NCBI GenBank assembly: GCA_006384855.1 | Contig: VCJN01000893.1 | Location: 1 to 64,000 of the forward strand | Length of the DNA: 64,000 bases | Source: Tetraselmis striata | Taxonomy: Eukaryota > Chlorophyta > Chlorodendrophyceae > Chlorodendrales > Chlorodendraceae | Reading direction: 5' to 3' | In this document: one piece after another, positions 1-64,000 of the stretch | How positions within the stretch are numbered: the stretch's first letter is position 1 | How the letters are laid out: each line of letters starts with the position of its first letter | The notes under the pieces: generated by a model | Told to the model about the DNA's origin: nothing | Seen by the model: the letters and a program-made list of their open reading frames with translations, nothing else | The model's database searches: none | Program-made: the position numbers and the translations under genes

Positions 1-108
1 TGCTGGAGGAAGGGGGGTGGGGCCCAGGGGGGGGGGGGGGGGGAGCGGTGTAGCCTCGTTGAGCCTGTTCCCGATGCCCCCCCCCCCTTCTTCCCCTGCC
101 GGCCACAG

Positions 109-475
109 AACCAGGAGTACTTCGACTTGTTGGATGAACCAGAGGAGGACGAGGCTGGACATGCTGGACCTCGCCTTTGGGCTCCACGGAAACGTACGTC
201 TCCTCTCCCCCTCCCTCCTTCCCCCCTCCTCAGCACCCCTCCCCCCCAATGCCCCTCCACCCACCACCGCCACCGCCCCTCCGTGCTGCACCTGGGCCCC
301 GGAGCCGCCGCTGTGTTCACTCAAGCCGATGCCGGCGTCGCGGGCGCCATCGCCCGCAGGTCGCGGCCTGGGGTGCCAGGTGCTGGCGCGGAAGGACCTG
401 GACGGCCTCAAGGTGAAGATCCCCTCGGCCACGCGCAACTTCGCGGTGGACGGCTTCAAGCCCAAGCCACACTGA
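109..475 (+). pseudogene. Mitochondrial-type (adrenodoxin-like) [2Fe-2S] ferredoxin, C-terminal part, with a one-base frameshift
   Basis: The last two exons of a mitochondrial ferredoxin (MFDX/adrenodoxin class), the electron carrier that serves Fe-S cluster assembly in the matrix. Exon 109-~197 encodes NQEYFDLLDEPEEDE and then, in the next frame, LDMLDLAFGL. Exon 360-475 encodes LGCQVLARKDLDGL, then ATRNFAVDGFKPKPH and a stop. The family reads continuously through DE-LDMLDLAFGL, and LGCQ carries the last cluster-ligand cysteine. One extra G at 153/154 separates the two frames. The intron (about 198-359) has GTACGT at 198, but the phase at the acceptor (AG at 358-359) fits better with a donor four bases later. 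The gene begins outside the window. It could be a decayed copy or an intact gene with a sequencing error. Family assignment is firm; functional state is open. Confidence 0.83.
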
Positions 476-612
476 GCGCCACAGGGGTGGGAGGCTAGGG
501 AGGGGGCCATGGCTGGGCGCTTCCTGAGGTAGGGGCGGGGGGGGGGGGGGGCATGGCCGGGCTTCCCTTTGTGAGGAGGGGGCCGGCCGGTTGGCGTGTT
601 GGCGTGTGGCGA

Positions 613-617
613 TGTAA
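613..617 (+). terminator. TGTAA polyadenylation signal
   Basis: TGTAA lies about 138 bases after the ferredoxin stop codon. TGTAA is the usual poly(A) signal in Chlamydomonadales; the use of this copy is inferred from position only. Confidence 0.5.
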
Positions 618-751
618 GGCCGGCTCCCCCCTCCCCCTCCCCAGCCACGTCGCCCTGTTGCGCTCCACTGGCGCTACATTCCGCCTTGGCAGCCCCCCCC
701 CCCCCCCCTTCCCCCACCACCACCAACAGTAGCAACCCGTAACCACAGACC

Positions 752-1512
752 CACACCCGTATGGCCATGTCATGGGCCGGTGCGTGGGTGTGCAAAGGAG
801 AGGTGGTGTGGGAGGGGGGGGGGGGGTCATGTGCATGGTGGGAGAGGAGGAGGAGGGGGGGGGGGGCGGGGGGGGCAGGAGCGTGTTGTTCCTCTGGCGG
901 CAGCGATCCCTGGGCGCGCACGTGGGACACCGGCTCGCAGAGGAGAGGCGGGACGACAGACTGCTCCGCCCCCTGCCCTCCCATCCCGTCCCTCGAGCAT
1001 GCAGCCGCCCGCTAGGTCGTCGTGGATGGGCCCCACGTGGTGGGTAGGGTAGGGAGGGCGGGTGGTCGGTCCTTGGCCGCACTCCCCTGCGCAAGTGGGC
1101 ACCTCGGGGATGAGGTTCCCGTGTGAGAGACCGTCCGCGCATGTGTGGGACCGCCAAGGCAGGTGGTGCCCCCCCCCCCCCCCCCCCCTGCCCCGCCAAA
1201 CCGCACACCCATAGGGGCATGCCATGGGTGGGTGGGCGCGGGATAGGTTAAGAGAGGTCGTGTGTGGTGGGAGAGGGGGGGGGGAAAGGGGGGGGGGGCA
1301 GGGGGTGCAGCAGCGGCAGTCCCTGGGTGCGCCCATGGGGCAGAGTCTGGCGTGGCGGGGGGGGGGGGGGGGGGGGGGTTGGATGGGTGAGGCCTCGGGC
1401 CCCACCTTCATCCTTCAGCCGCCCGCTGCATGCCCGGGGTAGCGAGAGTGGTGGGTAGGCGGCCAGCGCTGGTCCTGGGCCGTATCCCTTGCAAGTGGGC
1501 AAGCCGACGATG
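752..1512. repeat. Two-copy direct repeat in G-rich low-complexity DNA
   Basis: Segments from about 752-1110 and 1198-1512 are diverged direct copies offset by about 446 bases. Both hold a CACACCC..GGCCATG/GGCATGCC start, G homopolymers, a CCCTGGG(C/T)GCGC word, a CAGCCGCCCGCT word and a GCAAGTGGGCA end. No coding signal is seen; long frames here are low-complexity artefacts. Confidence 0.6.
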
Positions 1513-1676
1513 ATGTCAAGAAATAACTCCCTTTGTATGGTTGGAGCCACCAGGGCGGTAAGGATGCGCCCCCCCCCCCCCCTTCTGTCCTCCTCCAGCC
1601 CCCTGCCCCCTCCCCCGGCCTTCCCTACCCCTCCCCCTGTTGCCCGAGGGGCATGCGTGGGGTGATGGATGGGCCG

Positions 1677-2363
1677 GACACAAAGGGGATGGGGGTCCGC
1701 TTGCGGGCGGTTGCCAACTCACGCATCGTCCCGAGCCCATTCCACGGCCGTCACACGGCGCTAGGCGAGGGTCGCCCGTGGCCCAACTTGAAATTGGAAC
1801 ACGTGCTGACTCGCTGCTCTCCACAGCTCAAGCCGGGTCGCTTTTCGGACCTGCTTTATCCACCCGCTGTCGGAACCCTGTCTAGGGATTGCGGACGCAG
1901 CTTCTGGCCTTCCTCCTTGTCGCCCGCGCCCCTCCCCCCCCTGTGGCCCTAGCGCTCCGTAAGAGAGTGGTGTGTGTGTGCGGGGGGAAGGGGGGGGGGG
2001 GGAGGTAAGTCGGTGATGAGGCCACGAGATGCTGCCCCCCCCCTCCCCCCGCACACACACACCACTCTCTTACTGAGCGCTAGGGCCACACGGGGGGAGG
2101 ACGGGCGCGGACACGGAGGTGGAAGGCCAGAAGCTGCGTCTGCAATCCCTAAGGCTCCCACAGCGGGTGGATAAAGCAGGTCCGAAAAGCAACCCGGCTT
2201 GAGCGGTGGAGAGCAGCGAGTCAGCACATTATAATTCAATTTCAAGTTGGGCCACGGGTGACCCTCTGCCTCTCGCCTAGCGCCGTGTGACGGCCGTGGA
2301 ATGGGCTCGAGACGATGCGTGAGTTGGCGACCGCCCGCAAGCGGACCCCCGCCCCCTTTGTGC
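1677..2363. repeat. Large inverted repeat (about 325-bp arms, short spacer)
   Basis: The left arm (about 1677-2000) and right arm (about 2034-2363) are near-perfect reverse complements around a spacer of about 35 bases. Shared blocks include GGGGTCCGCTTGCGGGCGG with its complement, the run through GGATAAAGCAGGTCCGAAAAGC, and CACCACTCTCTTAC close to the centre. The arms have diverged mainly in homopolymers. The unit also occurs once near 10.8 kb, so it is a dispersed element present here as a head-to-head pair. No transposase is seen. Confidence 0.85.
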
Positions 2364-3716
2364 ATGGCCTTGGGTGGGGGGACGTTGCACGTCGTCCTGG
2401 GTATGGCGAAGTCCGCGCTGTGAAGACACGCGGGCGCCAACACCCGGAAGCCGCTGGAAACACAGTCCCTTCTATGGCGCTATGGTGCAGTCCGCCGCCC
2501 TTCTTGGCTTCAATGGCACCTTGTTTCCGCCTCGACGCCAGGGTGAGCTGGTGTGCATGGCCCTCCCTGCCACGGGGTGCTGCCTGGTCCCTGGCTGCTT
2601 TTGGGAGAGAGAGAGTTACATGGAGCCTTAAGTGGTCTGAGGGCCGCACGGCATTCTAGCTGGGTAAACAACTGAGCCCTTGCCCGCTTTGTATTAAGTT
2701 CTATTTCTAATTGCCGACCTTCCATCTCTAGAGACTGTACAGACACTAATCACCCCTCCCCCCTCTCCTATTTGTGGAAGCAATGCTTCACCAGAGCCAG
2801 GCGCCGTGGAAGGAGTGGTGAGCCCTATGAAGCCCGGGGCACTCGAGTCTGGGGGAGTAGAGGACCAGTCGGAAAATCGACTGGAGGATGATAAGGACCA
2901 CTTGGTGCCCCCAACCTTGGTGCTTAACGACCCCCCGCCCCCCTTCCTCCCCCCTCTCCCTGCCCTGCTTTCCCATCTAGCGGCATAGATTGTTGCCATC
3001 AACGCCGCGCATCGTCAGCGCTCCGCATCGCATGGGTTGCCATGTGGCGGCTCGTGTGCGAGGTCTTACTGCGTCGGCCTGGCCTTCAGAGCGCTGCACG
3101 CTTATGGCTACGGCCGACCCTGTGCGGGTTCATGCAGCCGGGCCGTAAGGCAGCTAAGCTGTTGTAAAACCGGCAGGCATAAAGTAGAAAGAAACTTCAA
3201 ATTCAGATTTGTGTTGGCAGCCACGCGGGCTATCGCCAGGTACGTACGTGTCAGGTAGGGCGATGCCTTCCGACCACCCCTTTGTGGGGCGTGTAACAAC
3301 ATCCAACATGTACCGACACCCCCCCCCCCCCCCCCCTCTCCTTCCTCCCCTCTTTCCTACCTATGCGAAAAGAGGGTGGGAGGCGGGTGGCCGGCCTCGC
3401 TGACTCAATACCACGGCAGCGTGATTGACTTCCACCGGGTGCTACCCCAACCGGACGATTGGCGGTTCAGTCAACGCCATGAGCGGCCCATTACAAGAGC
3501 CCTGCAAGGGCCTGAAATTGCCACCGCTACAGCCTACCGCCATTGCTAAGCTACAACCCCCCTACAGAGCCGCCGCTTGCCCCCCCACAACACACACACA
3601 AACAGAGGGGGATGCTCAGTACTCAAGTGTGAAAAAGCGACTCGTCAAAAAAAGACTACACAACGCAACGGCCAACGCGCAACCAGCGCCCGCCGGCCGC
3701 GCCGCACGCCGCCATT
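2364..3716. other. No gene recognised
   Basis: I see no supported gene. The stretch has short unsupported frames, a C homopolymer at about 3320-3337 and a short CA run at about 3590. It separates the repeat block from the possible last exon of the HCF173-like gene. Confidence 0.5.
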
Positions 3717-3875
3717 TCAAGGTTGACCTCGGCCCCGGACGGCGGCGCCCGGGGCGGCCTCCTGGGCGAGCGCCTCCACCGCCAGCGCCGCGGCCCTCTC
3801 GTAGTCCTCGCCGCCGTACTCCACGACCGCGTGGGGCATGCCGCTGCGCCGGACGGCGGCGGCTTCCTCGGCGGC
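3717..3875 (-). CDS. Possible terminal exon, perhaps of the HCF173-like gene
   Basis: A GC-rich coding-like segment read from an acceptor (..CGCAG ending at 3876) to a TGA at 3717-3719. It encodes about 52 residues with the words VRRSGMPHAVV and EDYERAAALAVEAL. The RRSGMPHAVV word resembles the SGIPFAIVRP strand near the C-terminus of NmrA-like SDR proteins such as HCF173, and strand and position fit. No exon was found between here and 5405, and the link is not proven. It could belong to another gene or be spurious. Confidence 0.4.
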   Translation of the reverse strand, partial: AAEEAAAVRRSGMPHAVVEYGGEDYERAAALAVEALAQEAAPGAAVRGRGQP

Positions 3876-3918
3876 CTGCGAGCGCACCATTCGGGCGAAA
3901 TCAGCCCGCACCATCACA

Positions 3919-3950
3919 TGATATATATATATATATATACATATACATAC

Positions 3951-3996
<46 letters not shown>
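3919..3996. repeat. (AT)n/(GT)n compound microsatellite
   Basis: Uninterrupted AT dinucleotides with two ATAC variants, followed by about 14 GT units. It lies just upstream, in minus-strand sense, of the possible terminal exon at 3717-3875. Confidence 0.95.
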
Positions 3997-4546
3997 CGAT
4001 TTCACGCCGACTCAGGCCAGTCACAAATCGGCGCGTGCCTACCCAAAATCCCCCACAAAAACATTAAAACTCTTATTCGCAAACATAATCATGTAGGGGT
4101 ATCCGTGCGATCCTTGCTGCGGATTCTGATGATAGAGCGAGGAAATCTAGCTCTTCTGAAGGCTTCTCTCTCAGCAACAGGGGGGAAGGGAGGGGGTGGA
4201 TTTCAACAGTGTGTGAATAGCGGACCCACAGCATTCCTTTTATAACGTGTATGGAAAGAGGTAATAATATCGATGGACCACAGGGGTAAGAACGGGTTCC
4301 CCATAATACGCGAGCTAGAAGACTACCGATACCGTGTTTCTCGTTTGTACAACGGGGCCCAACCCGGTGGGAAGACAGTGGCCTACACGGAGGTTTCCAG
4401 TCCGAGCTTCGGCGAATACGTAACGAATACAGTACGCAATTTAAGAGACTCCGCCTAGCAACCCCCTCAAGTCTCGTGGACACCCTTTCTTATTGCCGAG
4501 TGTGAGGAGATATATGTACGATATTACCACTGGTAAATACCTGTTG

Positions 4547-4915
4547 GGAGATATTCTCACGATATATGTGCGATACACTCTCGCAGTGTGTCATCCACGG
4601 ATCCTCCGCGCTTTTGATAGAGCGCGGCTATCAAACGCTACCTCCTTGCAGTAAAGCGCGGAGTCCACGGATCGATTCCCGGAGTGGGTCGGTTCGCGGA
4701 TGTCACGCATTACAGACGATGTGATATGGCCAACTAACAGTGTCATATCATACCGTGGGCAACTAGCAGCGCCAACCGCCACACCTACCTTTTCAGGGGG
4801 ATGAAATGTAAGGAGACATTCTCACGATATATATACGATGCCCACTCGCAGTGTGTCATCCACGGATCCTCCGCGCTTTTGATAGGGCTATCAAACGCTA
4901 CCTCCTTGCACCGAG
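4547..4915. repeat. Diverged direct repeat pair
   Basis: About 4547-4660 and 4811-4910 share GAGA(T)ATTCTCACGATATAT, GTGTGTCATCCACGGATCC, CGCGCTTTTGATAG and CTATCAAACGCTACCTCCTTGCA. The second copy has lost a few bases and ends at GTTGGCACCCGTGCC, a word that also ends the small TIR element found elsewhere in the window. The lineage is otherwise unknown. Confidence 0.75.
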
Positions 4916-5404
4916 TTGGCACCCGTGCCTGTACCCCGCGTGTATTTTACCACTGTACGGCCAGGCACGACCGCACAGCCGAAGTGCCGTGACTGCAATG
5001 AGCGATATCGCGACTGTTAAATGCGTGTCATAACGCTGTCCCTGTGCCAAGGCAAACTTATCGCAGCGAAATCTCCTGCATGGTATGACAGTGACATTAT
5101 AACGTTCATACGTAACTCGGTATGGGAATGACGCCAAAACATGCGTATAGTACCAACACGAAATCAAACACGAATGTATCCAATTTGTGACAAGATTATT
5201 CGAGTAGATACGAAATTCGTGGTTTAATCCCCCTGGTTGGCCCCCGGTTATGTTACTACTATGGGTCTTCCGGGGGAGTGAGGATACATTTCGCGAGTCG
5301 GACCATCAAGTGGCAGAAATCACGTGTTATGATGTTGGGGAAGGGGGAGGGGGGAGGAGGGGCATCCTCGGTGTGCACACATCGAGGGGGGAGCGCCGGC
5401 GTAC

Positions 5405-8400
5405 CTGGGCGCCCGAGGGCGCAATGTGGATGAACCTCGCCGGGACGGGCGGCTGCATGTACGCGGAGATGGCCGCCACGGGCAGCTGGAACGAGCCGGG
5501 GCTGCGCACACATCCGCGGCGGGCAAGTCAGCGTGTCACCCCCCCCCCCCCCCCCCCAAGCAGAGCCGGGGCGGTGCCCGAGGAGGCAAACACGGATCCA
5601 AGCGGGCTCGGCATAGGGGCATAAAGGGGTTTAAGATGGGATGTTTGGGGGGGGAGGGGGGGGGAGAGGGGGGACGAGCTCCCGCCCACATGGGGACGCG
5701 TTTGACGGGTTTGTATTCGAAGGCGGGAACGCGCACTCGGGATGGCGGAGAGGACATGTCTTGCGCTGTCTGTAGTTGGTTCATTGGGCGTTTGTGTTTC
5801 GATCGCACTCCTCCTTGGTGCGCGTACAGGCTGGCGCCCCTGTACGCACGTAGTAACCCGCGTGTAAAATGCTTCTAAACCGGTTACAAGAGGTTTATAA
5901 GGCGGTTATAAGACGTTTCTAAAATGTTTAATTAACGTGTACTAGTTGAACTTTCTTCCAAGTTTATTCCAGCTTGGTCTGTGATGCTAAACGGGCCAGG
6001 TGTCTCACGGCGCGACTACACTGACCCGCACAGGGTCTGCTCCCCCGTTGGGTGGCATTGCGCGTGGCATGCAGTCCTCTGTAAGGCCAATACGTGTACT
6101 GGTGCCATTCATGAAACAATACCACCGAGGTACTTCAACGTTGGCCTACCGAGCCCCCGCCCTACGCGCTTTGATTAGCGGCCCCTACGCGGGTTGGCCA
6201 GGGGCGGGCCCTTCCCTGATGGTGGGTAAGGACAGCTTGTCAAGAGAAAGAAAGAGCTCGATTTAGTTGCAACGAATTGAAATTCAAATTCATATTGGTA
6301 CGCGTGAACCTTGCATATTTCAGGTGAACGTTGAGCAAGTGGGTACGGGAGAGGGGGAGGGGACAGGAGAGGGAGGGGAAAAGAGGGGGGGGTGTCAACA
6401 GGGTCGAGCGATATACGATGGCAAGTGTCAACCATCCGATACCGCCATGGCAAACCTCGGCACTGTCGCGGCCCAGACTGACAGCAGGCACTCCCTGTCG
6501 GCAGGGAGAGGGGGCTGGCAAAGCGTCCGGTCCAATGGGGCGGGAAGGGGCGCGGCCCACCTGAAGGACGGGTTGAGCGCCCCGTCGTACTCAAACTTGG
6601 AGAGCATCAGCTGCGCGCGCCAAGGCGGCACAGTAAAAGCGGAGTCGGCGCAGCTGCCGCATGGCACGGCACGGCACGGCACGTGCTGCCATCACCCCGA
6701 CCGGACTCGTGGTTTATTGTTAATTCCGTCTTCCTTTTTATTGGGGGGAAAAGGGGGGGGGGGGGGGGGTCACCTGCAGCGACACGATGTTGGAGCTGTC
6801 CAGCGGGTCACCATCTGCGGGTGGCACAGCGGTATCAGTGACTCAGCGGGCGCTCACGGCTGCCGGGAGTCGCCGCGGCCTGTGCGGGAGGGCCCCCCTC
6901 ACCTGGCATGGAGCGTGCGCGGAAGACGGGGATGAAGCGCTCAAAGGGCAGCCTCACGTCCTGTGCCGCCGCGCCACAAGGGACGGAGCCGCCGGTCAGC
7001 GGCACGTGCCGTAAGGAGAGGGGATTTGTCAAGGGCTGCGGTGGCGGTGGCCCCTTGCAGCTCAAGACGAGGGACCGGGCGAGTGGGGATCCCGCGGCGG
7101 CCGCCCTCTCACAGCACACTGGCCCTCGATGCTTCTTTGGCAAAATAAGCAGTGAAGGTCGCAACGAACTCACGCTTTGGGTTCGCTATATATTCGCGAT
7201 TTTCCCCTCCGACCCGACTCGCGAAGAGAGTTTTTTGGGGCAGTGTATCGGATTCTGCCGCGAAATTGTACGGATATATCGACCCGATGCTCCCATTTAT
7301 GCATCCTTATTTCATTATCCTAACTTACGTTTCATTTTGAATTGAAAGAGTAAAAAAACTAACCCCTCTTACATACACCGGTTCATTAATCCTTGGAGTC
7401 AGGAGTACATTTTGCGTGCTCCGTGTTTCATCAGCTTGAAGCGGAGCCACCGCCCGTCAAGCGACATTCGGGTTTAGGGTTTAGTATATAAATCAAAATA
7501 TTGTTAAGTCAGAGAGTGTCTCCTACATAGTTACCTCTGGTTTGCGAAACATGCCGCTTGGTACCTTGCGACGGCGATGATTTGGTCACTTTGTTGCCAC
7601 ACGGAGGTGATAACATCAAAAGGTGCCCCGGTGTCATTGAACTTCGTCATCGCACCACCCGATAATATTTCGATGAGCTCTTTGATATGGAGACCGACCG
7701 TTGGCGTGCCTACAACTTATGGTCGTACTATATCGATGTCAGGTCGCGCGTAGATGTCCCCCCCCCCACGGCATCCGCCAACTCATGCAGCATTTCCCAA
7801 GGGATCCATAACCTATTGTCTTCGCATGGTATCGCACATACCAATACGGCAGCAGTAATCCTGCGATCAATCGAATACCGCACTCGCCCCGATATGCTGC
7901 GGGTGCACGGGCACCATGGGCGACCAAGGGCGGGGCCTGCATGTATCTGGTAAGGATACTTACGGGTAGTACAAATAGCGGAATAGCGGTCGTGAAGAGG
8001 TCCCTATATGCACATACGGAATAATGTACCGGTGCATCTCCCGTCAAATACAATGCACACTCCTAGTGCTATCTATATAATCTTACGGGTCTACGAATAG
8101 GAGCGCATTCCATCCTTGGGGGGGGGGGGGGGAGTGGGGGGATTGGTGTTGGTGGGGAAAAGCGACAGTATATGTGCAAAAGCGACTTTTCGGCAAACGG
8201 TCGTAGTTTGGATACCACCACGACCAAAGCACGGCAGCGGGACGGCCATAGCGGCGCATTGGAGCTGCGGAGTGACGGGTCAACCAATGCGGCTCGCAGC
8301 CTCCGACCTGCCACTCGCCCTCCGCGGTGTCGAAGGACTGGCAGTACGTGACGGTGTCCCAATTGCGGTCGGTGCGCAGGATGAACTTGTACCGCTGGCC

Positions 8401-11400
8401 GTCGCCGCGCACGCGCAGGCGGATGCCTGTCACCGAGGGGCGGCAAAGGCGGGACGAGACGGAAGGGGAAGGGGGGGGGGAGGGGAGGGGGGGACCACAC
8501 ATCAGTGGGACAGAGCAACGAGGAAGCTAAAACAGATGCACGCGAGATCAGAGCTCACAATGCTGAGGGTGAGGCACCGCAGGACTTCACTGGTTCCCTA
8601 ATGTCTACGGGGTGCCGGCGAGGTCATAAGAACATTGCGAACAGTAGCCCGCCCTGCCTGCCAGAGAACAAATGTAGACAACACCACTGCGGAACGGTAG
8701 CGACTGCCCTCATAGGTTGCACATGCAAGCCCAATGTGAGGCTCATGGTATGAGGGTTCTTATGGGTGCGTCGGCACCCGTGCCTGTGTGTACATAAAGA
8801 TCGCATGTGATGGAAAGAGGGGGGGAAAGGGGGGGGGGGGGGGGGGGGCAAGCTACTTCCAGCGAAATGCCCCTACAAGTGCATACTTCTGTATTCAAAC
8901 TACCAGTTGGTGGGTACGCAAGGTACCATGAACATTTGAGGTGTTTTGCACAATTGCAGACTTGGCCATCCTGTGATATATTCGTGATGCATTTGTGATG
9001 TTTTAAAAATAAATGCGATCGCGTCCTGAGGGGGGGGCAGCCTGTTTAGACCACACAGGCCAACAACGTCGGGACTTCGGAACGAGGCGAGCGCTTTCCC
9101 GGTCACGTGCAGGAGTCGGATCTTGTTCGGTCAGCGCAACCTGGCGTCGGGTATGTGGACGGTGGCCATCCCCACCGCGAGGGTGGTCGCTTCACGAGTG
9201 TGGCAACAATCAGCAATGTGCAGCGTACCGGGGATGGTTTCGGAAGGGCATGGGGACGGGGCATTGGGACTCGTAAATGGACATCTTGGTGTACGTTGCC
9301 GTATCGGACGACTTAATCATGCATGCAACATTGGGTTATGGACGCGGTGGTATCCTTGGCATCAGCGCGCCGCAACGGCGGACGCCTGCTCGGGTTTGGT
9401 GAGACTCTGGACAGTCGCCGCCGGCTCGGCCGTCGCCCGTGAGCGTGCGCAACTGAGTGCCTGGGCCGCCCCGCCGCACCTGTGTACGCGGCCAGGTTGA
9501 GCGGCGGCTCCATGTTGAGTGTCCGCACGCTGCTGAAGCCGCCGCTGTTGTCCGTGGACACCGTGCCGCTGCGCGCGGGGGGATGGGCACGGGAAGGGGG
9601 GAAGGGGGGTCCGACATTTTTTTTTGGGGGGGGGGGGGTGGGAGGGGGGGTAGCAACAGTGTCAGGTAGGGACGAGCGCGCATCAAAAGGCGCGCGTCTG
9701 CATCTCATGTTGCCGCTGCCGTAAGCGGCTCCTCAGTCCCTTTCCCCCGGCTGGCACCACTACAGGTGTCAACGCACCTACGGGTGCCGGACCCAACCTA
9801 CAAGAACACACCATGCCCAATAGAGCTCAAGTCTAGGCGAAACGATCACGGAGTCATCACGAAGTTCTCATGAATTCGACGGCACCCCTTGGCAGGGAGC
9901 AAAATGTGAGCTCTTCCTATCGCGTCGGCACCCGTGTAAGAACCCATATTTATCATAGCGCACAAGCTGGGCTTGCATGCGGCCTATGAGAGCAGTCGTT
10001 ATAGTCCCGCTATAGTTTGGTTTACATTATGAGCGATGGCAGGCAGGGCGGCCTCTCATCCGCAGCAGTGTTTTCATAATCGCGTCGCCATCCCCTCCTC
10101 CACTTGCCGCCATCTGCCCCGTGGTGGTGCGAGTCCATGTGGAGCCAAGTGATCTTGGATCACGTAAACTTCAGAAGAGAAGTTCCACACAGCAACGCAA
10201 TTGTAACTGGTAAACCTGTTGGTATTTTAGTGGTACTTTATTGGTGGGGTGGTTACGCGCACTAGGAGGTTAGTGCATTTAAGGCAACCTTCGTCAGTTT
10301 ACTCCTCATTGGCACGCTTCCGTGTCACCACCTCCGAATGTGGGCGGTGTCGCTGTGACCCAAAGATGCGCTTCATTTGAATTGACGTGTGCAAGTTGCG
10401 GTGATAGGCTAAACTCCACTGCACATAATCAAAGTAATTTCCAAGCGCTACGTAACAATGAAGCTGGACTACTGCTTTGTACCCAGGCCGAACCCTGGAC
10501 TGCACGCACTCATAGTCCGCTAGTTTTGGACTAGTGAACTATCGGGCGGATCGAGTCGTTGGCATTTGACGGGTGGGGGAGGGGGTGAGGCATCGGGCGA
10601 TGGTGTTCGATGCATCCACACGCGATTGTACCCACTGCTCTGACGGTGTGGGGACCACCCCCGGCACGGCAGGGGAGGACATAATGAGCGGTATGGAAGG
10701 AGGGGCGAGAACAAAATGGAGGATGGCCGGTAGCTACACCCACAATCCCTAGGGTTCACACGGCGGGTGGATAAAGCAGGTCCTATAAGCGACCCGGCTT
10801 GAGCAGTGGAGAGCAACGAGTCAGCACGTTATAATTCAATTTCAATTTTAGGGTGTATGTACTGGGCACCCATGAGATACACTGCGCCATTGAATACCCT
10901 GGTCGCTGGTCATCCAAAAAAGCAGTGACATGCTCAGCCATACCGATGCGTCGGAGTACCTGTCGCGTGCTCGTGCTGGCATTTACGAGAGTTAAACCCT
11001 AAAAACCCTAAAACCCTAAGCCCACATTATGATAGATTTCAAGGTAGTGTTTCTTCTCCCGCCTTTGGACGGAGGGGTTATTCCAAAATGACGATACACC
11101 GCGAGCCCGATTCTCCAAAGCACAATGGGTTTCGGGAAGGCACGTGCACTACATCATCGCATACATCCTGACGCCGACAATTAGGGGTCACCAATTAGGG
11201 GTACTTAACGGAACCCTGACACCAAAATACAAAACGTTATTAAGCATCCGTCAGTCAGCCCGAGGCGCCGGAGGGTGCCTCCGTCGCCGCGCACCGGAAC
11301 AGCGCCGCCGGCGCGCCGCCCTCACCGGCGCCGTCCGCCAGCTCCCAGCGGCCGAGGCTGCAGCCGCCCATCACGACGTCGTCCAGCGGCGCCCAGTCCA

Positions 11401-12091
11401 TGCGGAGCGCGTGGTCGGACGCGTCGAACACCGCCTGTGCAGCGGTGCAGCACGTCCGTCGGTGTGGCGGAGGGTCAAGTTAGGGTTAAGGCGGCCCCCA
11501 GCTGTTCCTGGCAATGGCGCTCGCGGCTACAGCATGCTGCTGTCTCACTTCTTCCACACACATACTCGTCACCATGACCTGTCGATCAATGTGCGCAGAC
11601 TGGGATAGGGTGCCAAGACTTGGGAAGCCGATCTCGCGGGTGGCATCGTCGCAAATTAACCGCACTCAGTCGGTGCAGTTCTCCAGGGGGAGGAAGGAGG
11701 GAGAGAAAGGGGGGGGCGGGGGGTAGCTACAGAGACAATTGGAGGCGTTGGCGGATGCACGATCATGAGTACAACTATAATGGCGTGTAACCGAAATGCC
11801 GTACGTTAACCACGGCATGGGTTGATTTGTCACTCGCTATGTATTGCTGTGGTGATGAATCTCGGCCACCTCATGTTCCCTGTGCGCCCCCGCGGAATTC
11901 AAGATCCCCCTCTCTCTCTCTCTCTCTCTCTCTCGCTCTCTTGTAGAAGGAGCAGGGGGGCAGAGAGTGTCGCCAGCGGACTACACTAACCAAGCAACGG
12001 GCCGGGTCACGTAGGTGTCGGAGTGTGTGCGCAGTTCGTAGCTTGGTGGGGCTCTGCATGATGATTCACATTTTTCGCTCAGGTAGGAAGA

Positions 12092-12123
<32 letters not shown>

Positions 12124-15100
12124 GCGCACCTGCCCCTCGAGGCAGCCCAGCGCCCGCGCCGCAGCAGGCAGCATTGCGCTGAGCACCTGCAGGACAAAAG
12201 AGGCGGCGCACATCAGGGACGGGCGCGCACATCAACGCCGCCATACTCATCCCCATCATGAGCTCTGAACTTTCTATGTCATAGATGGTTCAGATCCGGG
12301 TGCCGGCGCGCCTATAATAAGAATCCATATTATAAGCCTCACGTTGGGCTTGAGCACACCCGAGAAGAAAACGCGCTATAGCCCCCTCATGGTTTTGTCA
12401 GCAATTCACCACTGGCAGGCATAGGGCAGGCTCATCCGCAGTGTTCGGTTTATATAGAATGGCCACTCGTGCTTCTGAGTGTGTCCGGGTGCCGGCGAGG
12501 CAATGAGGACAATGCAAACAAGGCACTGCCCTATGCTTGCGAGGGGTCAAATGCAGACAAACATTGCGAAGATATTCTCATAGGTTGCATGCAAACCTAG
12601 TATGAGGCTTACAGCAGATTCTTAGGCGTTCCGCCAAGTGGAATGCCGTTGTGCCCTACAACCACCTACAGCTCCATGTAAGGCTTCCCTATTGCTCCCT
12701 CTCTCTCTCTCTCTCTCGGTTTTTATCGGTGTGTCTGCACCCGTGATGACTGAATGCCCGCCCTCTGCCGTATTAAAACAGGCATGTGGGTAAAGTATCG
12801 GCAACGGCCATGGCTCAGCAACACCCGCGCACGGTGAGCTCGATGGGTCAACACGTGTATCGAATGGGGCCAACGCTCTGCTGACACTGCCGGAGGCCAG
12901 GCACGCGAGCTGTGGCGGCAACCGGTGGGTCCGCTTGATGTCTTCAAGCAGCAGCATTGGGGGGCGCGGGGGGCGAGAGGGGGGCGGCGGAGTGTTGGGA
13001 GTTGTCGCCCCTACCCGCCATTCCACCGGAACTGCTCTGATTAACCGCCGCGCTTGACCGTGCTGTTATAGGCAGCGCAGATTCCTATGTCCGATGCGAT
13101 CCGGCCAATATAGCGGTCATGAACATGGACTCAAACCAAAGGACGCAGAAAAGACGTAGGCGCAGATGACAATGTAGTGGGTGGTGGTTTGGGATCTGGT
13201 ATTGCGTAGTGGGGAGGCAGACCGGTGTGCCCCTACGGGTGACCAATAGCGGATCCGGCCAATATAGCGGTCAATTAACATGGACTCAAACCAAATGACG
13301 CAGAAAAGACGTAGGCGCGGCTGATAATGTGGTGGATGGTGGGTTGGGATCTGGTATTACGTAGTGGGGAGGCAATGTGGCACCTCGGTGTGCCCCTACG
13401 GGTGACCCGTGTGGCGGCGTGCATCGAGCGTGGCGTTAGAGCAGCAGCCGGGGATCCGTGGGTGGCTGGCACTCATGGGCCCAGAGAAGGAGGACGGGAG
13501 AGGACGCTGGCGGCGCACACAGGAGTCTAATAATCGGTGGGGATATCAGGCGTTGGGGCAGCTCAGCCGGACTGGGTTGGGTTGGGGTGCGTGCGTTTGA
13601 AGGGGGAGGGGGGGGGGGGGGGGGGGCACCTGGGGGCCGCCGCAGTTGATGGCTGACCGCACCCCGCTGAGCATGGCAGCAGTCGGCGGGGAGCTGAGGT
13701 CAGCGGCAACGAGCTCCAGGCCTCCGCCGGCGGCTGCCTGCGCGTCAATGTGCCGAGCCTCAATACCACAGTCCCGAGCGGAATGCCCTCCATTAGGCCA
13801 TATGTATATATAGAATATATGTATATATGTGTACAAATATGAATGTATGTATAGAGGGGGGTCATGGTGTTGGCGTACGCAACAGCAGCAGTGGCTGCAT
13901 GCAGATTGGCGCGCAAAGGACAACACACAACGGGGACAGTTGACCCTATGCGAGTCCACAAAGACGCGTGCGAGGCTATGCAAAATGCGAATATTATTGG
14001 ACTGGTATATGTACGATCATCTCAAATCTAGTATCACTCCTTATCAGAACCTAGATACTAAGGAATGAAGTCAGAATTGAAGTCACGCATAGGAATGAAG
14101 TCATGCGTGAGGCTATGCAAAATGCGCTTATCATTGAAATGGTATATGTATGATTGATCTCAGATAATATCATCTTTCACCAGATCCTTTATGCTAAGGA
14201 ATGAAGTCACGCGTAGATGCGCGAGAGGGTACGCAAAATGCGCATATCATTGGACTGGTACAGTAATACCCTTTATTGATCTCGGATATTAATCATTCTT
14301 GCGTGGTAACCTCGGGCGGACGCGAGGCGTAGACAGGCCGTGACTTGGCATGAAAGGCCTTGGCTGGGCGTTGTTCAAGGTGCTGCACGCGCACCTGCAG
14401 GCCTTTCAGCTGCTCCTTGGCGGCCGCGACGTCCCGCACCAGCCCACGCACCTGCAAAGGGCAGTTTGGAAGCGGGGCAACTCTGTGAGCTACCCTGCAA
14501 TAACATCGAAATCACGGTATCCGCTCCCCACATGCAAGTCAGCCAGCACGGACAGCGGCTCTCCCAAACAACGGTGCCGGCTGCAGCAGGTCACCAGCCC
14601 CAGGTACGACAAGTTTGCCATGAATCCCTGATTGCTTCACTTGCTCCCTGTCTACGCGCGGCAGTCACGCAGGGGCCGCCACAGCACTGCTATGGCGGGT
14701 GGCGGGTGCGCTCAGCACGCAGCCCCGCCTACCTGCTTCCCCTCCAGCAGCAGCCGCTGCACCACGCGGCGACCCAGTGGCCCCGCCGCGTCTGCCACCA
14801 GCACGAGGGGTGTCCCTGCCGTGGCTGGGTCGAAGGGAGGGGAAGAGAGGGGAACATGCACGCGCGCGGAGGGCGGGGGGGCAGGTTCAGCTGCGAGGCT
14901 CTGCAATGGCGTTGTGGCAGCGGCTGACGGCCAAGGCGCAGGCCATTACGGGGCGATGGGCAGAGCACCTACCTGGCGATCCGACGACCGCTTTTACCGC
15001 CTCGGTAGCTTGCGCCTGTACCCCGCGGAATATCAGCATGCTTTATTGTCGCAGAGGCGCTTGCTTGTATTACCTATGAAAAATATAGATGCATATGGTC

Positions 15101-15712
15101 TTTACGAGAGCCGACCGGCCGGCGCCGCACCTGCTCCGCCGTCAGCGAGTTAATCAGCCGCAGGGGCTCCACCACGACGGCGGCTACCATCTGCGCACAA
15201 CACCGACCTCGCTCAGCGGGCGCTTAGCGGACGGATCCGATGGCGATTATGGTCACGGCGAGGGCGAGGGGCGAGGGGCGAGGCCCGGGGGGGGGAGGGG
15301 GGGGGGGGGGGGCGACGACGCGCTCACATCAGGCAGACTCGGCGGCGGATTGAAGGTCGTCACCGTCCTGCGGGAACGCGGCGCAGCCACTCAGCACGCC
15401 TCAAATGTGTCGCTCGCCTAGCTGGCGGGAACACGACGCAGCCGCAGCCGCAGTTGCCAGCGAGTCCTCCCCTCAGGCGAGACCCTTCCCCCCCTCTCCT
15501 CAAATACAAGTGTTATAGCGCAGTCGCGCCGGGCCGCACTTCACGAAGCGGCCGAAGTCCCACTGCTGTCGGCCACCCTCGGCGCGAACCACCGACAAGC
15601 CGCTAGCGCCAGTCCGTGTCTTGCCCCTCCGACCGCCGCGCTGACGCCCAAAGTCGGGGGTGGGCGCCAGCGAGCGGCAGCTGGACGGAAGGCTCGCAGT
15701 GATTGGCGACAT
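5405..15712 (-). CDS. HCF173-like photosystem II biogenesis factor (Rossmann/SDR plus CIA30 domain)
   Basis: In plants HCF173 acts in the chloroplast in psbA translation initiation. Exons (minus): 15712-15540, 15367-15328, 15190-15131, 15015-14973, 14815-14733, 14451-14395, 13737-13630, 12186-12130, 11434-11326, 9568-9480, 8426-8308, 6960-6903, 6814-6774, 6610-6561, 5501-5405. Phases close at every junction except 11326/9568, so at least one small exon is missed there. The protein starts MSPITASLPSS with an Arg-rich, transit-like stretch, then QQWDFGRFVKT. The Rossmann strand is VLVADAAGPLGRRVV, with the first Gly of the usual GxxGxxG replaced, so NAD(P) binding may be weak. CIA30 motifs follow in order: PLDDVVMGG, GGFSSVRT, RYKFILRT, WDTVTYCQSFDT, VRLPFERFIPVFRAR, LMLSKFEYDG and FQLPVAAISAY. 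The SDR-CIA30 fusion separates it from the mitochondrial complex I factor CIA30. The C-terminus after 5405 is not resolved. Confidence 0.9.
6125..6243 (+). repeat. Dispersed repeat, copy 1
   Basis: About 115 bases ending in GGTGGGTAAGGACAGCTTGT. A reverse-complement copy lies at about 47575-47700, just after the F-box/kelch stop. Shared blocks include CCTACGCGGGTTGG, GGGCGGGC/GGGAAGGG and the GACAGCTTGT end. This copy lies in an intron of the HCF173-like gene, opposite to its direction. Confidence 0.75.
7470..7484 (+). repeat. Interstitial telomere-like repeat (TTTAGGG type)
   Basis: GGGTTTAGGGTTTAG is two units of the plant-type telomere repeat, inside an intron of the HCF173-like gene. It is too short to show a former chromosome end. 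Confidence 0.6.
8607..8782 (+). mobile_element. Small TIR element (MITE-like), complete copy
   Basis: About 176 bp bounded by roughly 28-bp imperfect inverted repeats: ACGGGGTGCCGGCGAGG..CATAAGAAC at the left and GGGTTCTTATGGGTGC..GGCACCCG at the right. The body holds GCCTGCCAGAGAACAAATG, CATAGGTTGCACATGCAAGC and TGAGGCTCATGG, which recur in the other copies. It has no coding capacity. It lies in the intron between the 9568-9480 and 8426-8308 exons of the HCF173-like gene and is the best copy for defining the family ends. Confidence 0.85.
9921..10089 (-). mobile_element. Small TIR element, reverse copy
   Basis: Reverse-complement copy of the element at 8607-8782, recognised by TAAGAACCCATA, GGGCTTGCATG and GGCAGGGCGGCCTCTCATCCGCAG. 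The left terminus reads CGTCGGCACCCG, opposite to the expected direction, so the end is rearranged. It lies in an intron of the HCF173-like gene. Confidence 0.75.
10718..10845 (+). repeat. Third, truncated copy of the 1.7-2.4 kb inverted-repeat unit
   Basis: Collinear with 2118-2245: CAATCCCTA(A/G)GG, GCGGGTGGATAAAGCAGGTCC, CCCGGCTTGAGC, GTGGAGAGCA and CGAGTCAGCAC, then ATAATTCAATTTCAA. This is a single copy without its inverted partner. Confidence 0.85.
10993..11021 (-). repeat. Interstitial telomere-like repeat (TTTTAGGG type)
   Basis: Three consecutive CCCTAAA(A) units, the complement of the TTTTAGGG repeat used by Chlamydomonas-type algae. It lies in an intron of the HCF173-like gene. 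Confidence 0.65.
11910..11934. repeat. (CT)n microsatellite
   Basis: About 12 CT units in an intron of the HCF173-like gene. A second, shorter CT run lies at about 12699-12718. Confidence 0.9.
12295..12455 (-). mobile_element. Small TIR element, reverse copy
   Basis: Begins CCGGGTGCCGGCGCGCC..ATAAGAATCC and contains GCCTCACGTTGGGCTTG, CACTGGCAGGCATAGGGC and CTCATCCGCAGTGTTC, the reverse complement of the family body. The intron location is the same as for the adjacent forward copy. Confidence 0.8.
12484..12640 (+). mobile_element. Small TIR element, forward copy
   Basis: Begins TCCGGGTGCCGGCGAGGCAATGAGGAC and contains GAGGGGTCAAATGCAGAC, CATAGGTTGCATGCAAAC and TGAGGCTTA. The right terminus has decayed to ATTCTTAGGCG. 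It lies about 30 bases from the reverse copy at 12295, so the two form a head-to-head pair in one intron. Confidence 0.8.
13098..13407. repeat. Two-copy tandem repeat, period about 154 bp
   Basis: GATCCGGCCAATATAGCGGTCA begins both copies (13098 and 13252). Both also carry ATGGACTCAAACCAAA, GACGCAGAAAAGACGTAGGCGC, GGGATCTGGTATT and GTGTGCCCCTACGGGTGACC. They differ at scattered positions and by short indels. The pair is intronic in the HCF173-like gene. Confidence 0.9.
13962..14300. repeat. Three diverged tandem copies of a roughly 115-bp unit
   Basis: Each copy carries GAGGCTATGCAAAATGCG (or GAGGGTACGCAAAATGCG), ATT(A/G)(A/G)A(C)TGGTA, a GATC(A/T)TCTC/GATCTC word and CTAAGGAATGAAGTCA. The third copy is truncated at its right end. 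AT-rich, intronic, no coding signal. Confidence 0.8.
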
Positions 15713-17762
15713 GATGATACGTCAGATGGGGTGTCGTGTTGGTTCTGTGCTACGTGCTCCTTAGTGAGCCTCCGGTGCACTGCGCTCAGCGGCGCGCGAC
15801 AGACTCGCACACGCGACTGGAACTGCGCGACGCGGTAGTTGGAACGAATGAACGTGTCTGATGACCTTTTAGGGCGGTAGATGTGTGGGTGCAACTCCCG
15901 TGCTGCGCAGCAGTGTTGCGGCGCCGCGGCGATTCTGTTTCCACGATGGCAGCGGAGCACGGCGGGCTGAAGGACTGAAGGATTACTGTCGGGGGAGACG
16001 AGACGAGACGGGCTGCGCAGCCTGCGGGGGTGCGCGCAGCAATCTCTAATGATCCTGTATTACATCCAGTACCGGTACGCATAGGTACCTGTGCATATCC
16101 GGTACAGGACCATGTATTTACGTTGCTGTTATGACTGCGGGACGCGAAAATATGCTGTAGTCGCGGTCCGGGCGGTACGAGAAGTCCAGTGCACAATATG
16201 CTGTCTGTGATGCTGGTTTCGGAGCCTAGTTTCTAAGTGAAATTTGCTGCCGGTGCATCTATGGAACTACCAGCGGCGGCACCACAGGTAACGATTATGT
16301 ATGAATGAATATTTATTCTATTAATAACAATACTTAGTTGGTTTCGGAGCATGGTGATGGTTTCGGAGCTAACATAATTATAAGTATACGACCGCGTACC
16401 TACGTGTGGGTACTCGTTTCCTTTTCGGGCACTTGCACTGCTGCTGTAGCAAGAGGCACCAAATGTGACGAGAAGGGTGGGTGCCAGCAGCCACGGTTCA
16501 GAGGGAGAGAGAGAGAGAGAGAGAGAGAGGTTGTCTGGAAACGGACGTTGTGGAGAGTGGAAGAATAGTTACATGTTGTGCTGCAAGGGAGACATATATG
16601 TGTAAGCTGGCGGTCGGGTGACAAAGCGCATCCGTCGGGCGACAGGTACTCAGATCATCTCAACTATACAAGATTTACAAGGTTTCAGGTTAGCAGATTT
16701 TGGTAAATATTTCTCTCACAGCTAGTGGTGTGTGTGTAGCAGCAGCAGGTTGGTGATTACTAGAAACTACGGTGAGCACGCGTGGGCATCGTTGGTGCGC
16801 TAACTTGCTGGCGGCGGCAGCATGGTTGCTCGCATTATCGCATACGTCAATACGCGCACACGCGAGGCGGCTGGCGGCGGAACGAACTATATATACCGCC
16901 ACGCGTGCTGTTATTGAGCACTTATGATGTTGGCAAGCAGCGCAGCGCGACGCGAATAATTGGAAAAATTCATTACAGGATAGAAGATCGATGTGTCGAT
17001 CAACTTGAAAACGCGGCAGGCGCGAGGAAATAACATGTTAAGTTTGCGATTTATTAAACTCACATAACAAGCATTGGCTGCTGGAGGCAACTGGCGGCAA
17101 GACCGGCTGAGCAAGTGCTGAAAATAGGCCGCGTGCTTGCGCCCCTTCGTACAGGGGTGTAATCACACTCTCGGCACATGCAGTAGCAGTACAGGACAGG
17201 CAAGACAAACGCGCATTATTTATACGAATGAGACTTATTATTGTTATTGGTATTTTTCTGCCACTGGTTCTTCGATACAAGTACTGAAAATAGCAACAGC
17301 ACGGAAGGATTACGATTCCATTCTACCGATGATCGAGGACAGCATCCCGGCTCCACAAAGCCGCCTGTTTTGTACAATTGGCCGGAGCAATTGATGATTT
17401 TCAATGGCAGTTTTTTGGCCGCTGCTGAGTACGAGTAGTTGAGTGTTCGGTAGGAGCCGCCCGCCCACCCCTTCTCCTCACTCAGGCGGATTCTGGTGCC
17501 CCCCCCCCCCCCCCCCCTCGCCCTAGAGAAATATGAAACCACGTCCCTTTCACTCAGGCGGGGAATGAAGAAGGACTGCAAGTATGACCGCACAGTCATT
17601 CCGGTGCGCCAACCCAACGTCGGGCCTCGCTATATTAACAGGTAGGCATGTACTCTTATATGGCCGCAGTGGATGAATCCTCTGAAGCAAATAAACGTAC
17701 CAATTCTGAGGTGCTGGAGGAGGCATGCCGACCACAGAAGACGCAGTGAGTGACCTGTTGAG
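15713..17762. other. Intergenic region between two minus-strand genes
   Basis: This lies upstream of the HCF173-like start and downstream of the 430-residue gene. It holds a (GA)n run at about 16502-16529, three copies of GGTTTCGGAGC (about 16208-16370), a C homopolymer at about 17499-17517 and AT-rich DNA. No convincing gene, TATA box or RNA gene was found. Confidence 0.5.
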
Positions 17763-19275
17763 CTACGAGTCATCTGCCCCGGACGACGCTTTGGGCCGTC
17801 GCCGTATCTTTTCGTTCTTCACCGTCTCGTTCTGCCGCCGCACGACATCCAGCACGCGCTTCTGCACAGCCTCGGAGCCGCAGCCTGCCAGACATCAAGC
17901 GGACCCAGGCCGGGGGGGGGGGGGGGGGGGGCTCAGCCAGGGAAGTAGTTGAGCACTACGGTAGCGCAGGTCTGGCATGGATCCCAGGCCCCATTCCCCA
18001 GGTGGTGTGTTGTGGAGGGCCGTCCCTTCACCCATGGCTGCCCGCGACAAACACGATAAGACAACATCAACAGAGATTCATCTCGGCAGACTCTCCGCGA
18101 GCCAAAACACGGCGGGTCGTCAACGCACAGATGCACACAGTATGTGGGACACTGCGCATTGAGGACAAGGTACCCAGAATCGGATGGGATAGAGCGCGGC
18201 GTCGTAACATAACTTTGCGCTCATTGATGTACACTTCAACGGCGATACCGGCACGTTGTTACCCCCCCCCCCCCCCCCCTTCCCCCCCCACACACACCGC
18301 ACACGCGCGTCTGTGTCCGTGAATGCCAAGATGCAGCATATTTCATTGACCACACCATACCTGCATGCCGATGAAGAGTGCAATGATTCATACGCCACAC
18401 GGACATATCATAACATATGACAGTGAACCATACCACTAAAATCACTCGATGGTCGGCAGGGGACGAGGTCGGGGGGGGGGGGGGGGGGGGGGGGGAGAGG
18501 GGGAGGATATGGATGTGAGCCCCTCATCGCCCTTCTCCTCTTCCTAACTTCATCCCAGTCGGCCTATTCCCGATGCGTATAGGACATGCCCACCTGCTAT
18601 GGTGTAGAAGTTGCCGGTCGCGTAGGCAAAGCCTGGGTAGGAAAAGTCGCTGGCGGCGGAGTGCCCGCTGCCGTTGCCGTCAGACGTTCTCCGCGACCCA
18701 AACACGAGGCCCCGCATGGGGCCGCTGTCCGCCCGCGCGGCGGCGCCGCCGCCTCTGCCGGCGCGGGGTGGGCCGGGCTGGCGGTCCGACTTGGGCCGCC
18801 GCTTGGAGGCCGCCTTGGCTCCGGCCGACGACACGGCGCTGCCGCTGAAGGGGCGGCGGTGCAGGCAGCCCGCGCTCGCGGGCGCCTCCTCCGCCAGCGC
18901 CACGCTCCCGTCGCCGCGCCGCGCCTCGGCGCGCTTCATCCACGCCGCCGCCGCCTGCGCCTGCGCCAGCCGCGCGCGCTGGCTGCCGGGCGCCGCCCCG
19001 CCGCGCCCCGCCCCCGCCGCCCGCCGGCTGCTGGACAGCATCTTCTTCACCTTGCCCGCCACCCGCTGCTGCTCCGCCTGCTTCTGCTCCGCAGCAAAGC
19101 ACGCACTCTGCGCCGCACGTCCCAGGAGGGGGCGGGGGGGGGGGGGGGGGGGGGGGGGGTCATCCCCGACCGCATGGCCACACATAAAACCCTAAACCCA
19201 TATAAACCCTGTTTTTGCATACTTGGTTTGCATATACGGGATGTCAGTTCGCCCTATCACTGAGCAAAGCCAGCG

Positions 19276-19309
<34 letters not shown>

Positions 19310-20894
19310 GCTGCTTGAAGTACTGTCAAGCCTGTCGCGCTGACTGCATCATCCGATACAATCCCAGCCCTCGCACTCCCGACCTACACAACCCTTCCGC
19401 GCACACATGGAACCGACCGCTCATCCGCCCCGCGCCTGCACTGCCATGCTTATGTAGGCGTGACAGACAGGACTGTAAGTTATCAATGGCACCTGGGTCC
19501 CTGCTCCAATAATGGCCTTGCTCGGTCCCCTCCCCCCCCCCCCCCCCCGGGGAACCCCTGGTCTTCTCCCCACCGGCAGCCGCCCTCCTGTCTGTCCCTG
19601 CGCCGCGCAGTGCCGACCTCCCCCTTTGTTGCGCGGCCCCGCTATTTCACTCCCAGCCGGTTGGCTGGCTGGCTCCTCATATGCCCTGGGGACGGGGCGA
19701 GAGGTTGTGTGTGTGTGTGTGTGGGGGGGGGGGGTGTGGCGGGGGGGGGGGGGGGAGGGGGGGGGGCATCATGGCGCACCTGCTGCTCGTCCAGCAGCGC
19801 CCCGAGGTCGCCCCGCTCCAGCCCGGCGCAGCGTAGTGAAACTAGCTCTACCTGCGTGCGGGATATGCCATCGTCAGACCGGCGGGGGCCCAGCGGGGCA
19901 ACCAGGGGTGGGGGAGAGGAGGCTGGAAGGGGGGAGGAGGTTTAGTATGGGGCACCATGCGTTCCATGACGCTGCTGACCACCGTCTCCGTCTCTGTCGG
20001 CGGCTGCACTGTCGCCATCTGGTCCACAAAGCGCAGCACCGTGCTGGCAGTGAGGGAGCTACGCGGCGCCGGCGCCGCCGAGGCTTTGCCCGCCGCCTCT
20101 GCGGGCCGCTCAGCCGGCCTGTCTGGGGGCCTGTGAGCCGACAGCGCCCGCATCGCAGCCGCCCCTACTGCCGTGGCGACCTGCGGTGGCCGCTCGTGCT
20201 TCATCGGCCCAAAGAGGGCCACAGCTGCGGTGGCCGTCCCGCGCCCGGCGTCATCCCCCTCTGCCGTGCCCCCCTCCCCGCTGAGCTGGCGGCCTCGTGG
20301 GCTGGACAGCAGCTGGGCGTAGTTGGGGCGCGAGGCGTAGGGGGTGCGCTTGAAGGACCTGCGTGCGCGATGCAGGGATGCGATATGGGGGGTTCAAAGG
20401 GCGAAAGGGCAAAGGGCGAACAAACCAGGCCCGCAGCGCGGCGCTTGTCTCGGTAAACGCCCCGCACGGGGTGCCGACGCGGTAATAAGAACACTGCGAA
20501 ATAAAAACTTGTCCTACCTGCCGTCATCCCGCCTCGCCGTGCTTGCCCCCTCCCCCCCCCCTCCCCCCCACCATTGCACTACCTCAGCAGAGCGGAGCGC
20601 TTCCTCCCCCTGGGGGGCCATCCCACCCCAGGAGGAGCTGGCAAGCCCGCGAGCCCGCCGCCACCACTGCCGTCGCCACCAGCACAAACGAGCAAGCACT
20701 GCCAGACAAGCACGGAAAAAGAGTACCCCGCCAGATTATACACACGCAGGACGACTCGGCAGCGTATTAATCTTTGCCGGGGGGGGGGGGGGGGACCTGA
20801 GCGCCGTAGACCCTCCGGCTCCAGCCACGCTGTGCGCGCGGGACTGGCTGTACGGCCGGTCGGACAGGCCCATGAAGCTGTCCCAGTCGCTCAT
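17763..20894 (-). CDS. Complete six-exon gene for a 430-residue protein of unknown function
   Basis: Exons (minus): 20894-20797, 20666-20583, 20358-19956, 19851-19780, 19107-18594, 17884-17763. They total 1293 nt (430 codons plus TAG) with every splice phase closing, which strongly supports the model. The protein starts MSDWDSFMGLSDRPYSQ. Next comes a Gly/Pro and basic part with RSFKRTPYASRPNYAQLL, then RFVDQMATVQPPTETE, a short predicted coiled coil (VELVSLRCAGLERGDLGA and EQKQAEQQRVAGKVKKML), a long Ala/Arg/Ser-rich low-complexity tract, an aromatic patch DFSYPGFAYATGNFYTI, and a charged tail VLDVVRRQNETVKNEKIRRR. No signal peptide or membrane segment is seen. The start is the first ATG in frame. 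Poly-C tracts follow the first and fourth donors. I do not recognise the family. Confidence 0.8.
20466..20530 (+). mobile_element. Small TIR element, left-end fragment
   Basis: ACGGGGTGCCGACGCGGTAATAAGAACACTGCGAA matches the left end of the family; the rest is lost. It sits in the second intron of the 430-residue gene. Confidence 0.65.
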
Positions 20895-21483
20895 GGCGGG
20901 TTCGGGGGGGCGGTGGTGGTGGTGCCCACCCAGTAGTTCCATCGACCGAAGGTGTTGTCGCCGCCAGTCGTCGGTAACCGCGGCTGTGCGCTCCGAATTA
21001 TTATCAATTTCCAGTATTATAGACTCAGGCCGCGGCGCAGTGCATTCGGAAGGGTATTCCGCCGGTCATCCGCGGCACCAACCGCAGTGCCGCCCTTCGC
21101 ACCCCGCTTCTCGTGCGCCTACGCTACATACAGTCGCACAGCGACAACGCAGTGAACAAGGGAGCAAGTGGAGAACCCTTAGGTGCTTGCTGGTGCGTAA
21201 GGGGGGGACTCGGGGGGCGGGGTAATGTGTATGCTGCCGCTAGGTGAGCCGTAGATCTATCCGGCTAACGGTACCCTGGTGCTCCCCGGTGAAGTGAAAA
21301 GGTGCAGCAACTCGTCCACCCGCCATATCACACCGAAGATTTTGGCCGTTTTAGGCGCCCTTCCAGCATATTGACGCTAACTGACCCTTCTTGGTGTGGT
21401 AGGGTGTACCACCGTAATAGGGTTTATAAGCTGTCATCCGGAAACCCTAATATTGGGATATCGGCCAGATTTCGGCGAAAATA
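20895..21483. other. 5' flank of the 430-residue gene
   Basis: No gene recognised. The region just upstream of the ATG is GC-rich (CCCCCCGAACCCGCC in gene sense). I see no clear TATA box. Confidence 0.4.
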
Positions 21484-22236
21484 TCACAGTGAGAAACTTG
21501 ACAGCGTGATTCCCCTATCACCCAGCCAGGTGAGGGGGAGTGCCGCACCCGAACCACCACGATTCCCGACCCTTTTGGACCCTTTTGAGCCCTGAATAGC
21601 GGCTGCTCGTGTAGCGGGCGGTGTGGCGCCCGTCGACGGGGTCGACAACGCCGATAATTCGTCGACAAAAATATTTAAAACGCAGGAAAAATCCTGGCAG
21701 TGCATTGTACTCACGCAAACACATCCAATACGGGCACGAGGAGATGGATTACATGGGGACATAAATCTACAATTCCAGCACACGGTTGGTGGGCACAGGG
21801 AAGGGAACGGATGGCCCGACCTTGGCTCAGCCATCGCGCTGCAGATGGGCTGCGACATGCCTGGCAAAGCAGGGGCAGCTGCACAGACAGACAGATAGAC
21901 AGGCGCACAACAATCAGAGCAAATGTTGCGGATCAGGTTCCTGCGGCACTCCACACACTGCCTGCGCCTGCTACAAGTCCGGCCGTCCTTGTAATCAGTG
22001 GGAGTGTTCTCGGGATTGGGCTGGGAGAACATCGTCGCAGGAAACTCCTCGTTCTTGTTGCACCATCCCTCATCAAAGGGCTGGGAAACAGCAGAGGCGC
22101 TGCCGCCAGCAGGAGCAGCAGTGGGGGCACTAGCTTTTGTTTTTGAGAGAGAGCTGATGGCGCTGCTGCGGCTTGCACCGCGGCATAGGCGCCAATCAGG
22201 TGAGGTAGAATGGAAGTTCTGGGCAGAGCCCGCCAT
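21484..22236 (-). CDS. Cys-rich 250-residue ORF, possibly the tail of a transposase
   Basis: An uninterrupted 250-codon frame from ATG at 22236. The middle carries a Cys cluster with spacing CSRRRQCVEC, then CSDCCAPVYLSVC. Such CxxC pairs resemble the zinc-ribbon tail of piggyBac-type transposases and similar domesticated proteins. The N-terminus is Ser/Ala-rich and the C-terminus is unremarkable. No catalytic core, TIR or neighbouring transposase segment was found. The opposite strand also has a Cys-rich frame (CACYKSGRPCNQWEC), so chance composition is possible. Identity is uncertain. Confidence 0.35.
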   Translation of the reverse strand: MAGSAQNFHSTSPDWRLCRGASRSSAISSLSKTKASAPTAAPAGGSASAVSQPFDEGWCNKNEEFPATMFSQPNPENTPTDYKDGRTCSRRRQCVECRRNLIRNICSDCCAPVYLSVCAAAPALPGMSQPICSAMAEPRSGHPFPSLCPPTVCWNCRFMSPCNPSPRARIGCVCVSTMHCQDFSCVLNIFVDELSALSTPSTGATPPATRAAAIQGSKGSKRVGNRGGSGAALPLTWLGDRGITLSSFSL

Positions 22237-24246
22237 GTCAGCACGGCCTGGGGCTGCTGGTCGCTACACCGACTGTATACTGTGATAACCCCCACGGCGG
22301 CCGATCTTCAAATAAGGCCGTTGGCGAGGACTACGAGTAATGGTTGCAACTACTGCTTTTATACAAACTTTTTCCCGCCCGGACAGGATACGACTGGCAA
22401 CAGTGAAACCCTTGCAGCGTCTATATCAGCCCCGTCCTGCGGAGCAAAGAAATTTGAGAGTGGGATACCTGTGCAACAAAAAAAACGCAATGTGAGGAAG
22501 GGCCGACGCCAGAACTCCACAACTCCCTGTAAAATCCAGGGCGGCGTGAAGAGAGGGAGGGACCCCGCCCCCAAAACAATGAAACCAGTTATAAATAATC
22601 TCCAGGTCCTTGGGTGTTGACGCTGCCGCAACCGATTGATACCCTGTAGCGATTGGTATTGAGGATGATTGTAAATTTTTACGAACTCTTCTGTAATTCT
22701 GTAGCAGCCCAGCGTCGGCGCAGCATTGGTTTTACGCACAGCGCCGCGGTCGATGCTTTGTTTTTTCAGCCCCGGCGATATTACCCGCCCTGGGCGAGAT
22801 GCTGGCGATACGTTTGGCGAGATGCTGGGCGATACGACGACAAAACGGATGCTGCGCGCCGTCAATGCATGTATCATATTTTCATATATATCATAGTATT
22901 ATATTATAAATGTGTCCCTCATGGCGGGTGCAGCATATCTATCATTCCATTCCCAGGTGAGCATTCATAGGGCTCACACATAATGCCCCCAGGAGCTCTG
23001 GTAAGGCATTGGTAGGGCTGTTGGGTCTACGGGTGCCAGCAGACATGAGTTCCCACTCTCAATACACATGCATTACAATTTCTTGGTCAATTGTCAGTAT
23101 GTGTTCTATTACAGTAGGGACCAGGAATGCACATCAAAGTGTCAGCATTGCTGTGTTGCAAACACACTTAATAATGAAACTGAAGTCAGATACCCTGATG
23201 ACATTGCGAGCTTCAAGCGCAGGGCTCCTATGCATTCACATCTATACACAACTGTTCCTCGCCGTAAACAAACTACGCCAGTCACAATTGTCAGACGAGT
23301 AGCACATACGAGTATAAAGCCACAGGCATCCACGCAATGTAGCTCATAAGCAGCAGGAGTATCTTTTTGTGCAACAGCAACTCATGTATTGAAAGCACGT
23401 CTATGGGGGTGGAGTATGCAAACGGACACTTGTTCAGGGGTTCCGCTGCAATAGCCGGTTAACTTGCAGGTATACCCGCAGCGCAAGTTAAAAGGTGCGA
23501 CGTGGTAGTGATGCGAAGGCCGTTGTGGTTATGGCCGACCGCTCGAAGCTATAACATAGAAACCACATCTGGGTGAGGCGAGTAAGTACACGCGAAGTGA
23601 TAGTCTGCAGCAGTGAAACTCGACAAACGCGCGCGCGCCTGTCCCATCTCGGCGGGAAAGGATCGAGCAAGGCGAGTTATCCCCCCCCCCCCCCCCCCCC
23701 TCCCCCCCCCATCCGGCGCGCCACAGGCGATAACCTGCCGTTGAACTCGGCTGTTTTCGAGGTTCACCTCACCGAAAAATCGACGCAGCCGAAAAGTAGC
23801 GGTTCGCATCGTGCAGTACCTTCCCGCGCTTGTTGCAAAGTGCTTTGCGTGGAGGCGTAAAGCGCCTCGCGGTGACACCGCCTGTTGCCGCTCAGCAAAG
23901 CGAGTGTCGCGCTGCGCGCGCGACGAACTGCTTAAAGCGCGGCAGATCACAATCGACGTGCGTTCTATTATTGTAGGCGCTTGTACACACGAAATGGAGG
24001 TAGCATCTACGATGCATAAACCTATACCTGTGGTGATGAGGTCAGATCGCAAGGAATTGTAGACGCTGAGGCAGTTGCTGATGCAGTCTTGGTCCTTCCT
24101 CTGACAGCCTGCAGGAAAAAGTGTGCCCAGCGATGGACACCCACGTTTTTCGGGGAGTAGGTCCAGTATGCTGCCAATGCGGTACTTGTGACGGGTTTGT
24201 TGCCAACATCAGAGGGAAGGCGAGCTTTTGGGGGAATGGATATGGC
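22237..24246. other. Repeat-rich intergenic region
   Basis: Contains a fragment at about 22368-22426 (TTTCCCGCC..GGACAGGA..ACTGGCAACAGTGAAACCCTTGCA) that recurs near 30.6 kb and 57.5-57.9 kb, and a C homopolymer at about 23682-23710. No gene recognised. Confidence 0.5.
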
Positions 24247-24251
24247 TTACA
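24247..24251 (-). terminator. TGTAA polyadenylation signal of the LHCII gene
   Basis: TGTAA in minus sense, 49 bases after the LHCII stop codon. It matches the Chlamydomonadales poly(A) signal in sequence and spacing and supports the taxonomic assignment. Confidence 0.8.
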
Positions 24252-24299
24252 CAGAGCGTCTACTTCTAACAGGTAGTGTTTATCGATAGGAGCAGATGC

Positions 24300-25055
24300 T
24301 TAGTTGCCGGGCACGAACTTGGTGGCGTACACGAAGCCGTTGGAGCCGGAGGGGTCGGCGATGTGCTCAGCCCAGTTCTCAACGGGGCCCTTGCCGGTGA
24401 CGATGGCCTGCACGAAGAAGCCGAACATGGAGAACATAGCCAGCCGGCCGTTCTTGATCTCCTTCACCTTCAGCTCAGCGAAGGTGTCGGGGTCGTCAGC
24501 CAGACCCAGGGGGTCGAAGGCACCGCCGGGGTGCAGCTTGTCGAGGTCCTCGCCCAGGGGGCCGCCGTTGACACGGAACGCCTCGGCGCCGCCCATCAGG
24601 ACGACCTGGCAGCCCAGGATGGCCAGGATGGACTGGGCGTGCACCAGGGAGGCGTTGCCCAGGTAGTCGAGGCCACCGTCGGCGAAGATCTGAGCGCCGG
24701 CCTTGAACCAGACGGCCTCACCGAACTCGACGCCGGCGTACTTGGACAGCAGCTCGGGGGTCACGCAGCCCAGAGCACCCAGCATAGCCCAGCGAGCGTG
24801 GATCAGCTCGAGCTCGCGGTAGCTGGCGAAGGTCTCGGGGTCGGCGGACAGGCCGGCGGTGTCCCAGCCGTAGTCACCGGGGAACTCGCCGGTCAGGTAG
24901 GAGGGAGTGTCATCGGAGAAGGGGCCCAGCCACTTGGCGCGGTCGGGGCCGTAGAACTCAACGGCGGCACGGGTGACCTGCTTCTGGCCGCGGGTGGCGA
25001 CGGAGGTCTGGCCGGCCACAGTGGCGGCGAAAGAGCGGGCGGCAACGGCAGCCAT
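24300..25055 (-). CDS. Light-harvesting chlorophyll a/b-binding protein of LHCII (LHCBM type)
   Basis: A 251-residue thylakoid antenna protein that binds chlorophylls a/b and carotenoids and feeds photosystem II (and photosystem I after state transition). It is one exon, ATG at 25055, TAA at 24300-24302. Residues 1-30 are an Ala/Thr/Arg-rich chloroplast transit peptide. [14 protein letters not shown] follows, with FYGPDR corresponding to the WYGPDR LHCII trimer motif. Helix B has the [13 protein letters not shown] chlorophyll-ligand signature, the middle helix carries [19 protein letters not shown], and helix A has [14 protein letters not shown]; the C-terminus is [15 protein letters not shown]. 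Length and all three membrane helices match LHCBM proteins. Codon use is extremely biased to C/G-ending codons, as expected for very high expression, and it is the only recognised gene here with no intron. Which LHCBM isoform it is cannot be told. Confidence 0.99.
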
Positions 25056-25143
25056 TATGGAGGATAGAGTGAACGGAAGGGGTAAAAGGAAGAGGAAACG
25101 GAGGGAGAGTGAGCTGATAGTTGAGAGTCGGCGGGACCCTGGC

Positions 25144-25149
25144 TATATA
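25144..25149 (-). promoter_or_regulatory. TATA box of the LHCII gene
   Basis: In minus sense GTATATAGCC lies about 90 bases before the LHCII ATG, the expected place for a TATA box with a leader of about 60 bases. Inferred from sequence and position. Confidence 0.7.
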
Positions 25150-26439
25150 CTCCCATCGCAGCTGCGCCCCTCGTCGGTTCCCCCGCCGAGGTCAGGTGCC
25201 GCGCGTTCATCGGCGAACAAGATCGAGTGGGATATGGTGTTGCGAGATCAAGCACGAAGTACTGAAAACACGCGTCGGGACAGTAAGATAAAATGTGCCT
25301 AGCCAGGTGTTGGACGAATCAAGAGGCTGGGAATTGGGATATACTTACATTAATTACTATTTACCACAGAATCTAGCAAAGACACCGATATCGCGCTGGG
25401 CAGCCGGTGCTGTTCGGGGAATCAAGCAGGATGATATCGATTCGCCCATCGCGGATCCTCTATCACTGCGGTGGCGCCTACGAATCCAGTACTTAGCGCT
25501 TGAATCCTTCTTTGCTAGTCCCTAATCCTAATCCTGGGAAGAAATCTGACCGTGATTCACACGCGAAGCACGGCATGTCATTCATACAATTTATATATCC
25601 CTTTGTCGTGGCATCATGAGCATTGAATTGATCGGATATTCATGGATCCCAAGCCTGCCGGCCGGAGGGACCTACCGGTGTGCCATTAATCCAAAGAGAA
25701 CGGCCCTGCAACTCACGCGCGGGGCGGGACGGCGGATTAGTGACATGCGCACCATGCACCAGTCCACCGGTGAGAGGCCGGGCCACCTCTGCTCGTGTGT
25801 GCGAGGGCGATCCCTGGCCGCGCTCTGCAGCTTCGGCAACGGGATCGCGGACGAAACTACGCCGTCTCTCGCGCTGCCACCAAGCTCAACATCCTGATGG
25901 AATCTCTAGCGAGCAAGCCATCCTGTTAACCTCGGAAAATGCACCGAGTGCCTCGCTATGAGAGGGCTGCCCCTGTCCGCCCCTATCCGACAGCGCGCAC
26001 CGTACGGCGCAACCCCTTGCCCACCTCACCCAATCTGCCGTATGTATGTATACATGTGTATGTGTATATGCATATATGTATGTGTACATGTAGACATGCC
26101 GGTACATGTGACAAGTGTGTGCCTCGTCGCACCGCACCAAAGTGTTGCGCTGCTGCCATGTCAAGTGCATATTGCTATGAATAGCTTAATGAGCATGTTA
26201 GATAGTCCACACTGGGAAGCATTGAGCGCATTGACATGCTTACATGATTACACAGCCTGAAAGCACCCCAGGCTAGACGGACAACAGGGGGTTGCGTTGC
26301 ATTGGCCGCAGTGCCCGCCAATCAACACGCAGTCCCCCTTCCATGCAGGCCAGGGCTAATACACGTGGACATCTATCACATCATGTATAATGGTGTACCA
26401 GGTCATGCTCTAGGAATGACACACTCCATCAGATTTTGG
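25150..26439. other. LHCII upstream region and intergenic DNA
   Basis: No second gene recognised. A TG/TA-rich microsatellite lies at about 26040-26100. The LHCII promoter region beyond the TATA box shows no motif I can name with confidence. Confidence 0.4.
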
Positions 26440-26740
26440 CTACTGTGTCGGTATCCGGATCAGATGACAACCTGCATCAACAATGGGGACGGCACACATG
26501 AGTGCATTGAGCGGAATTGGCAACGGCGTTGTACCGCAAATGTGCAAATTAGCAGCATTTGATTCCCCAACGAGCAGCAGAGACATTCCATTGCACACCT
26601 GCTCGTTGGGGAATCCGATGGTGCACCCGGGGCGCGGTCCATGCTCCTTCCAGTACGAGGCAGGCAACTTGGGCCCCTGCGCAGTCCAATGGCGGGCATA
26701 CATGCGCTCAGTTCGCTGGACTAAGGCACCCTTATGTACT
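26440..26740 (-). other. Coding-like ORF of unknown origin just 3' of MsrA
   Basis: A minus-strand frame that overlaps the MsrA 3' end in another frame and continues beyond it. It has protein-like words (YARHWTAQGPKLPASYWKE, CTIGFPNEQVCNGMSLL) and no low complexity, and ends with a stop at 26440. It may be a transposon-derived fragment forming the MsrA 3' UTR. No family recognised. It also holds a short inverted repeat of GATTCCCCAACGAGCAG (26561-26577 with its complement at about 26599-26615). Confidence 0.35.
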
Positions 26741-28879
26741 CTAGGCAGCAGTACATCCCGGGTCAGGTAGGGCATGATGCACGAGTTGCCCCACCTCCAT
26801 GCCGGCAACCTCCCACTCGGAGTAAGCGGGCATTGGCACGCCGGTTGGCTGGGCAGAGCAGTAGGGGCGGCTGCCAGGCTTAGCGAGGTACTGCTGGTGG
26901 TAGTCCTGTGTAATCACGACAACATCTCATCAAGATATGGGCCTGACTACACGTGTGCGATGTGTAAGCATGAGGGGAGGAACTGCGCGTAATGGACACA
27001 ACGCGAGACAGCAGCCGGGGTGCGAGACAGCAGCCTCACCTCCGCAAAGTAGAAGGTCGGCTTCTCCACCAGCTGCACACGAGCATCCACCAGTGAATGA
27101 TAAGTCAGCCGACATGGTTAAGTGCATAAACGGAGGTAACGAAAGGCGCCACACTGCACGAGTGTGGACGGCATACCTCAGTGGTGATCTTGCCGTAGCC
27201 CTTCTCCGTCAGAGCAGCCTGAGGTGGACAATTGTCACGGTCAGCGCCGCGAGCCAAGCATCAGGCAGATGCGGCCAAGGCAGAGCATCTGATCACAAAA
27301 GGAAGTCCACCCGCGCCTGGTGCCGCAATCACCACGTGCCGCACCTGGTACCCTGCCATGCTGGCCTCTGCCATGGTCTTCTGCTCCGGGGTCTGGTAAT
27401 AAATGCCGGAGCGGTACTGTTGCACAAAATCATCGCGCATGCCAGGCTGTTAGTCGCCCTTCGCTCATGCCGCTGCTCGCATTGCAGGAGTTGTCTAGTT
27501 GACAAATCCAGGACCATGCGCTCAATCCCTATCGCTCAAGGCGCATGCACGGCACCGCTCCCACCTGGGTGCCGGCATCGTTGCCCTGGCGCATGCCCTG
27601 GGTGGGGTCGTGACTAGTCCAGAAAAGCGTCAGCAGGTCCGCAAAGGACACCTGCCGATGCACGAACACACGCAAACGGCATTGAGTACGATCGTTTCCG
27701 CAGCCCATGACTGTTGCCATTTCAAAGGGCAGACATTGCTGATGGCGGACATGGGACCGGGCCTTGTGCTGGCCAACACGCACCTTGGCGGGGTCGTACA
27801 CCACCTGCACAACCTCATTGTGGCCAGTCATTCCGGAGCACACCTCCCTGGAGCGTGGGTGACGGGGTGTGTCAGTGGCACGCCTCAGAAAACATCATGA
27901 CACATGGACCAGTCAACACGGAACAGCCATGGACGACGGGTTTGGTTCTACTTGCAGTGGGCGTTGAGAGGCTGGCGGCCCCCACCTGTACTCGGGGTTG
28001 GGGGTGTGGCCGGCAGCGTAGCCTACCGCGGTGGACCACACCCCTGGCATGCGCCAGAACCCCTTCTCGGTGCCCCAGAAGCAGCCGGTGCCAAAGACAA
28101 CCACCTGTCGGCGGCAGCAACCAATCCACACTCAGCCTCAACCGCCAAAGGTGGGGGAGCACCTCATGGTGCGCCAAGCACAGGTGAGGGCTGACGGCGC
28201 CACACCTCCAGGTTGTCCGGGAAGGGGCCCTTGATGGGGTTGCCCAGCACAAAGTGCTTGTTGCCGATAGGCATCTCCTTGTCTCGGCCGGGCAGGCACT
28301 CGCTGGCGGATGGAATGGAGTCGCCTTTGCCAAACATGGCTCCGAACAGTGCGCTCAGCTGCATCCCCTGGGGCGCCTTGCGGATGACCTGCACATAGCG
28401 CCTTGCACACAGCATGAGGCGGCTACTGGTCGCGCAGCGGCATTGGGGCTAGCTGGTGGGAATCGGCCAGGCCGGGGGTAAGCCCCGAGTGCCAACAAGG
28501 CCGACTCAGACAGGGAGATGCTCGACCATGGCGTATGATTAACCCTGCTGCAGGCGTAATGATGTTTAAAAAATTTGTCAATTCTGCATGTTTCCTGTAA
28601 CTAGAAAATCCCTTCTCGGGCTGTGGCAAGAGCAGGACAGTGACAGGAGGTAAGTTGCTGCAAGCAGCGGGAAAATAAAGGGAAGAGGGAGGGGGCGGAG
28701 GGTAGGGGCGGGTGCTGCCATACCTTAGCCTGCTTGAGTGCCGGAAGGGCGGGGCCCAAGAGGTGGAGGGCGCGCTGCACCTGGAGCTTACGGAAGCCGG
28801 CGTTCGCCTGCCGAGAGCCCTGTGCAGAGGTCGCCAAGGCGCTGTTGGAGAGCGAAAGCATATCCACGCTCGATGGGTT
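26741..28879 (-). CDS. MSRA: Peptide-methionine (S)-S-oxide reductase MsrA
   Basis: Reduces methionine S-sulfoxide in proteins, with electrons usually from thioredoxin. Nine exons (minus): 28879-28724, 28388-28206, 28104-27986, 27847-27784, 27651-27565, 27416-27345, 27218-27177, 27072-27040, 26905-26741. All phases close. The catalytic motif is [12 protein letters not shown] (the Cys is the sulfenic-acid nucleophile). The rest of the fold follows in order: [84 protein letters not shown], and a tail with [14 protein letters not shown] that includes a possible resolving Cys. About 110 residues precede the catalytic motif. The first ATG in frame is at 28861; an acceptor-like CAG just before 28879 suggests a further upstream exon, which could carry a targeting peptide. 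Product identity is firm and the 5' end open. Confidence 0.95.
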
Positions 28880-29544
28880 CTGCACCCACGAGATTTGATG
28901 TCAGCTAAACGGCGCGGTGATGGGGGGGGGGGGGGGGGGGGGGGGGGGGATCCGTTCGGCTCGGCTTGTTATCCGCCCACAGCACAGCATCGCTTAATGT
29001 GCTGCTGCAGGCGCGGCCGCTCGCGCAATGTGCGGCAGCTGTGCAGCGAACGATACAAGCCAGGCAGACTGAGGGCGGCACCTTTTCGCAATGCGCAGGT
29101 CGCAGATTGTACAGCAACGGGATATGGCGAGTGTCGGAGATCGGGGTGTGTCCTGGGTATGCGAACGGAAAGTGGAGAAGCGCGCTGAAGATGTGCTGGC
29201 ACGAGGGAGCTTCGATCAAGCTCATCGTTGCGCTCCGACCTGGGCGGCGTCGGTTCATCGCCAACGACCCAGCCTGGCCGCCAGGAGCCCGCCACGACAC
29301 TTACATTTGTGCCACATTAAGTACTGAATATAGCTGTATTCTGCCAGATCAGCTCTCTGCGGAAGCGCGGCATAACATGAGCCGTCAGATAAGAGTTACG
29401 ATCGCATCCGCAGGTGGGCAATGGCAAGGTGGGCATAAGGACATCCGGGATACAGTCAGTCCGTCTTACACACGTCCTACTATCGTTTCACATATCGAGC
29501 GATACGTAGTTGCTGCTGTTAGTTCGGTTTGTAGCGCGCATTTT
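28880..29544. other. 5' flank of MsrA
   Basis: Contains a G homopolymer at about 28922-28949 (C on the MsrA sense strand), as seen just inside introns of other genes here. That hints at an unrecognised first exon near 28.95-29.3 kb. No exon could be placed with confidence. Confidence 0.35.
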
Positions 29545-30471
29545 CCCCTACCTCTTGGGTTGAGCGGAGGAAAAGGAGAGCCGCGTCCGAAATCGCCTGG
29601 AATACGTGAGAATCGATACCGGTAGCAATACGGTTTTATCACGGATTTTTAGGCGTCCGTCCTCCGTCCTCCGTCCGTCCTCGTGTGCTGCGTCTTCGTC
29701 AATGAACCGTCATACGTTCGATCTGTGCTCGTTTGATTTCTAGGCACACCTCCGAAGACGGTAAGGTTCTGAATGGATGCGCGTGTATTCTAGCCCAGGC
29801 ACGTCATGTATTCGTCTGAAACGCCAAAATAACGCGGTACCGCAGCGCGTTTTTATTGCTGAATCAGCAAGCGAGACTCGCCCTCTATATTTATACAGCG
29901 ACTATATACAAGGTGGTCCGAGGATATGCTGTAGTAACATGATGCTGTAAAAAGGGGTCGCCGCGGTGCGGGGGGCAGTCCGCCGACCCGGGGCCCGGCG
30001 TCCGTCGACGGACGGGCGACGGTCGAACGGCGGCGTCCGGCGTCCGGTGCTCGTACAGGCGGCGGGCGTGGCGATTCGCGCCGTGCCCGCCCCGTAGACC
30101 TGACGACCGGCCCGACCTGCGCGGCCTCGTGCGGGATGCCGGCCGCCTGTAGGCGGCTTGTACTGTATTGCTGATCTTGCAGTGCTGCTTTTTTTTTTTT
30201 TTTTGGGGTAATACAACTTTTAGCGGTGGGTTGGATACCGGCCTTTTTGTAATGCACACCAGTAGTCGGCGGCCCGCTTTTACGCGGCATGCAGATTTAA
30301 TCTGTTTTACAAAATAATACGTCTCTTTTGAAAAAAATAAATTACTCACAAATCTAACGCTAAAAGCATTATTACCCGGAAACAACAGTATTACAAGATC
30401 AACACGACAAGCCGGCTAAAAGCGGCCCGCATCCCGCACGGCCGCACCACGCTCAACCCAAGAGGTAGGGG
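29545..30471. mobile_element. TIR element, copy 1 (about 927 bp)
   Basis: Bounded by inverted repeats CCCCTACCTCTTGGGTTGAGC (left) and its complement at 30451-30471. The body includes an AT-rich left part, a GC-rich core with GTCCGTCGACGGACGGGCGAC, an A/T homopolymer, and ACAACTTTTAGCGGTGGGTTGG..CCGGCCTTTTTGTAATGCACACC. It is about 90% identical by eye to the second copy at 31545 in the same orientation. No transposase is encoded. Confidence 0.8.
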
Positions 30472-31544
30472 CACCTCCACAAATCCCCGGCGCGAAGCGC
30501 CGCTTAGTGTGAAAGCCCTGATGTAATAAATTGATATCGAGCGATGTGGTTTTGCCATTACTAGCGACTATTTCTTTTTCCCGCCCCCGGGCCGGGACAG
30601 GACTGACAACAGTGAAAACCTTGCACCGTCTCTACGACGGCCATTTCTCTACGGCGATCACTGGTAGAAATAATTATTACATAAGGGCTTTCACAAAAGC
30701 GCACTACAAACAGAACTAACTTCAACTGTGAAAGGTTGCCAACAAAAGAGAGACATAAGCCTGAAACCAAGGTCGAACAGGAGGACAGGGAGCCAAGAAC
30801 CAAGAAGGAGCCAAGGGAACCACGAAGTCACTTAGCTGCCTGGGACCAAAGGGACCCCCGCCCCGGGGTAGGCTATCAGCCGCGGCGAGGACGCTTGCAG
30901 CCAATGACCCGGGTCATAGCAACAAATACCCGTACTACCCGTAATACTGGTAGAAATAATCCTTAGCGACTAATACCCGTAGTCGCTACATGATGTAGCG
31001 ACTAGGCAGCGATCCACTCCTTTCCTTGTTACTTCGGAGCCCTGCCTGGGTAGGCGACGCTCCGTGATAACAAGGAAATTGCCGCGAAGCATTCTGCACG
31101 ACCGTAAGACCGTAATTTCCAACAGAGATTACCGTCCATATGATTACATGAGCTAGACGCAACATTCAAGAAATCCACACAGAAATCCAGAAGGAAATCC
31201 AGAAGGAAATCCAGCTACGGGCCAACAGAGGCAGGAACCGCCATGGTAGCCTCCGACCAGGCATCGCCACCAGCCAGCCGCCGCTCCACGCAGTAGGGAC
31301 GCTCTCCCCAGCACACAATCCCGGGCCACTCCAATAGCGGCACTAGGCCGAAGGATTATCTATCGCTGCCATTAAAATACCCGCCGGCACTGTAGCACCA
31401 AATCTCTGCCCGACCCAGCCCTTAGAGCGTTGGCACATGATTCGAGTAAAGCGAGTTGGGGCAAGCCCCATCCCGCGGAGCCAGTACTACCAATATACTA
31501 CCCGCATGCTGAAGAAATAAATAAGGGTGCGAAGGCTGTTTTTC
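30472..31544. mobile_element. Spacer between the two TIR element copies
   Basis: 1073 bp with the dispersed fragment TTTCCCGCCCCCGGGCCGGGACAGGACTG..AACAGTGAAAACCTTGCA (about 30573-30635), a short hairpin built from TAGTCGCTACATGATGTAGCGACTA (about 30979-31003) and a triplicated GAAATCCAGAAG unit near 31180. No ORF is recognisable. With the flanking direct copies it forms a 2.9-kb composite. Confidence 0.55.
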
Positions 31545-32464
31545 CCCCTACCTCTTTTGGGTTGAGCGGAGGAAAAGGAGAGCCGCGTCCGAAATTGCCT
31601 GGAATACGAGAGAATCGATACCGGTCGCAATACGGTTTTATCACGGATGTTTAGGCGTCCGTCCTCCGTCCGTCCTCCTGTGCTGCGTCTTCGTGAATGA
31701 ACCGTCATACGTTCGATCTTTGCTCGTTTGATTTCTAGGCACTGGTCCGTCTACGGCAAGATTCTGAATGGATGCGCGTGTATTCTAGCCCAGGCACGTC
31801 ATATATTCGTCTAAAACGCCAAAATAACGCGGTACCGCAGCGCGTTTTTACTGCTGCTGAATCAGCAAGCGATACTATTCAGCGACTATTCCTTACCTAT
31901 ATACGGTAGTCCAAGTATGTCCTGTGAAATGATAATGCTGTAAAAAGGGGTCGCCGCGGTGCGGGGGCAGTCCGCCGACCCGGGGCCCGGCGTCCGTCGA
32001 CGGACGGGCGACGGTCGAACGACGGCGTCCGGCGTCCGGTGCCGGTACAGGCGGCGGGCGTGGCGATTCGCGGCGTGCCCGCCCCGTAGACCTGACGACC
32101 GGCCCGACCTGCGCGGCCTCGTGCGGGATGCGGGCCGCCTGTGGGCGGCTTGTACTGTATTGCTCATCTTGTAGCGACTAGTGCTGTTTTTTTTTTGGGG
32201 GGGTAGTACAACTTTTAGCGGTGGGTTGGGTACCGGCCTTTTTGTAATGCACACCAGTAGTCAGCGGCCCGCTTTCACGCGGCTTGCAGATTTAATCTGT
32301 TTTACAAAATAATACGTCTGTTTTGAAAAATAAATTACTGACAAATCTAACGCTAAAAGCATTATTACCCGGAAACAACAGTATTACAAGATCAGCACGA
32401 CAAGCCGGCTAAAAGCGGCCCGCATCCCGCACGGCCGCACCACGCTCAACCCAAGATGTAGGGG
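31545..32464. mobile_element. TIR element, copy 2 (about 920 bp)
   Basis: Same structure as copy 1, with termini CCCCTACCTCTTTTGGGTTGAGC and GCTCAACCCAAGATGTAGGGG. It differs by scattered substitutions and homopolymer lengths. The copies read in the same direction. Confidence 0.8.
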
Positions 32465-32817
32465 CACCTCCACAGATCCCCGGCGCGAAGCGCCGCTTAG
32501 TATAGTCGCTACGTCGCTAAATGCCGGAAGCAGTAGCGACCTACCCCAGTATAGCAGGGGGAAGTAGCGCGCGCTATATTGTGACTTCATAGCGATGACG
32601 AGGTGATGTAGTGCGAGTGAGTGGCGCTGACGACGATGACGACGCACGTTTCTGTCGCCTGCTCGTTTGCTCGAAGGGAGTCGTCTAGTCGATATCTTCA
32701 GAGGCTGCTGGGGGACAGGGTTCATCACCCTATTGTGCAGTCGAGCATCAGCCGCGCATCGCCACTACCAGCCCGGCTGCAGCCGCAGCCGCAGCCGCCA
32801 CCGCAGCCGCGAGGGCG

Positions 32818-35800
32818 ATGGCAAGCACCAGCTGCTGCTGGCGTGCCGCCGCCGCTCGCTTGTCCTGCGCCGCTACGCTGCGGCAGGTCGCTTCACGGCC
32901 GGAGGCTATCGTCCCCCTCGTCACACCGCTGGTGAGTGTTCAGTCAAGTGTAAAGTGGTGGGCGACGTGGGGGCAGCCGTCCCTGGCAGCGGTCCAGAGT
33001 GGCTGGCCGTGCGAGCGCCGTGCCTTCCACGGCTGCCCCCCCGGCTTCGCAGAGCTGCAGGAGGAGCTGTCCAGAGCCTCGACAGCTCAGGCAGTGGAGG
33101 GCACCGTCGAAGCTCACCTCACTGGAAAGGGCGGCGAGGGTCTCACAGCCGCGCAGGTCGGCTTTGCCAACCCCCGCGTGGCCTGTGCGGTGCCAGAGCG
33201 GTTATGCGCACACTGCAAATATGACCCTACCCTGTACCTGCCAGCGGGCAATTTTATACGAAACAAAAATACTGAAGCGGAACTATGGCGAATTATCTTA
33301 CCGGTTGCATTCAAGCCCAATTCAAGACTTATATGATACGGGGTCTTATGGGTCCGTCGGCACCCGTGGTGGTGCTTCTCGCTGCCCTGGGAGTGGGCAG
33401 CCAGTTGGGGATACTGAGGTACTCAGTGGGCTGAGTGGAGCTGCGCCTGCGTGCTGCGCCTCAGGCAGCGGCGGTGCTGCAGCGGTTGGCGCAGCTGCCT
33501 GCCGGCGCGGGGGAGCGGGTGGACCCTTCCGCCCCTTTTGTGGCGTCCGTGCTGCAGCGCCTCCGGCGTGCAGGCCCCCGGGAGCTGACGTCCCGCGAGC
33601 GGGCGGCCGTGGTGGCGTCGCTGGCGCAGCTTCAGTCCGGCAGCGGGGGCATCGGCATGCTGCTGGAGGCACTGGTCTCGCATGCGCTCGGCAGCGGCTT
33701 GCGGGGACAGGACAACGCGGGCCCCTGGGCACAGGGCGGCTTGGCTACCGAGCTCACTGCCCTGCTGACGGTGCGTGCCACCCCACTCTCCCGGGGCAGG
33801 CGACCACTGCTCTGACCACCGGCATCTATTCCTCACCGCCGGCGCGTGGCTGTCCCCGCCGCAGGCGCACGCGCAGCTCAATCACCGCCCTCGCACGGAG
33901 CTCCTGCAGCACGCCAACGCACTACTGCTCAGCGGGGCGGCCACCTGCGTGGGGGGCGACCCTGGCCCCGAGCTGCGCTCCCTCGCGGAGTCCGCCGCGG
34001 CGCTAGGGGGCAGCATTGGTCCGGAGCTGCTGGAAGCCTTGGCCGCGGCGGGCGCGCATGCGGAGCTGGGCCCGGGGCCGGAGCCAGACCAGCGCGCAGG
34101 CCTGCTGTGGGAAGCCGCCTCGCTTGCCGCCGAGGCGCCGCGGGCGTTTGCCGCGCTGCTGCAGCCGCTGAAGTTCCAGCTGGCGCGGCTGCGGGCAGAG
34201 GGGCTCCAAGCCGTGGGCCGCGCGCCGCTGGCATTGCCCCCGTCCGACGATGTGCTGCTGCGGGCGCTTGAGGCCGACATGGGCGGCATCAAGGGGGACC
34301 TCAGTGCGCCCGCGCTGTGCGACGCCGCGTGGGCATTTGCCACCCTGGAGGGTGGGCGCCGGCCAGCGCTCTTTGACTTGCTGGGACGAGAGTTGCTGGC
34401 GCGGCCGGGCGCGCTGCCCTCCCTTAGCAACGGCAGTCTGGTCAGGCTGTTGTGGGCTTTTGGCCAGGTGCTGCCTCCGCACTGCGGCATTGTCCCCCCC
34501 CCCCCCCACACACACACACACACACCCTCGCCCGCAGACAAGGTCTTGTTTGTTATGCTGGCACCCCGTTGCCTGAGCCATTTTGTTCCTCTCTGCGCAG
34601 GCCCGCCACCCCGCACACGATCTCTTCACCGCGGCGGTTCCCGAGCTCCTGAAGCGCAAGCTGTCGCTGTCCGCCCTCGCGGAGGTGCTCTGGGCATATG
34701 CGCGGGTGGGGCACCGCACGGCGGTGCTGTACAACACGGCGGAGCGCATGCTTGTGCGCAGCGGCGGGAACATCAGTGCGCATGCGCTGGCCGCCATGGT
34801 GTGGGGCTTCGGCCACAGCGGCTTCTGGTCGCCCCCGGTCCTGCACTTGGCGCAGCAGCAGGTGCAGCGGCGGCTGCCAGAGTTCCAGCCATGCGACTTG
34901 GCACAGGTCCGACCCCCCCCCCCCCCCTTCCCCCCCCTTTCCCCCCCTGGGACTCTCGCCTAATCTGCCTTTTCCCCTCACTAGAATACACATACACATG
35001 TTGCCGATGCGCCAACAGGGACATCTGTGGAATGGTGTACAGTGCCGGTAGTGGTATAAGCATCAGCGCAACAGCACTAACCTGCGGCGCGCGGTCGGAC
35101 GCAATGCTTTGTATTATTTATGGAGTGGTATATAGCTTAACGATGCTCGCTGCGCGCGCGATGCAACTGCTTGAACTACTGTACATGCGCGCGAAGCTAT
35201 ATGATCCACCGCGGGCGTAGCGACTATAGTGTACTCGCGCGTGGTAGCCAGCATCGTCGTAATACACCCCTCCACATAAGTCCGGGTTCTGCATTTTCGA
35301 TCGCAAAGCGCATGCATGGCGAGGGTAACGCCGGCTGCATGTGCATACATGCTAACTACAGTGGGAATAGTTCGGGCGAACGCCTATTGTGCGCTTTATA
35401 CCCACCCGCGCGACAACACGACCATTTGTGGGCGCCCTTTAAAGAACGAGAAATCGGTGCATGACGAGTTGGCGCCGGAAAATTGTGGGTGGCGCCAACC
35501 GTCGAAACCCATGGAAATAGCGGCACTCGTCGCACCAAACTCGGTGAATACGGCCCTTGGCATAAAGTTGCACACACCGTGCGTGTAGGCCACTGAAAGC
35601 ATGTCGCTATAGGCACGACGTGACACCCCAACGACAAGTTGGCCACTGTGGGGAGCAGTTTTGGGGTGAAAATGCTGCTGTTTCTGTGGCGAACGCACGT
35701 AGGAGAGGCGCTCGATGGCCCCCTTGGCGTAGGGCGATGCTCTACTATGGGGGCGCGTGGTGGAATACCAGTTGCACCGTTTCGTGGGCGGGGTGGCGCG

Positions 35801-37810
35801 GTAGGGGCGTGGACTTTAATTAATATGAAATTCCTTGAAAAATGCTGTGGAAAATGGCATTTTGGCTGGTAGATGTGTGTATCGCTAGGAGGCGGCACAT
35901 GCCAAGTGTTGATGGTTCCTGGTCATCCACACACATAACTCTCTCGCACAGCCGGGTATGGGGCTTAGACACGCACTTGGCGCAAAGCCACGCGCCCGAC
36001 ATGGGTGGGCACATGAGGCAGTGAGGGGCAACTTGGATGATCATCTTTGGGGATTTTTTGCGGGGCCCCCAAAAAGTCATTTTTTTGATTTTAGAAGATT
36101 GTTTTTGACGCAGATTTGAACGAGCAATCGCGTGATATTTTTAAAACAAATTCCTGAGCAAACCCTGAGAAGTTATAGCGTTTTAAAGCCAAGGGGGTGT
36201 TGCTGAGCGTGGCCGACAATGATGCCATGCCAGTATCGCAACGCGACATGTACTAGCCGCCGCCCACACGGCTGCACCCCAACCAAATGCACCCGAGCCC
36301 CTCGCCAATGTGTTTCCTAACGCGTTCATGGCCATCCCGCCGTTTGGTTGTTTATTCACGCGCGTCGGCGTGTGCGTGATACCGACCCTGGTTTTGGTGC
36401 AGTTGCAGGCGACGCCCATCCACGCACCAAGTGCAGCGTGACACCCTAGTCAAACGTCTTGAAGCTTCGGTTTGAGCCACTCGTCATGCAGGTTTTATAA
36501 AACCCTCTGAGATTCCAGGGTTTCATCTCATATACCCTACGTTCAGGTACCCTAGACTTCTGAAGTCTTGAGACTGCCGAAAAGGGACCCCAAACTTATG
36601 TGCAGGGGTGTAATAATCCCTGGTACGGGTACATGTAGTAGTCGCCGAGGATTATCATTGTAGTCGCTAGTAGTCGCTATCACATTGTACGGATGCATTC
36701 GATATTTATCTTTTTTGTTACAGGGAGAGCATCAAGAGAATGCAAGCAAAGCGAATGCATTTCATATGTGCGGTCCGATACCTCATCTATATCTATATAT
36801 GAGGTAGAAGTGGTTTCACTGGCTGAAATGGTTTCGGAGTCAAGTCGCTGCGCTGAAATCGTGCTGCAGTAAGCGCTGCTTCCCTCCGATTTACGCCTCA
36901 TCGAGCATTCGACGCCGTGCGCTGATTTCTTCGTTGTTTTGCTGCGCGGTGTCCACCACAGATGTGTTCCGGCTTCGCCGCCACGCGTTGCGACGCGCCT
37001 ATCCTGCTAAAGATAGCAGAGGAGAGCCTGCTGCACCAGCGGCTGCTGCTGCCCACGCAGCGTCTGGGCCCAGCTGACACCGTCGACGCGCTCGTCGCCT
37101 TCGCCACGATGTACCGCGACCGGCCGCAGCTCGTCAGCTACCTGCGCGAGCAGGCGCTGCTGCATGCGCGGGAATACGCGCCGCCGCAGCGCGTGGACGC
37201 CATCTGGGCTCTCGCGGTTCTAGGCGCACTCGATTCCGGCAGCATGCGCCTGCTTGCTCAGGGCCTTCCGAGCGGGGCACCCGGCGACCCGGCGCTGCCG
37301 GACGGCTTCGAGCGGCTGCATCTCGCCGAGGCGGCCGCGAAGGATCAGCGAGGAGTCGCGTCGACTCGAGGAGTGCTGCCGAATGGGTTGCGCACGCTGG
37401 CGCGGCGGCGCTGGATCGCGTCCGCCGCCCTGTCGGACGGTTTTCAGCAACAGGTGGTGGGGGCACTGGGCCGGCTCGGGCTCCGGTGCCACACAAACCA
37501 TCGCACCTCAGACGGCACGCTGCTGGTTGAGATTCTCGCCGAAGACCCCTCCAGTGGCCGGCAATGGGGGTTTAAGCTCAACCGCCGCCGTGACTATGCG
37601 CGCAGCCGCGCTCGAGCCGCCACTGCCCCCGGGGGTGGCGCCTCTCCCGTGGAGCTGGGCGGCGCCCGTCTGCTCACGCGGCTGCTGGAGAGCCGCTTGG
37701 AGTGCGGCGTCATTGTTGTGCCGTTCTTTGAGTGGGATGCTGCCAGGGGGCAGGCTGACGCGGAAGAGGAGCTGCTCGCCCGTCTGCTTGTGGCATCAGG
37801 CAGCCAGTGA
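32818..37810 (+). CDS. OPR/RAP-domain organelle RNA-binding protein
   Basis: Proteins of this class bind organellar RNAs and control their stability, splicing or translation. Supported exons: about 32818-33157 (perhaps split by a 45-nt intron at 32932), 33436-33770, 33865-34467, 34601-34906, 36962-37810; phases close from 33865 onward. The N-terminus MASTSCCWRAAAARLS is transit-like. Helical repeats show the OPR signature: ALCDAAWAFATLE, LVRLLWAFGQ-ARHPAHDLF, ALAEVLWAYARVGH, ALAAMVWGFGHSGF and RVDAIWALAVLG. The C-terminus carries a RAP-like domain: GLRCHTNHRTSDGTLLVEIL, a RQWGFKLN strand, then RLLTRLLE..VIVVPFFEWD, the usual RAP ending. Stop at 37808-37810. Poly-C follows the 34906 donor. Joining of the second and third exons is uncertain. 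Target RNA and organelle cannot be told. Confidence 0.83.
33338..33372 (+). mobile_element. Small TIR element, right-end fragment
   Basis: ACGGGGTCTTATGGGTCCGTCGGCACCCGTGG matches the right terminus of the family. It lies in an intron of the OPR/RAP gene. Confidence 0.6.
35396..36419 (-). pseudogene. Relic coding fragments in an intron, opposite strand
   Basis: Three minus-strand frames in order look like remnants of one protein: 36419-36183 (GVACNCTKTRVGITHTPTRV, GAFGWGAAVWAAAS), 36080-35820 (a Cys/His cluster HCLMCPPMSGAWLCAKC..HTRLC) and 35698-35396 (YTHGVCNFMPRAVFTEFG, AAISMGFDGWRHPQFSG). The Cys/His spacing resembles zinc knuckles at transposase ends. They lie in the 2.06-kb intron 34907-36961 of the OPR/RAP gene. 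Family not recognised. Confidence 0.4.
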
Positions 37811-39352
37811 TTGTCTGAATGATACTCCGCGGACAAAATGTACCACATTTGCCATATCAACGCGACATTCAAAACATCGCGACCGAGAGCATATCATGCT
37901 GCGTCAGACCCGTACATCGTTGCTACATGCTAGTGAGTCAGGAAAACTAATAGCATGCAAACAAGCCGTTGCCGGCTGGATGCCATCTCTGCGAAGAGGC
38001 CGCCTTAAAGGCTAGATGTAGTTAAACATACATCAGGTAAGCATTTTGTCACGCACTGAAAGTTATCATTAACTGCAGGTACTTGGACATGTCGATAAAA
38101 GTAGCGCAGTTTGCCAGCAGATGGTGCCGCGCTCTGGTATTTCAAAACTTGAGGGCTACGGCAGGTTTGGACAGCAATAATGAAGTTCTGTAAGCCCCGA
38201 ACTGGCGGTAAATCGGAACTGCCGGCAACAGTGTGTAGCGGCGGCTGCATGAAGTGACGTCATAGATTGCGGAGCTGCGCTGCAGGCTATCATGCCCGCA
38301 TTCCAGGCTCCAAGGCGCATTATAAGCCTGCAGACCACTGTACCAGATTCTTGAAACTGCAGCAGTCCAGGCCTCTAGGCTCATTTCCAGGAAAATGCAT
38401 GTGGAATTCTAGTACCAAGTGCGCACCAAGGTACGCTGATATAACTTACGGCTAGGGACACGTAGCCATGCGCAATTGCATTCAAGCTCCGCCTTACATC
38501 AAAGTGGATGCGAAAAATCTCTCATGCTTGCGCATGCAACGGATACAGCACTATTTTGGTTCTTTATTGCCATGGCTTTGCTCCCAGCGAAATCGATACA
38601 GCTGGAAGCATGGACGGGCTGGTTTCAATGCCGCCCTGCACGCATGCAAGGTGGATAGTTCATATACCACGCAAATGATGATGTGTTATGAGTATAATCA
38701 TGGCGGCAAGTGGTGACCAATGGCTATAGAGGCGCACGTACGATGGCGCACTGCGTATGATTTTGTATCGTCATATCGACACATGCATTGCTATGCCATA
38801 AATGAATATCACGACGGCGACTGGAGGCAACGCGGCTGCGGCAGCAAGGCAAATAAATCGGGTATAACTCGCCATCAGCACAGCATATTTTCCCAGAGCC
38901 GTACTCATATTCAGAAGCCGCAACACCGCCGTTTTCGCCCTCAGGAACATGCATGCGCGCCAACGCGTGCATCACCTCGATGCAACCATGTATGGCCATG
39001 TCGATTGAATTCGCGTAACCCTGGTTTCTGAGGAAGGGTGTAATCCGCGCCATCCGCCGGTGCTGCGCGTGCACGCTGCTGATTAAACGATGATGTGCTG
39101 ACGATATGATATTATATATCATATATATGCTATCACAAGGCACCGCGCGCCGCTGCCACCGCCGCTGATCTGATGATATGCGCGAAGTTTGTCCCGTAGT
39201 ATGTTCACTGCGTGATGCGTGAGCATCTTCTCCCGTTTATGTCACAAAATGATGCGCTGGCTACCTGCTGATACACGTATATGCTCATGCTCATGCTCGT
39301 GCTCAGCAGCAGTCCAGCGCCACAGGGCGCTCGTGCGGCGGCGATAGAGAGG

Positions 39353-39411
<59 letters not shown>

Positions 39412-40125
39412 CACATCGAGCTGTAGGCGGCGATAGTATCATTTTCAGCGCATATAGCGCTGTATCGTCGTCCGCGCGATATGATGCGGCGCGTGGCGCA
39501 ACATGTGCTACTCGCTCGTACGACATCCGAACCAAAGGTTGCCACGGTACGGGTAAGGACTGTATCAAAAATAATATAGGGACAAAAATAATAATATATA
39601 TGGACAAAATGAAGATTTTCCTTTGCATTCTTCTTTATAGCAGCGACTCGAGTGGTCGCTGCTGGCGCAGCGCCAGTATAAAATTTTAGGGGCGGTGCCA
39701 CTATCTCCGGAGAATCATCGGAGATCGGAGGCACCCCGACGAAAATGTAGCGACTATACTGGTGAAAAGACAGCGCAGCAGAGCAGATGACGTGGGGGCG
39801 GGTCGTCGTCGCGGGACCCTTAGTCGCTACCTGGTGCTGTCATCCGCCGGTGCAGATGACGCTCAGCTGCTTGACAGACTGGCGCGCACACTCTCAACTG
39901 CGTCTGCCTCTGGACCTGGCGGATAGGTACCAGTCGCCGGGGGACGAAGTCTGTGAGCTTCCTGCTGCGACGCTCCTGGTAGCCGCCCTGAGCCCTACGT
40001 GTCGAACTAACTCGATCATTGGCGAGGGGAGCGCATTTGTGGCGCCCCACGTGACGGAGCGCTTCGCTGCTTCGAGAGAGAGCCATCGCGCCTCATCCCA
40101 GTGGGTGGTTGCAGCGCACTGCAGT
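37811..40125. other. Intergenic region between the OPR/RAP and F-box/kelch genes
   Basis: No gene recognised. It contains a GT/GA microsatellite at about 39353-39409 and several TAGCGACTA-type words near 39.65-39.83 kb. Confidence 0.45.
39353..39409. repeat. (GT)n(GA)n microsatellite
   Basis: A short GT run passes into about 24 GA units. Confidence 0.95.
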
Positions 40126-43100
40126 ATGGAGGCAGCCGCCGCGGGTCAACAGACCTCGCCCCGGTCGCTGCTGGTGGAGGCGACGGAGGCGCACGACGCG
40201 CTGGTGGGCCTCCTGCCGGCGCCCGCCCTAGCGGCGCTTGCCTGCACCTGCCGCGACCTCCGCCACGCCGCCGCCCACAGCCCCGCGGCCGCCGCGCGCT
40301 GGCGGGGCCTGGCGGAGGAGGCGCTGGGCCGCTCCGTCGCCGCGATGCACGAGGCCCTGCTTCGTCATGCCGGGAAGGAGGGCGCCGCCGGTGCGCCGCC
40401 GGACGGCGGTGTCGCGTCGGCGAAGGCAAACAACCCCTTCGCCGCCCGAGCTGCCTTCTGGCGCTCGTTGTGCCGCTCGGCGGCCATCTGCGAGGAGCTC
40501 CACTGGAGCGACACGGGAGCGGCGAGGCTATGGAGCTGCGTGGATACCCCCAGGCGCGTCATGGGGAGCAGGGCGGGCGGAGGGGTTGGTCCCGGGGTTG
40601 CGCTTTAACCCCCCTCCCCTTTCCCTCTCAAGTGCAGATCAGCTCAGCCGAACGCCATCGAAAATGAGCAGATGAACCCTATAGTCGGTTCAAAGACTTG
40701 ATGTGCCTTGTGACAAGCAGCCGGTACACAAGGCCTTTGCTGGGACATAAGCGAGAGACAAGTCGCAGATAGATAAGGCGTATCTCTTGGGCGTGTTCAG
40801 GTAGCCTTGCACATATATCTCTGCCTAAGCCTTCTGCGTGAGAGCAAAGACGACTCCGGTAGAGCTTCCGGTACCGCTCATATGAGATAAGTGAAATCGG
40901 ATGAGCCTTATCGAAATAGGCGATACATATTCAGATAAGCGCCGCCATGGTTGCTGCCACCTCGTAAGCCTCCACGCCATCACCTCCCTGGGGACACCGC
41001 TCCTCCTCTGCTCGATTTCTCCTACCCCCCCCCCCCCCCCCCCCCCGCCCCGCCGGTGCCATTCAATTGTTTTCGCCCTCTCCTCACCTCCTGGGTCACG
41101 GAAGCGGAGCCTAGGTGTGCTCTCCCGACTCACTCCGTACCCATTCAGTCGTTGCGTGAAACTGGTTACCTGGGCAAAGTGGCGGCTTGATTCTGTCCTG
41201 GGGTACTCAGCCTTAATTTCTTTGGCTTGTTCGAGCGCTGAGTAACCCGCCGCTTATCAATAGACTACTAAATGCATTGGGGACTTTACGGGCACCGGCG
41301 CGGAAATAACAACAACGTGGATGAGAGCCTGCCCTGTCTGTCAGGGATCAAATATTGATTCAACTAAAATGGAACCGCAGGAAACGTTGTTGTAGGCTGC
41401 ATGCAAGCCCAAGTTGAGGCTTGTAATATACGGGTTATTATGTGTGTCCACATCCCTATGATGACGACTATGAGCGTATATAAGAATATGTATTAGAGAG
41501 GGAGAGAGAGAGAGAGAGAGAGAGGGTGGGAGGGAGGGAGATCTTTATGGAGCTGTAGGTGGTTGGAGGGCATCCCGGCTGGGTAAACAGCTAAGCCCTT
41601 ATAATACATGTATGTACATATTCGATTATGTGTAACTTCACATGTTATTGCCGAGTGATTTCTTTGCTTGAAATGTGCTCTCAGGAGGGAGACCCACGCG
41701 CAAGTGTCGTCTTCGTCGGGAGGGGAGGAGGGCGGGGAAGGGGCGGCGCAGTGCGACCCGGAGGCGGGGCCAAGCTCGGAGGCGGAGGCGGACGCGTGGC
41801 AGCAGCAGCAGAAGCAGCGGCGGCAGCTGAGAGCCCGGCTGGCGCGGTCGGGGCACACCTCGACGCTACTGGACGAGATGGGCCTCCTGGTGGTTGTGGG
41901 CGGCCTCATGGACGACGAGGGCGAGGAGGCAGAGTCGGCGCACGGCGAGAACGGGAACACACCCATCAGCGTCCTCATTGTCGGTGAGCCCCTCCCTCCT
42001 CCCCAACACAAGCACCCTGCCTATGCCCTCCCGTGTCATCCCTAAGCCGCTGGGGATATTCTGACGTTATGCCCCTTCCCCAATTCCCCAAAAGGCGTCT
42101 CTCGAATGAGTCACGGGAAACTCCGCCACTGGCCTCAAATGAGCCTTTTGGAATGTCCCTCGGTGTTTTGCTTGATGACTTTAGCGGAGCTGGCTCCTAA
42201 ATTGGGCGGTCCCTAATGGGGTTGCGGCTCCAGTACGGCCCATTTCTAGCCCCGGAGTGGTGGTGGGGGGACAACGGCAGTATACTATGAAAGACGGCAC
42301 TCTACACACCTCCACAAAATGATTTACACAAATAATTAACACCTGTAACACCTGAGGCGGCAGTCGCCACTTCACCGATGATCAGTACTAAGATTCAGTA
42401 GTACGAATTCATTTATATACCACTCCACAAATATCAAGCGCACTCGCGCGACATTGATTGGCCCCTCACCACCCCTTTCCCCTTGTCGTTGCCCCTTACG
42501 CCGTCTCCCCCCCCCTCCCCTCCCACCTGGCGCCCAGGGCTTCCCTCTATGCAGGTTAGCGCCCCAGTGGTGGAGGGCCCCAACCCGGCGCCCCCTGCGC
42601 GCTACCGCCACGCCGCCGCCCGCGTCCCCCTCCGCGCCCTCGGGTCCCGCGAGGTCGCAGCCCTCGTGGGCCCCCATGGCAGCGCCGACGACCTCGCCAG
42701 CGGCGCCGTCGTGGCGCTGCACGGCGGCTACCACGGCAGCACCGTCTACGGGGGCCTGCTCCTGCTGTGGGTCGGCCCCGGTGGCGCGCGTGTGCGCTGG
42801 GCCGAGGCAGAGACCCTCGGCGACCCGCCGCCCGCGTGCTTCCACCACACAGTGATCCCGCTGCGCCGCTCGCCGGTGCTGCTGCTTGTCGGCGGCGAGA
42901 CGAGGGACGCACACCTGCCCGGGGGCGTCGTGTACAGCCTATGGCTGCCCACCATGACATGGGAGTCGAAGCCCACGCTCCCCGCGCCAGGGCAGGACGA
43001 TGAGGGCGAGGACGGGGTGCGGCGCGCTACCCCCCCCCCCCCCCCCCCCCCCCGCCCCCGAGCCACCTCCCATCCTATGCTCGCTCCCGCCTTTCATATC

Positions 43101-46100
43101 AGTTGCACTTGGGTACGGAGTTGAAGTCCTATTAGCCATCGTGATTCGTTCAGATGTACCAGTATAGAAAAGGCTGGAATTGCCACCGTCCACATCATGC
43201 ATTTTTGTGGTTTGATACTTCTAAACAACCAGGCTATGAAATCGGATGACGACTTTTTCCATAAAATTCACTCCCACCTTATGAAATTGAATTCTATTAA
43301 AATTCCGATCGAAAAAGTAAAACAGCTGAAAAATCCCATTGCAATTGAAATTGAAATTCATTACAACGAATATTCCAGAGCGAATCACTCCAAGCTGTCT
43401 CACGGATTGGCTGCACGACCCCGCATATGGTCGGCCGTAGCCCGCAGCATGCAGCCCTTTGAAGGCCAGATCCTCGCAGTCCTACTGACAACGGTCCATC
43501 TCGCGGATAAGCTCACAGCATGTGCCGCACGAGAGCCGTCAACGCACAGGCTGGTTGTTTAACTCCTGCTCCGAAACCATTGCTTTGGATTCCCTGCTCG
43601 CGTGCTTGTCGCGCCCTTGTATGCTCTCCGATGGCGGACAAGCCTGCCTGGGGATGGAAATTTCCCTGGCTATGCCTGGGAGGCAAGCTGAATAATGCAC
43701 AGGTGCTGTCCGCACAGCAGTGAAATTAAGTCATGTAGGAACACACACGACAACTCCCGAATATGCTTAGATCTATCTTGCGTAGTTATAAATGGCAGCG
43801 GAATGACTCTTATAATCAATCGAGTCGTGTTGTCTGAGGGCAGGATAAGGACGGTGACTGTGGTTAGCACCGCGCCGAGTCATCCAATAGCGCTCGGAGC
43901 AATGCACTCTACTTTGTCATTGCGTCCACCTCTGCATATCTGCGCCCCTCGGCTCCGCCTCGTTACTGACCCCGCGCCACCCCCCTTATGCTGTGCCCCC
44001 CCACTTGCAGGCCAGCCCAGTCCCAGGGCCGCTGTGGCTGCACGTGGCGGCGCTGCGCCCCGACAGCCCGGGCTGGCCGGAGGAGGTGGTGGTGCTGTGT
44101 GGCGTGACTCCCGGCGGCCTGGGCAGCACCGCCCCGAGGGTGCTGGACACCGAGGCCATGAAGTGGCGCTGGGGCCCGCCGCACCCGCCGGCGCAGATGG
44201 CCCATGGCGACCCCTGGGATGGCCCTGCGCAGGTGCCCCCCTAAACCCCCCTGTCCCTCTGCCGCATTCCTCTTGTGCTGTTATCAGGTTGTTGCTGGGA
44301 TCAAACGGCAAAACATTTGCTGAATAATGTGAAATGTGGAAGGCGCTGTATAATCGTTGCAGCTCGATTTATGTGCTGACACGTACTCGCAGCCGATAAC
44401 GCAGATGTTTATGTGGAAAAGTGTATGGGGCAGACGACAAAATGTCACTGTAAAACTTATGTGGATAGGTGTATTGACTCACCGTTATTGACTACTACAG
44501 CCACAGACGAATAATAGTACACGAGAATTGAACAAACTGCTTGGGGGACATGTTTTGCTGAATAATTTGAGATGTGGCAGGCGCTGTGAAATCGTGGCAG
44601 CTCGATTTATGTGCTACTGACACGTACTCGCAGCCGATAGCGCAGATGTTTATGTGGAAAAGTGTATGGGGCAGACGACAAAATGTCACTGTAAAACTTA
44701 TGTGGATAGGTGTATTGACTCACCGTTATTGACTACTACAGCCACAGACGAATAATAGTACACGAGAATTGAACAAACTGCTTGGGGGACATGTTTTGCT
44801 GAATAATTTGAGATGTGGCAGGCGCTGTGAAATCGTGGCAGCTCGATTTATGTGCTACTGACACGTACTCGCAGCCGATAGCGCAGATGTTTATGTGGAA
44901 AAGTGTATGGGGCAGACGACAAAATGACACTGTAAAACTTATGTGGATAGGTGTATTGACTCACTGTTATTGACTACTACAGCCACAGACGAATAACAGT
45001 ACACGAGAATTGAATGAAGTGCTTGGGGGACATGTTTTGCTGAATAATTTGAGATGTGGCAGGCGCTGTGAAATCGTGGCAGCTCGATTTATGTGCTACT
45101 GACACGTACTTGCAGCCGATAGCGCAGATGTTTATGTGGAAAAGTGTATGGGGCAGACGACAAAATGTCACTGTAAAACTTATGTGGATAGGTGTATTGA
45201 CTCACTGTTATTGACTACTACAGCCACAGACGAATAACAGTACACGAGAATTGAACAAACTGCTTGGGGGACATGTTTTGCTGAATAATTTGAGATGTGG
45301 CAGGCGCTGTGAAATCGTGGCAGCTCGATTTATGTGCTACTGACACGTACTCGCAGCCGATAGCGCAGATGTTTATGTGGAAAAGTGTATGGGGCAGACG
45401 ACAAAATGTCACTGTAAAACTTATGTGGATAGGTGTATTGACTCACTGTTATTGACTACTACAGCCACAGACGAATAATAGTACACGAGTCAGAATTGAA
45501 CAAACTGCCTGGTGGACATATTCTCGTTTTCTTCAAATAAATGCAGGCGGAAGGCACGTGGCTGCACGAACGACGAGGCGGCACGGCGCCGGCCTATCCT
45601 ACCTAGTTGCGCAGGTGTGCATTATACTGGTACGCGTATGAATACCGCCGCGGTGCGCGTAAGTACGAGCGCAATAGACTACGATCAGCCGGTATATTCG
45701 AGTACGTGTACTGTATTAGGTACAATAACTTGAAGCACCAAAATGACCAAAGAATAAATGGTGTTGTTCTCGGTATTCCGAATCTTGTCAGAAATATGTA
45801 CGAAATAATTGCTGCAGTCAGCCTCAGAGGTCGCGTGGCAATTAAGCAAATCTACACGTTCATATAACAGACCTTTTATAGTTAAAGATTTCATAGTCTG
45901 AGTGTCGCGCTGCCACATAGCGCCAGATTAGCGCGTCCCAGGCCCGCAGTCTTATTACTCCCGGTTGCATGTCGCAGGAAAGCCGTATGTTATAGCTCGG
46001 CGAACTCCGCAGCAGCATGAAGAGATATCACAGTGCCGCGTTTCTAATGGACCCTTAGTAAGTTTGGGACTCTACGGATATGTAAAACGTGCCGGGTGGC

Positions 46101-47497
46101 TGTGGCTGGATTGTGCTGCTTCCCTTGATGGCGCAGATAGATGGGAGATACGGAGGCCGGTCGATGCGTCTTATGTATGTATGTATCCATTACAATCAGG
46201 GATCGTCAATGGGCATTTATACACTGGAACAAAGCGACGTGCAAGTTTAAAATTTGGAATTCCTAATTCCTACCACTTTGTTCCTGTTGCGTCTTTGATG
46301 CTAATTAGGCTGTCTTTTGGCCCGGCGGCATGAACCGCAAAGGGTCCACTATTTAAAGTGCGGAAGTGTGCAGCCCTCTGAAGGCCAGATCCCTGAGCTA
46401 TTGGGCGTAGAACCCGTCTCCTTTTCATCTGCCTTTCCGATAGTTGTAACCTCCTGCCTGTCCCCACCCCGGACCCTATTCCTCTCCGGCCAGGGTTTCC
46501 ATGTGCCCTACGGACCTCATACAGTCCTGGCCGTTCCCCCATAACGATAGCTGCCGCCCACTATCCCGGCGGGCGACGTGCAATGACGCACACATGGTAA
46601 AGTGTAGACGCGAGCATCCATGAAATGCGATGCAGTGAATGATATATGGAATGATATATGGGGCCGGGATAGGTGCATGGGACTTGCCCCCCCCCCCTCT
46701 CCTCTCACCCCAAACATGCCGGCGTTATTGACAACCACTCCCCTCCATATCGTTAACCAGGCATGCCTCCCCACCCTGCCCTAGCTAATCCCCGCCGCAC
46801 GCCCCCTTCTCCTCGACGCGCCTCGCAGGCCCAACTCACCGCTTCGGCCCCGCGGGGTCGCCACCGCACTGCGGCGACCGTCGTCGGGCGGTTCCTGGTC
46901 CTCCACGGCGGCTGCCCCGCGCGCGGCGCGTGGCTGAAGGACACCTGGCTGCTGGACCTCGTCTCGCTCACGTGGCGGCCGGGGCCGGCAGCGGTGGAGG
47001 GCCGCCCCCGCTGGCACGTCGCCATCGCCGGGCACACCCTGGAAGGGCTCGTGGCGTTTGGCGGCTGCAGTCGCGGGATCTTTGGCATCACGCCGGTCGC
47101 CAAGATGGACGTCCTCCTGCTGGGGCCCAAACCCCCGGCCGACCCCGCAGAGGGGGAGGAGGCGGGCCCGGCGGCTTTGGGCGGTGGCGGCGCGGCCCCA
47201 TGCAGGCGGAGGGGCCGGGGCCTCCTGGCGGGGATGGAGGTGCTGGGGCAGGTGACGCTGCAGGGCGAGGTGCTGCAGGTGCTGCGGCACCCGAGGCACG
47301 GCGGCTTGGCGGTGCCCTTGACACTGTACGAGGCGATGCTGGAGGACACGGGAGATGCCGGGTTGGGGCTGGAGGGCGGTGAGGATGGCGAGGACGAAAT
47401 TGGCTCGGAGGAGGAAGGCAGCGAGGATGTGTCGGAGGTGGAGGAAGACTACATGGAAGACATTGATTCCAGTAGCAGTGGTGATGATGCTAATTGA
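40126..47497 (+). CDS. F-box/kelch-repeat protein
   Basis: Probable substrate-recognition subunit of an SCF ubiquitin ligase. Exons: 40126-~40580 (start ATG at 40126), 41685-41983, 42555-43016, 44011-44232, 46829-47497; phases close for the last three, while the first two junctions do not close and an extra exon near 40.95 kb is possible. The N-terminus has an F-box-like helix set (LVGLLPAPALAALACTCRDLRHAA) and FWRSLCRSAAICEELHW. Kelch blades follow: TSTLLDEMGLLVVVGGL; PPARYRHAAARVPL..VALHGGY; CFHHTVIPL..LLLVGGET..YSLWLPTMTWE; VVVLCGVTPGG; GRHRTAATVVGRFLVLHGGCP..LDLVSLTWRPG; RWHVAIAGHTLEGLVAFGGCS. The tail is strongly acidic (EDGEDEIGSEEEGSEDVSE). Stop at 47495-47497. Assigning the 40-kb exon to the same gene is inference from domain order. 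Confidence 0.75.
41288..41455 (+). mobile_element. Small TIR element, forward copy
   Basis: Begins ACGGGCACCGGCGCGGAAATAAC and contains GAGAGCCTGCCCTGTCTGTC, GGGATCAAAT, GTAGGCTGCATGCAAGCCC and TGAGGCTTGTAATATACGGG. The right end has decayed to TTATTATGTGTGTCCACATCC. It lies in an intron of the F-box/kelch gene. Confidence 0.75.
41495..41526. repeat. (GA)n microsatellite
   Basis: About 14 GA units in an intron of the F-box/kelch gene. Confidence 0.9.
44313..45520. repeat. 241-bp tandem satellite, five copies
   Basis: Five head-to-tail units with an exact 241-bp period; the first and last are the most diverged, the inner ones nearly identical. Landmarks per unit: GGGGGACATGTTTTGCTGAATAA, GGCAGGCGCTGTGAAATCGTGGCAG, ACACGTACTCGCAGCCGATA, GGGGCAGACGACAAAATG and TGACTACTACAGCCACAGACG. 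Each unit contains a 64-codon minus-strand frame, best explained by repeat identity rather than selection. The array occupies the 2.6-kb intron 44233-46828 of the F-box/kelch gene. Confidence 0.97.
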
Positions 47498-47574
47498 CGA
47501 TGTATCAAATTTGAAATTTGAAATCCGTTGAAGCTGAATCAAGCAGAAATACAACTCTGGGTAAAGACAGCATA

Positions 47575-47700
47575 CAGAAATACAAGCTGTCTTTACCCAG
47601 CATCGGGGAAGGGTCCACCGCTGACCAACCCGCGTAGGGTCCGATAATTAAAGGGCGTATTAGGGCGGGGCCTCGGTAGCTATGTTGCAGTACATGTAAT
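47575..47700 (-). repeat. Dispersed repeat, copy 2, in the F-box/kelch 3' region
   Basis: Reverse complement of the segment at 6125-6243: AAGCTGTCTTTACCCA, GGGGAAGGGTCCACC, CAACCCGCGTAGGG and GGGCGGGGCCTCGGTAG. It starts 78 bases after the stop. The likely poly(A) signal lies inside its distal edge, so the repeat may supply the gene's 3' end. Confidence 0.75.
47695..47699 (+). terminator. TGTAA, likely polyadenylation signal of the F-box/kelch gene
   Basis: First TGTAA downstream of the stop codon at 47497, about 200 bases away, at the end of the dispersed repeat copy. Confidence 0.5.
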
Positions 47701-48152
47701 AATTTTGCATCACTGGTATCGGTACGCGACACGTGAGTCGAACGGGGAATTACGCGCGAACTACAGGCGTCAAAACTAATGAACGGGTTTTTTCACTGCC
47801 CAACTTCAAATCGGTTCCCCACGCGGTGCATCGAGCCATTCGGTGCCATTCCCCGATCGCCGTAAAAGCAGCAATCTCATTAATCATAATCCACGATTAT
47901 GACAAATATTTTTCGCCCGCAGATATGAATTAAATCGACTCCTCTCCGTCGATTTCACAGACCGCACTACCTTTGCTAGTGCGGCCGGGGCCGCGGGCCG
48001 GCCACGCTAAGCAGGGTACGCAGTAGGCGGTTCACATGGTAAAAGAAAGTTGCATATATGCTCGGAACATGCTGCGCTACGATTGTGACCTATGATGTGC
48101 TAAACCCAAGGACGGAAGGATACAAGAGGACACAAGGACGGACGCGCGACTT
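47701..48152. other. Intergenic
   Basis: No gene recognised; a C homopolymer lies at about 48166-48175 at its edge. Confidence 0.4.
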
Positions 48153-48647
48153 ATGGATACAGGCACCCCCCCCCCCACACACACACACGCCCTACTCTGT
48201 TGCCCCTACTCCTACGCCCTAGTGTTGCCATGCTGCTGGGTTTTGGTATACACACACGTGCACGTTGTGCATGAGAAGCCCGAGACACGGAGGCATATGG
48301 TATTCAGGCACAATACATGGGACGAGCAGTGGGTGCCCACTGATGAGTACGGCAAGCATGCCATGCTGCGAGACAGGCGTGCTGAGGTGGAGCAGTATGA
48401 CAACCACGTGTATGTTGGGGAAGTGCAGTTTTTCCTTGAGGTGACCCACAGCAGCCCTTCCGTGCCATACATTACCCTTGTTATGTGCCGACTGCACGCA
48501 GCTGATGAGCGCATGGTGATAAGCCCCCCCCTGCCTCATCGGCACCGGTGTGTGGCAAAGCAAGGCGCCCCTTCGGCCAGACACTCGCAGGGGGGATCAT
48601 GCCATATTCCATGTAGCGTTAAAGCACATCGACGAGAAACTGTGTGA
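48153..48647 (+). pseudogene. Transposon protein fragment, possibly CACTA/EnSpm
   Basis: A 164-codon frame whose middle is protein-like: HNTWDEQWVPTDEYGKHAM, DNHVYVGEVQFFLEV and YITLVMCRLHAAD. The Y-G/V-G-x-V-x-F-F-L pattern resembles the C-terminal part of CACTA (En/Spm) transposases, and this part of the window is full of elements. Both ends look eroded (poly-C start, basic unstructured end). No TIR seen. Family call is tentative. Confidence 0.4.
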
Positions 48648-49081
48648 TCCGGACATAGTGACAGACCAACACTTATCCCGGTTTGGCATGTCCTCACGTG
48701 CTGTGGGGCAGTATGTGTGGTGCACATAAAACACAATGACCGTGCACTACTACCGGAACTTCCGTGTAGCTGGTAATTGTAATCGATCAAAGTTATGCCG
48801 CCCAACAATTCCGCCCAGCTCCCCGGCGCCGCTGCCTTGCGCACCCACCGACCACCGCCCGAAACCTAGCCCCTTACGGTTTTGATCAGCGGCGGTTGTG
48901 AGGTCTCCATCATCTACATCGACGGCTGTTTAATACCGCCCCTGCTGGCAGTCTGTTGAGTGAGATTGCCAAGGGAGGTGACACAGTTGGGACAGTCATA
49001 GGGGTAAGGCTTGTCAGACTGTCACACCATGCTAAAACTCCAGCACTTTTGCGTGGTGCTACTCGCTACTTTACTGCCTGG

Positions 49082-49885
49082 CTATGGACAACTGTGCCTC
49101 GTCATCATTATCTTTATCTTTTGGTTGGTGCCCCAACTATGCCTCATGTATCCGCAGCCTAAGGCGTCGTCGAGCATCTCATGAAATGGTCTAAGTGCAA
49201 AATTTTGTCTATCGACCACTATCGAACAAATTCCTGCCTGCCGGTATCTTTGTGCCCATTGCTTGATTTGAGCCATTACGGAGGCCGTTGGCCCGTTTTC
49301 CTCGTATACCCCCCACGGCATGATGGGGTACGGCAGGAAGGCTGTCCTGAGTGCTGCATCCGTTGGGTGCGGGCAATCGGAGACGATGCCACCCGCCAGT
49401 TTGGCTTCCCAAGTCTTGGCAGCCTCTCTCAGTCCGCGCACATCAGTCGTTGTGTCATGGCTAGTGACCGCGTGGAAGTAGGAGCGGAATGACTGGGCCG
49501 TAGCCGCGAGCGTCATTGCCGTGAACAGCTTCAACTGGTCGACGAACGCTTCCCGCAGCTTTGGGTTCCCTAGTGAGTCCTTCTCGCTGCATAATTCCGA
49601 GGCGCAGTACAGCCGAGCCCGCGCCGCATCGAGCCATGCCCCGCGTCGTCTTCGCTAAACATGCGTCCATCAGAAACGGGGTATTGTCCGGCGCGTCTAT
49701 GAGGAAGAAATCCCAACCCAAGAGAGCCGCTGCCCCAACAGTGAGGATGCCCGGCCATGTGTGTTCCGTGTCGAGAGATATATACATTTTGGTGTCGCTC
49801 GCGCGGGTCGCAACCCATACTGCAACGTCGCCGTCACGAGGACCACGACATCCTGTAGCTGCCCGCCGGGGGGCAGCTCTACCAT
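49082..49885 (-). pseudogene. Unidentified protein remnant with frameshifts
   Basis: Read on the minus strand, three overlapping frames join into one protein-like sequence: about 49885-49820 (MVELPPGGQLQDVVVLVTA), 49787-49634 (MYISLDTEHTWPGILTVGAA, FFLIDAPDNTPFLMD, CLAKTTRGM) and, after a frame change near 49620-49630, about 49630-49082 (LREAFVDQLKLFTAMTLAAT, FRSYFHAVTSHDTTTD, AFLPYPIMPWGVYEENG, RQAGICSIVVDRQNFALRP). Composition is not low-complexity, so this was once a gene. I cannot name the family; the neighbourhood suggests a mobile-element protein. Confidence 0.45.
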
Positions 49886-50549
49886 CTAGCTTGCTCGACG
49901 TTTTCGTGGTAACTGTAACTTATCCTATCCCACTCCGGGTTTGGAATATCGGCGGCCGTCGCTAATTACTCTCGTCCCGACAACAACGGCATCGGTACGA
50001 ACGGGCCGGCGTGGGCTGTCAAACCCTCTACGCCGGCCAATAACCCGTTCCCGACGTCACGACATTCCACCTTTGACAACACAAACTGCCCGCCGGCGGG
50101 GCTGCTCCACTACTACGCGATGTATGCATTTCGTGGCGGCATCGCAGGTATGCGGCGTGTGAGGTGGTCGGCAGCCGTCGCTGGTGTACCAGCGGTGACC
50201 GCCTCGCCACACTCTGCGATGCATGCGAGACCTGCGCCCACAACTTACTGAGCCGGCGGGTCTTCTGCGACGTCGCCGGCAACCGCCCCCGACACACAAC
50301 AGATTTGGTACGACACGGTCACACTAGGCGCCGTGTGCCCGCGCCCCGATGCGCTATGCTATGCGTTTGAGGTGACGGCCCTCGTGCGGGGCGGCAAGAG
50401 GACCGCCGTTGGTGATGGCGGCGGCCGTACACCGCCGTCGTCGCGCGGGATCACGTGCCCGCCCCTCGCAACGTACGCGGCCGGTACAGATGCAATTACC
50501 GTCGCGTCGCTTACAACGTACCATACTGCACCCAGTTGTATACGCGGCT

Positions 50550-50743
50550 TCTTATAGCCCTGGTCCAGGGCACGGGTGTAGGCCCCTGAAGAGGGGCAGC
50601 CGAGTGGGAGGGGCAGGAGGATGCGGTGAGGTTAAAGGAAGTGTGTGGCGTCCGCAGCGCCCGCGCCGCCATGTAGCGGCGCGCGCACCTGGCGGGCGCC
50701 CAGGATACTGCTATCGCTGCGCTAGTACTACTGTACTATAACA
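50550..50743 (-). repeat. Downstream (3') LTR of the copia element
   Basis: Minus-sense LTR with terminal TGTTATAG..CTATAAGA. It differs from the partner at only a handful of positions (for example GGGTGTAGG versus GGGCGTAGG), which points to recent insertion. Confidence 0.85.
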
Positions 50744-51925
50744 GCCCCTCTCAAGCATAGGCCGGTCATACAGTTGACCAGTGCCCATGCTTGTCTAAGC
50801 AGCAGGGTGTGAGTAGGTTCTGGCAGGGCTTTGATGAGCCCATCCAATGGCGGCACCATTGAGCATGCTGATAGCACCGGACTGAGAGCGCCGGTTGCTA
50901 GTGTCAGTTGCTCAGTCGGAGTCTAAGTAGACTACGAGGCGAGCCCCCCCCGGTTCAGTGGCCCCGTAGGTGATGCCCAGGCCAGGGGTGCCTTGGAGAT
51001 GGCAGAGCACGCATGAGGTGGGTCTTCTGCGGGGCAGACTGAAACCTTCTGAGCACGCTGACAGCGAAGGCGAGGTCCGGTCCGGTGCACATCGTGAAGA
51101 AGTTGACAGAGCCCAGGAAACCAGCACCGATACGGTTCATGGTCCTCTCGGGGGAGCGGGGCCTTGTCGGTGGCGATGACGCTGGCAAGATGGCGGCGAC
51201 TGAAGGGATGGCGGTGTGCGGGATAGCGGCGAGCGCTGAGGTGACCGCGGCAGGTACGGGCTCCGGCTCCGCGGGGGCGGCAGGCGGCGGAGGTACGGGC
51301 TCTGGCTGCGCGGATGGCAGCGTGCCGGATAGCGGCGGGCGCTGAGGTGGCGGCGGTAAGTACGGGCTCCGGCCGCGCGGGCGTGGGCGGTGGCGGCGCG
51401 GGGGCGGCAGGCAGCGGAGGCACGGAATCCGGCTGCACGGGGGCGGCAGGCGGCAGAGGCACTGGCTCCGGCTGCACGGGGGCGGCAGGCGGCGGAGGCG
51501 CGGGCTCCGGCTGCGCCGTTTGGTGCTGGAGAGAGAGCCGGGGCAGGTCATGTGCCTGCAGAACCGCGCGGACGGCGGCCGTGGTAGCATCGTGCGCGAT
51601 GTCTCGCATCAGCGCGAGCAGCTGAGACTTCAGTTCGGCTGAGGCAGCTTGCTGCATTTGCACGGCGTGTTGGACCGCTGCAGAGCTGACTTGTCCCCAG
51701 GAGGCAGGGGATAGGAGGCCAAAGGATTGGTCGAGTGCGGGCCACTGGTCGGAGGATCCGCCGGCGCCTGGCGGCGGCGGGGCAGGCATGAGGTCGGACA
51801 TACAAACGCTCACGGAGTAACCGGGCGACATGGCTAGGAGAGCGCGCCGTGCAGGCGGGCGCGGCGCATCGAGACGGAGCACACAGCGGGAAGCGACGCT
51901 GTGAGGCTAGGAGGGCACCATAACC

Positions 51926-52119
51926 TTTTATAGCCCTGGTCCAGGGCACGGGCGTAGGCCCCTGAAGAGGGGCAGCCGAGTGGGAGGGGCAGGAGGATGC
52001 GGTGAGGTTAAAGGAAGTGTGTGGCGTCCGCAGCGCCCGCGCCGCCATGTAGCGGCGCGCGCACCTGGCGGGCGACCAATATACTGCTATCGCTGCGCTA
52101 GTACTACTGTACTATAACA
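51926..52119 (-). repeat. Upstream (5') LTR of the copia element
   Basis: Partner LTR. In minus sense it is followed by GGTTATGGTGCCCTCC, where a primer-binding site would lie. Confidence 0.83.
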
Positions 52120-52124
52120 CGGCT

Positions 52125-52983
52125 CGCTCGCGCGCCCGCGCTCGCAACTCGTACTTTTCCTACATGGGCCGCTATGTTGGGCACTCATCGCCAACATGCC
52201 CGCTCATGCTGGCTTAAAATTCCGGTTCATGTCGCGCGCCGCCACGGCGCGCGGCAATGGCAGCATGGCGCCAGTGCGGGACGGCGCTTCGATTTCATTG
52301 CTTTGATTTCGCGACACGTCCGGCCTATTCCGCGCCGACGTTCGCGCCGTCCACATCTTCCATCTGCGCGTCCGTTCTGCTAAATCTCTCAGCGCGAGAC
52401 CCTTCTACAACTCAATATATCTTCAAAATTCGTCTTTTGAGAAAGCCCTTAATTAAAATATTTTATCTTCCAAATTCGTCTGGTCGGCATGCCTGCCGAC
52501 GCCCACGCTCGCAGTCGTAAACGAACCGCGTGTAATTGATGGCAAAACAGTCTCGATTGCATGTTTGAAATGATCTAAACAAGTTTATGGCGTTTCCCAA
52601 CAATTTACCTGTCCAAATGCAACCCGTACCGTTTGTTGGTGGTTTCAACTGGTTAAATTTACCGGTACCATCAGGTGTAAGTACGGGCTCCCCCATTGCA
52701 TGCGAGTTCTGCGCTCCCGGCCGAGGTTGAGACGAGTCACCAGTAGCTCGCTTGCCATATTCCAGCTCGCTGCCTTCGGCAGCGCCCTCGCTCCCGTTTT
52801 CCGTTTCCGCCTATCATGCTCCTCCTGAGACTTTCCCCCACTTTTCGCTGAGTCTTCCTAACCCTGTTTCAAAGGGAGGTAGGCAAGGGGGATTATTTAG
52901 CCAAATAGTGCGCAGGCTTAGTTACACGGCGGAAAGGCGGGCGGGGTACTCGCGGCAAAGAGCCCAAAAAGGAAGGGAGGGCG
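52125..52983. other. No gene recognised
   Basis: Contains GTAGGCAAGGGGGATTATT (about 52879), which recurs at about 53278 inside the left repeat zone of the tyrosine-recombinase element and may be part of its split terminus. Confidence 0.4.
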
Positions 52984-53239
52984 GGTTGTGCGGACATGAG
53001 GCTAGCACAAAATTAAGAGAGTGGTCAAGTCTAGCGGGCGATAATGGTTTTACAAAATTTGATGGGTACGGGGGTGACCGATGTTTTCGCCGCGGGTGGC
53101 ACGCAAAGTGCCGTGCGTACATCGGTGTCTCAATGTTGAAGCACTAGGACTGCCAGCGGTCGATTACTAGCTTGGTCCCGAGGTCGTGGGCAACCGGTGT
53201 CGACACCCGCATACCCTAAGGTGAAAGAAGGAGAAAAAG

Positions 53240-54452
53240 AAACACCAAGAATACAGCTCCAAACATTTCTAAGTGAGGTAGGCAAGGGAGATTATCCACC
53301 TCGGTCTTCAGGGGAGGCGGAGGGGGCGGGACGGCGGCCGACGGAGCGGGGGCGATGTTGAGAAGGCTGCGAAGGACCACATGGCAGGGGGAGAGCCAGC
53401 CGAACTGAAACGCGGCGGCGCGGGTAGGAAACGTTTTCGGGTCGATATAGCCGTTCATTACTGCAAAATTGGCGGACCAACCGCCCTTGTAGTGCGTGGC
53501 GGATCTTGTCCACGGGCACGCCCGTTGCATTTGCGGTGACGCCGCGCCCTTTCGGATGGAGTGCGAGGTGCACACGAATCCTTCGAGAGGGGGGGGGGGG
53601 GGGGGGGGGCTGATTGATGCGGCCGACGACCGCTTGAGGCAGTCGCCGAGGGTGGAGGCGTTCTACGTAAGGGGCGGCGTAGCCCTATCGCTCAGGAGCG
53701 CCATAAATTGGTTAGGTTGCTTAGCGGAGGGGGTTGCCCGGAACGCCGCGTCGCGGTAGGCGATGAAGCGGCGTAGAAGGGCAGTCCAAGTGGGCACGGC
53801 GTAAGGATTTGGAGTAGGGGCTTGAACCCGTCTCGACGCTTGCAATGCCCCCCTTCTCGCGGTTGACGAAGAGGGTGATGTTGTGGGCGTCCACGGCCAT
53901 GCTGCGGAGTCGGCAGGAGACGCTGGACTCACCACGGGAGTAAAACATAAATGTTGAATATAAGTGTTCGGCGCCCTCGCGAAGGATGGTGCCGTGGCCG
54001 TGGGTGATCACGGGAAGAGGAGGAAGGTCGCCGAGGATGTCGGTGATGACGGATGTCTTGAGCTGACGGATTTGAAGCGCGCGCTTCATGAAGCGCGTGC
54101 TTCATTAGCCTTGTTTAGCGATTACATGTGGCAGATGGCTGGGCCGGTGGCCGGGGCGTCATCCCGATCGGTGTGACGCAAGAAGGTGTTGATGGCCGAG
54201 AGGTAGGTAGGGTTGCCAACAGCCGGCGCCAATGGTGCCGCGCTCTGCAATCCAGGCGAGGTAGCTTACGCGGGTAGACTCGGTGCTATCCAAGGGGGAG
54301 ATGCTTTCTCCGTCGATGCAGAACTCGGCGAAGAGGCGAATCTTGCCTTCGTAGTTGGAGGAGGTGCTGGCCGTGAGCGAGGTAGTCAGAAGATGGAGTA
54401 CCTTGGCGCCCCAGTCGTCCGTGCCGTAGAGAGCTTCGATGCTGCCTCCCAT
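53240..54452 (-). pseudogene. Tyrosine recombinase of the DIRS/PAT-like element
   Basis: Minus-sense pieces in different frames give a full YR order: an SAM-like N-domain (TSLTASTSSNYEGKIRLFAE..YLAWIAERGTIGA, then YLSAINTFLRHTDRDDAP), a catalytic start (CRLRSMAVDAHNITLFVNREKG) and the C-terminal box TSHSIRKGAA with the later WSANFAVMNGYIDP, where the HxxR and Tyr catalytic positions lie. Frame changes fall near 54230, 54100 and at the G-run near 53845, and the segment between about 53600 and 53850 is scrambled. The gene is therefore dead as read. Confidence 0.8.
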
Positions 54453-55099
54453 GAGCTTGCTCTAAGGGACCTTCGCTTCCCTCGGCGTCGGCGATAAAGT
54501 AAGTAGGTGTCGTCGTGGTGCAGCGGACGCGCCGGAACGCGCCGTACGCTGCTGCCGGGTTTGATGGCGGTGCTCGCCGAAGGTGACGACGGGACTAGGA
54601 GTAGCACGAAGCCGATTCCATGAACGCATGGTGTTGTAGCTGCTAACATCGTAACGGGCATCGCGTGAGTACCTGGCCGCACGCTAGAGGCCGTTGCATG
54701 AGCGAAGGGCAGAGGGTTAGCGCGACATATGTCGGGGAGGGCGCGCTAGAAAAGGGGAGTCGGTGTAGACTCGCGATGTGGAACGACAGATTAAAGCCGG
54801 AGGGGCTGTCTCCGGCGAGGGTAGGAGCGGGACGACGACTCGCGCAGGACGAGGGTCAGTGGCGAGTAAGCCCCCCTCTTACCGACGACTTTTGTGCAGC
54901 GTTGCTTGGAAGGCGCGCCCGGAGGCGTGTCCTCGACACGCAGCTGCACGGGGTAGGCACATCATTCATTCGGCTTCAGCATTTGGCCTTGTCGGCCGCG
55001 GGGGCCTCAGCGTCCGCCTTGCTCTTACTAGAGTCCTTGGTGAGGTCCTTTGCGAAGGTGGCTCGTGCCGCCGCCGCCTCGGGCCCCGGACGCGCGTCT

Positions 55100-56005
55100 T
55101 TTAGTTGTCACGGCTCCTGCCGCCGCCGTATCGGTCGCGGTCGTTGTGCCGGAGCGCGCCGCCGGAGCGCCCACGGGCTGTCGTTTTCGCTACGCTCGCG
55201 ATGTTGTTGGCGTCGTAGACGCGGTCCTTGTAGAGCTCCATTAGCTCGCGCGACCCCAAGTTCTCGGTACCGGGTCGGAGGTAGCGCTCCCGTACGATGT
55301 CGAGGGCGAAGGTGTCGCCGTGGAGCATCTGCGTGTCCTGGTGCTTGCGGAGGTAGGCCAAGCGGAACCGATGGCCGTCGTCGATTGCCTCCATATGCTG
55401 TGGACGATGACTTCGAGCCGGTGCCCGAAGGCCGGCGTAATTCCGTCGTCGGTGACTCACGACGCTATCAGTAGCTTACGCAACTCGACGGTCGAGCCCG
55501 CCATGAAGGCCATGTAGCACGCGACATGGTAGTACTCGTCCACTGCCGGCTGAAGACTAGAGTTACCAAGCAAGTACTCGAGCACACGGTCGATGGGGAA
55601 GAGCCCCGGGCGTCGCAAATTGTTGGGAGGCATCCCGTCATTCTCAAAACCGGGCAGAGCCGTAGTGAGTGCGGTTTTCTAATCAAGGTAGCGGGGCTCG
55701 CTCGAGGGAACGAAGGCCGCACCGACTTTCTGGTAATGATTACCGGCGCGGGACTCGTTCCCGCCCGCAATGGCGTCCTCTTCACCGGCGCCAGCCGGCG
55801 ACATAGGAGTCTGTTGGGTGGCGAAGAACCGGGAGTGGTGCTCATGGACGAGTTGCTTCATTCTCGCGTCTTCCGCCTCACGGCGCGCCGCCTCGATGCA
55901 GCCTTGCGCAGTAGACGTCGTGCGGCGCCCTCAACAGCCGCCGCCTTGCCGGCGTCGACGATATGGGGGCCGGTGGGCGAGCCGCTGCGAGACATGGCGA
56001 AGGCA
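55100..56005 (-). pseudogene. Gag-like protein of the DIRS/PAT-like element
   Basis: Minus-sense frames starting MSRSGSPTGPHIVDAGKAA near 55995, followed by an Arg-rich stretch, HEHHSRFFATQQTPMSPAG and VLEYLLGNSSLQPAVDEYYH, then, after a stop and frame change near 55470, DGHRFRLAYLRKHQDTQM, ERYLRPGTENLGSRELMELY and an Arg/Gly-rich end (RDRYGGGRSRDN). The order (charged N-terminus, helical core, RG-rich tail) suits a Gag protein, but there is no diagnostic motif. Confidence 0.5.
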
Positions 56006-56432
56006 TGGTCGGAAAGTTAGTTGCGAGGAGAAGAAATTAAAGAAGAGCCTCGGCTTGTGCTTGTCATGTGGTAGCAGCGATAGCAGAGGGTGGAAGGTTT
56101 CGTACCGTTTCCGGGGGCTTGTGCACTATGCACGGTCCGAAACTGCGAGTTAGTGTTGTGCGGGCAGGAGGCTAGCCCAAACCTAAGAGAGTGGTCCAAT
56201 CTAGCGGATGATGATGGTTTTATAAAATTTGATGGGTACGGGGGTGACCGATGTCTTCGCCGCAGGCGGCACGCAAAGTGCCGTACATCGGTGTCTCGGT
56301 GCTGAAGCACTAGGACTGCCCGCGGTCGATTCCTAGCGTGGTGCCGAGGTCACGGGCAGCCAATGTCCACACCTGCATACCCTAAGGTGCAGGTACGGGA
56401 AATAGAAACCCAAGAACATAGCTCAAAACAAT

Positions 56433-57499
56433 AAAATGGCGCTTCTTCCGTGTAAAACCGACACCGCACCCATTTGGCAAATGTAAACCACACTCGATTG
56501 CATGGATATGTTATTTTGAAATCCACTAATCCTAGTAGGCGCCTTTCGATACGGGTGGACGAGATGGTGGACAGGATATAATGTAACCCGTAAAAAAACG
56601 TACAACACCATCTCGTTTACGCCTACTTCTACGGGCCGCGTGAGTCCCGTATCAACTCGTCGATTGTCGCGAGCGATGGGCATGTTGAAATCGCCCAAAA
56701 TTGCTGATCTCGTCCACCGCTCAGTGGACGAGTTCCTAAAAACTCAGTACTTAGTGCGCTTACATTCACCAATCCATGCTACTACCGCGCGCGCCGCGGC
56801 GATGCCCTAGCATCACTCATCTCCACGCCCGTCAACATCACGCGCGCTGCGCTTTTGCGTCGAGGCTGACGTCGCCCGTCGGTAATTCCGGCCATTCCTC
56901 TCCGTCGCCGCGTGCCATACACTGTCTACTATGCTCGCCAATGTCTCGAGATGGCTGATCGATGCAAAGACGTCCTCGTCGCGTCCTCGCCCAGTGCGGG
57001 CGGTGTCCTTGGGAGTGTTGTCGTCGCAGTCAGTGAGACTGTCCGGCAGCTGTCGAGGGTGTCTAGTGAGCAGCCGCCGCAGCAAGCGCCACCTAAAACC
57101 GGCTTGTCCCCTCAGGCTGCCAGCTCGTCCACGCTGCGTGCATCGGTTCCTCAAGATACGGCAGTGGATAAAGCAAGGGCAGAGCAAGGGCAGCCTCCGA
57201 AATGGCGCCCCGTTCGGGTGATGGCGGCTCCGCTACTATATTTCTTTCGCACCATCGTCACGAGGCGATCCTATCCCAGCGAGTCCGTCACAGCGCGCGG
57301 TATGATTCGCCATTTCATCCTGTCCACCCCAAAATCTCGTCCACCCGTATCGAAAGCACAGCCCGCGAAACGAGGTGGACGGGAAGAATTAAACCCGTAC
57401 GGTACGTTCCCGGGGGATTACACCCTTCCACGTCCACCGTCTCGTCATCCACCCGCGTGTCGAAAGGCGCGTAGTGCAGTACCAGTACCCCGTACAAGT
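56433..57499. other. No gene recognised
   Basis: Holds an imperfect palindromic pair around 56550-56610 (GAGATGGTG.. with CACCATCTCG) and GTGGACGAGAT-type words repeated near 56.70 and 57.33 kb. No coding signal. Confidence 0.4.
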
Positions 57500-58030
57500 G
57501 TGCCAGTCCTGTCCCAGGGGCGGGAAAAAAAAGCCATGGGCGGCTTGTGATAATCTTTTAGCGGTGGATGTGTTACTGGCCTTTTTGAAATTCACACCAC
57601 TGGCTGGGGCTTGCCCAACTCGGAAAACTCGAATGGGAGCCGACGCCCAGACGGGTGGTACCCGTACAGACCTTTTGTGGTCAGTGCCGGATATTTTGAT
57701 GGCGGTGTTTTTGACGGGGATCCAACATTGTTGGGAATTCTATCACAGGTCTTGCAGAATGCTTCGTCAAATTGCTTGATGACCGTAAGGGTTAAGGGTG
57801 CGTCGCCTGCCCAGGCTTTCCTGAATGGCTGGATCGCTGCCAAAATGGCGGTCGTAGGCGAGACGCTGCAGCAAAGGTTTCACTGCTGCCAGTCCTGTAC
57901 TGTCCCAGGGGCGAGGAAAAAAGCAGTGCGCTGTGCTGCTGTCGTTACCCGTCTGCCGTATAGGGTACCTGTACTTTTTTGGTACTAGGTGGATTTGTTT
58001 CTGCCCCTTTTGTAATTCACACCCGCACCA
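57500..58030 (-). mobile_element. Degenerate element related to the 29.5-32.5 kb composite
   Basis: Two copies of GCCAGTCCTGT..CCCAGGGGCG(G/A)G(G)AAAAAA (about 57503-57530 and 57887-57918) bracket about 380 bp. Their complement occurs near 22.37 kb and 30.58 kb. A segment TTTTAGCGGTGGATG..GGCCTTTTTGAAATTCACACCA (about 57556-57600) matches the TIR elements at 30.2 and 32.2 kb. Between them a minus-strand frame (57843-57592, words LTLTVIKQFDEAFCKTC, YPALTTKGLYGYHPSGRRLP) may be a transposon protein remnant. Confidence 0.55.
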
Positions 58031-58395
58031 GTACCTACTGTACTGCACGCCGCGGGATGAAACGCCAGCGCATTCCGCCGTATATCCCGTATTCCAGTAC
58101 CTGTAGCGGAATACGGCGGTGGCAACGTATGGGGATAGCAGCCGCCACTATTGGGAGACCTAATACCGCGGCAGCCCGCGATAGTGTGCTGCAAAGTCTC
58201 AGAAGACCCGCCCTCATCTGTGCTCTTCCACTGCCACCGCGTCTTCCCCTACCGAGCGGGCAGCACACGCCAGCACGTCGGAGCACCGCCGGAACACGAC
58301 CACGCCAGTAGTTTTATGCGGTGTTTCGAATTCATGTACCGTGTAAACTCAGCATAGAAATATCCACACCCTCTCGCACACTGAACTCCGCCGAT

Positions 58396-60540
58396 ATGGC
58401 GTCGCCCGCGCGGTCGCGGCTGGAAGCTGACGCCAGGCCTTTACCTCAGCCGTGGGTGCTGCCTGACAACCTCCTCGAGGCCGTGGTGCTTCGCTTGGAG
58501 CCTCACTGGCGCGGTGTTGTCAAGCATGTGAGCCGCGAGGTAGCAGGTGCGGTGCGCAGCGTGAGCGAGCGGAAGGCGCAGCCCGCCGTGCTGCGAGCCG
58601 GCGCCGTCTGCGGCTCGCTGGATCTGCTCACCTGGGCGATGGACCAGGGCTGCCCCTGGCGTCAGCAGGACTCCATGACCATCGCCGCAGGTGTGTGCCT
58701 TGCCGCTGCTTTCTCTTCCCTTCCTTTCCGGCTCCTGCCATCCTGGTTTAGGGTTGAAGGTTGGGCCCACAGGATATATCCGAGCCAAAAATACGGGTCG
58801 GTAGCTATTTTAATATTTGCAGAAATATATACTTTCGAGGCGATAGATAGGTCGTCGGTAGGCGCGCCGTACTGTATATCCGCATCCCGGGGGTTGGAAA
58901 ACGCACCAAGCAAAGCTGGCCACGTTTTGACTGCGTTACCAGCAGCGAACCGGGTTCGGGCTAGAAGTTGGGCGGAGTTCCGAAGCTAGACGTCGGAACG
59001 AACGACGTCTGCCAGGCTTTTTGCGGTCGTCGGGCGGTTGCCACGAGGAGGTCTACGAGGAGGTGTACCCTACTACCGGCGCGGTATACCGTACCCTGTA
59101 CGGCGGGCGGCAGCCGTAGCGGCAGCCGTAGCGTATTATATCATGCTGCGCGCACGCTGTCGTACGGTAGTACAACTCGTACGGGTACTAGTATGCGGCG
59201 GTACTATACCTACCGGTAGTACGCCGAGCAGAACATGCGCTCTCGTGGAAGTGTCGTCAGGCCGCTGCCGCCCAACTAGACGTCCACCGCTGAAAGGCCG
59301 CCGTGGAGACACCCAGCGTTCACTGATATCTCATATCCCAGGGACAGAAAAATAACAGGTGTTTCCGAGACGCTTACTGTTTTCCTGGGCATGCAGCCGC
59401 CCCGCTGTGATACATACCCGTATGCGTAGCGTCGCTACCTCCTACTCGTGCCGACCAGGATTGAATTCAGTAGGTTGTCGCCTCGGGTAGGTATTAAAGC
59501 GCCTCAGCTGTCGGCCTTATGGCTGCGGGAGCTCGTCCCCTCCCGGCGCTGAGCTTACCCTTAAATACGGCTCGCGGGGTCAATAAATAACGATTTGTTT
59601 TGCGCCTTCACGTCGGAATATTCGTCATGTATTCGTGATATATTCTGATTTATGCATGAGCATTTGCAGTTTTTCCGTTTTCGAGGGGTTCGAAAACATG
59701 TATTTCTCCGCAAACCTTTTGTGTATGTATGGTACTCTACTGTATGCACTGATATGCTGTTGTAGCCAGGCGGCTTCTGGAACGTCGCTGAGCGGCCTGG
59801 CCTTTATGTTATGGCTTGCACCGTCTGGCAGGGCTGGGTGCGCTGGACGTCCTCAAGTGGGGCTTGGCACAGGGCTACCCGTTGGACGAGCGGGCATGCG
59901 CACGCGCGGCGCGCTACGGGCAGCTGGGCGCCCTGCAGTGGGCGCGCGAGCAAGGCGCGGCCTGGGGCCTGGACACCTGCGCCGCCGCCGCGCGCGGTGG
60001 CTTCCTGTCGGTGCTGAAGTGGGCGCACGAGCAGGGCTGCCCGTGGGACGCCACCACCTGCGCGGCCGCGGCGGAGGGCGGCCACCTGGCGGTGCTGCAG
60101 TGGGCGCGTGAGCAGGGCTGCGGGTGGGATGAGGACACCTGCAGCAACGCCGCGCGGCACGGCCACCTCGCGGTGCTGCAGTGGGCGCGCGAGCAGGGCT
60201 GCTACTGGGACCCCAGCACCTGCGCATCCGCCGCTGCGGGCGGCCACCTGGACATCCTGCAGTGGGCGCGCGCGCAGGGCTGCCCCTGGAAGGTCCGCAA
60301 CCCCCTGGCGGGGCGGGTTACAGGGTCAAACCTAGAAACCCTAACACACTGCAGTAATAAGCGCGGGCAAATAGTTTGCCACTATTCTGAAAGCAGTTCT
60401 TTTTTTTGAATGGTCTACACATATTCTAGGGTTTTAGAAGACCTTTCAAACCCTGGTCTGCTTCGACCGAACCTCCATGTCCCCTTTTAGCCCTAGCGCC
60501 GGATGGCCCTCTGCGACCGCACGGAGACTGAACCCTCTGC

Positions 60541-60571
<31 letters not shown>

Positions 60572-63500
60572 AGGTAAGCACCTACACTTCTGCCGTGGAG
60601 AGCGGCCACATGGAGGTGATCGAGTGGGCGCGCGCAGAGGGCTGCCCCGGCGACAAGTGGATCTGCATGCTGGCAGCCAAGGCCGGCAACCTGCCGCTGC
60701 TGCGCTGGGCGCGCGAGAAAGGCTGCGCGGTGAGCCCCCCCCCGTCCCACCCAGCTCATGGCGCCATGCAGGGTGGTGCAGAGCTGGGATTGTGCGGATG
60801 TCACGAGTCCGGGGCTTACCTTACGGCTGCCTGTTCCCCTGCCGCACAGTGGGACGCCGCCACCTGCACCATGGCCGCGGAGACCGGCAACCTGGAGGTG
60901 CTGCAGTGGGCCCGCGCCAACGGCTGCCCGTGGCAGGAGATGACCTTCTCGTTTGCGGCGCGCGGCGGCCACATGGCTGTGCTGGACTGGCTGCGGGAGG
61001 GCGGCTGCCCGGTGGGACCCCAACGCCGACCCCCCCAATGCAGAGCTCCGCTGATACCTCCACCACTCCCTTCCTGCCCCCCCCCCCCCCCCCCCCCCGG
61101 GCTCTACTTCTCTCCCGGCCATCTTTCTCTTATTCCTTTCCGACTCTCACCTCTCCCCCTCCTATCCTTCCTCCTCCTCCCCCCCCCCCCCCCCCCAGAC
61201 CTCAGAAGTCTCCATCCTCCCCCTCTCCTTCCCACGATTTCCGTCCCGGTTCCCCCCTATCCGCCCAATGTCAACAGCGCCCAGTGTATGCTGACACCAA
61301 TCTGCATGCACCGCTGCCAGTGGGACGAGCACACGTGCGGCGAGGCCGCCGAGAAGGGCAACCTGGAGGTGCGGACCGGCGCCATCCACCCCCGCCGAAA
61401 TGGATACAGCTCACCCGGTGCCATTTGGGCTCGGGGTGCAACCCCTCCTTACCCCCCCTCCCCCCCTGGGCCTTTGTCTGCGATGGCGGTCGCGCAGGTG
61501 CTCAAGTGGGCACGCAGCTACAATGCGCCATGGAACGCAGTCACCCTGGCGCGCGCGGCCCGCTGGGGGCACCTGGAAATCGTGAAATGGGCGCGCGCAA
61601 ACGGCTGTCCCGTGAGTGTCCCCCCCCCCCCCCCCCCCTCCTCTTCCCCCCCCCCCCCCCTCCCCCCGCCCGCCCTCTTTTTTCCCTCCCCGCCTCCTAT
61701 CCTGTACTCCTGTACCAATTTCGCTCCACGTCGGTACCCGCTTCCGTACTGGATGGCACCTGTTTCGTCCCGTAGCGGTGCAAAACACCACATTTTGGGA
61801 CAAGCACTTGCCACGCTTCGGGATCGCGATATATTCGATACATTCGCGATATACCGCCCGCCCGCCCCCTCCCCCCTGGCCCCCCCTGTGAAGAGATAAC
61901 GCCGAAATGGATCTCAACGTATATCAGACTACACCGTGGAAAACAAACGGATCGTTTGGTTCTGTGCTGCAATACAGTATATCATTATAACCAGCCGCGA
62001 ACCCAATTAAATGGTACAGTATATAACACCTGAACCCCGACCCCTGAAGTATGCCACACCGGATGAGCCTGCTTGCAATGTACACCAACAGCAGAGCGGC
62101 TGACGGCTGGCTGGCTGGCCTGCGCGCAGTGGGACCGGCGCGTGACCTCTCGCGCCGCACGCTGGGGCCACCTCGCCCTGGTGGCCTGGGCGGCGGAGAA
62201 CGGATGCCCGGTGAGCTCCCCCCCCCCCCTCCCCGCCCGACCTCGGTGCCCCACCGGCCATCACAGCCGCAGCCAAACCCCGCCAAGCCACCAAGTTCGC
62301 CCGCATCCCAGACGTCGCTGCTGCTTCCGTTTCCGTTGCCGCATCTGTTGTTTGTGACGACGTCGTGGTTTTACTTGTCTACCCCGCCGTGCGGGAAGCT
62401 TCACGGAAAGTACTGTTCCGGGGTACGCCATAGCCACGTTTTTGGTTTTGCGGTGTACTCTTTGTTTTAGCCCCGCCCCCCCCCCCCCCCCCCCCCCCCC
62501 CCGAAGCGCCTGCCCACCCCGCGCAATGAAGCTAAAAGTGTATTTGTCTCGATGTTTGGGTGCCTGAGGCTTTTACTAGAATACTGTGAACGAGAGCCTG
62601 TCCTTTGCCTGCCAGGGGTCAAATGCAAGCAAAACTACCGCGGAACGGTAGCGAGTGTTCTCATAGGTTGTACATGCAAGCCCCATTTGAGGCTTATGGT
62701 AAAAGGCGTCTTATAAGCGAGTCCGCACCCGCATCTAATGACTTTGCACATGCTGATGTACGAGAATGCAGACTCGATGCTGCAAAACAATTCTGCCTCC
62801 GGGGCGGGCAAAACCCGCACAGTGTTTCGCTGCTCGCCACCATGTTTTCTGCTGTGTTGAGGTGGGAGTGCACGCTGACGGTCCCCCCCCCCCCCCCTCT
62901 GGTTTGGCCCAGTGGGAGGCTGACACCCCGGAGGCCGCAGCGCTGGGCGGCCACCTGGCCATCGTGCAGTACGCGCACAGCGCGGGCTGCGCCTGGGACG
63001 CCGAGACCTGCGCCAGCGCCGCGCGCTCGGGGCACATGGAGGTGCTGCGCTGGGCGCGGGAGCATGGCTGCCCGGTGAGCCACCCGCCCCCGTCAACGTA
63101 CAATGGTGCTGGCAATGTAGCTGGCGCTCCTGTGTCAAGGTGCACGGGCGATGTCTCTTGCAACCCCCGTTGACACCACACACTTTCCGGACGTGTGGTC
63201 AATCTACCGGGAATACGCTATGTCCTGGATGTCCTTTACGGGTGCCGACGCAATGCCCATAAGAACCCTTATTTGTTATCAGCCTCAAATGGGGCTCGCA
63301 CCCAACCCACAAAAGCATTTGCTGTAGTTCCGCTGTAGTTTCGGCTACAGTTGACCTCTGGCAGGCACAGAGCGGGCTCTCATTCGCAGTGTTCCTATAC
63401 CCGGGTCGGCAGCCGTAGTGGGCAGTTGTCTCCTTTTCAACGATTCTCTGATTTATGACATAGATTAAATGGTAGAAATGCAGCGACCGCCCGGGCAATG

Positions 63501-63729
63501 CCATTGCTCAATGATGCCGCATACCTCGCACTCAGACCCGTCACAGGCAGAGCACGCTTTTCTAAATTGGTACTATGGTGTGCGTGCGTCCCCATGAAAT
63601 AAAGCACCGCGTGCTGGCGGTGTCGCTGACTTTTGACTGCTTGCTGCTGGTGCCAGTGGGACCAGCGCACGTGCGCCAACGCCGCGCGAGGCGGGCACCT
63701 GGCTGTGCTGCAGTGGGCGCGCTCCCAAG
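58396..63729 (+). CDS. Ankyrin-type repeat protein with repeat-unit exons, 3' end outside the window
   Basis: Exons: 58396-58690, 59832-60292, 60574-60729, 60850-61011, 61321-61368, 61498-61611, 62130-62210, 62913-63074, 63657-63729. The first intron is phase 1; all others up to the last are phase 0. After an F-box-like N-terminus (LPDNLLEAVVLRLEPHWRGV) come about 17 repeats of 26-27 residues with the pattern WDxxTCxxAAxxGHLxVLxWARxxGCP, the algal/protist/giant-virus variant of the ankyrin repeat. Several exons begin exactly at W-D and end at G-C-P; 62130-62210 is one unit of 27 codons. Such proteins bind other proteins; a role as an SCF adaptor is possible from the N-terminus only. The last donor (63730) is phase 1 and the reading continues beyond 64000. 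The exon at 60574 begins after an A-run acceptor and lacks the usual Asp. Confidence 0.85.
62575..62738 (+). mobile_element. Small TIR element, forward copy
   Basis: Contains GAGAGCCTGTCCTTTGCCTG, CCAGGGGTCAAATGCAAGC, CGGAACGGTAGCGA, CATAGGTTGTACATGCAAGC and TGAGGCTTATGG, and the right end TCTTATAAGCGAGTCCGCACCC. The left terminus is not conserved. Intronic in the ankyrin-type gene. Confidence 0.8.
63238..63408 (-). mobile_element. Small TIR element, reverse copy, both ends present
   Basis: Begins ACGGGTGCCGACGCAATGCCCATAAGAACCC and ends GTTCCTATACCCGGGTCGGC, with CAAATGGGGCTCGCA and CTGGCAGGCACAGAGCGGGCTCTCAT inside. With 8607-8782 it defines the family termini. Intronic in the ankyrin-type gene. 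Confidence 0.82.
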
Positions 63730-63861
63730 GTGCGGCCAGCCGGAGGACACCGGGGGGAAGCAGCGTATCTGTGTTACATGTGTCTATATCTGTGTTATTC
63801 CCTGCCCTTCCCTTTCGTTTTGTTTTCTTTCCGTTTCTTTCCGATTATTTTTGTTTTACTA

Positions 63862-63893
<32 letters not shown>

Positions 63894-64000
63894 CTTACCG
63901 ACCGGGCTGCCATTGGGCACATCCAGCGGGAGGTAGCTCTCTCTTCCCCTGGTGCACGCACGACAAAGTAGATGCCCGCTGAGTGGGAGGACCTGCTGGC

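What the first reader, a model, noticed from the sequence alone, without database searches (positions are those of the whole stretch)
6753..63074. C homopolymers on the sense strand directly after 5' splice sites
At many introns in this window a run of about 9-30 C begins within roughly 4-20 bases of the GT, always C on the sense strand: minus-strand donors at 6773, 12129, 13629, 19779 and 20796; plus-strand donors at 34907, 43017, 60730, 61612 and 62211. The strand follows gene direction in every case I checked, so the runs are not random microsatellites. They may mark an insertion or slippage mechanism tied to transcription (R-loops, G-quadruplex on the template), or be a splicing element (poly-C-binding protein, as in i-motif or hnRNP E-like control). 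It also gives a practical gene-strand predictor for this genome.
Basis: partly seen in the sequence, partly recalled or inferred. Interest (0 to 1): 0.72.

Follow-up and report, generated by a model that had tools for sequence, protein, structure and literature searches.

The report
C-runs hugging intron starts in alga
In this unnamed green alga the first few dozen bases of introns are rich in C on the gene's own strand and often hold long runs of C, which probably reflects a C-rich splicing signal that this genome then stretches by copying slips.

Summary
The genome is an unnamed green alga (224 Mb). In 148 inferred introns, C-runs of 9 or more start at 5.1 per kb in the first 20 nt, 1.7 per kb at 20-40 nt and 0.4-0.7 per kb beyond 60; sense G-runs of that length near donors: none (20 C to 0 G in 40 nt). 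Introns supported by HSP70 homology: 7 of 20 with C7+ (one doubtful), 0 with G7+. Genome-wide, CAGGTG-N4-C12 occurs 1020 times, against 327 for three hexamers lacking the T, 202 with G12, 61 with the C-run upstream.

Enrichment grows from C3 (1.6x) to C6 (6x). Introns without C7 are still C-rich at +13 to +24. C/G runs, not A/T runs, have a second length peak at 15-22. Best reading: a C-rich intron-start element, probably splicing-related, expanded by C/G-specific slippage. It shows no sign of compensating weak U1 pairing. Related precedents exist, but polarity is opposite to mammalian splice-site G-quadruplexes. Function is untested.

The parts
6753..6773 (-). donor at 6773 (CAG|GTGA) and C17 run, inside the CIA30-domain part of a gene model
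12095..12129 (-). donor at 12129 (CAG|GTGCG) and C30 run, same gene model, between its weak NmrA match and its CIA30 match
13608..13629 (-). donor at 13629 (CAG|GTG) and C19 run, same gene model, between its weak NmrA match and its CIA30 match
19723..19779 (-). donor at 19779 (CAG|GTGCGC) and C10/C15/C12 tract; no Pfam match for this part of the model, flanking exons score low
20779..20796 (-). donor at 20796 (CAG|GTCC) and C16 run; flanking exons score low
34907..34937 (+). donor at 34907 (CAG|GTCCGA) and C15 + C8 runs; gene model with a FAST-kinase-like match below the curated cut-off
43017..43053 (+). donor at 43017 (GGG|GTGCGG) and C24 run, kelch-repeat gene model
60730..60743 (+). donor at 60730 (GCG|GTGAGC) and C9 run, ankyrin-repeat gene model
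61612..61660 (+). donor at 61612 (GTGAGT; the gene finder chose 61616) and C19 + C15 runs, ankyrin-repeat gene model
62211..62229 (+). donor at 62211 (CCG|GTGAGC) and C12 run, ankyrin-repeat gene model

Best explanation
Two layers. (1) In this alga the first 40-60 nt of introns carry a strand-specific C-rich stretch peaking about 13-24 nt after the GT. It is a property of introns in general and most likely a splicing element: a C-rich counterpart of the G-rich or U-rich intronic enhancers that other organisms keep beside the 5' splice site, read by a poly-C-binding (KH-type) or U1-associated protein. (2) This genome expands C:G mononucleotide tracts by copying slippage toward a preferred length of about 15-22, so C-rich seeds beside donors grow into the long runs, in the orientation of the seed. 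Shown: position, strand, genome-wide extent, graded dependence on run length, residual C-richness without runs, bimodal lengths, length differences between near-identical copies. Inferred: that slippage is the cause of the long runs, that the C-rich element is selected for splicing, and the nature of the binder.
For: Position and strand; genome-wide counts. Enrichment of first-40-nt over deep intron rises with run length: C3 1.6x, C4 2.5x, C5 3.2x, C6 6.1x, C7-8 6.8x, C9-11 3.7x, C12-17 9.8x, C18+ 7.4x; G-runs of 3-5 show none (0.9-1.2x), G6 2.0x on 3 runs and G7-8 1.6x on 1 run, and G9+ are absent there. Among 92 introns of 120+ nt without C7 near the donor, C = 0.39-0.41 at +13 to +24 against 0.28-0.32 beyond +60. 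C/G run lengths fall off steadily to 8, then hump at 15-22; A/T runs do not. Near-identical copies differ in run length: 18/18/20, 15/14, 12/15 (the last set is not at a CAGGTG). In the ankyrin gene, four donors at equivalent places of repeat units (60730, 61012, 61612, 62211; equivalence judged by eye) have C-runs of 9, 7, 19 and 12, while their introns gave no BLAST match to one another.
Against: No trade-off with splice-site strength: run and no-run donors match U1 equally (4.81 vs 4.77 of 9), and C content of +7 to +40 rises with U1 match (rho +0.23, p 0.005), the opposite of a compensating enhancer. At N17 the GT-specific excess is only 3.4-fold and the mirrored control pattern also rises (16 at N4, 276 at N17). 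No transcript, mutant or protein-binding data. A local mutational bias could give the same pattern. Introns are inferred, not RNA-defined.
Confidence: 0.55

Rival explanations
1. Purely mutational: a transcription- or repair-linked, strand-asymmetric process makes the start of introns C-rich and expands C tracts there, with no function.
For: Intron runs far from donors also lean to C on the sense strand (C9+/G9+ beyond 100 nt: 37 C to 21 G; 28 to 14 in the window). C. elegans introns show such an orientation bias with unbiased position (84 vs 47; PMC2211496, passages). No sign of compensation for weak donors.
Against: The excess drops from 5.1 to 1.7 to 0 starts per kb over 0-20, 20-40 and 40-60 nt, which is sharp for transcription as such; exon ends and decoy AGGT sites show it rarely.
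Confidence: 0.27
2. Tolerance filter: C:G runs arise everywhere and survive only where harmless; sense G-runs are purged from transcripts because they fold into G-quadruplexes.
For: Few runs in exons (8 C and 1 G runs of 9+ in 49 kb, against 113 in 160 kb of predicted intron); sense-G is the minority in introns (79 to 34).
Against: Deep introns should be most tolerant, yet their C18+ density is about seven times lower than beside donors. Intergenic sequence has 12 runs in 55 kb, fewer per kb than introns. Short C3-C6 runs are enriched too. Sense G-runs exist deep in introns.
Confidence: 0.12
3. Inserted elements (introners or retroelement ends) that carry a C-run just inside the donor.
For: Introners are known in some algae (recalled, not looked up).
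Against: All-against-all BLAST of the 148 introns with runs masked (E 1e-5) gave 21 matches, none within 80 nt of a run-bearing donor; introns with and without runs do not differ in length (309 vs 275 nt, p 0.70).
Confidence: 0.02
4. Base pairing: the C-run pairs with G's in U1 snRNA or with a G-run in the same intron.
For: Many runs begin at +4, replacing the usual U1-pairing bases (33 of the roughly 100 places listed, counted by hand).
Against: Both U1 genes found have the usual 5' end ATACTTACCTG, read by eye from the printed loci. G7+ in the intron: 2 of 27 run introns against 15 of 121 others.
Confidence: 0.02
5. Assembly or read artefact in homopolymers.
For: Exact lengths of long homopolymers are unreliable in long reads (general knowledge; the read type here is unknown).
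Against: Strand and position relative to donors are not expected from read errors; short C3-C8 runs and base composition show the same bias.
Confidence: 0.02

Closest known systems
Tandem repeats near intron ends in plants and green algae (PMC3887541; passages and sections 9 and 10)
   Same: [quoted passage not shown] authors suggest a splicing role. In its monocot/bryophyte group the top intron motifs are C and CT.
   Different: In those two algae the intron motif is GT/AC and mononucleotide repeats are very rare (0.94%). Here it is mononucleotide C, one strand, at the donor side.
Poly-G/poly-C tracts of Caenorhabditis (PMC2211496; passages)
   Same: Long C:G tracts, mostly intronic or near genes, G favoured on the non-coding strand (84 vs 47), that is C on the coding strand.
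   Different: Position within introns was unbiased there; here runs concentrate within 40 nt of the donor, where only C was seen on the sense strand.
C-rich intronic splicing enhancers (hnRNP K in chicken beta-tropomyosin as cited there; LCAT and GNPTG introns; PMC2481429, passages)
   Same: C-rich intronic elements near splice sites, one of them near a 5' splice site.
   Different: The LCAT/GNPTG motifs are CCC-type, shown by mutation in single introns, and lie upstream of weak 3' tracts. Here tracts are genome-wide (1020 exact matches at one spacing alone), untested, with no link to weak donors.
G-quadruplexes at splice junctions (PMC9065059; passages)
   Same: G/C runs enriched at 5' splice sites with strand asymmetry.
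   Different: There the non-template strand is favoured at the 5' site (5.56x vs 2.38x), more so at weak sites. Here G9+ runs near donors lie only on the template strand. The paper reports the effect in mammals and birds, not in plants.

Membership tests
C-rich intronic splicing enhancer | C-rich element in the intron near a splice site | tested here: met
C-rich intronic splicing enhancer | compensates weak splice signals | tested here: not met
   U1 match equal; correlation in the opposite direction (5' site only; 3' tract strength not tested)
C-rich intronic splicing enhancer | removal impairs splicing; bound by a poly-C protein | not testable with these tools
   no RNA or bench data
Slippage-expanded mononucleotide tract | excess of long runs over a geometric length distribution | tested here: met
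   second peak at 15-22 for C/G, none for A/T
Slippage-expanded mononucleotide tract | length differs between near-identical copies | tested here: met
   of 20 stretches fetched, 7 fall into three sets of copies (95.5-99.2% identical), each with at least one length difference; assembly error not excluded
Slippage-expanded mononucleotide tract | placement independent of gene features | tested here: not met
[quoted passage not shown]
   0 sense G9+ in the first 60 nt of 148 introns (runs counted; the quadruplex motif itself not searched)
Caenorhabditis-type G/C tracts | orientation bias with unbiased position in introns | tested here: not met
   orientation bias present but position strongly biased
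Introner or transposon insertion | shared sequence beyond the run | tested here: not met
   among 148 introns

The most novel reading that the evidence does not exclude
This alga's lineage uses a poly-C-dependent mode of 5' splice-site recognition: a poly-C-binding protein on the C tract takes over part of the job of U1/U6 pairing at +4 to +6, so donors reduced to GTG followed by C's are functional, and run length tunes splicing.
Probability: 0.15. Interest if true: 0.8.

Novelty: new variant of a known kind. Interest (0 to 1): 0.52.

Why it matters
If the element is functional, it is a 5'-splice-site signal with polarity opposite to the mammalian G-rich one, in a green alga; in Chlamydomonas, introns are known to raise transgene expression (PMC7419008, abstract and passages). 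If it is mutational, it gives a natural assay of strand-specific slippage tied to gene structure. Either way it would help gene prediction beside donors in this genome and marks spots prone to length variation.

Tried and rejected
U1 change: both U1 genes found are canonical. Hairpin with a G-run in the same intron: no co-occurrence. Compensation of weak donors: not seen. Intron families or introners: no shared starts among 148 introns. Acceptor-side runs: weaker. C6+ in the last 45 nt in 11 of 148 introns, G6+ in 1. The genome-wide acceptor count (C12-N12-TGCAGG 242, G12 version 391) does not show a C preference and is confounded, because the G12 version also catches donors on the other strand (e.g. 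...CACCTGCAGG), so I draw nothing from it. Species identity: not settled; an LHCII-type protein points to green algae. No relatives of this genome are held, so conservation could not be tested. Unsupervised k-mers upstream of 134 C9+ runs in 264 kb gave only a modest donor signal (GAGGTG 8 vs 1.2 expected) beside C-rich words.

No earlier report of sense-strand C-runs at donors turned up in the paper searches that bore on it (two searches asked about assemblies and hnRNP K). I saw listings, passages of eight papers and two sections of one of them. Most subscription journals are not held, so absence is weak.
Full report
What was checked. The window lies in contig C706 of an unnamed 224-Mb genome in 2903 contigs. 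Its gene models include an LHCII-type chlorophyll-binding protein, a peptide methionine sulfoxide reductase, a CIA30/NmrA protein, a kelch protein and a large ankyrin-repeat protein, so it is a green alga by inference; the species was not identified. Some HSP70 matches come in identical-score pairs on different contigs, so the assembly probably holds both haplotypes or recent copies, and genome-wide counts may be up to doubled.

The runs. I built a hidden-Markov gene finder trained on HSP70 exons located by homology, with homopolymers of 6 or more scored as neutral and donors scored only at -3 to +3, so that runs could not attract donors. After four rounds it gave 256 introns in 264 kb of genome plus nine HSP70 loci, 148 of them with both flanking exons scoring above 6; the other 108 were dropped before the counts below. 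The learned consensus is CAG|GTGCGC at the donor and CTGCAG|G at the acceptor. The minus-strand model of the window fuses several genes, so some of its introns are doubtful. Donor 6773 is at the cut-off (6.0) and donors 12129, 13629, 19779 and 20796 are below it (3.8-5.9). Donor 6773 lies inside the stretch matching PF08547 (CIA30, E 2e-42), 12129 and 13629 in the same gene model just before it (placed by eye).

Position and strand. Among the 148 introns, C9+ runs start 15 times in nt 0-20 (5.1 per kb), 5 times in 20-40 (1.7 per kb), never in 40-60, and at 0.4-0.7 per kb farther in. G9+ runs do not start in the first 60 nt and occur at 0.2-0.5 per kb deeper; the last 60 nt of the upstream exons hold 2 C and 0 G runs. 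C7+ within 45 nt: 27 of 148; G7+: 1 of 148. The share does not fall with stricter exon scores (20 of 80, 15 of 47, 6 of 21). HSP70 introns whose two ends lie within 30 nt of the homology-defined exon ends: 7 of 20 with C7+, 0 with G7+; one of the seven (L031, 66 nt long) is a doubtful prediction. Decoy AGGT sites show C7+ in 13 of 776 (exon 1 of 131, intergenic 4 of 261, deep intron 8 of 384) against 11 of 62 for AG|GT donors. Away from donors the bias is weak: 37 C to 21 G beyond 100 nt, 28 to 14 in the window.

Genome-wide exact counts, both strands summed: CAGGTG-N4-C12 1020, mirrored control C12-N4-GTGGAC 16; CAGG[ACG]G-N4-C12 327 for three hexamers, some of them CAGGCGAG and so possibly GC donors; CAGGTG-N4-G12 202; C12-N4-CAGGTG 61. 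With N17: 1044, mirrored control 276; 870 for three hexamers; 495 for G12. Scaled by hexamer frequency in the 264-kb sample, GT sites exceed non-GT sites 8.9-fold at N4 and 3.4-fold at N17. The non-GT count at N17 includes cases with a possible donor in between, such as CAGGAGGTGC. So the genome-wide excess is strongest right beside the donor and weaker by +21. Larger distances could not be searched genome-wide.

What the runs grow from. The excess is graded: C3 1.6x, C4 2.5x, C5 3.2x, C6 6.1x, C7-8 6.8x, C9-11 3.7x, C12-17 9.8x, C18+ 7.4x relative to deep intron, while G-runs of 3-5 show none (0.9-1.2x) and longer G-runs are too few to judge (G6 3 runs, G7-8 1, G9+ 0). Among 92 introns of 120+ nt with no C7 near the donor, C reaches 0.41 at +13 and falls to 0.28-0.32 beyond +60. 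Across the sample C/G run lengths decay to 8 and then peak again at 15-22, which A/T runs do not. Of 20 stretches fetched for this purpose, seven form three sets of near-identical copies, with run lengths 18/18/20, 15/14 and 12/15. This supports expansion of C-rich seeds by slippage; assembly error in exact lengths is not excluded.

Mechanism. I favour a C-rich element next to the donor that is part of splicing, with run growth as a by-product. It is inference: no RNA, mutant or binding data exist here. The main result against a simple enhancer is that C content does not rise as U1 pairing weakens; the correlation runs the other way (rho +0.23, p 0.005), perhaps because correctly predicted donors score higher on both. 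Runs often begin at +4, removing the +4 to +6 bases that pair with U1 and U6 (pairing from general knowledge), yet both U1 genes found are canonical.

What is known. In Chlamydomonas and Volvox, tandem repeats concentrate near intron ends, but the intron motif is GT/AC and mononucleotide repeats are nearly absent; in the monocot/bryophyte group C and CT are the top intron motifs (PMC3887541, sections 9 and 10 and passages). C. elegans C:G tracts favour C on the coding strand with no position bias (PMC2211496, passages). A C-rich enhancer near a 5' splice site bound by hnRNP K is cited in PMC2481429 (passages). Mammalian splice junctions favour the opposite strand (PMC9065059, passages). Strand-biased intron repeats are known elsewhere too, with T-rich motifs on the sense strand in Daphnia (PMC3152781, passages). 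The combination seen here - mononucleotide C, only C on the sense strand, tight to the donor, genome-wide - was not found in print in the searches listed under Tried and rejected.

Verdict. Real, strong, genome-wide; ordinary in its parts (C-rich splicing motifs, slippage), unusual in combination and polarity; function unproven.

Noticed in passing
264-kb sample: window and L009-L028: Poly-C:poly-G is the expanded mononucleotide of this genome (second length peak at 15-22); A/T runs of 12 or more are almost absent (2 in 264 kb).
   Followed up: partly
264-kb sample (window and L009-L028), flanks of C9+ runs: (CA)n and A-runs are strongly enriched in the 26 nt after C-runs and do not appear among the enriched words before them, so the tracts look directional as compound repeats.
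   Followed up: no
148 inferred introns, acceptor side: Homopolymer runs in the last 45 nt before acceptors are C rather than T (C6+ in 11 introns, T6+ in 1).
   Followed up: partly
L026 +1149, L029 -1940, and CAGGCGAG hits: Some introns look like GC-AG introns (AG|GCAAG, CAG|GCGAG), some with C-runs too.
   Followed up: no
G000 contigs C825/C2177, C2252/C1893, C1687/C801, C1713/C2315: Equal-score or near-identical HSP70 pieces on different contigs suggest an assembly holding both haplotypes or recent copies.
   Followed up: partly
window; L023, L028, L011: The window shares many exact 31-mers with unrelated sampled contigs (784 with L023, 570 with L028, both strands counted), suggesting dispersed repeats.
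   Followed up: no
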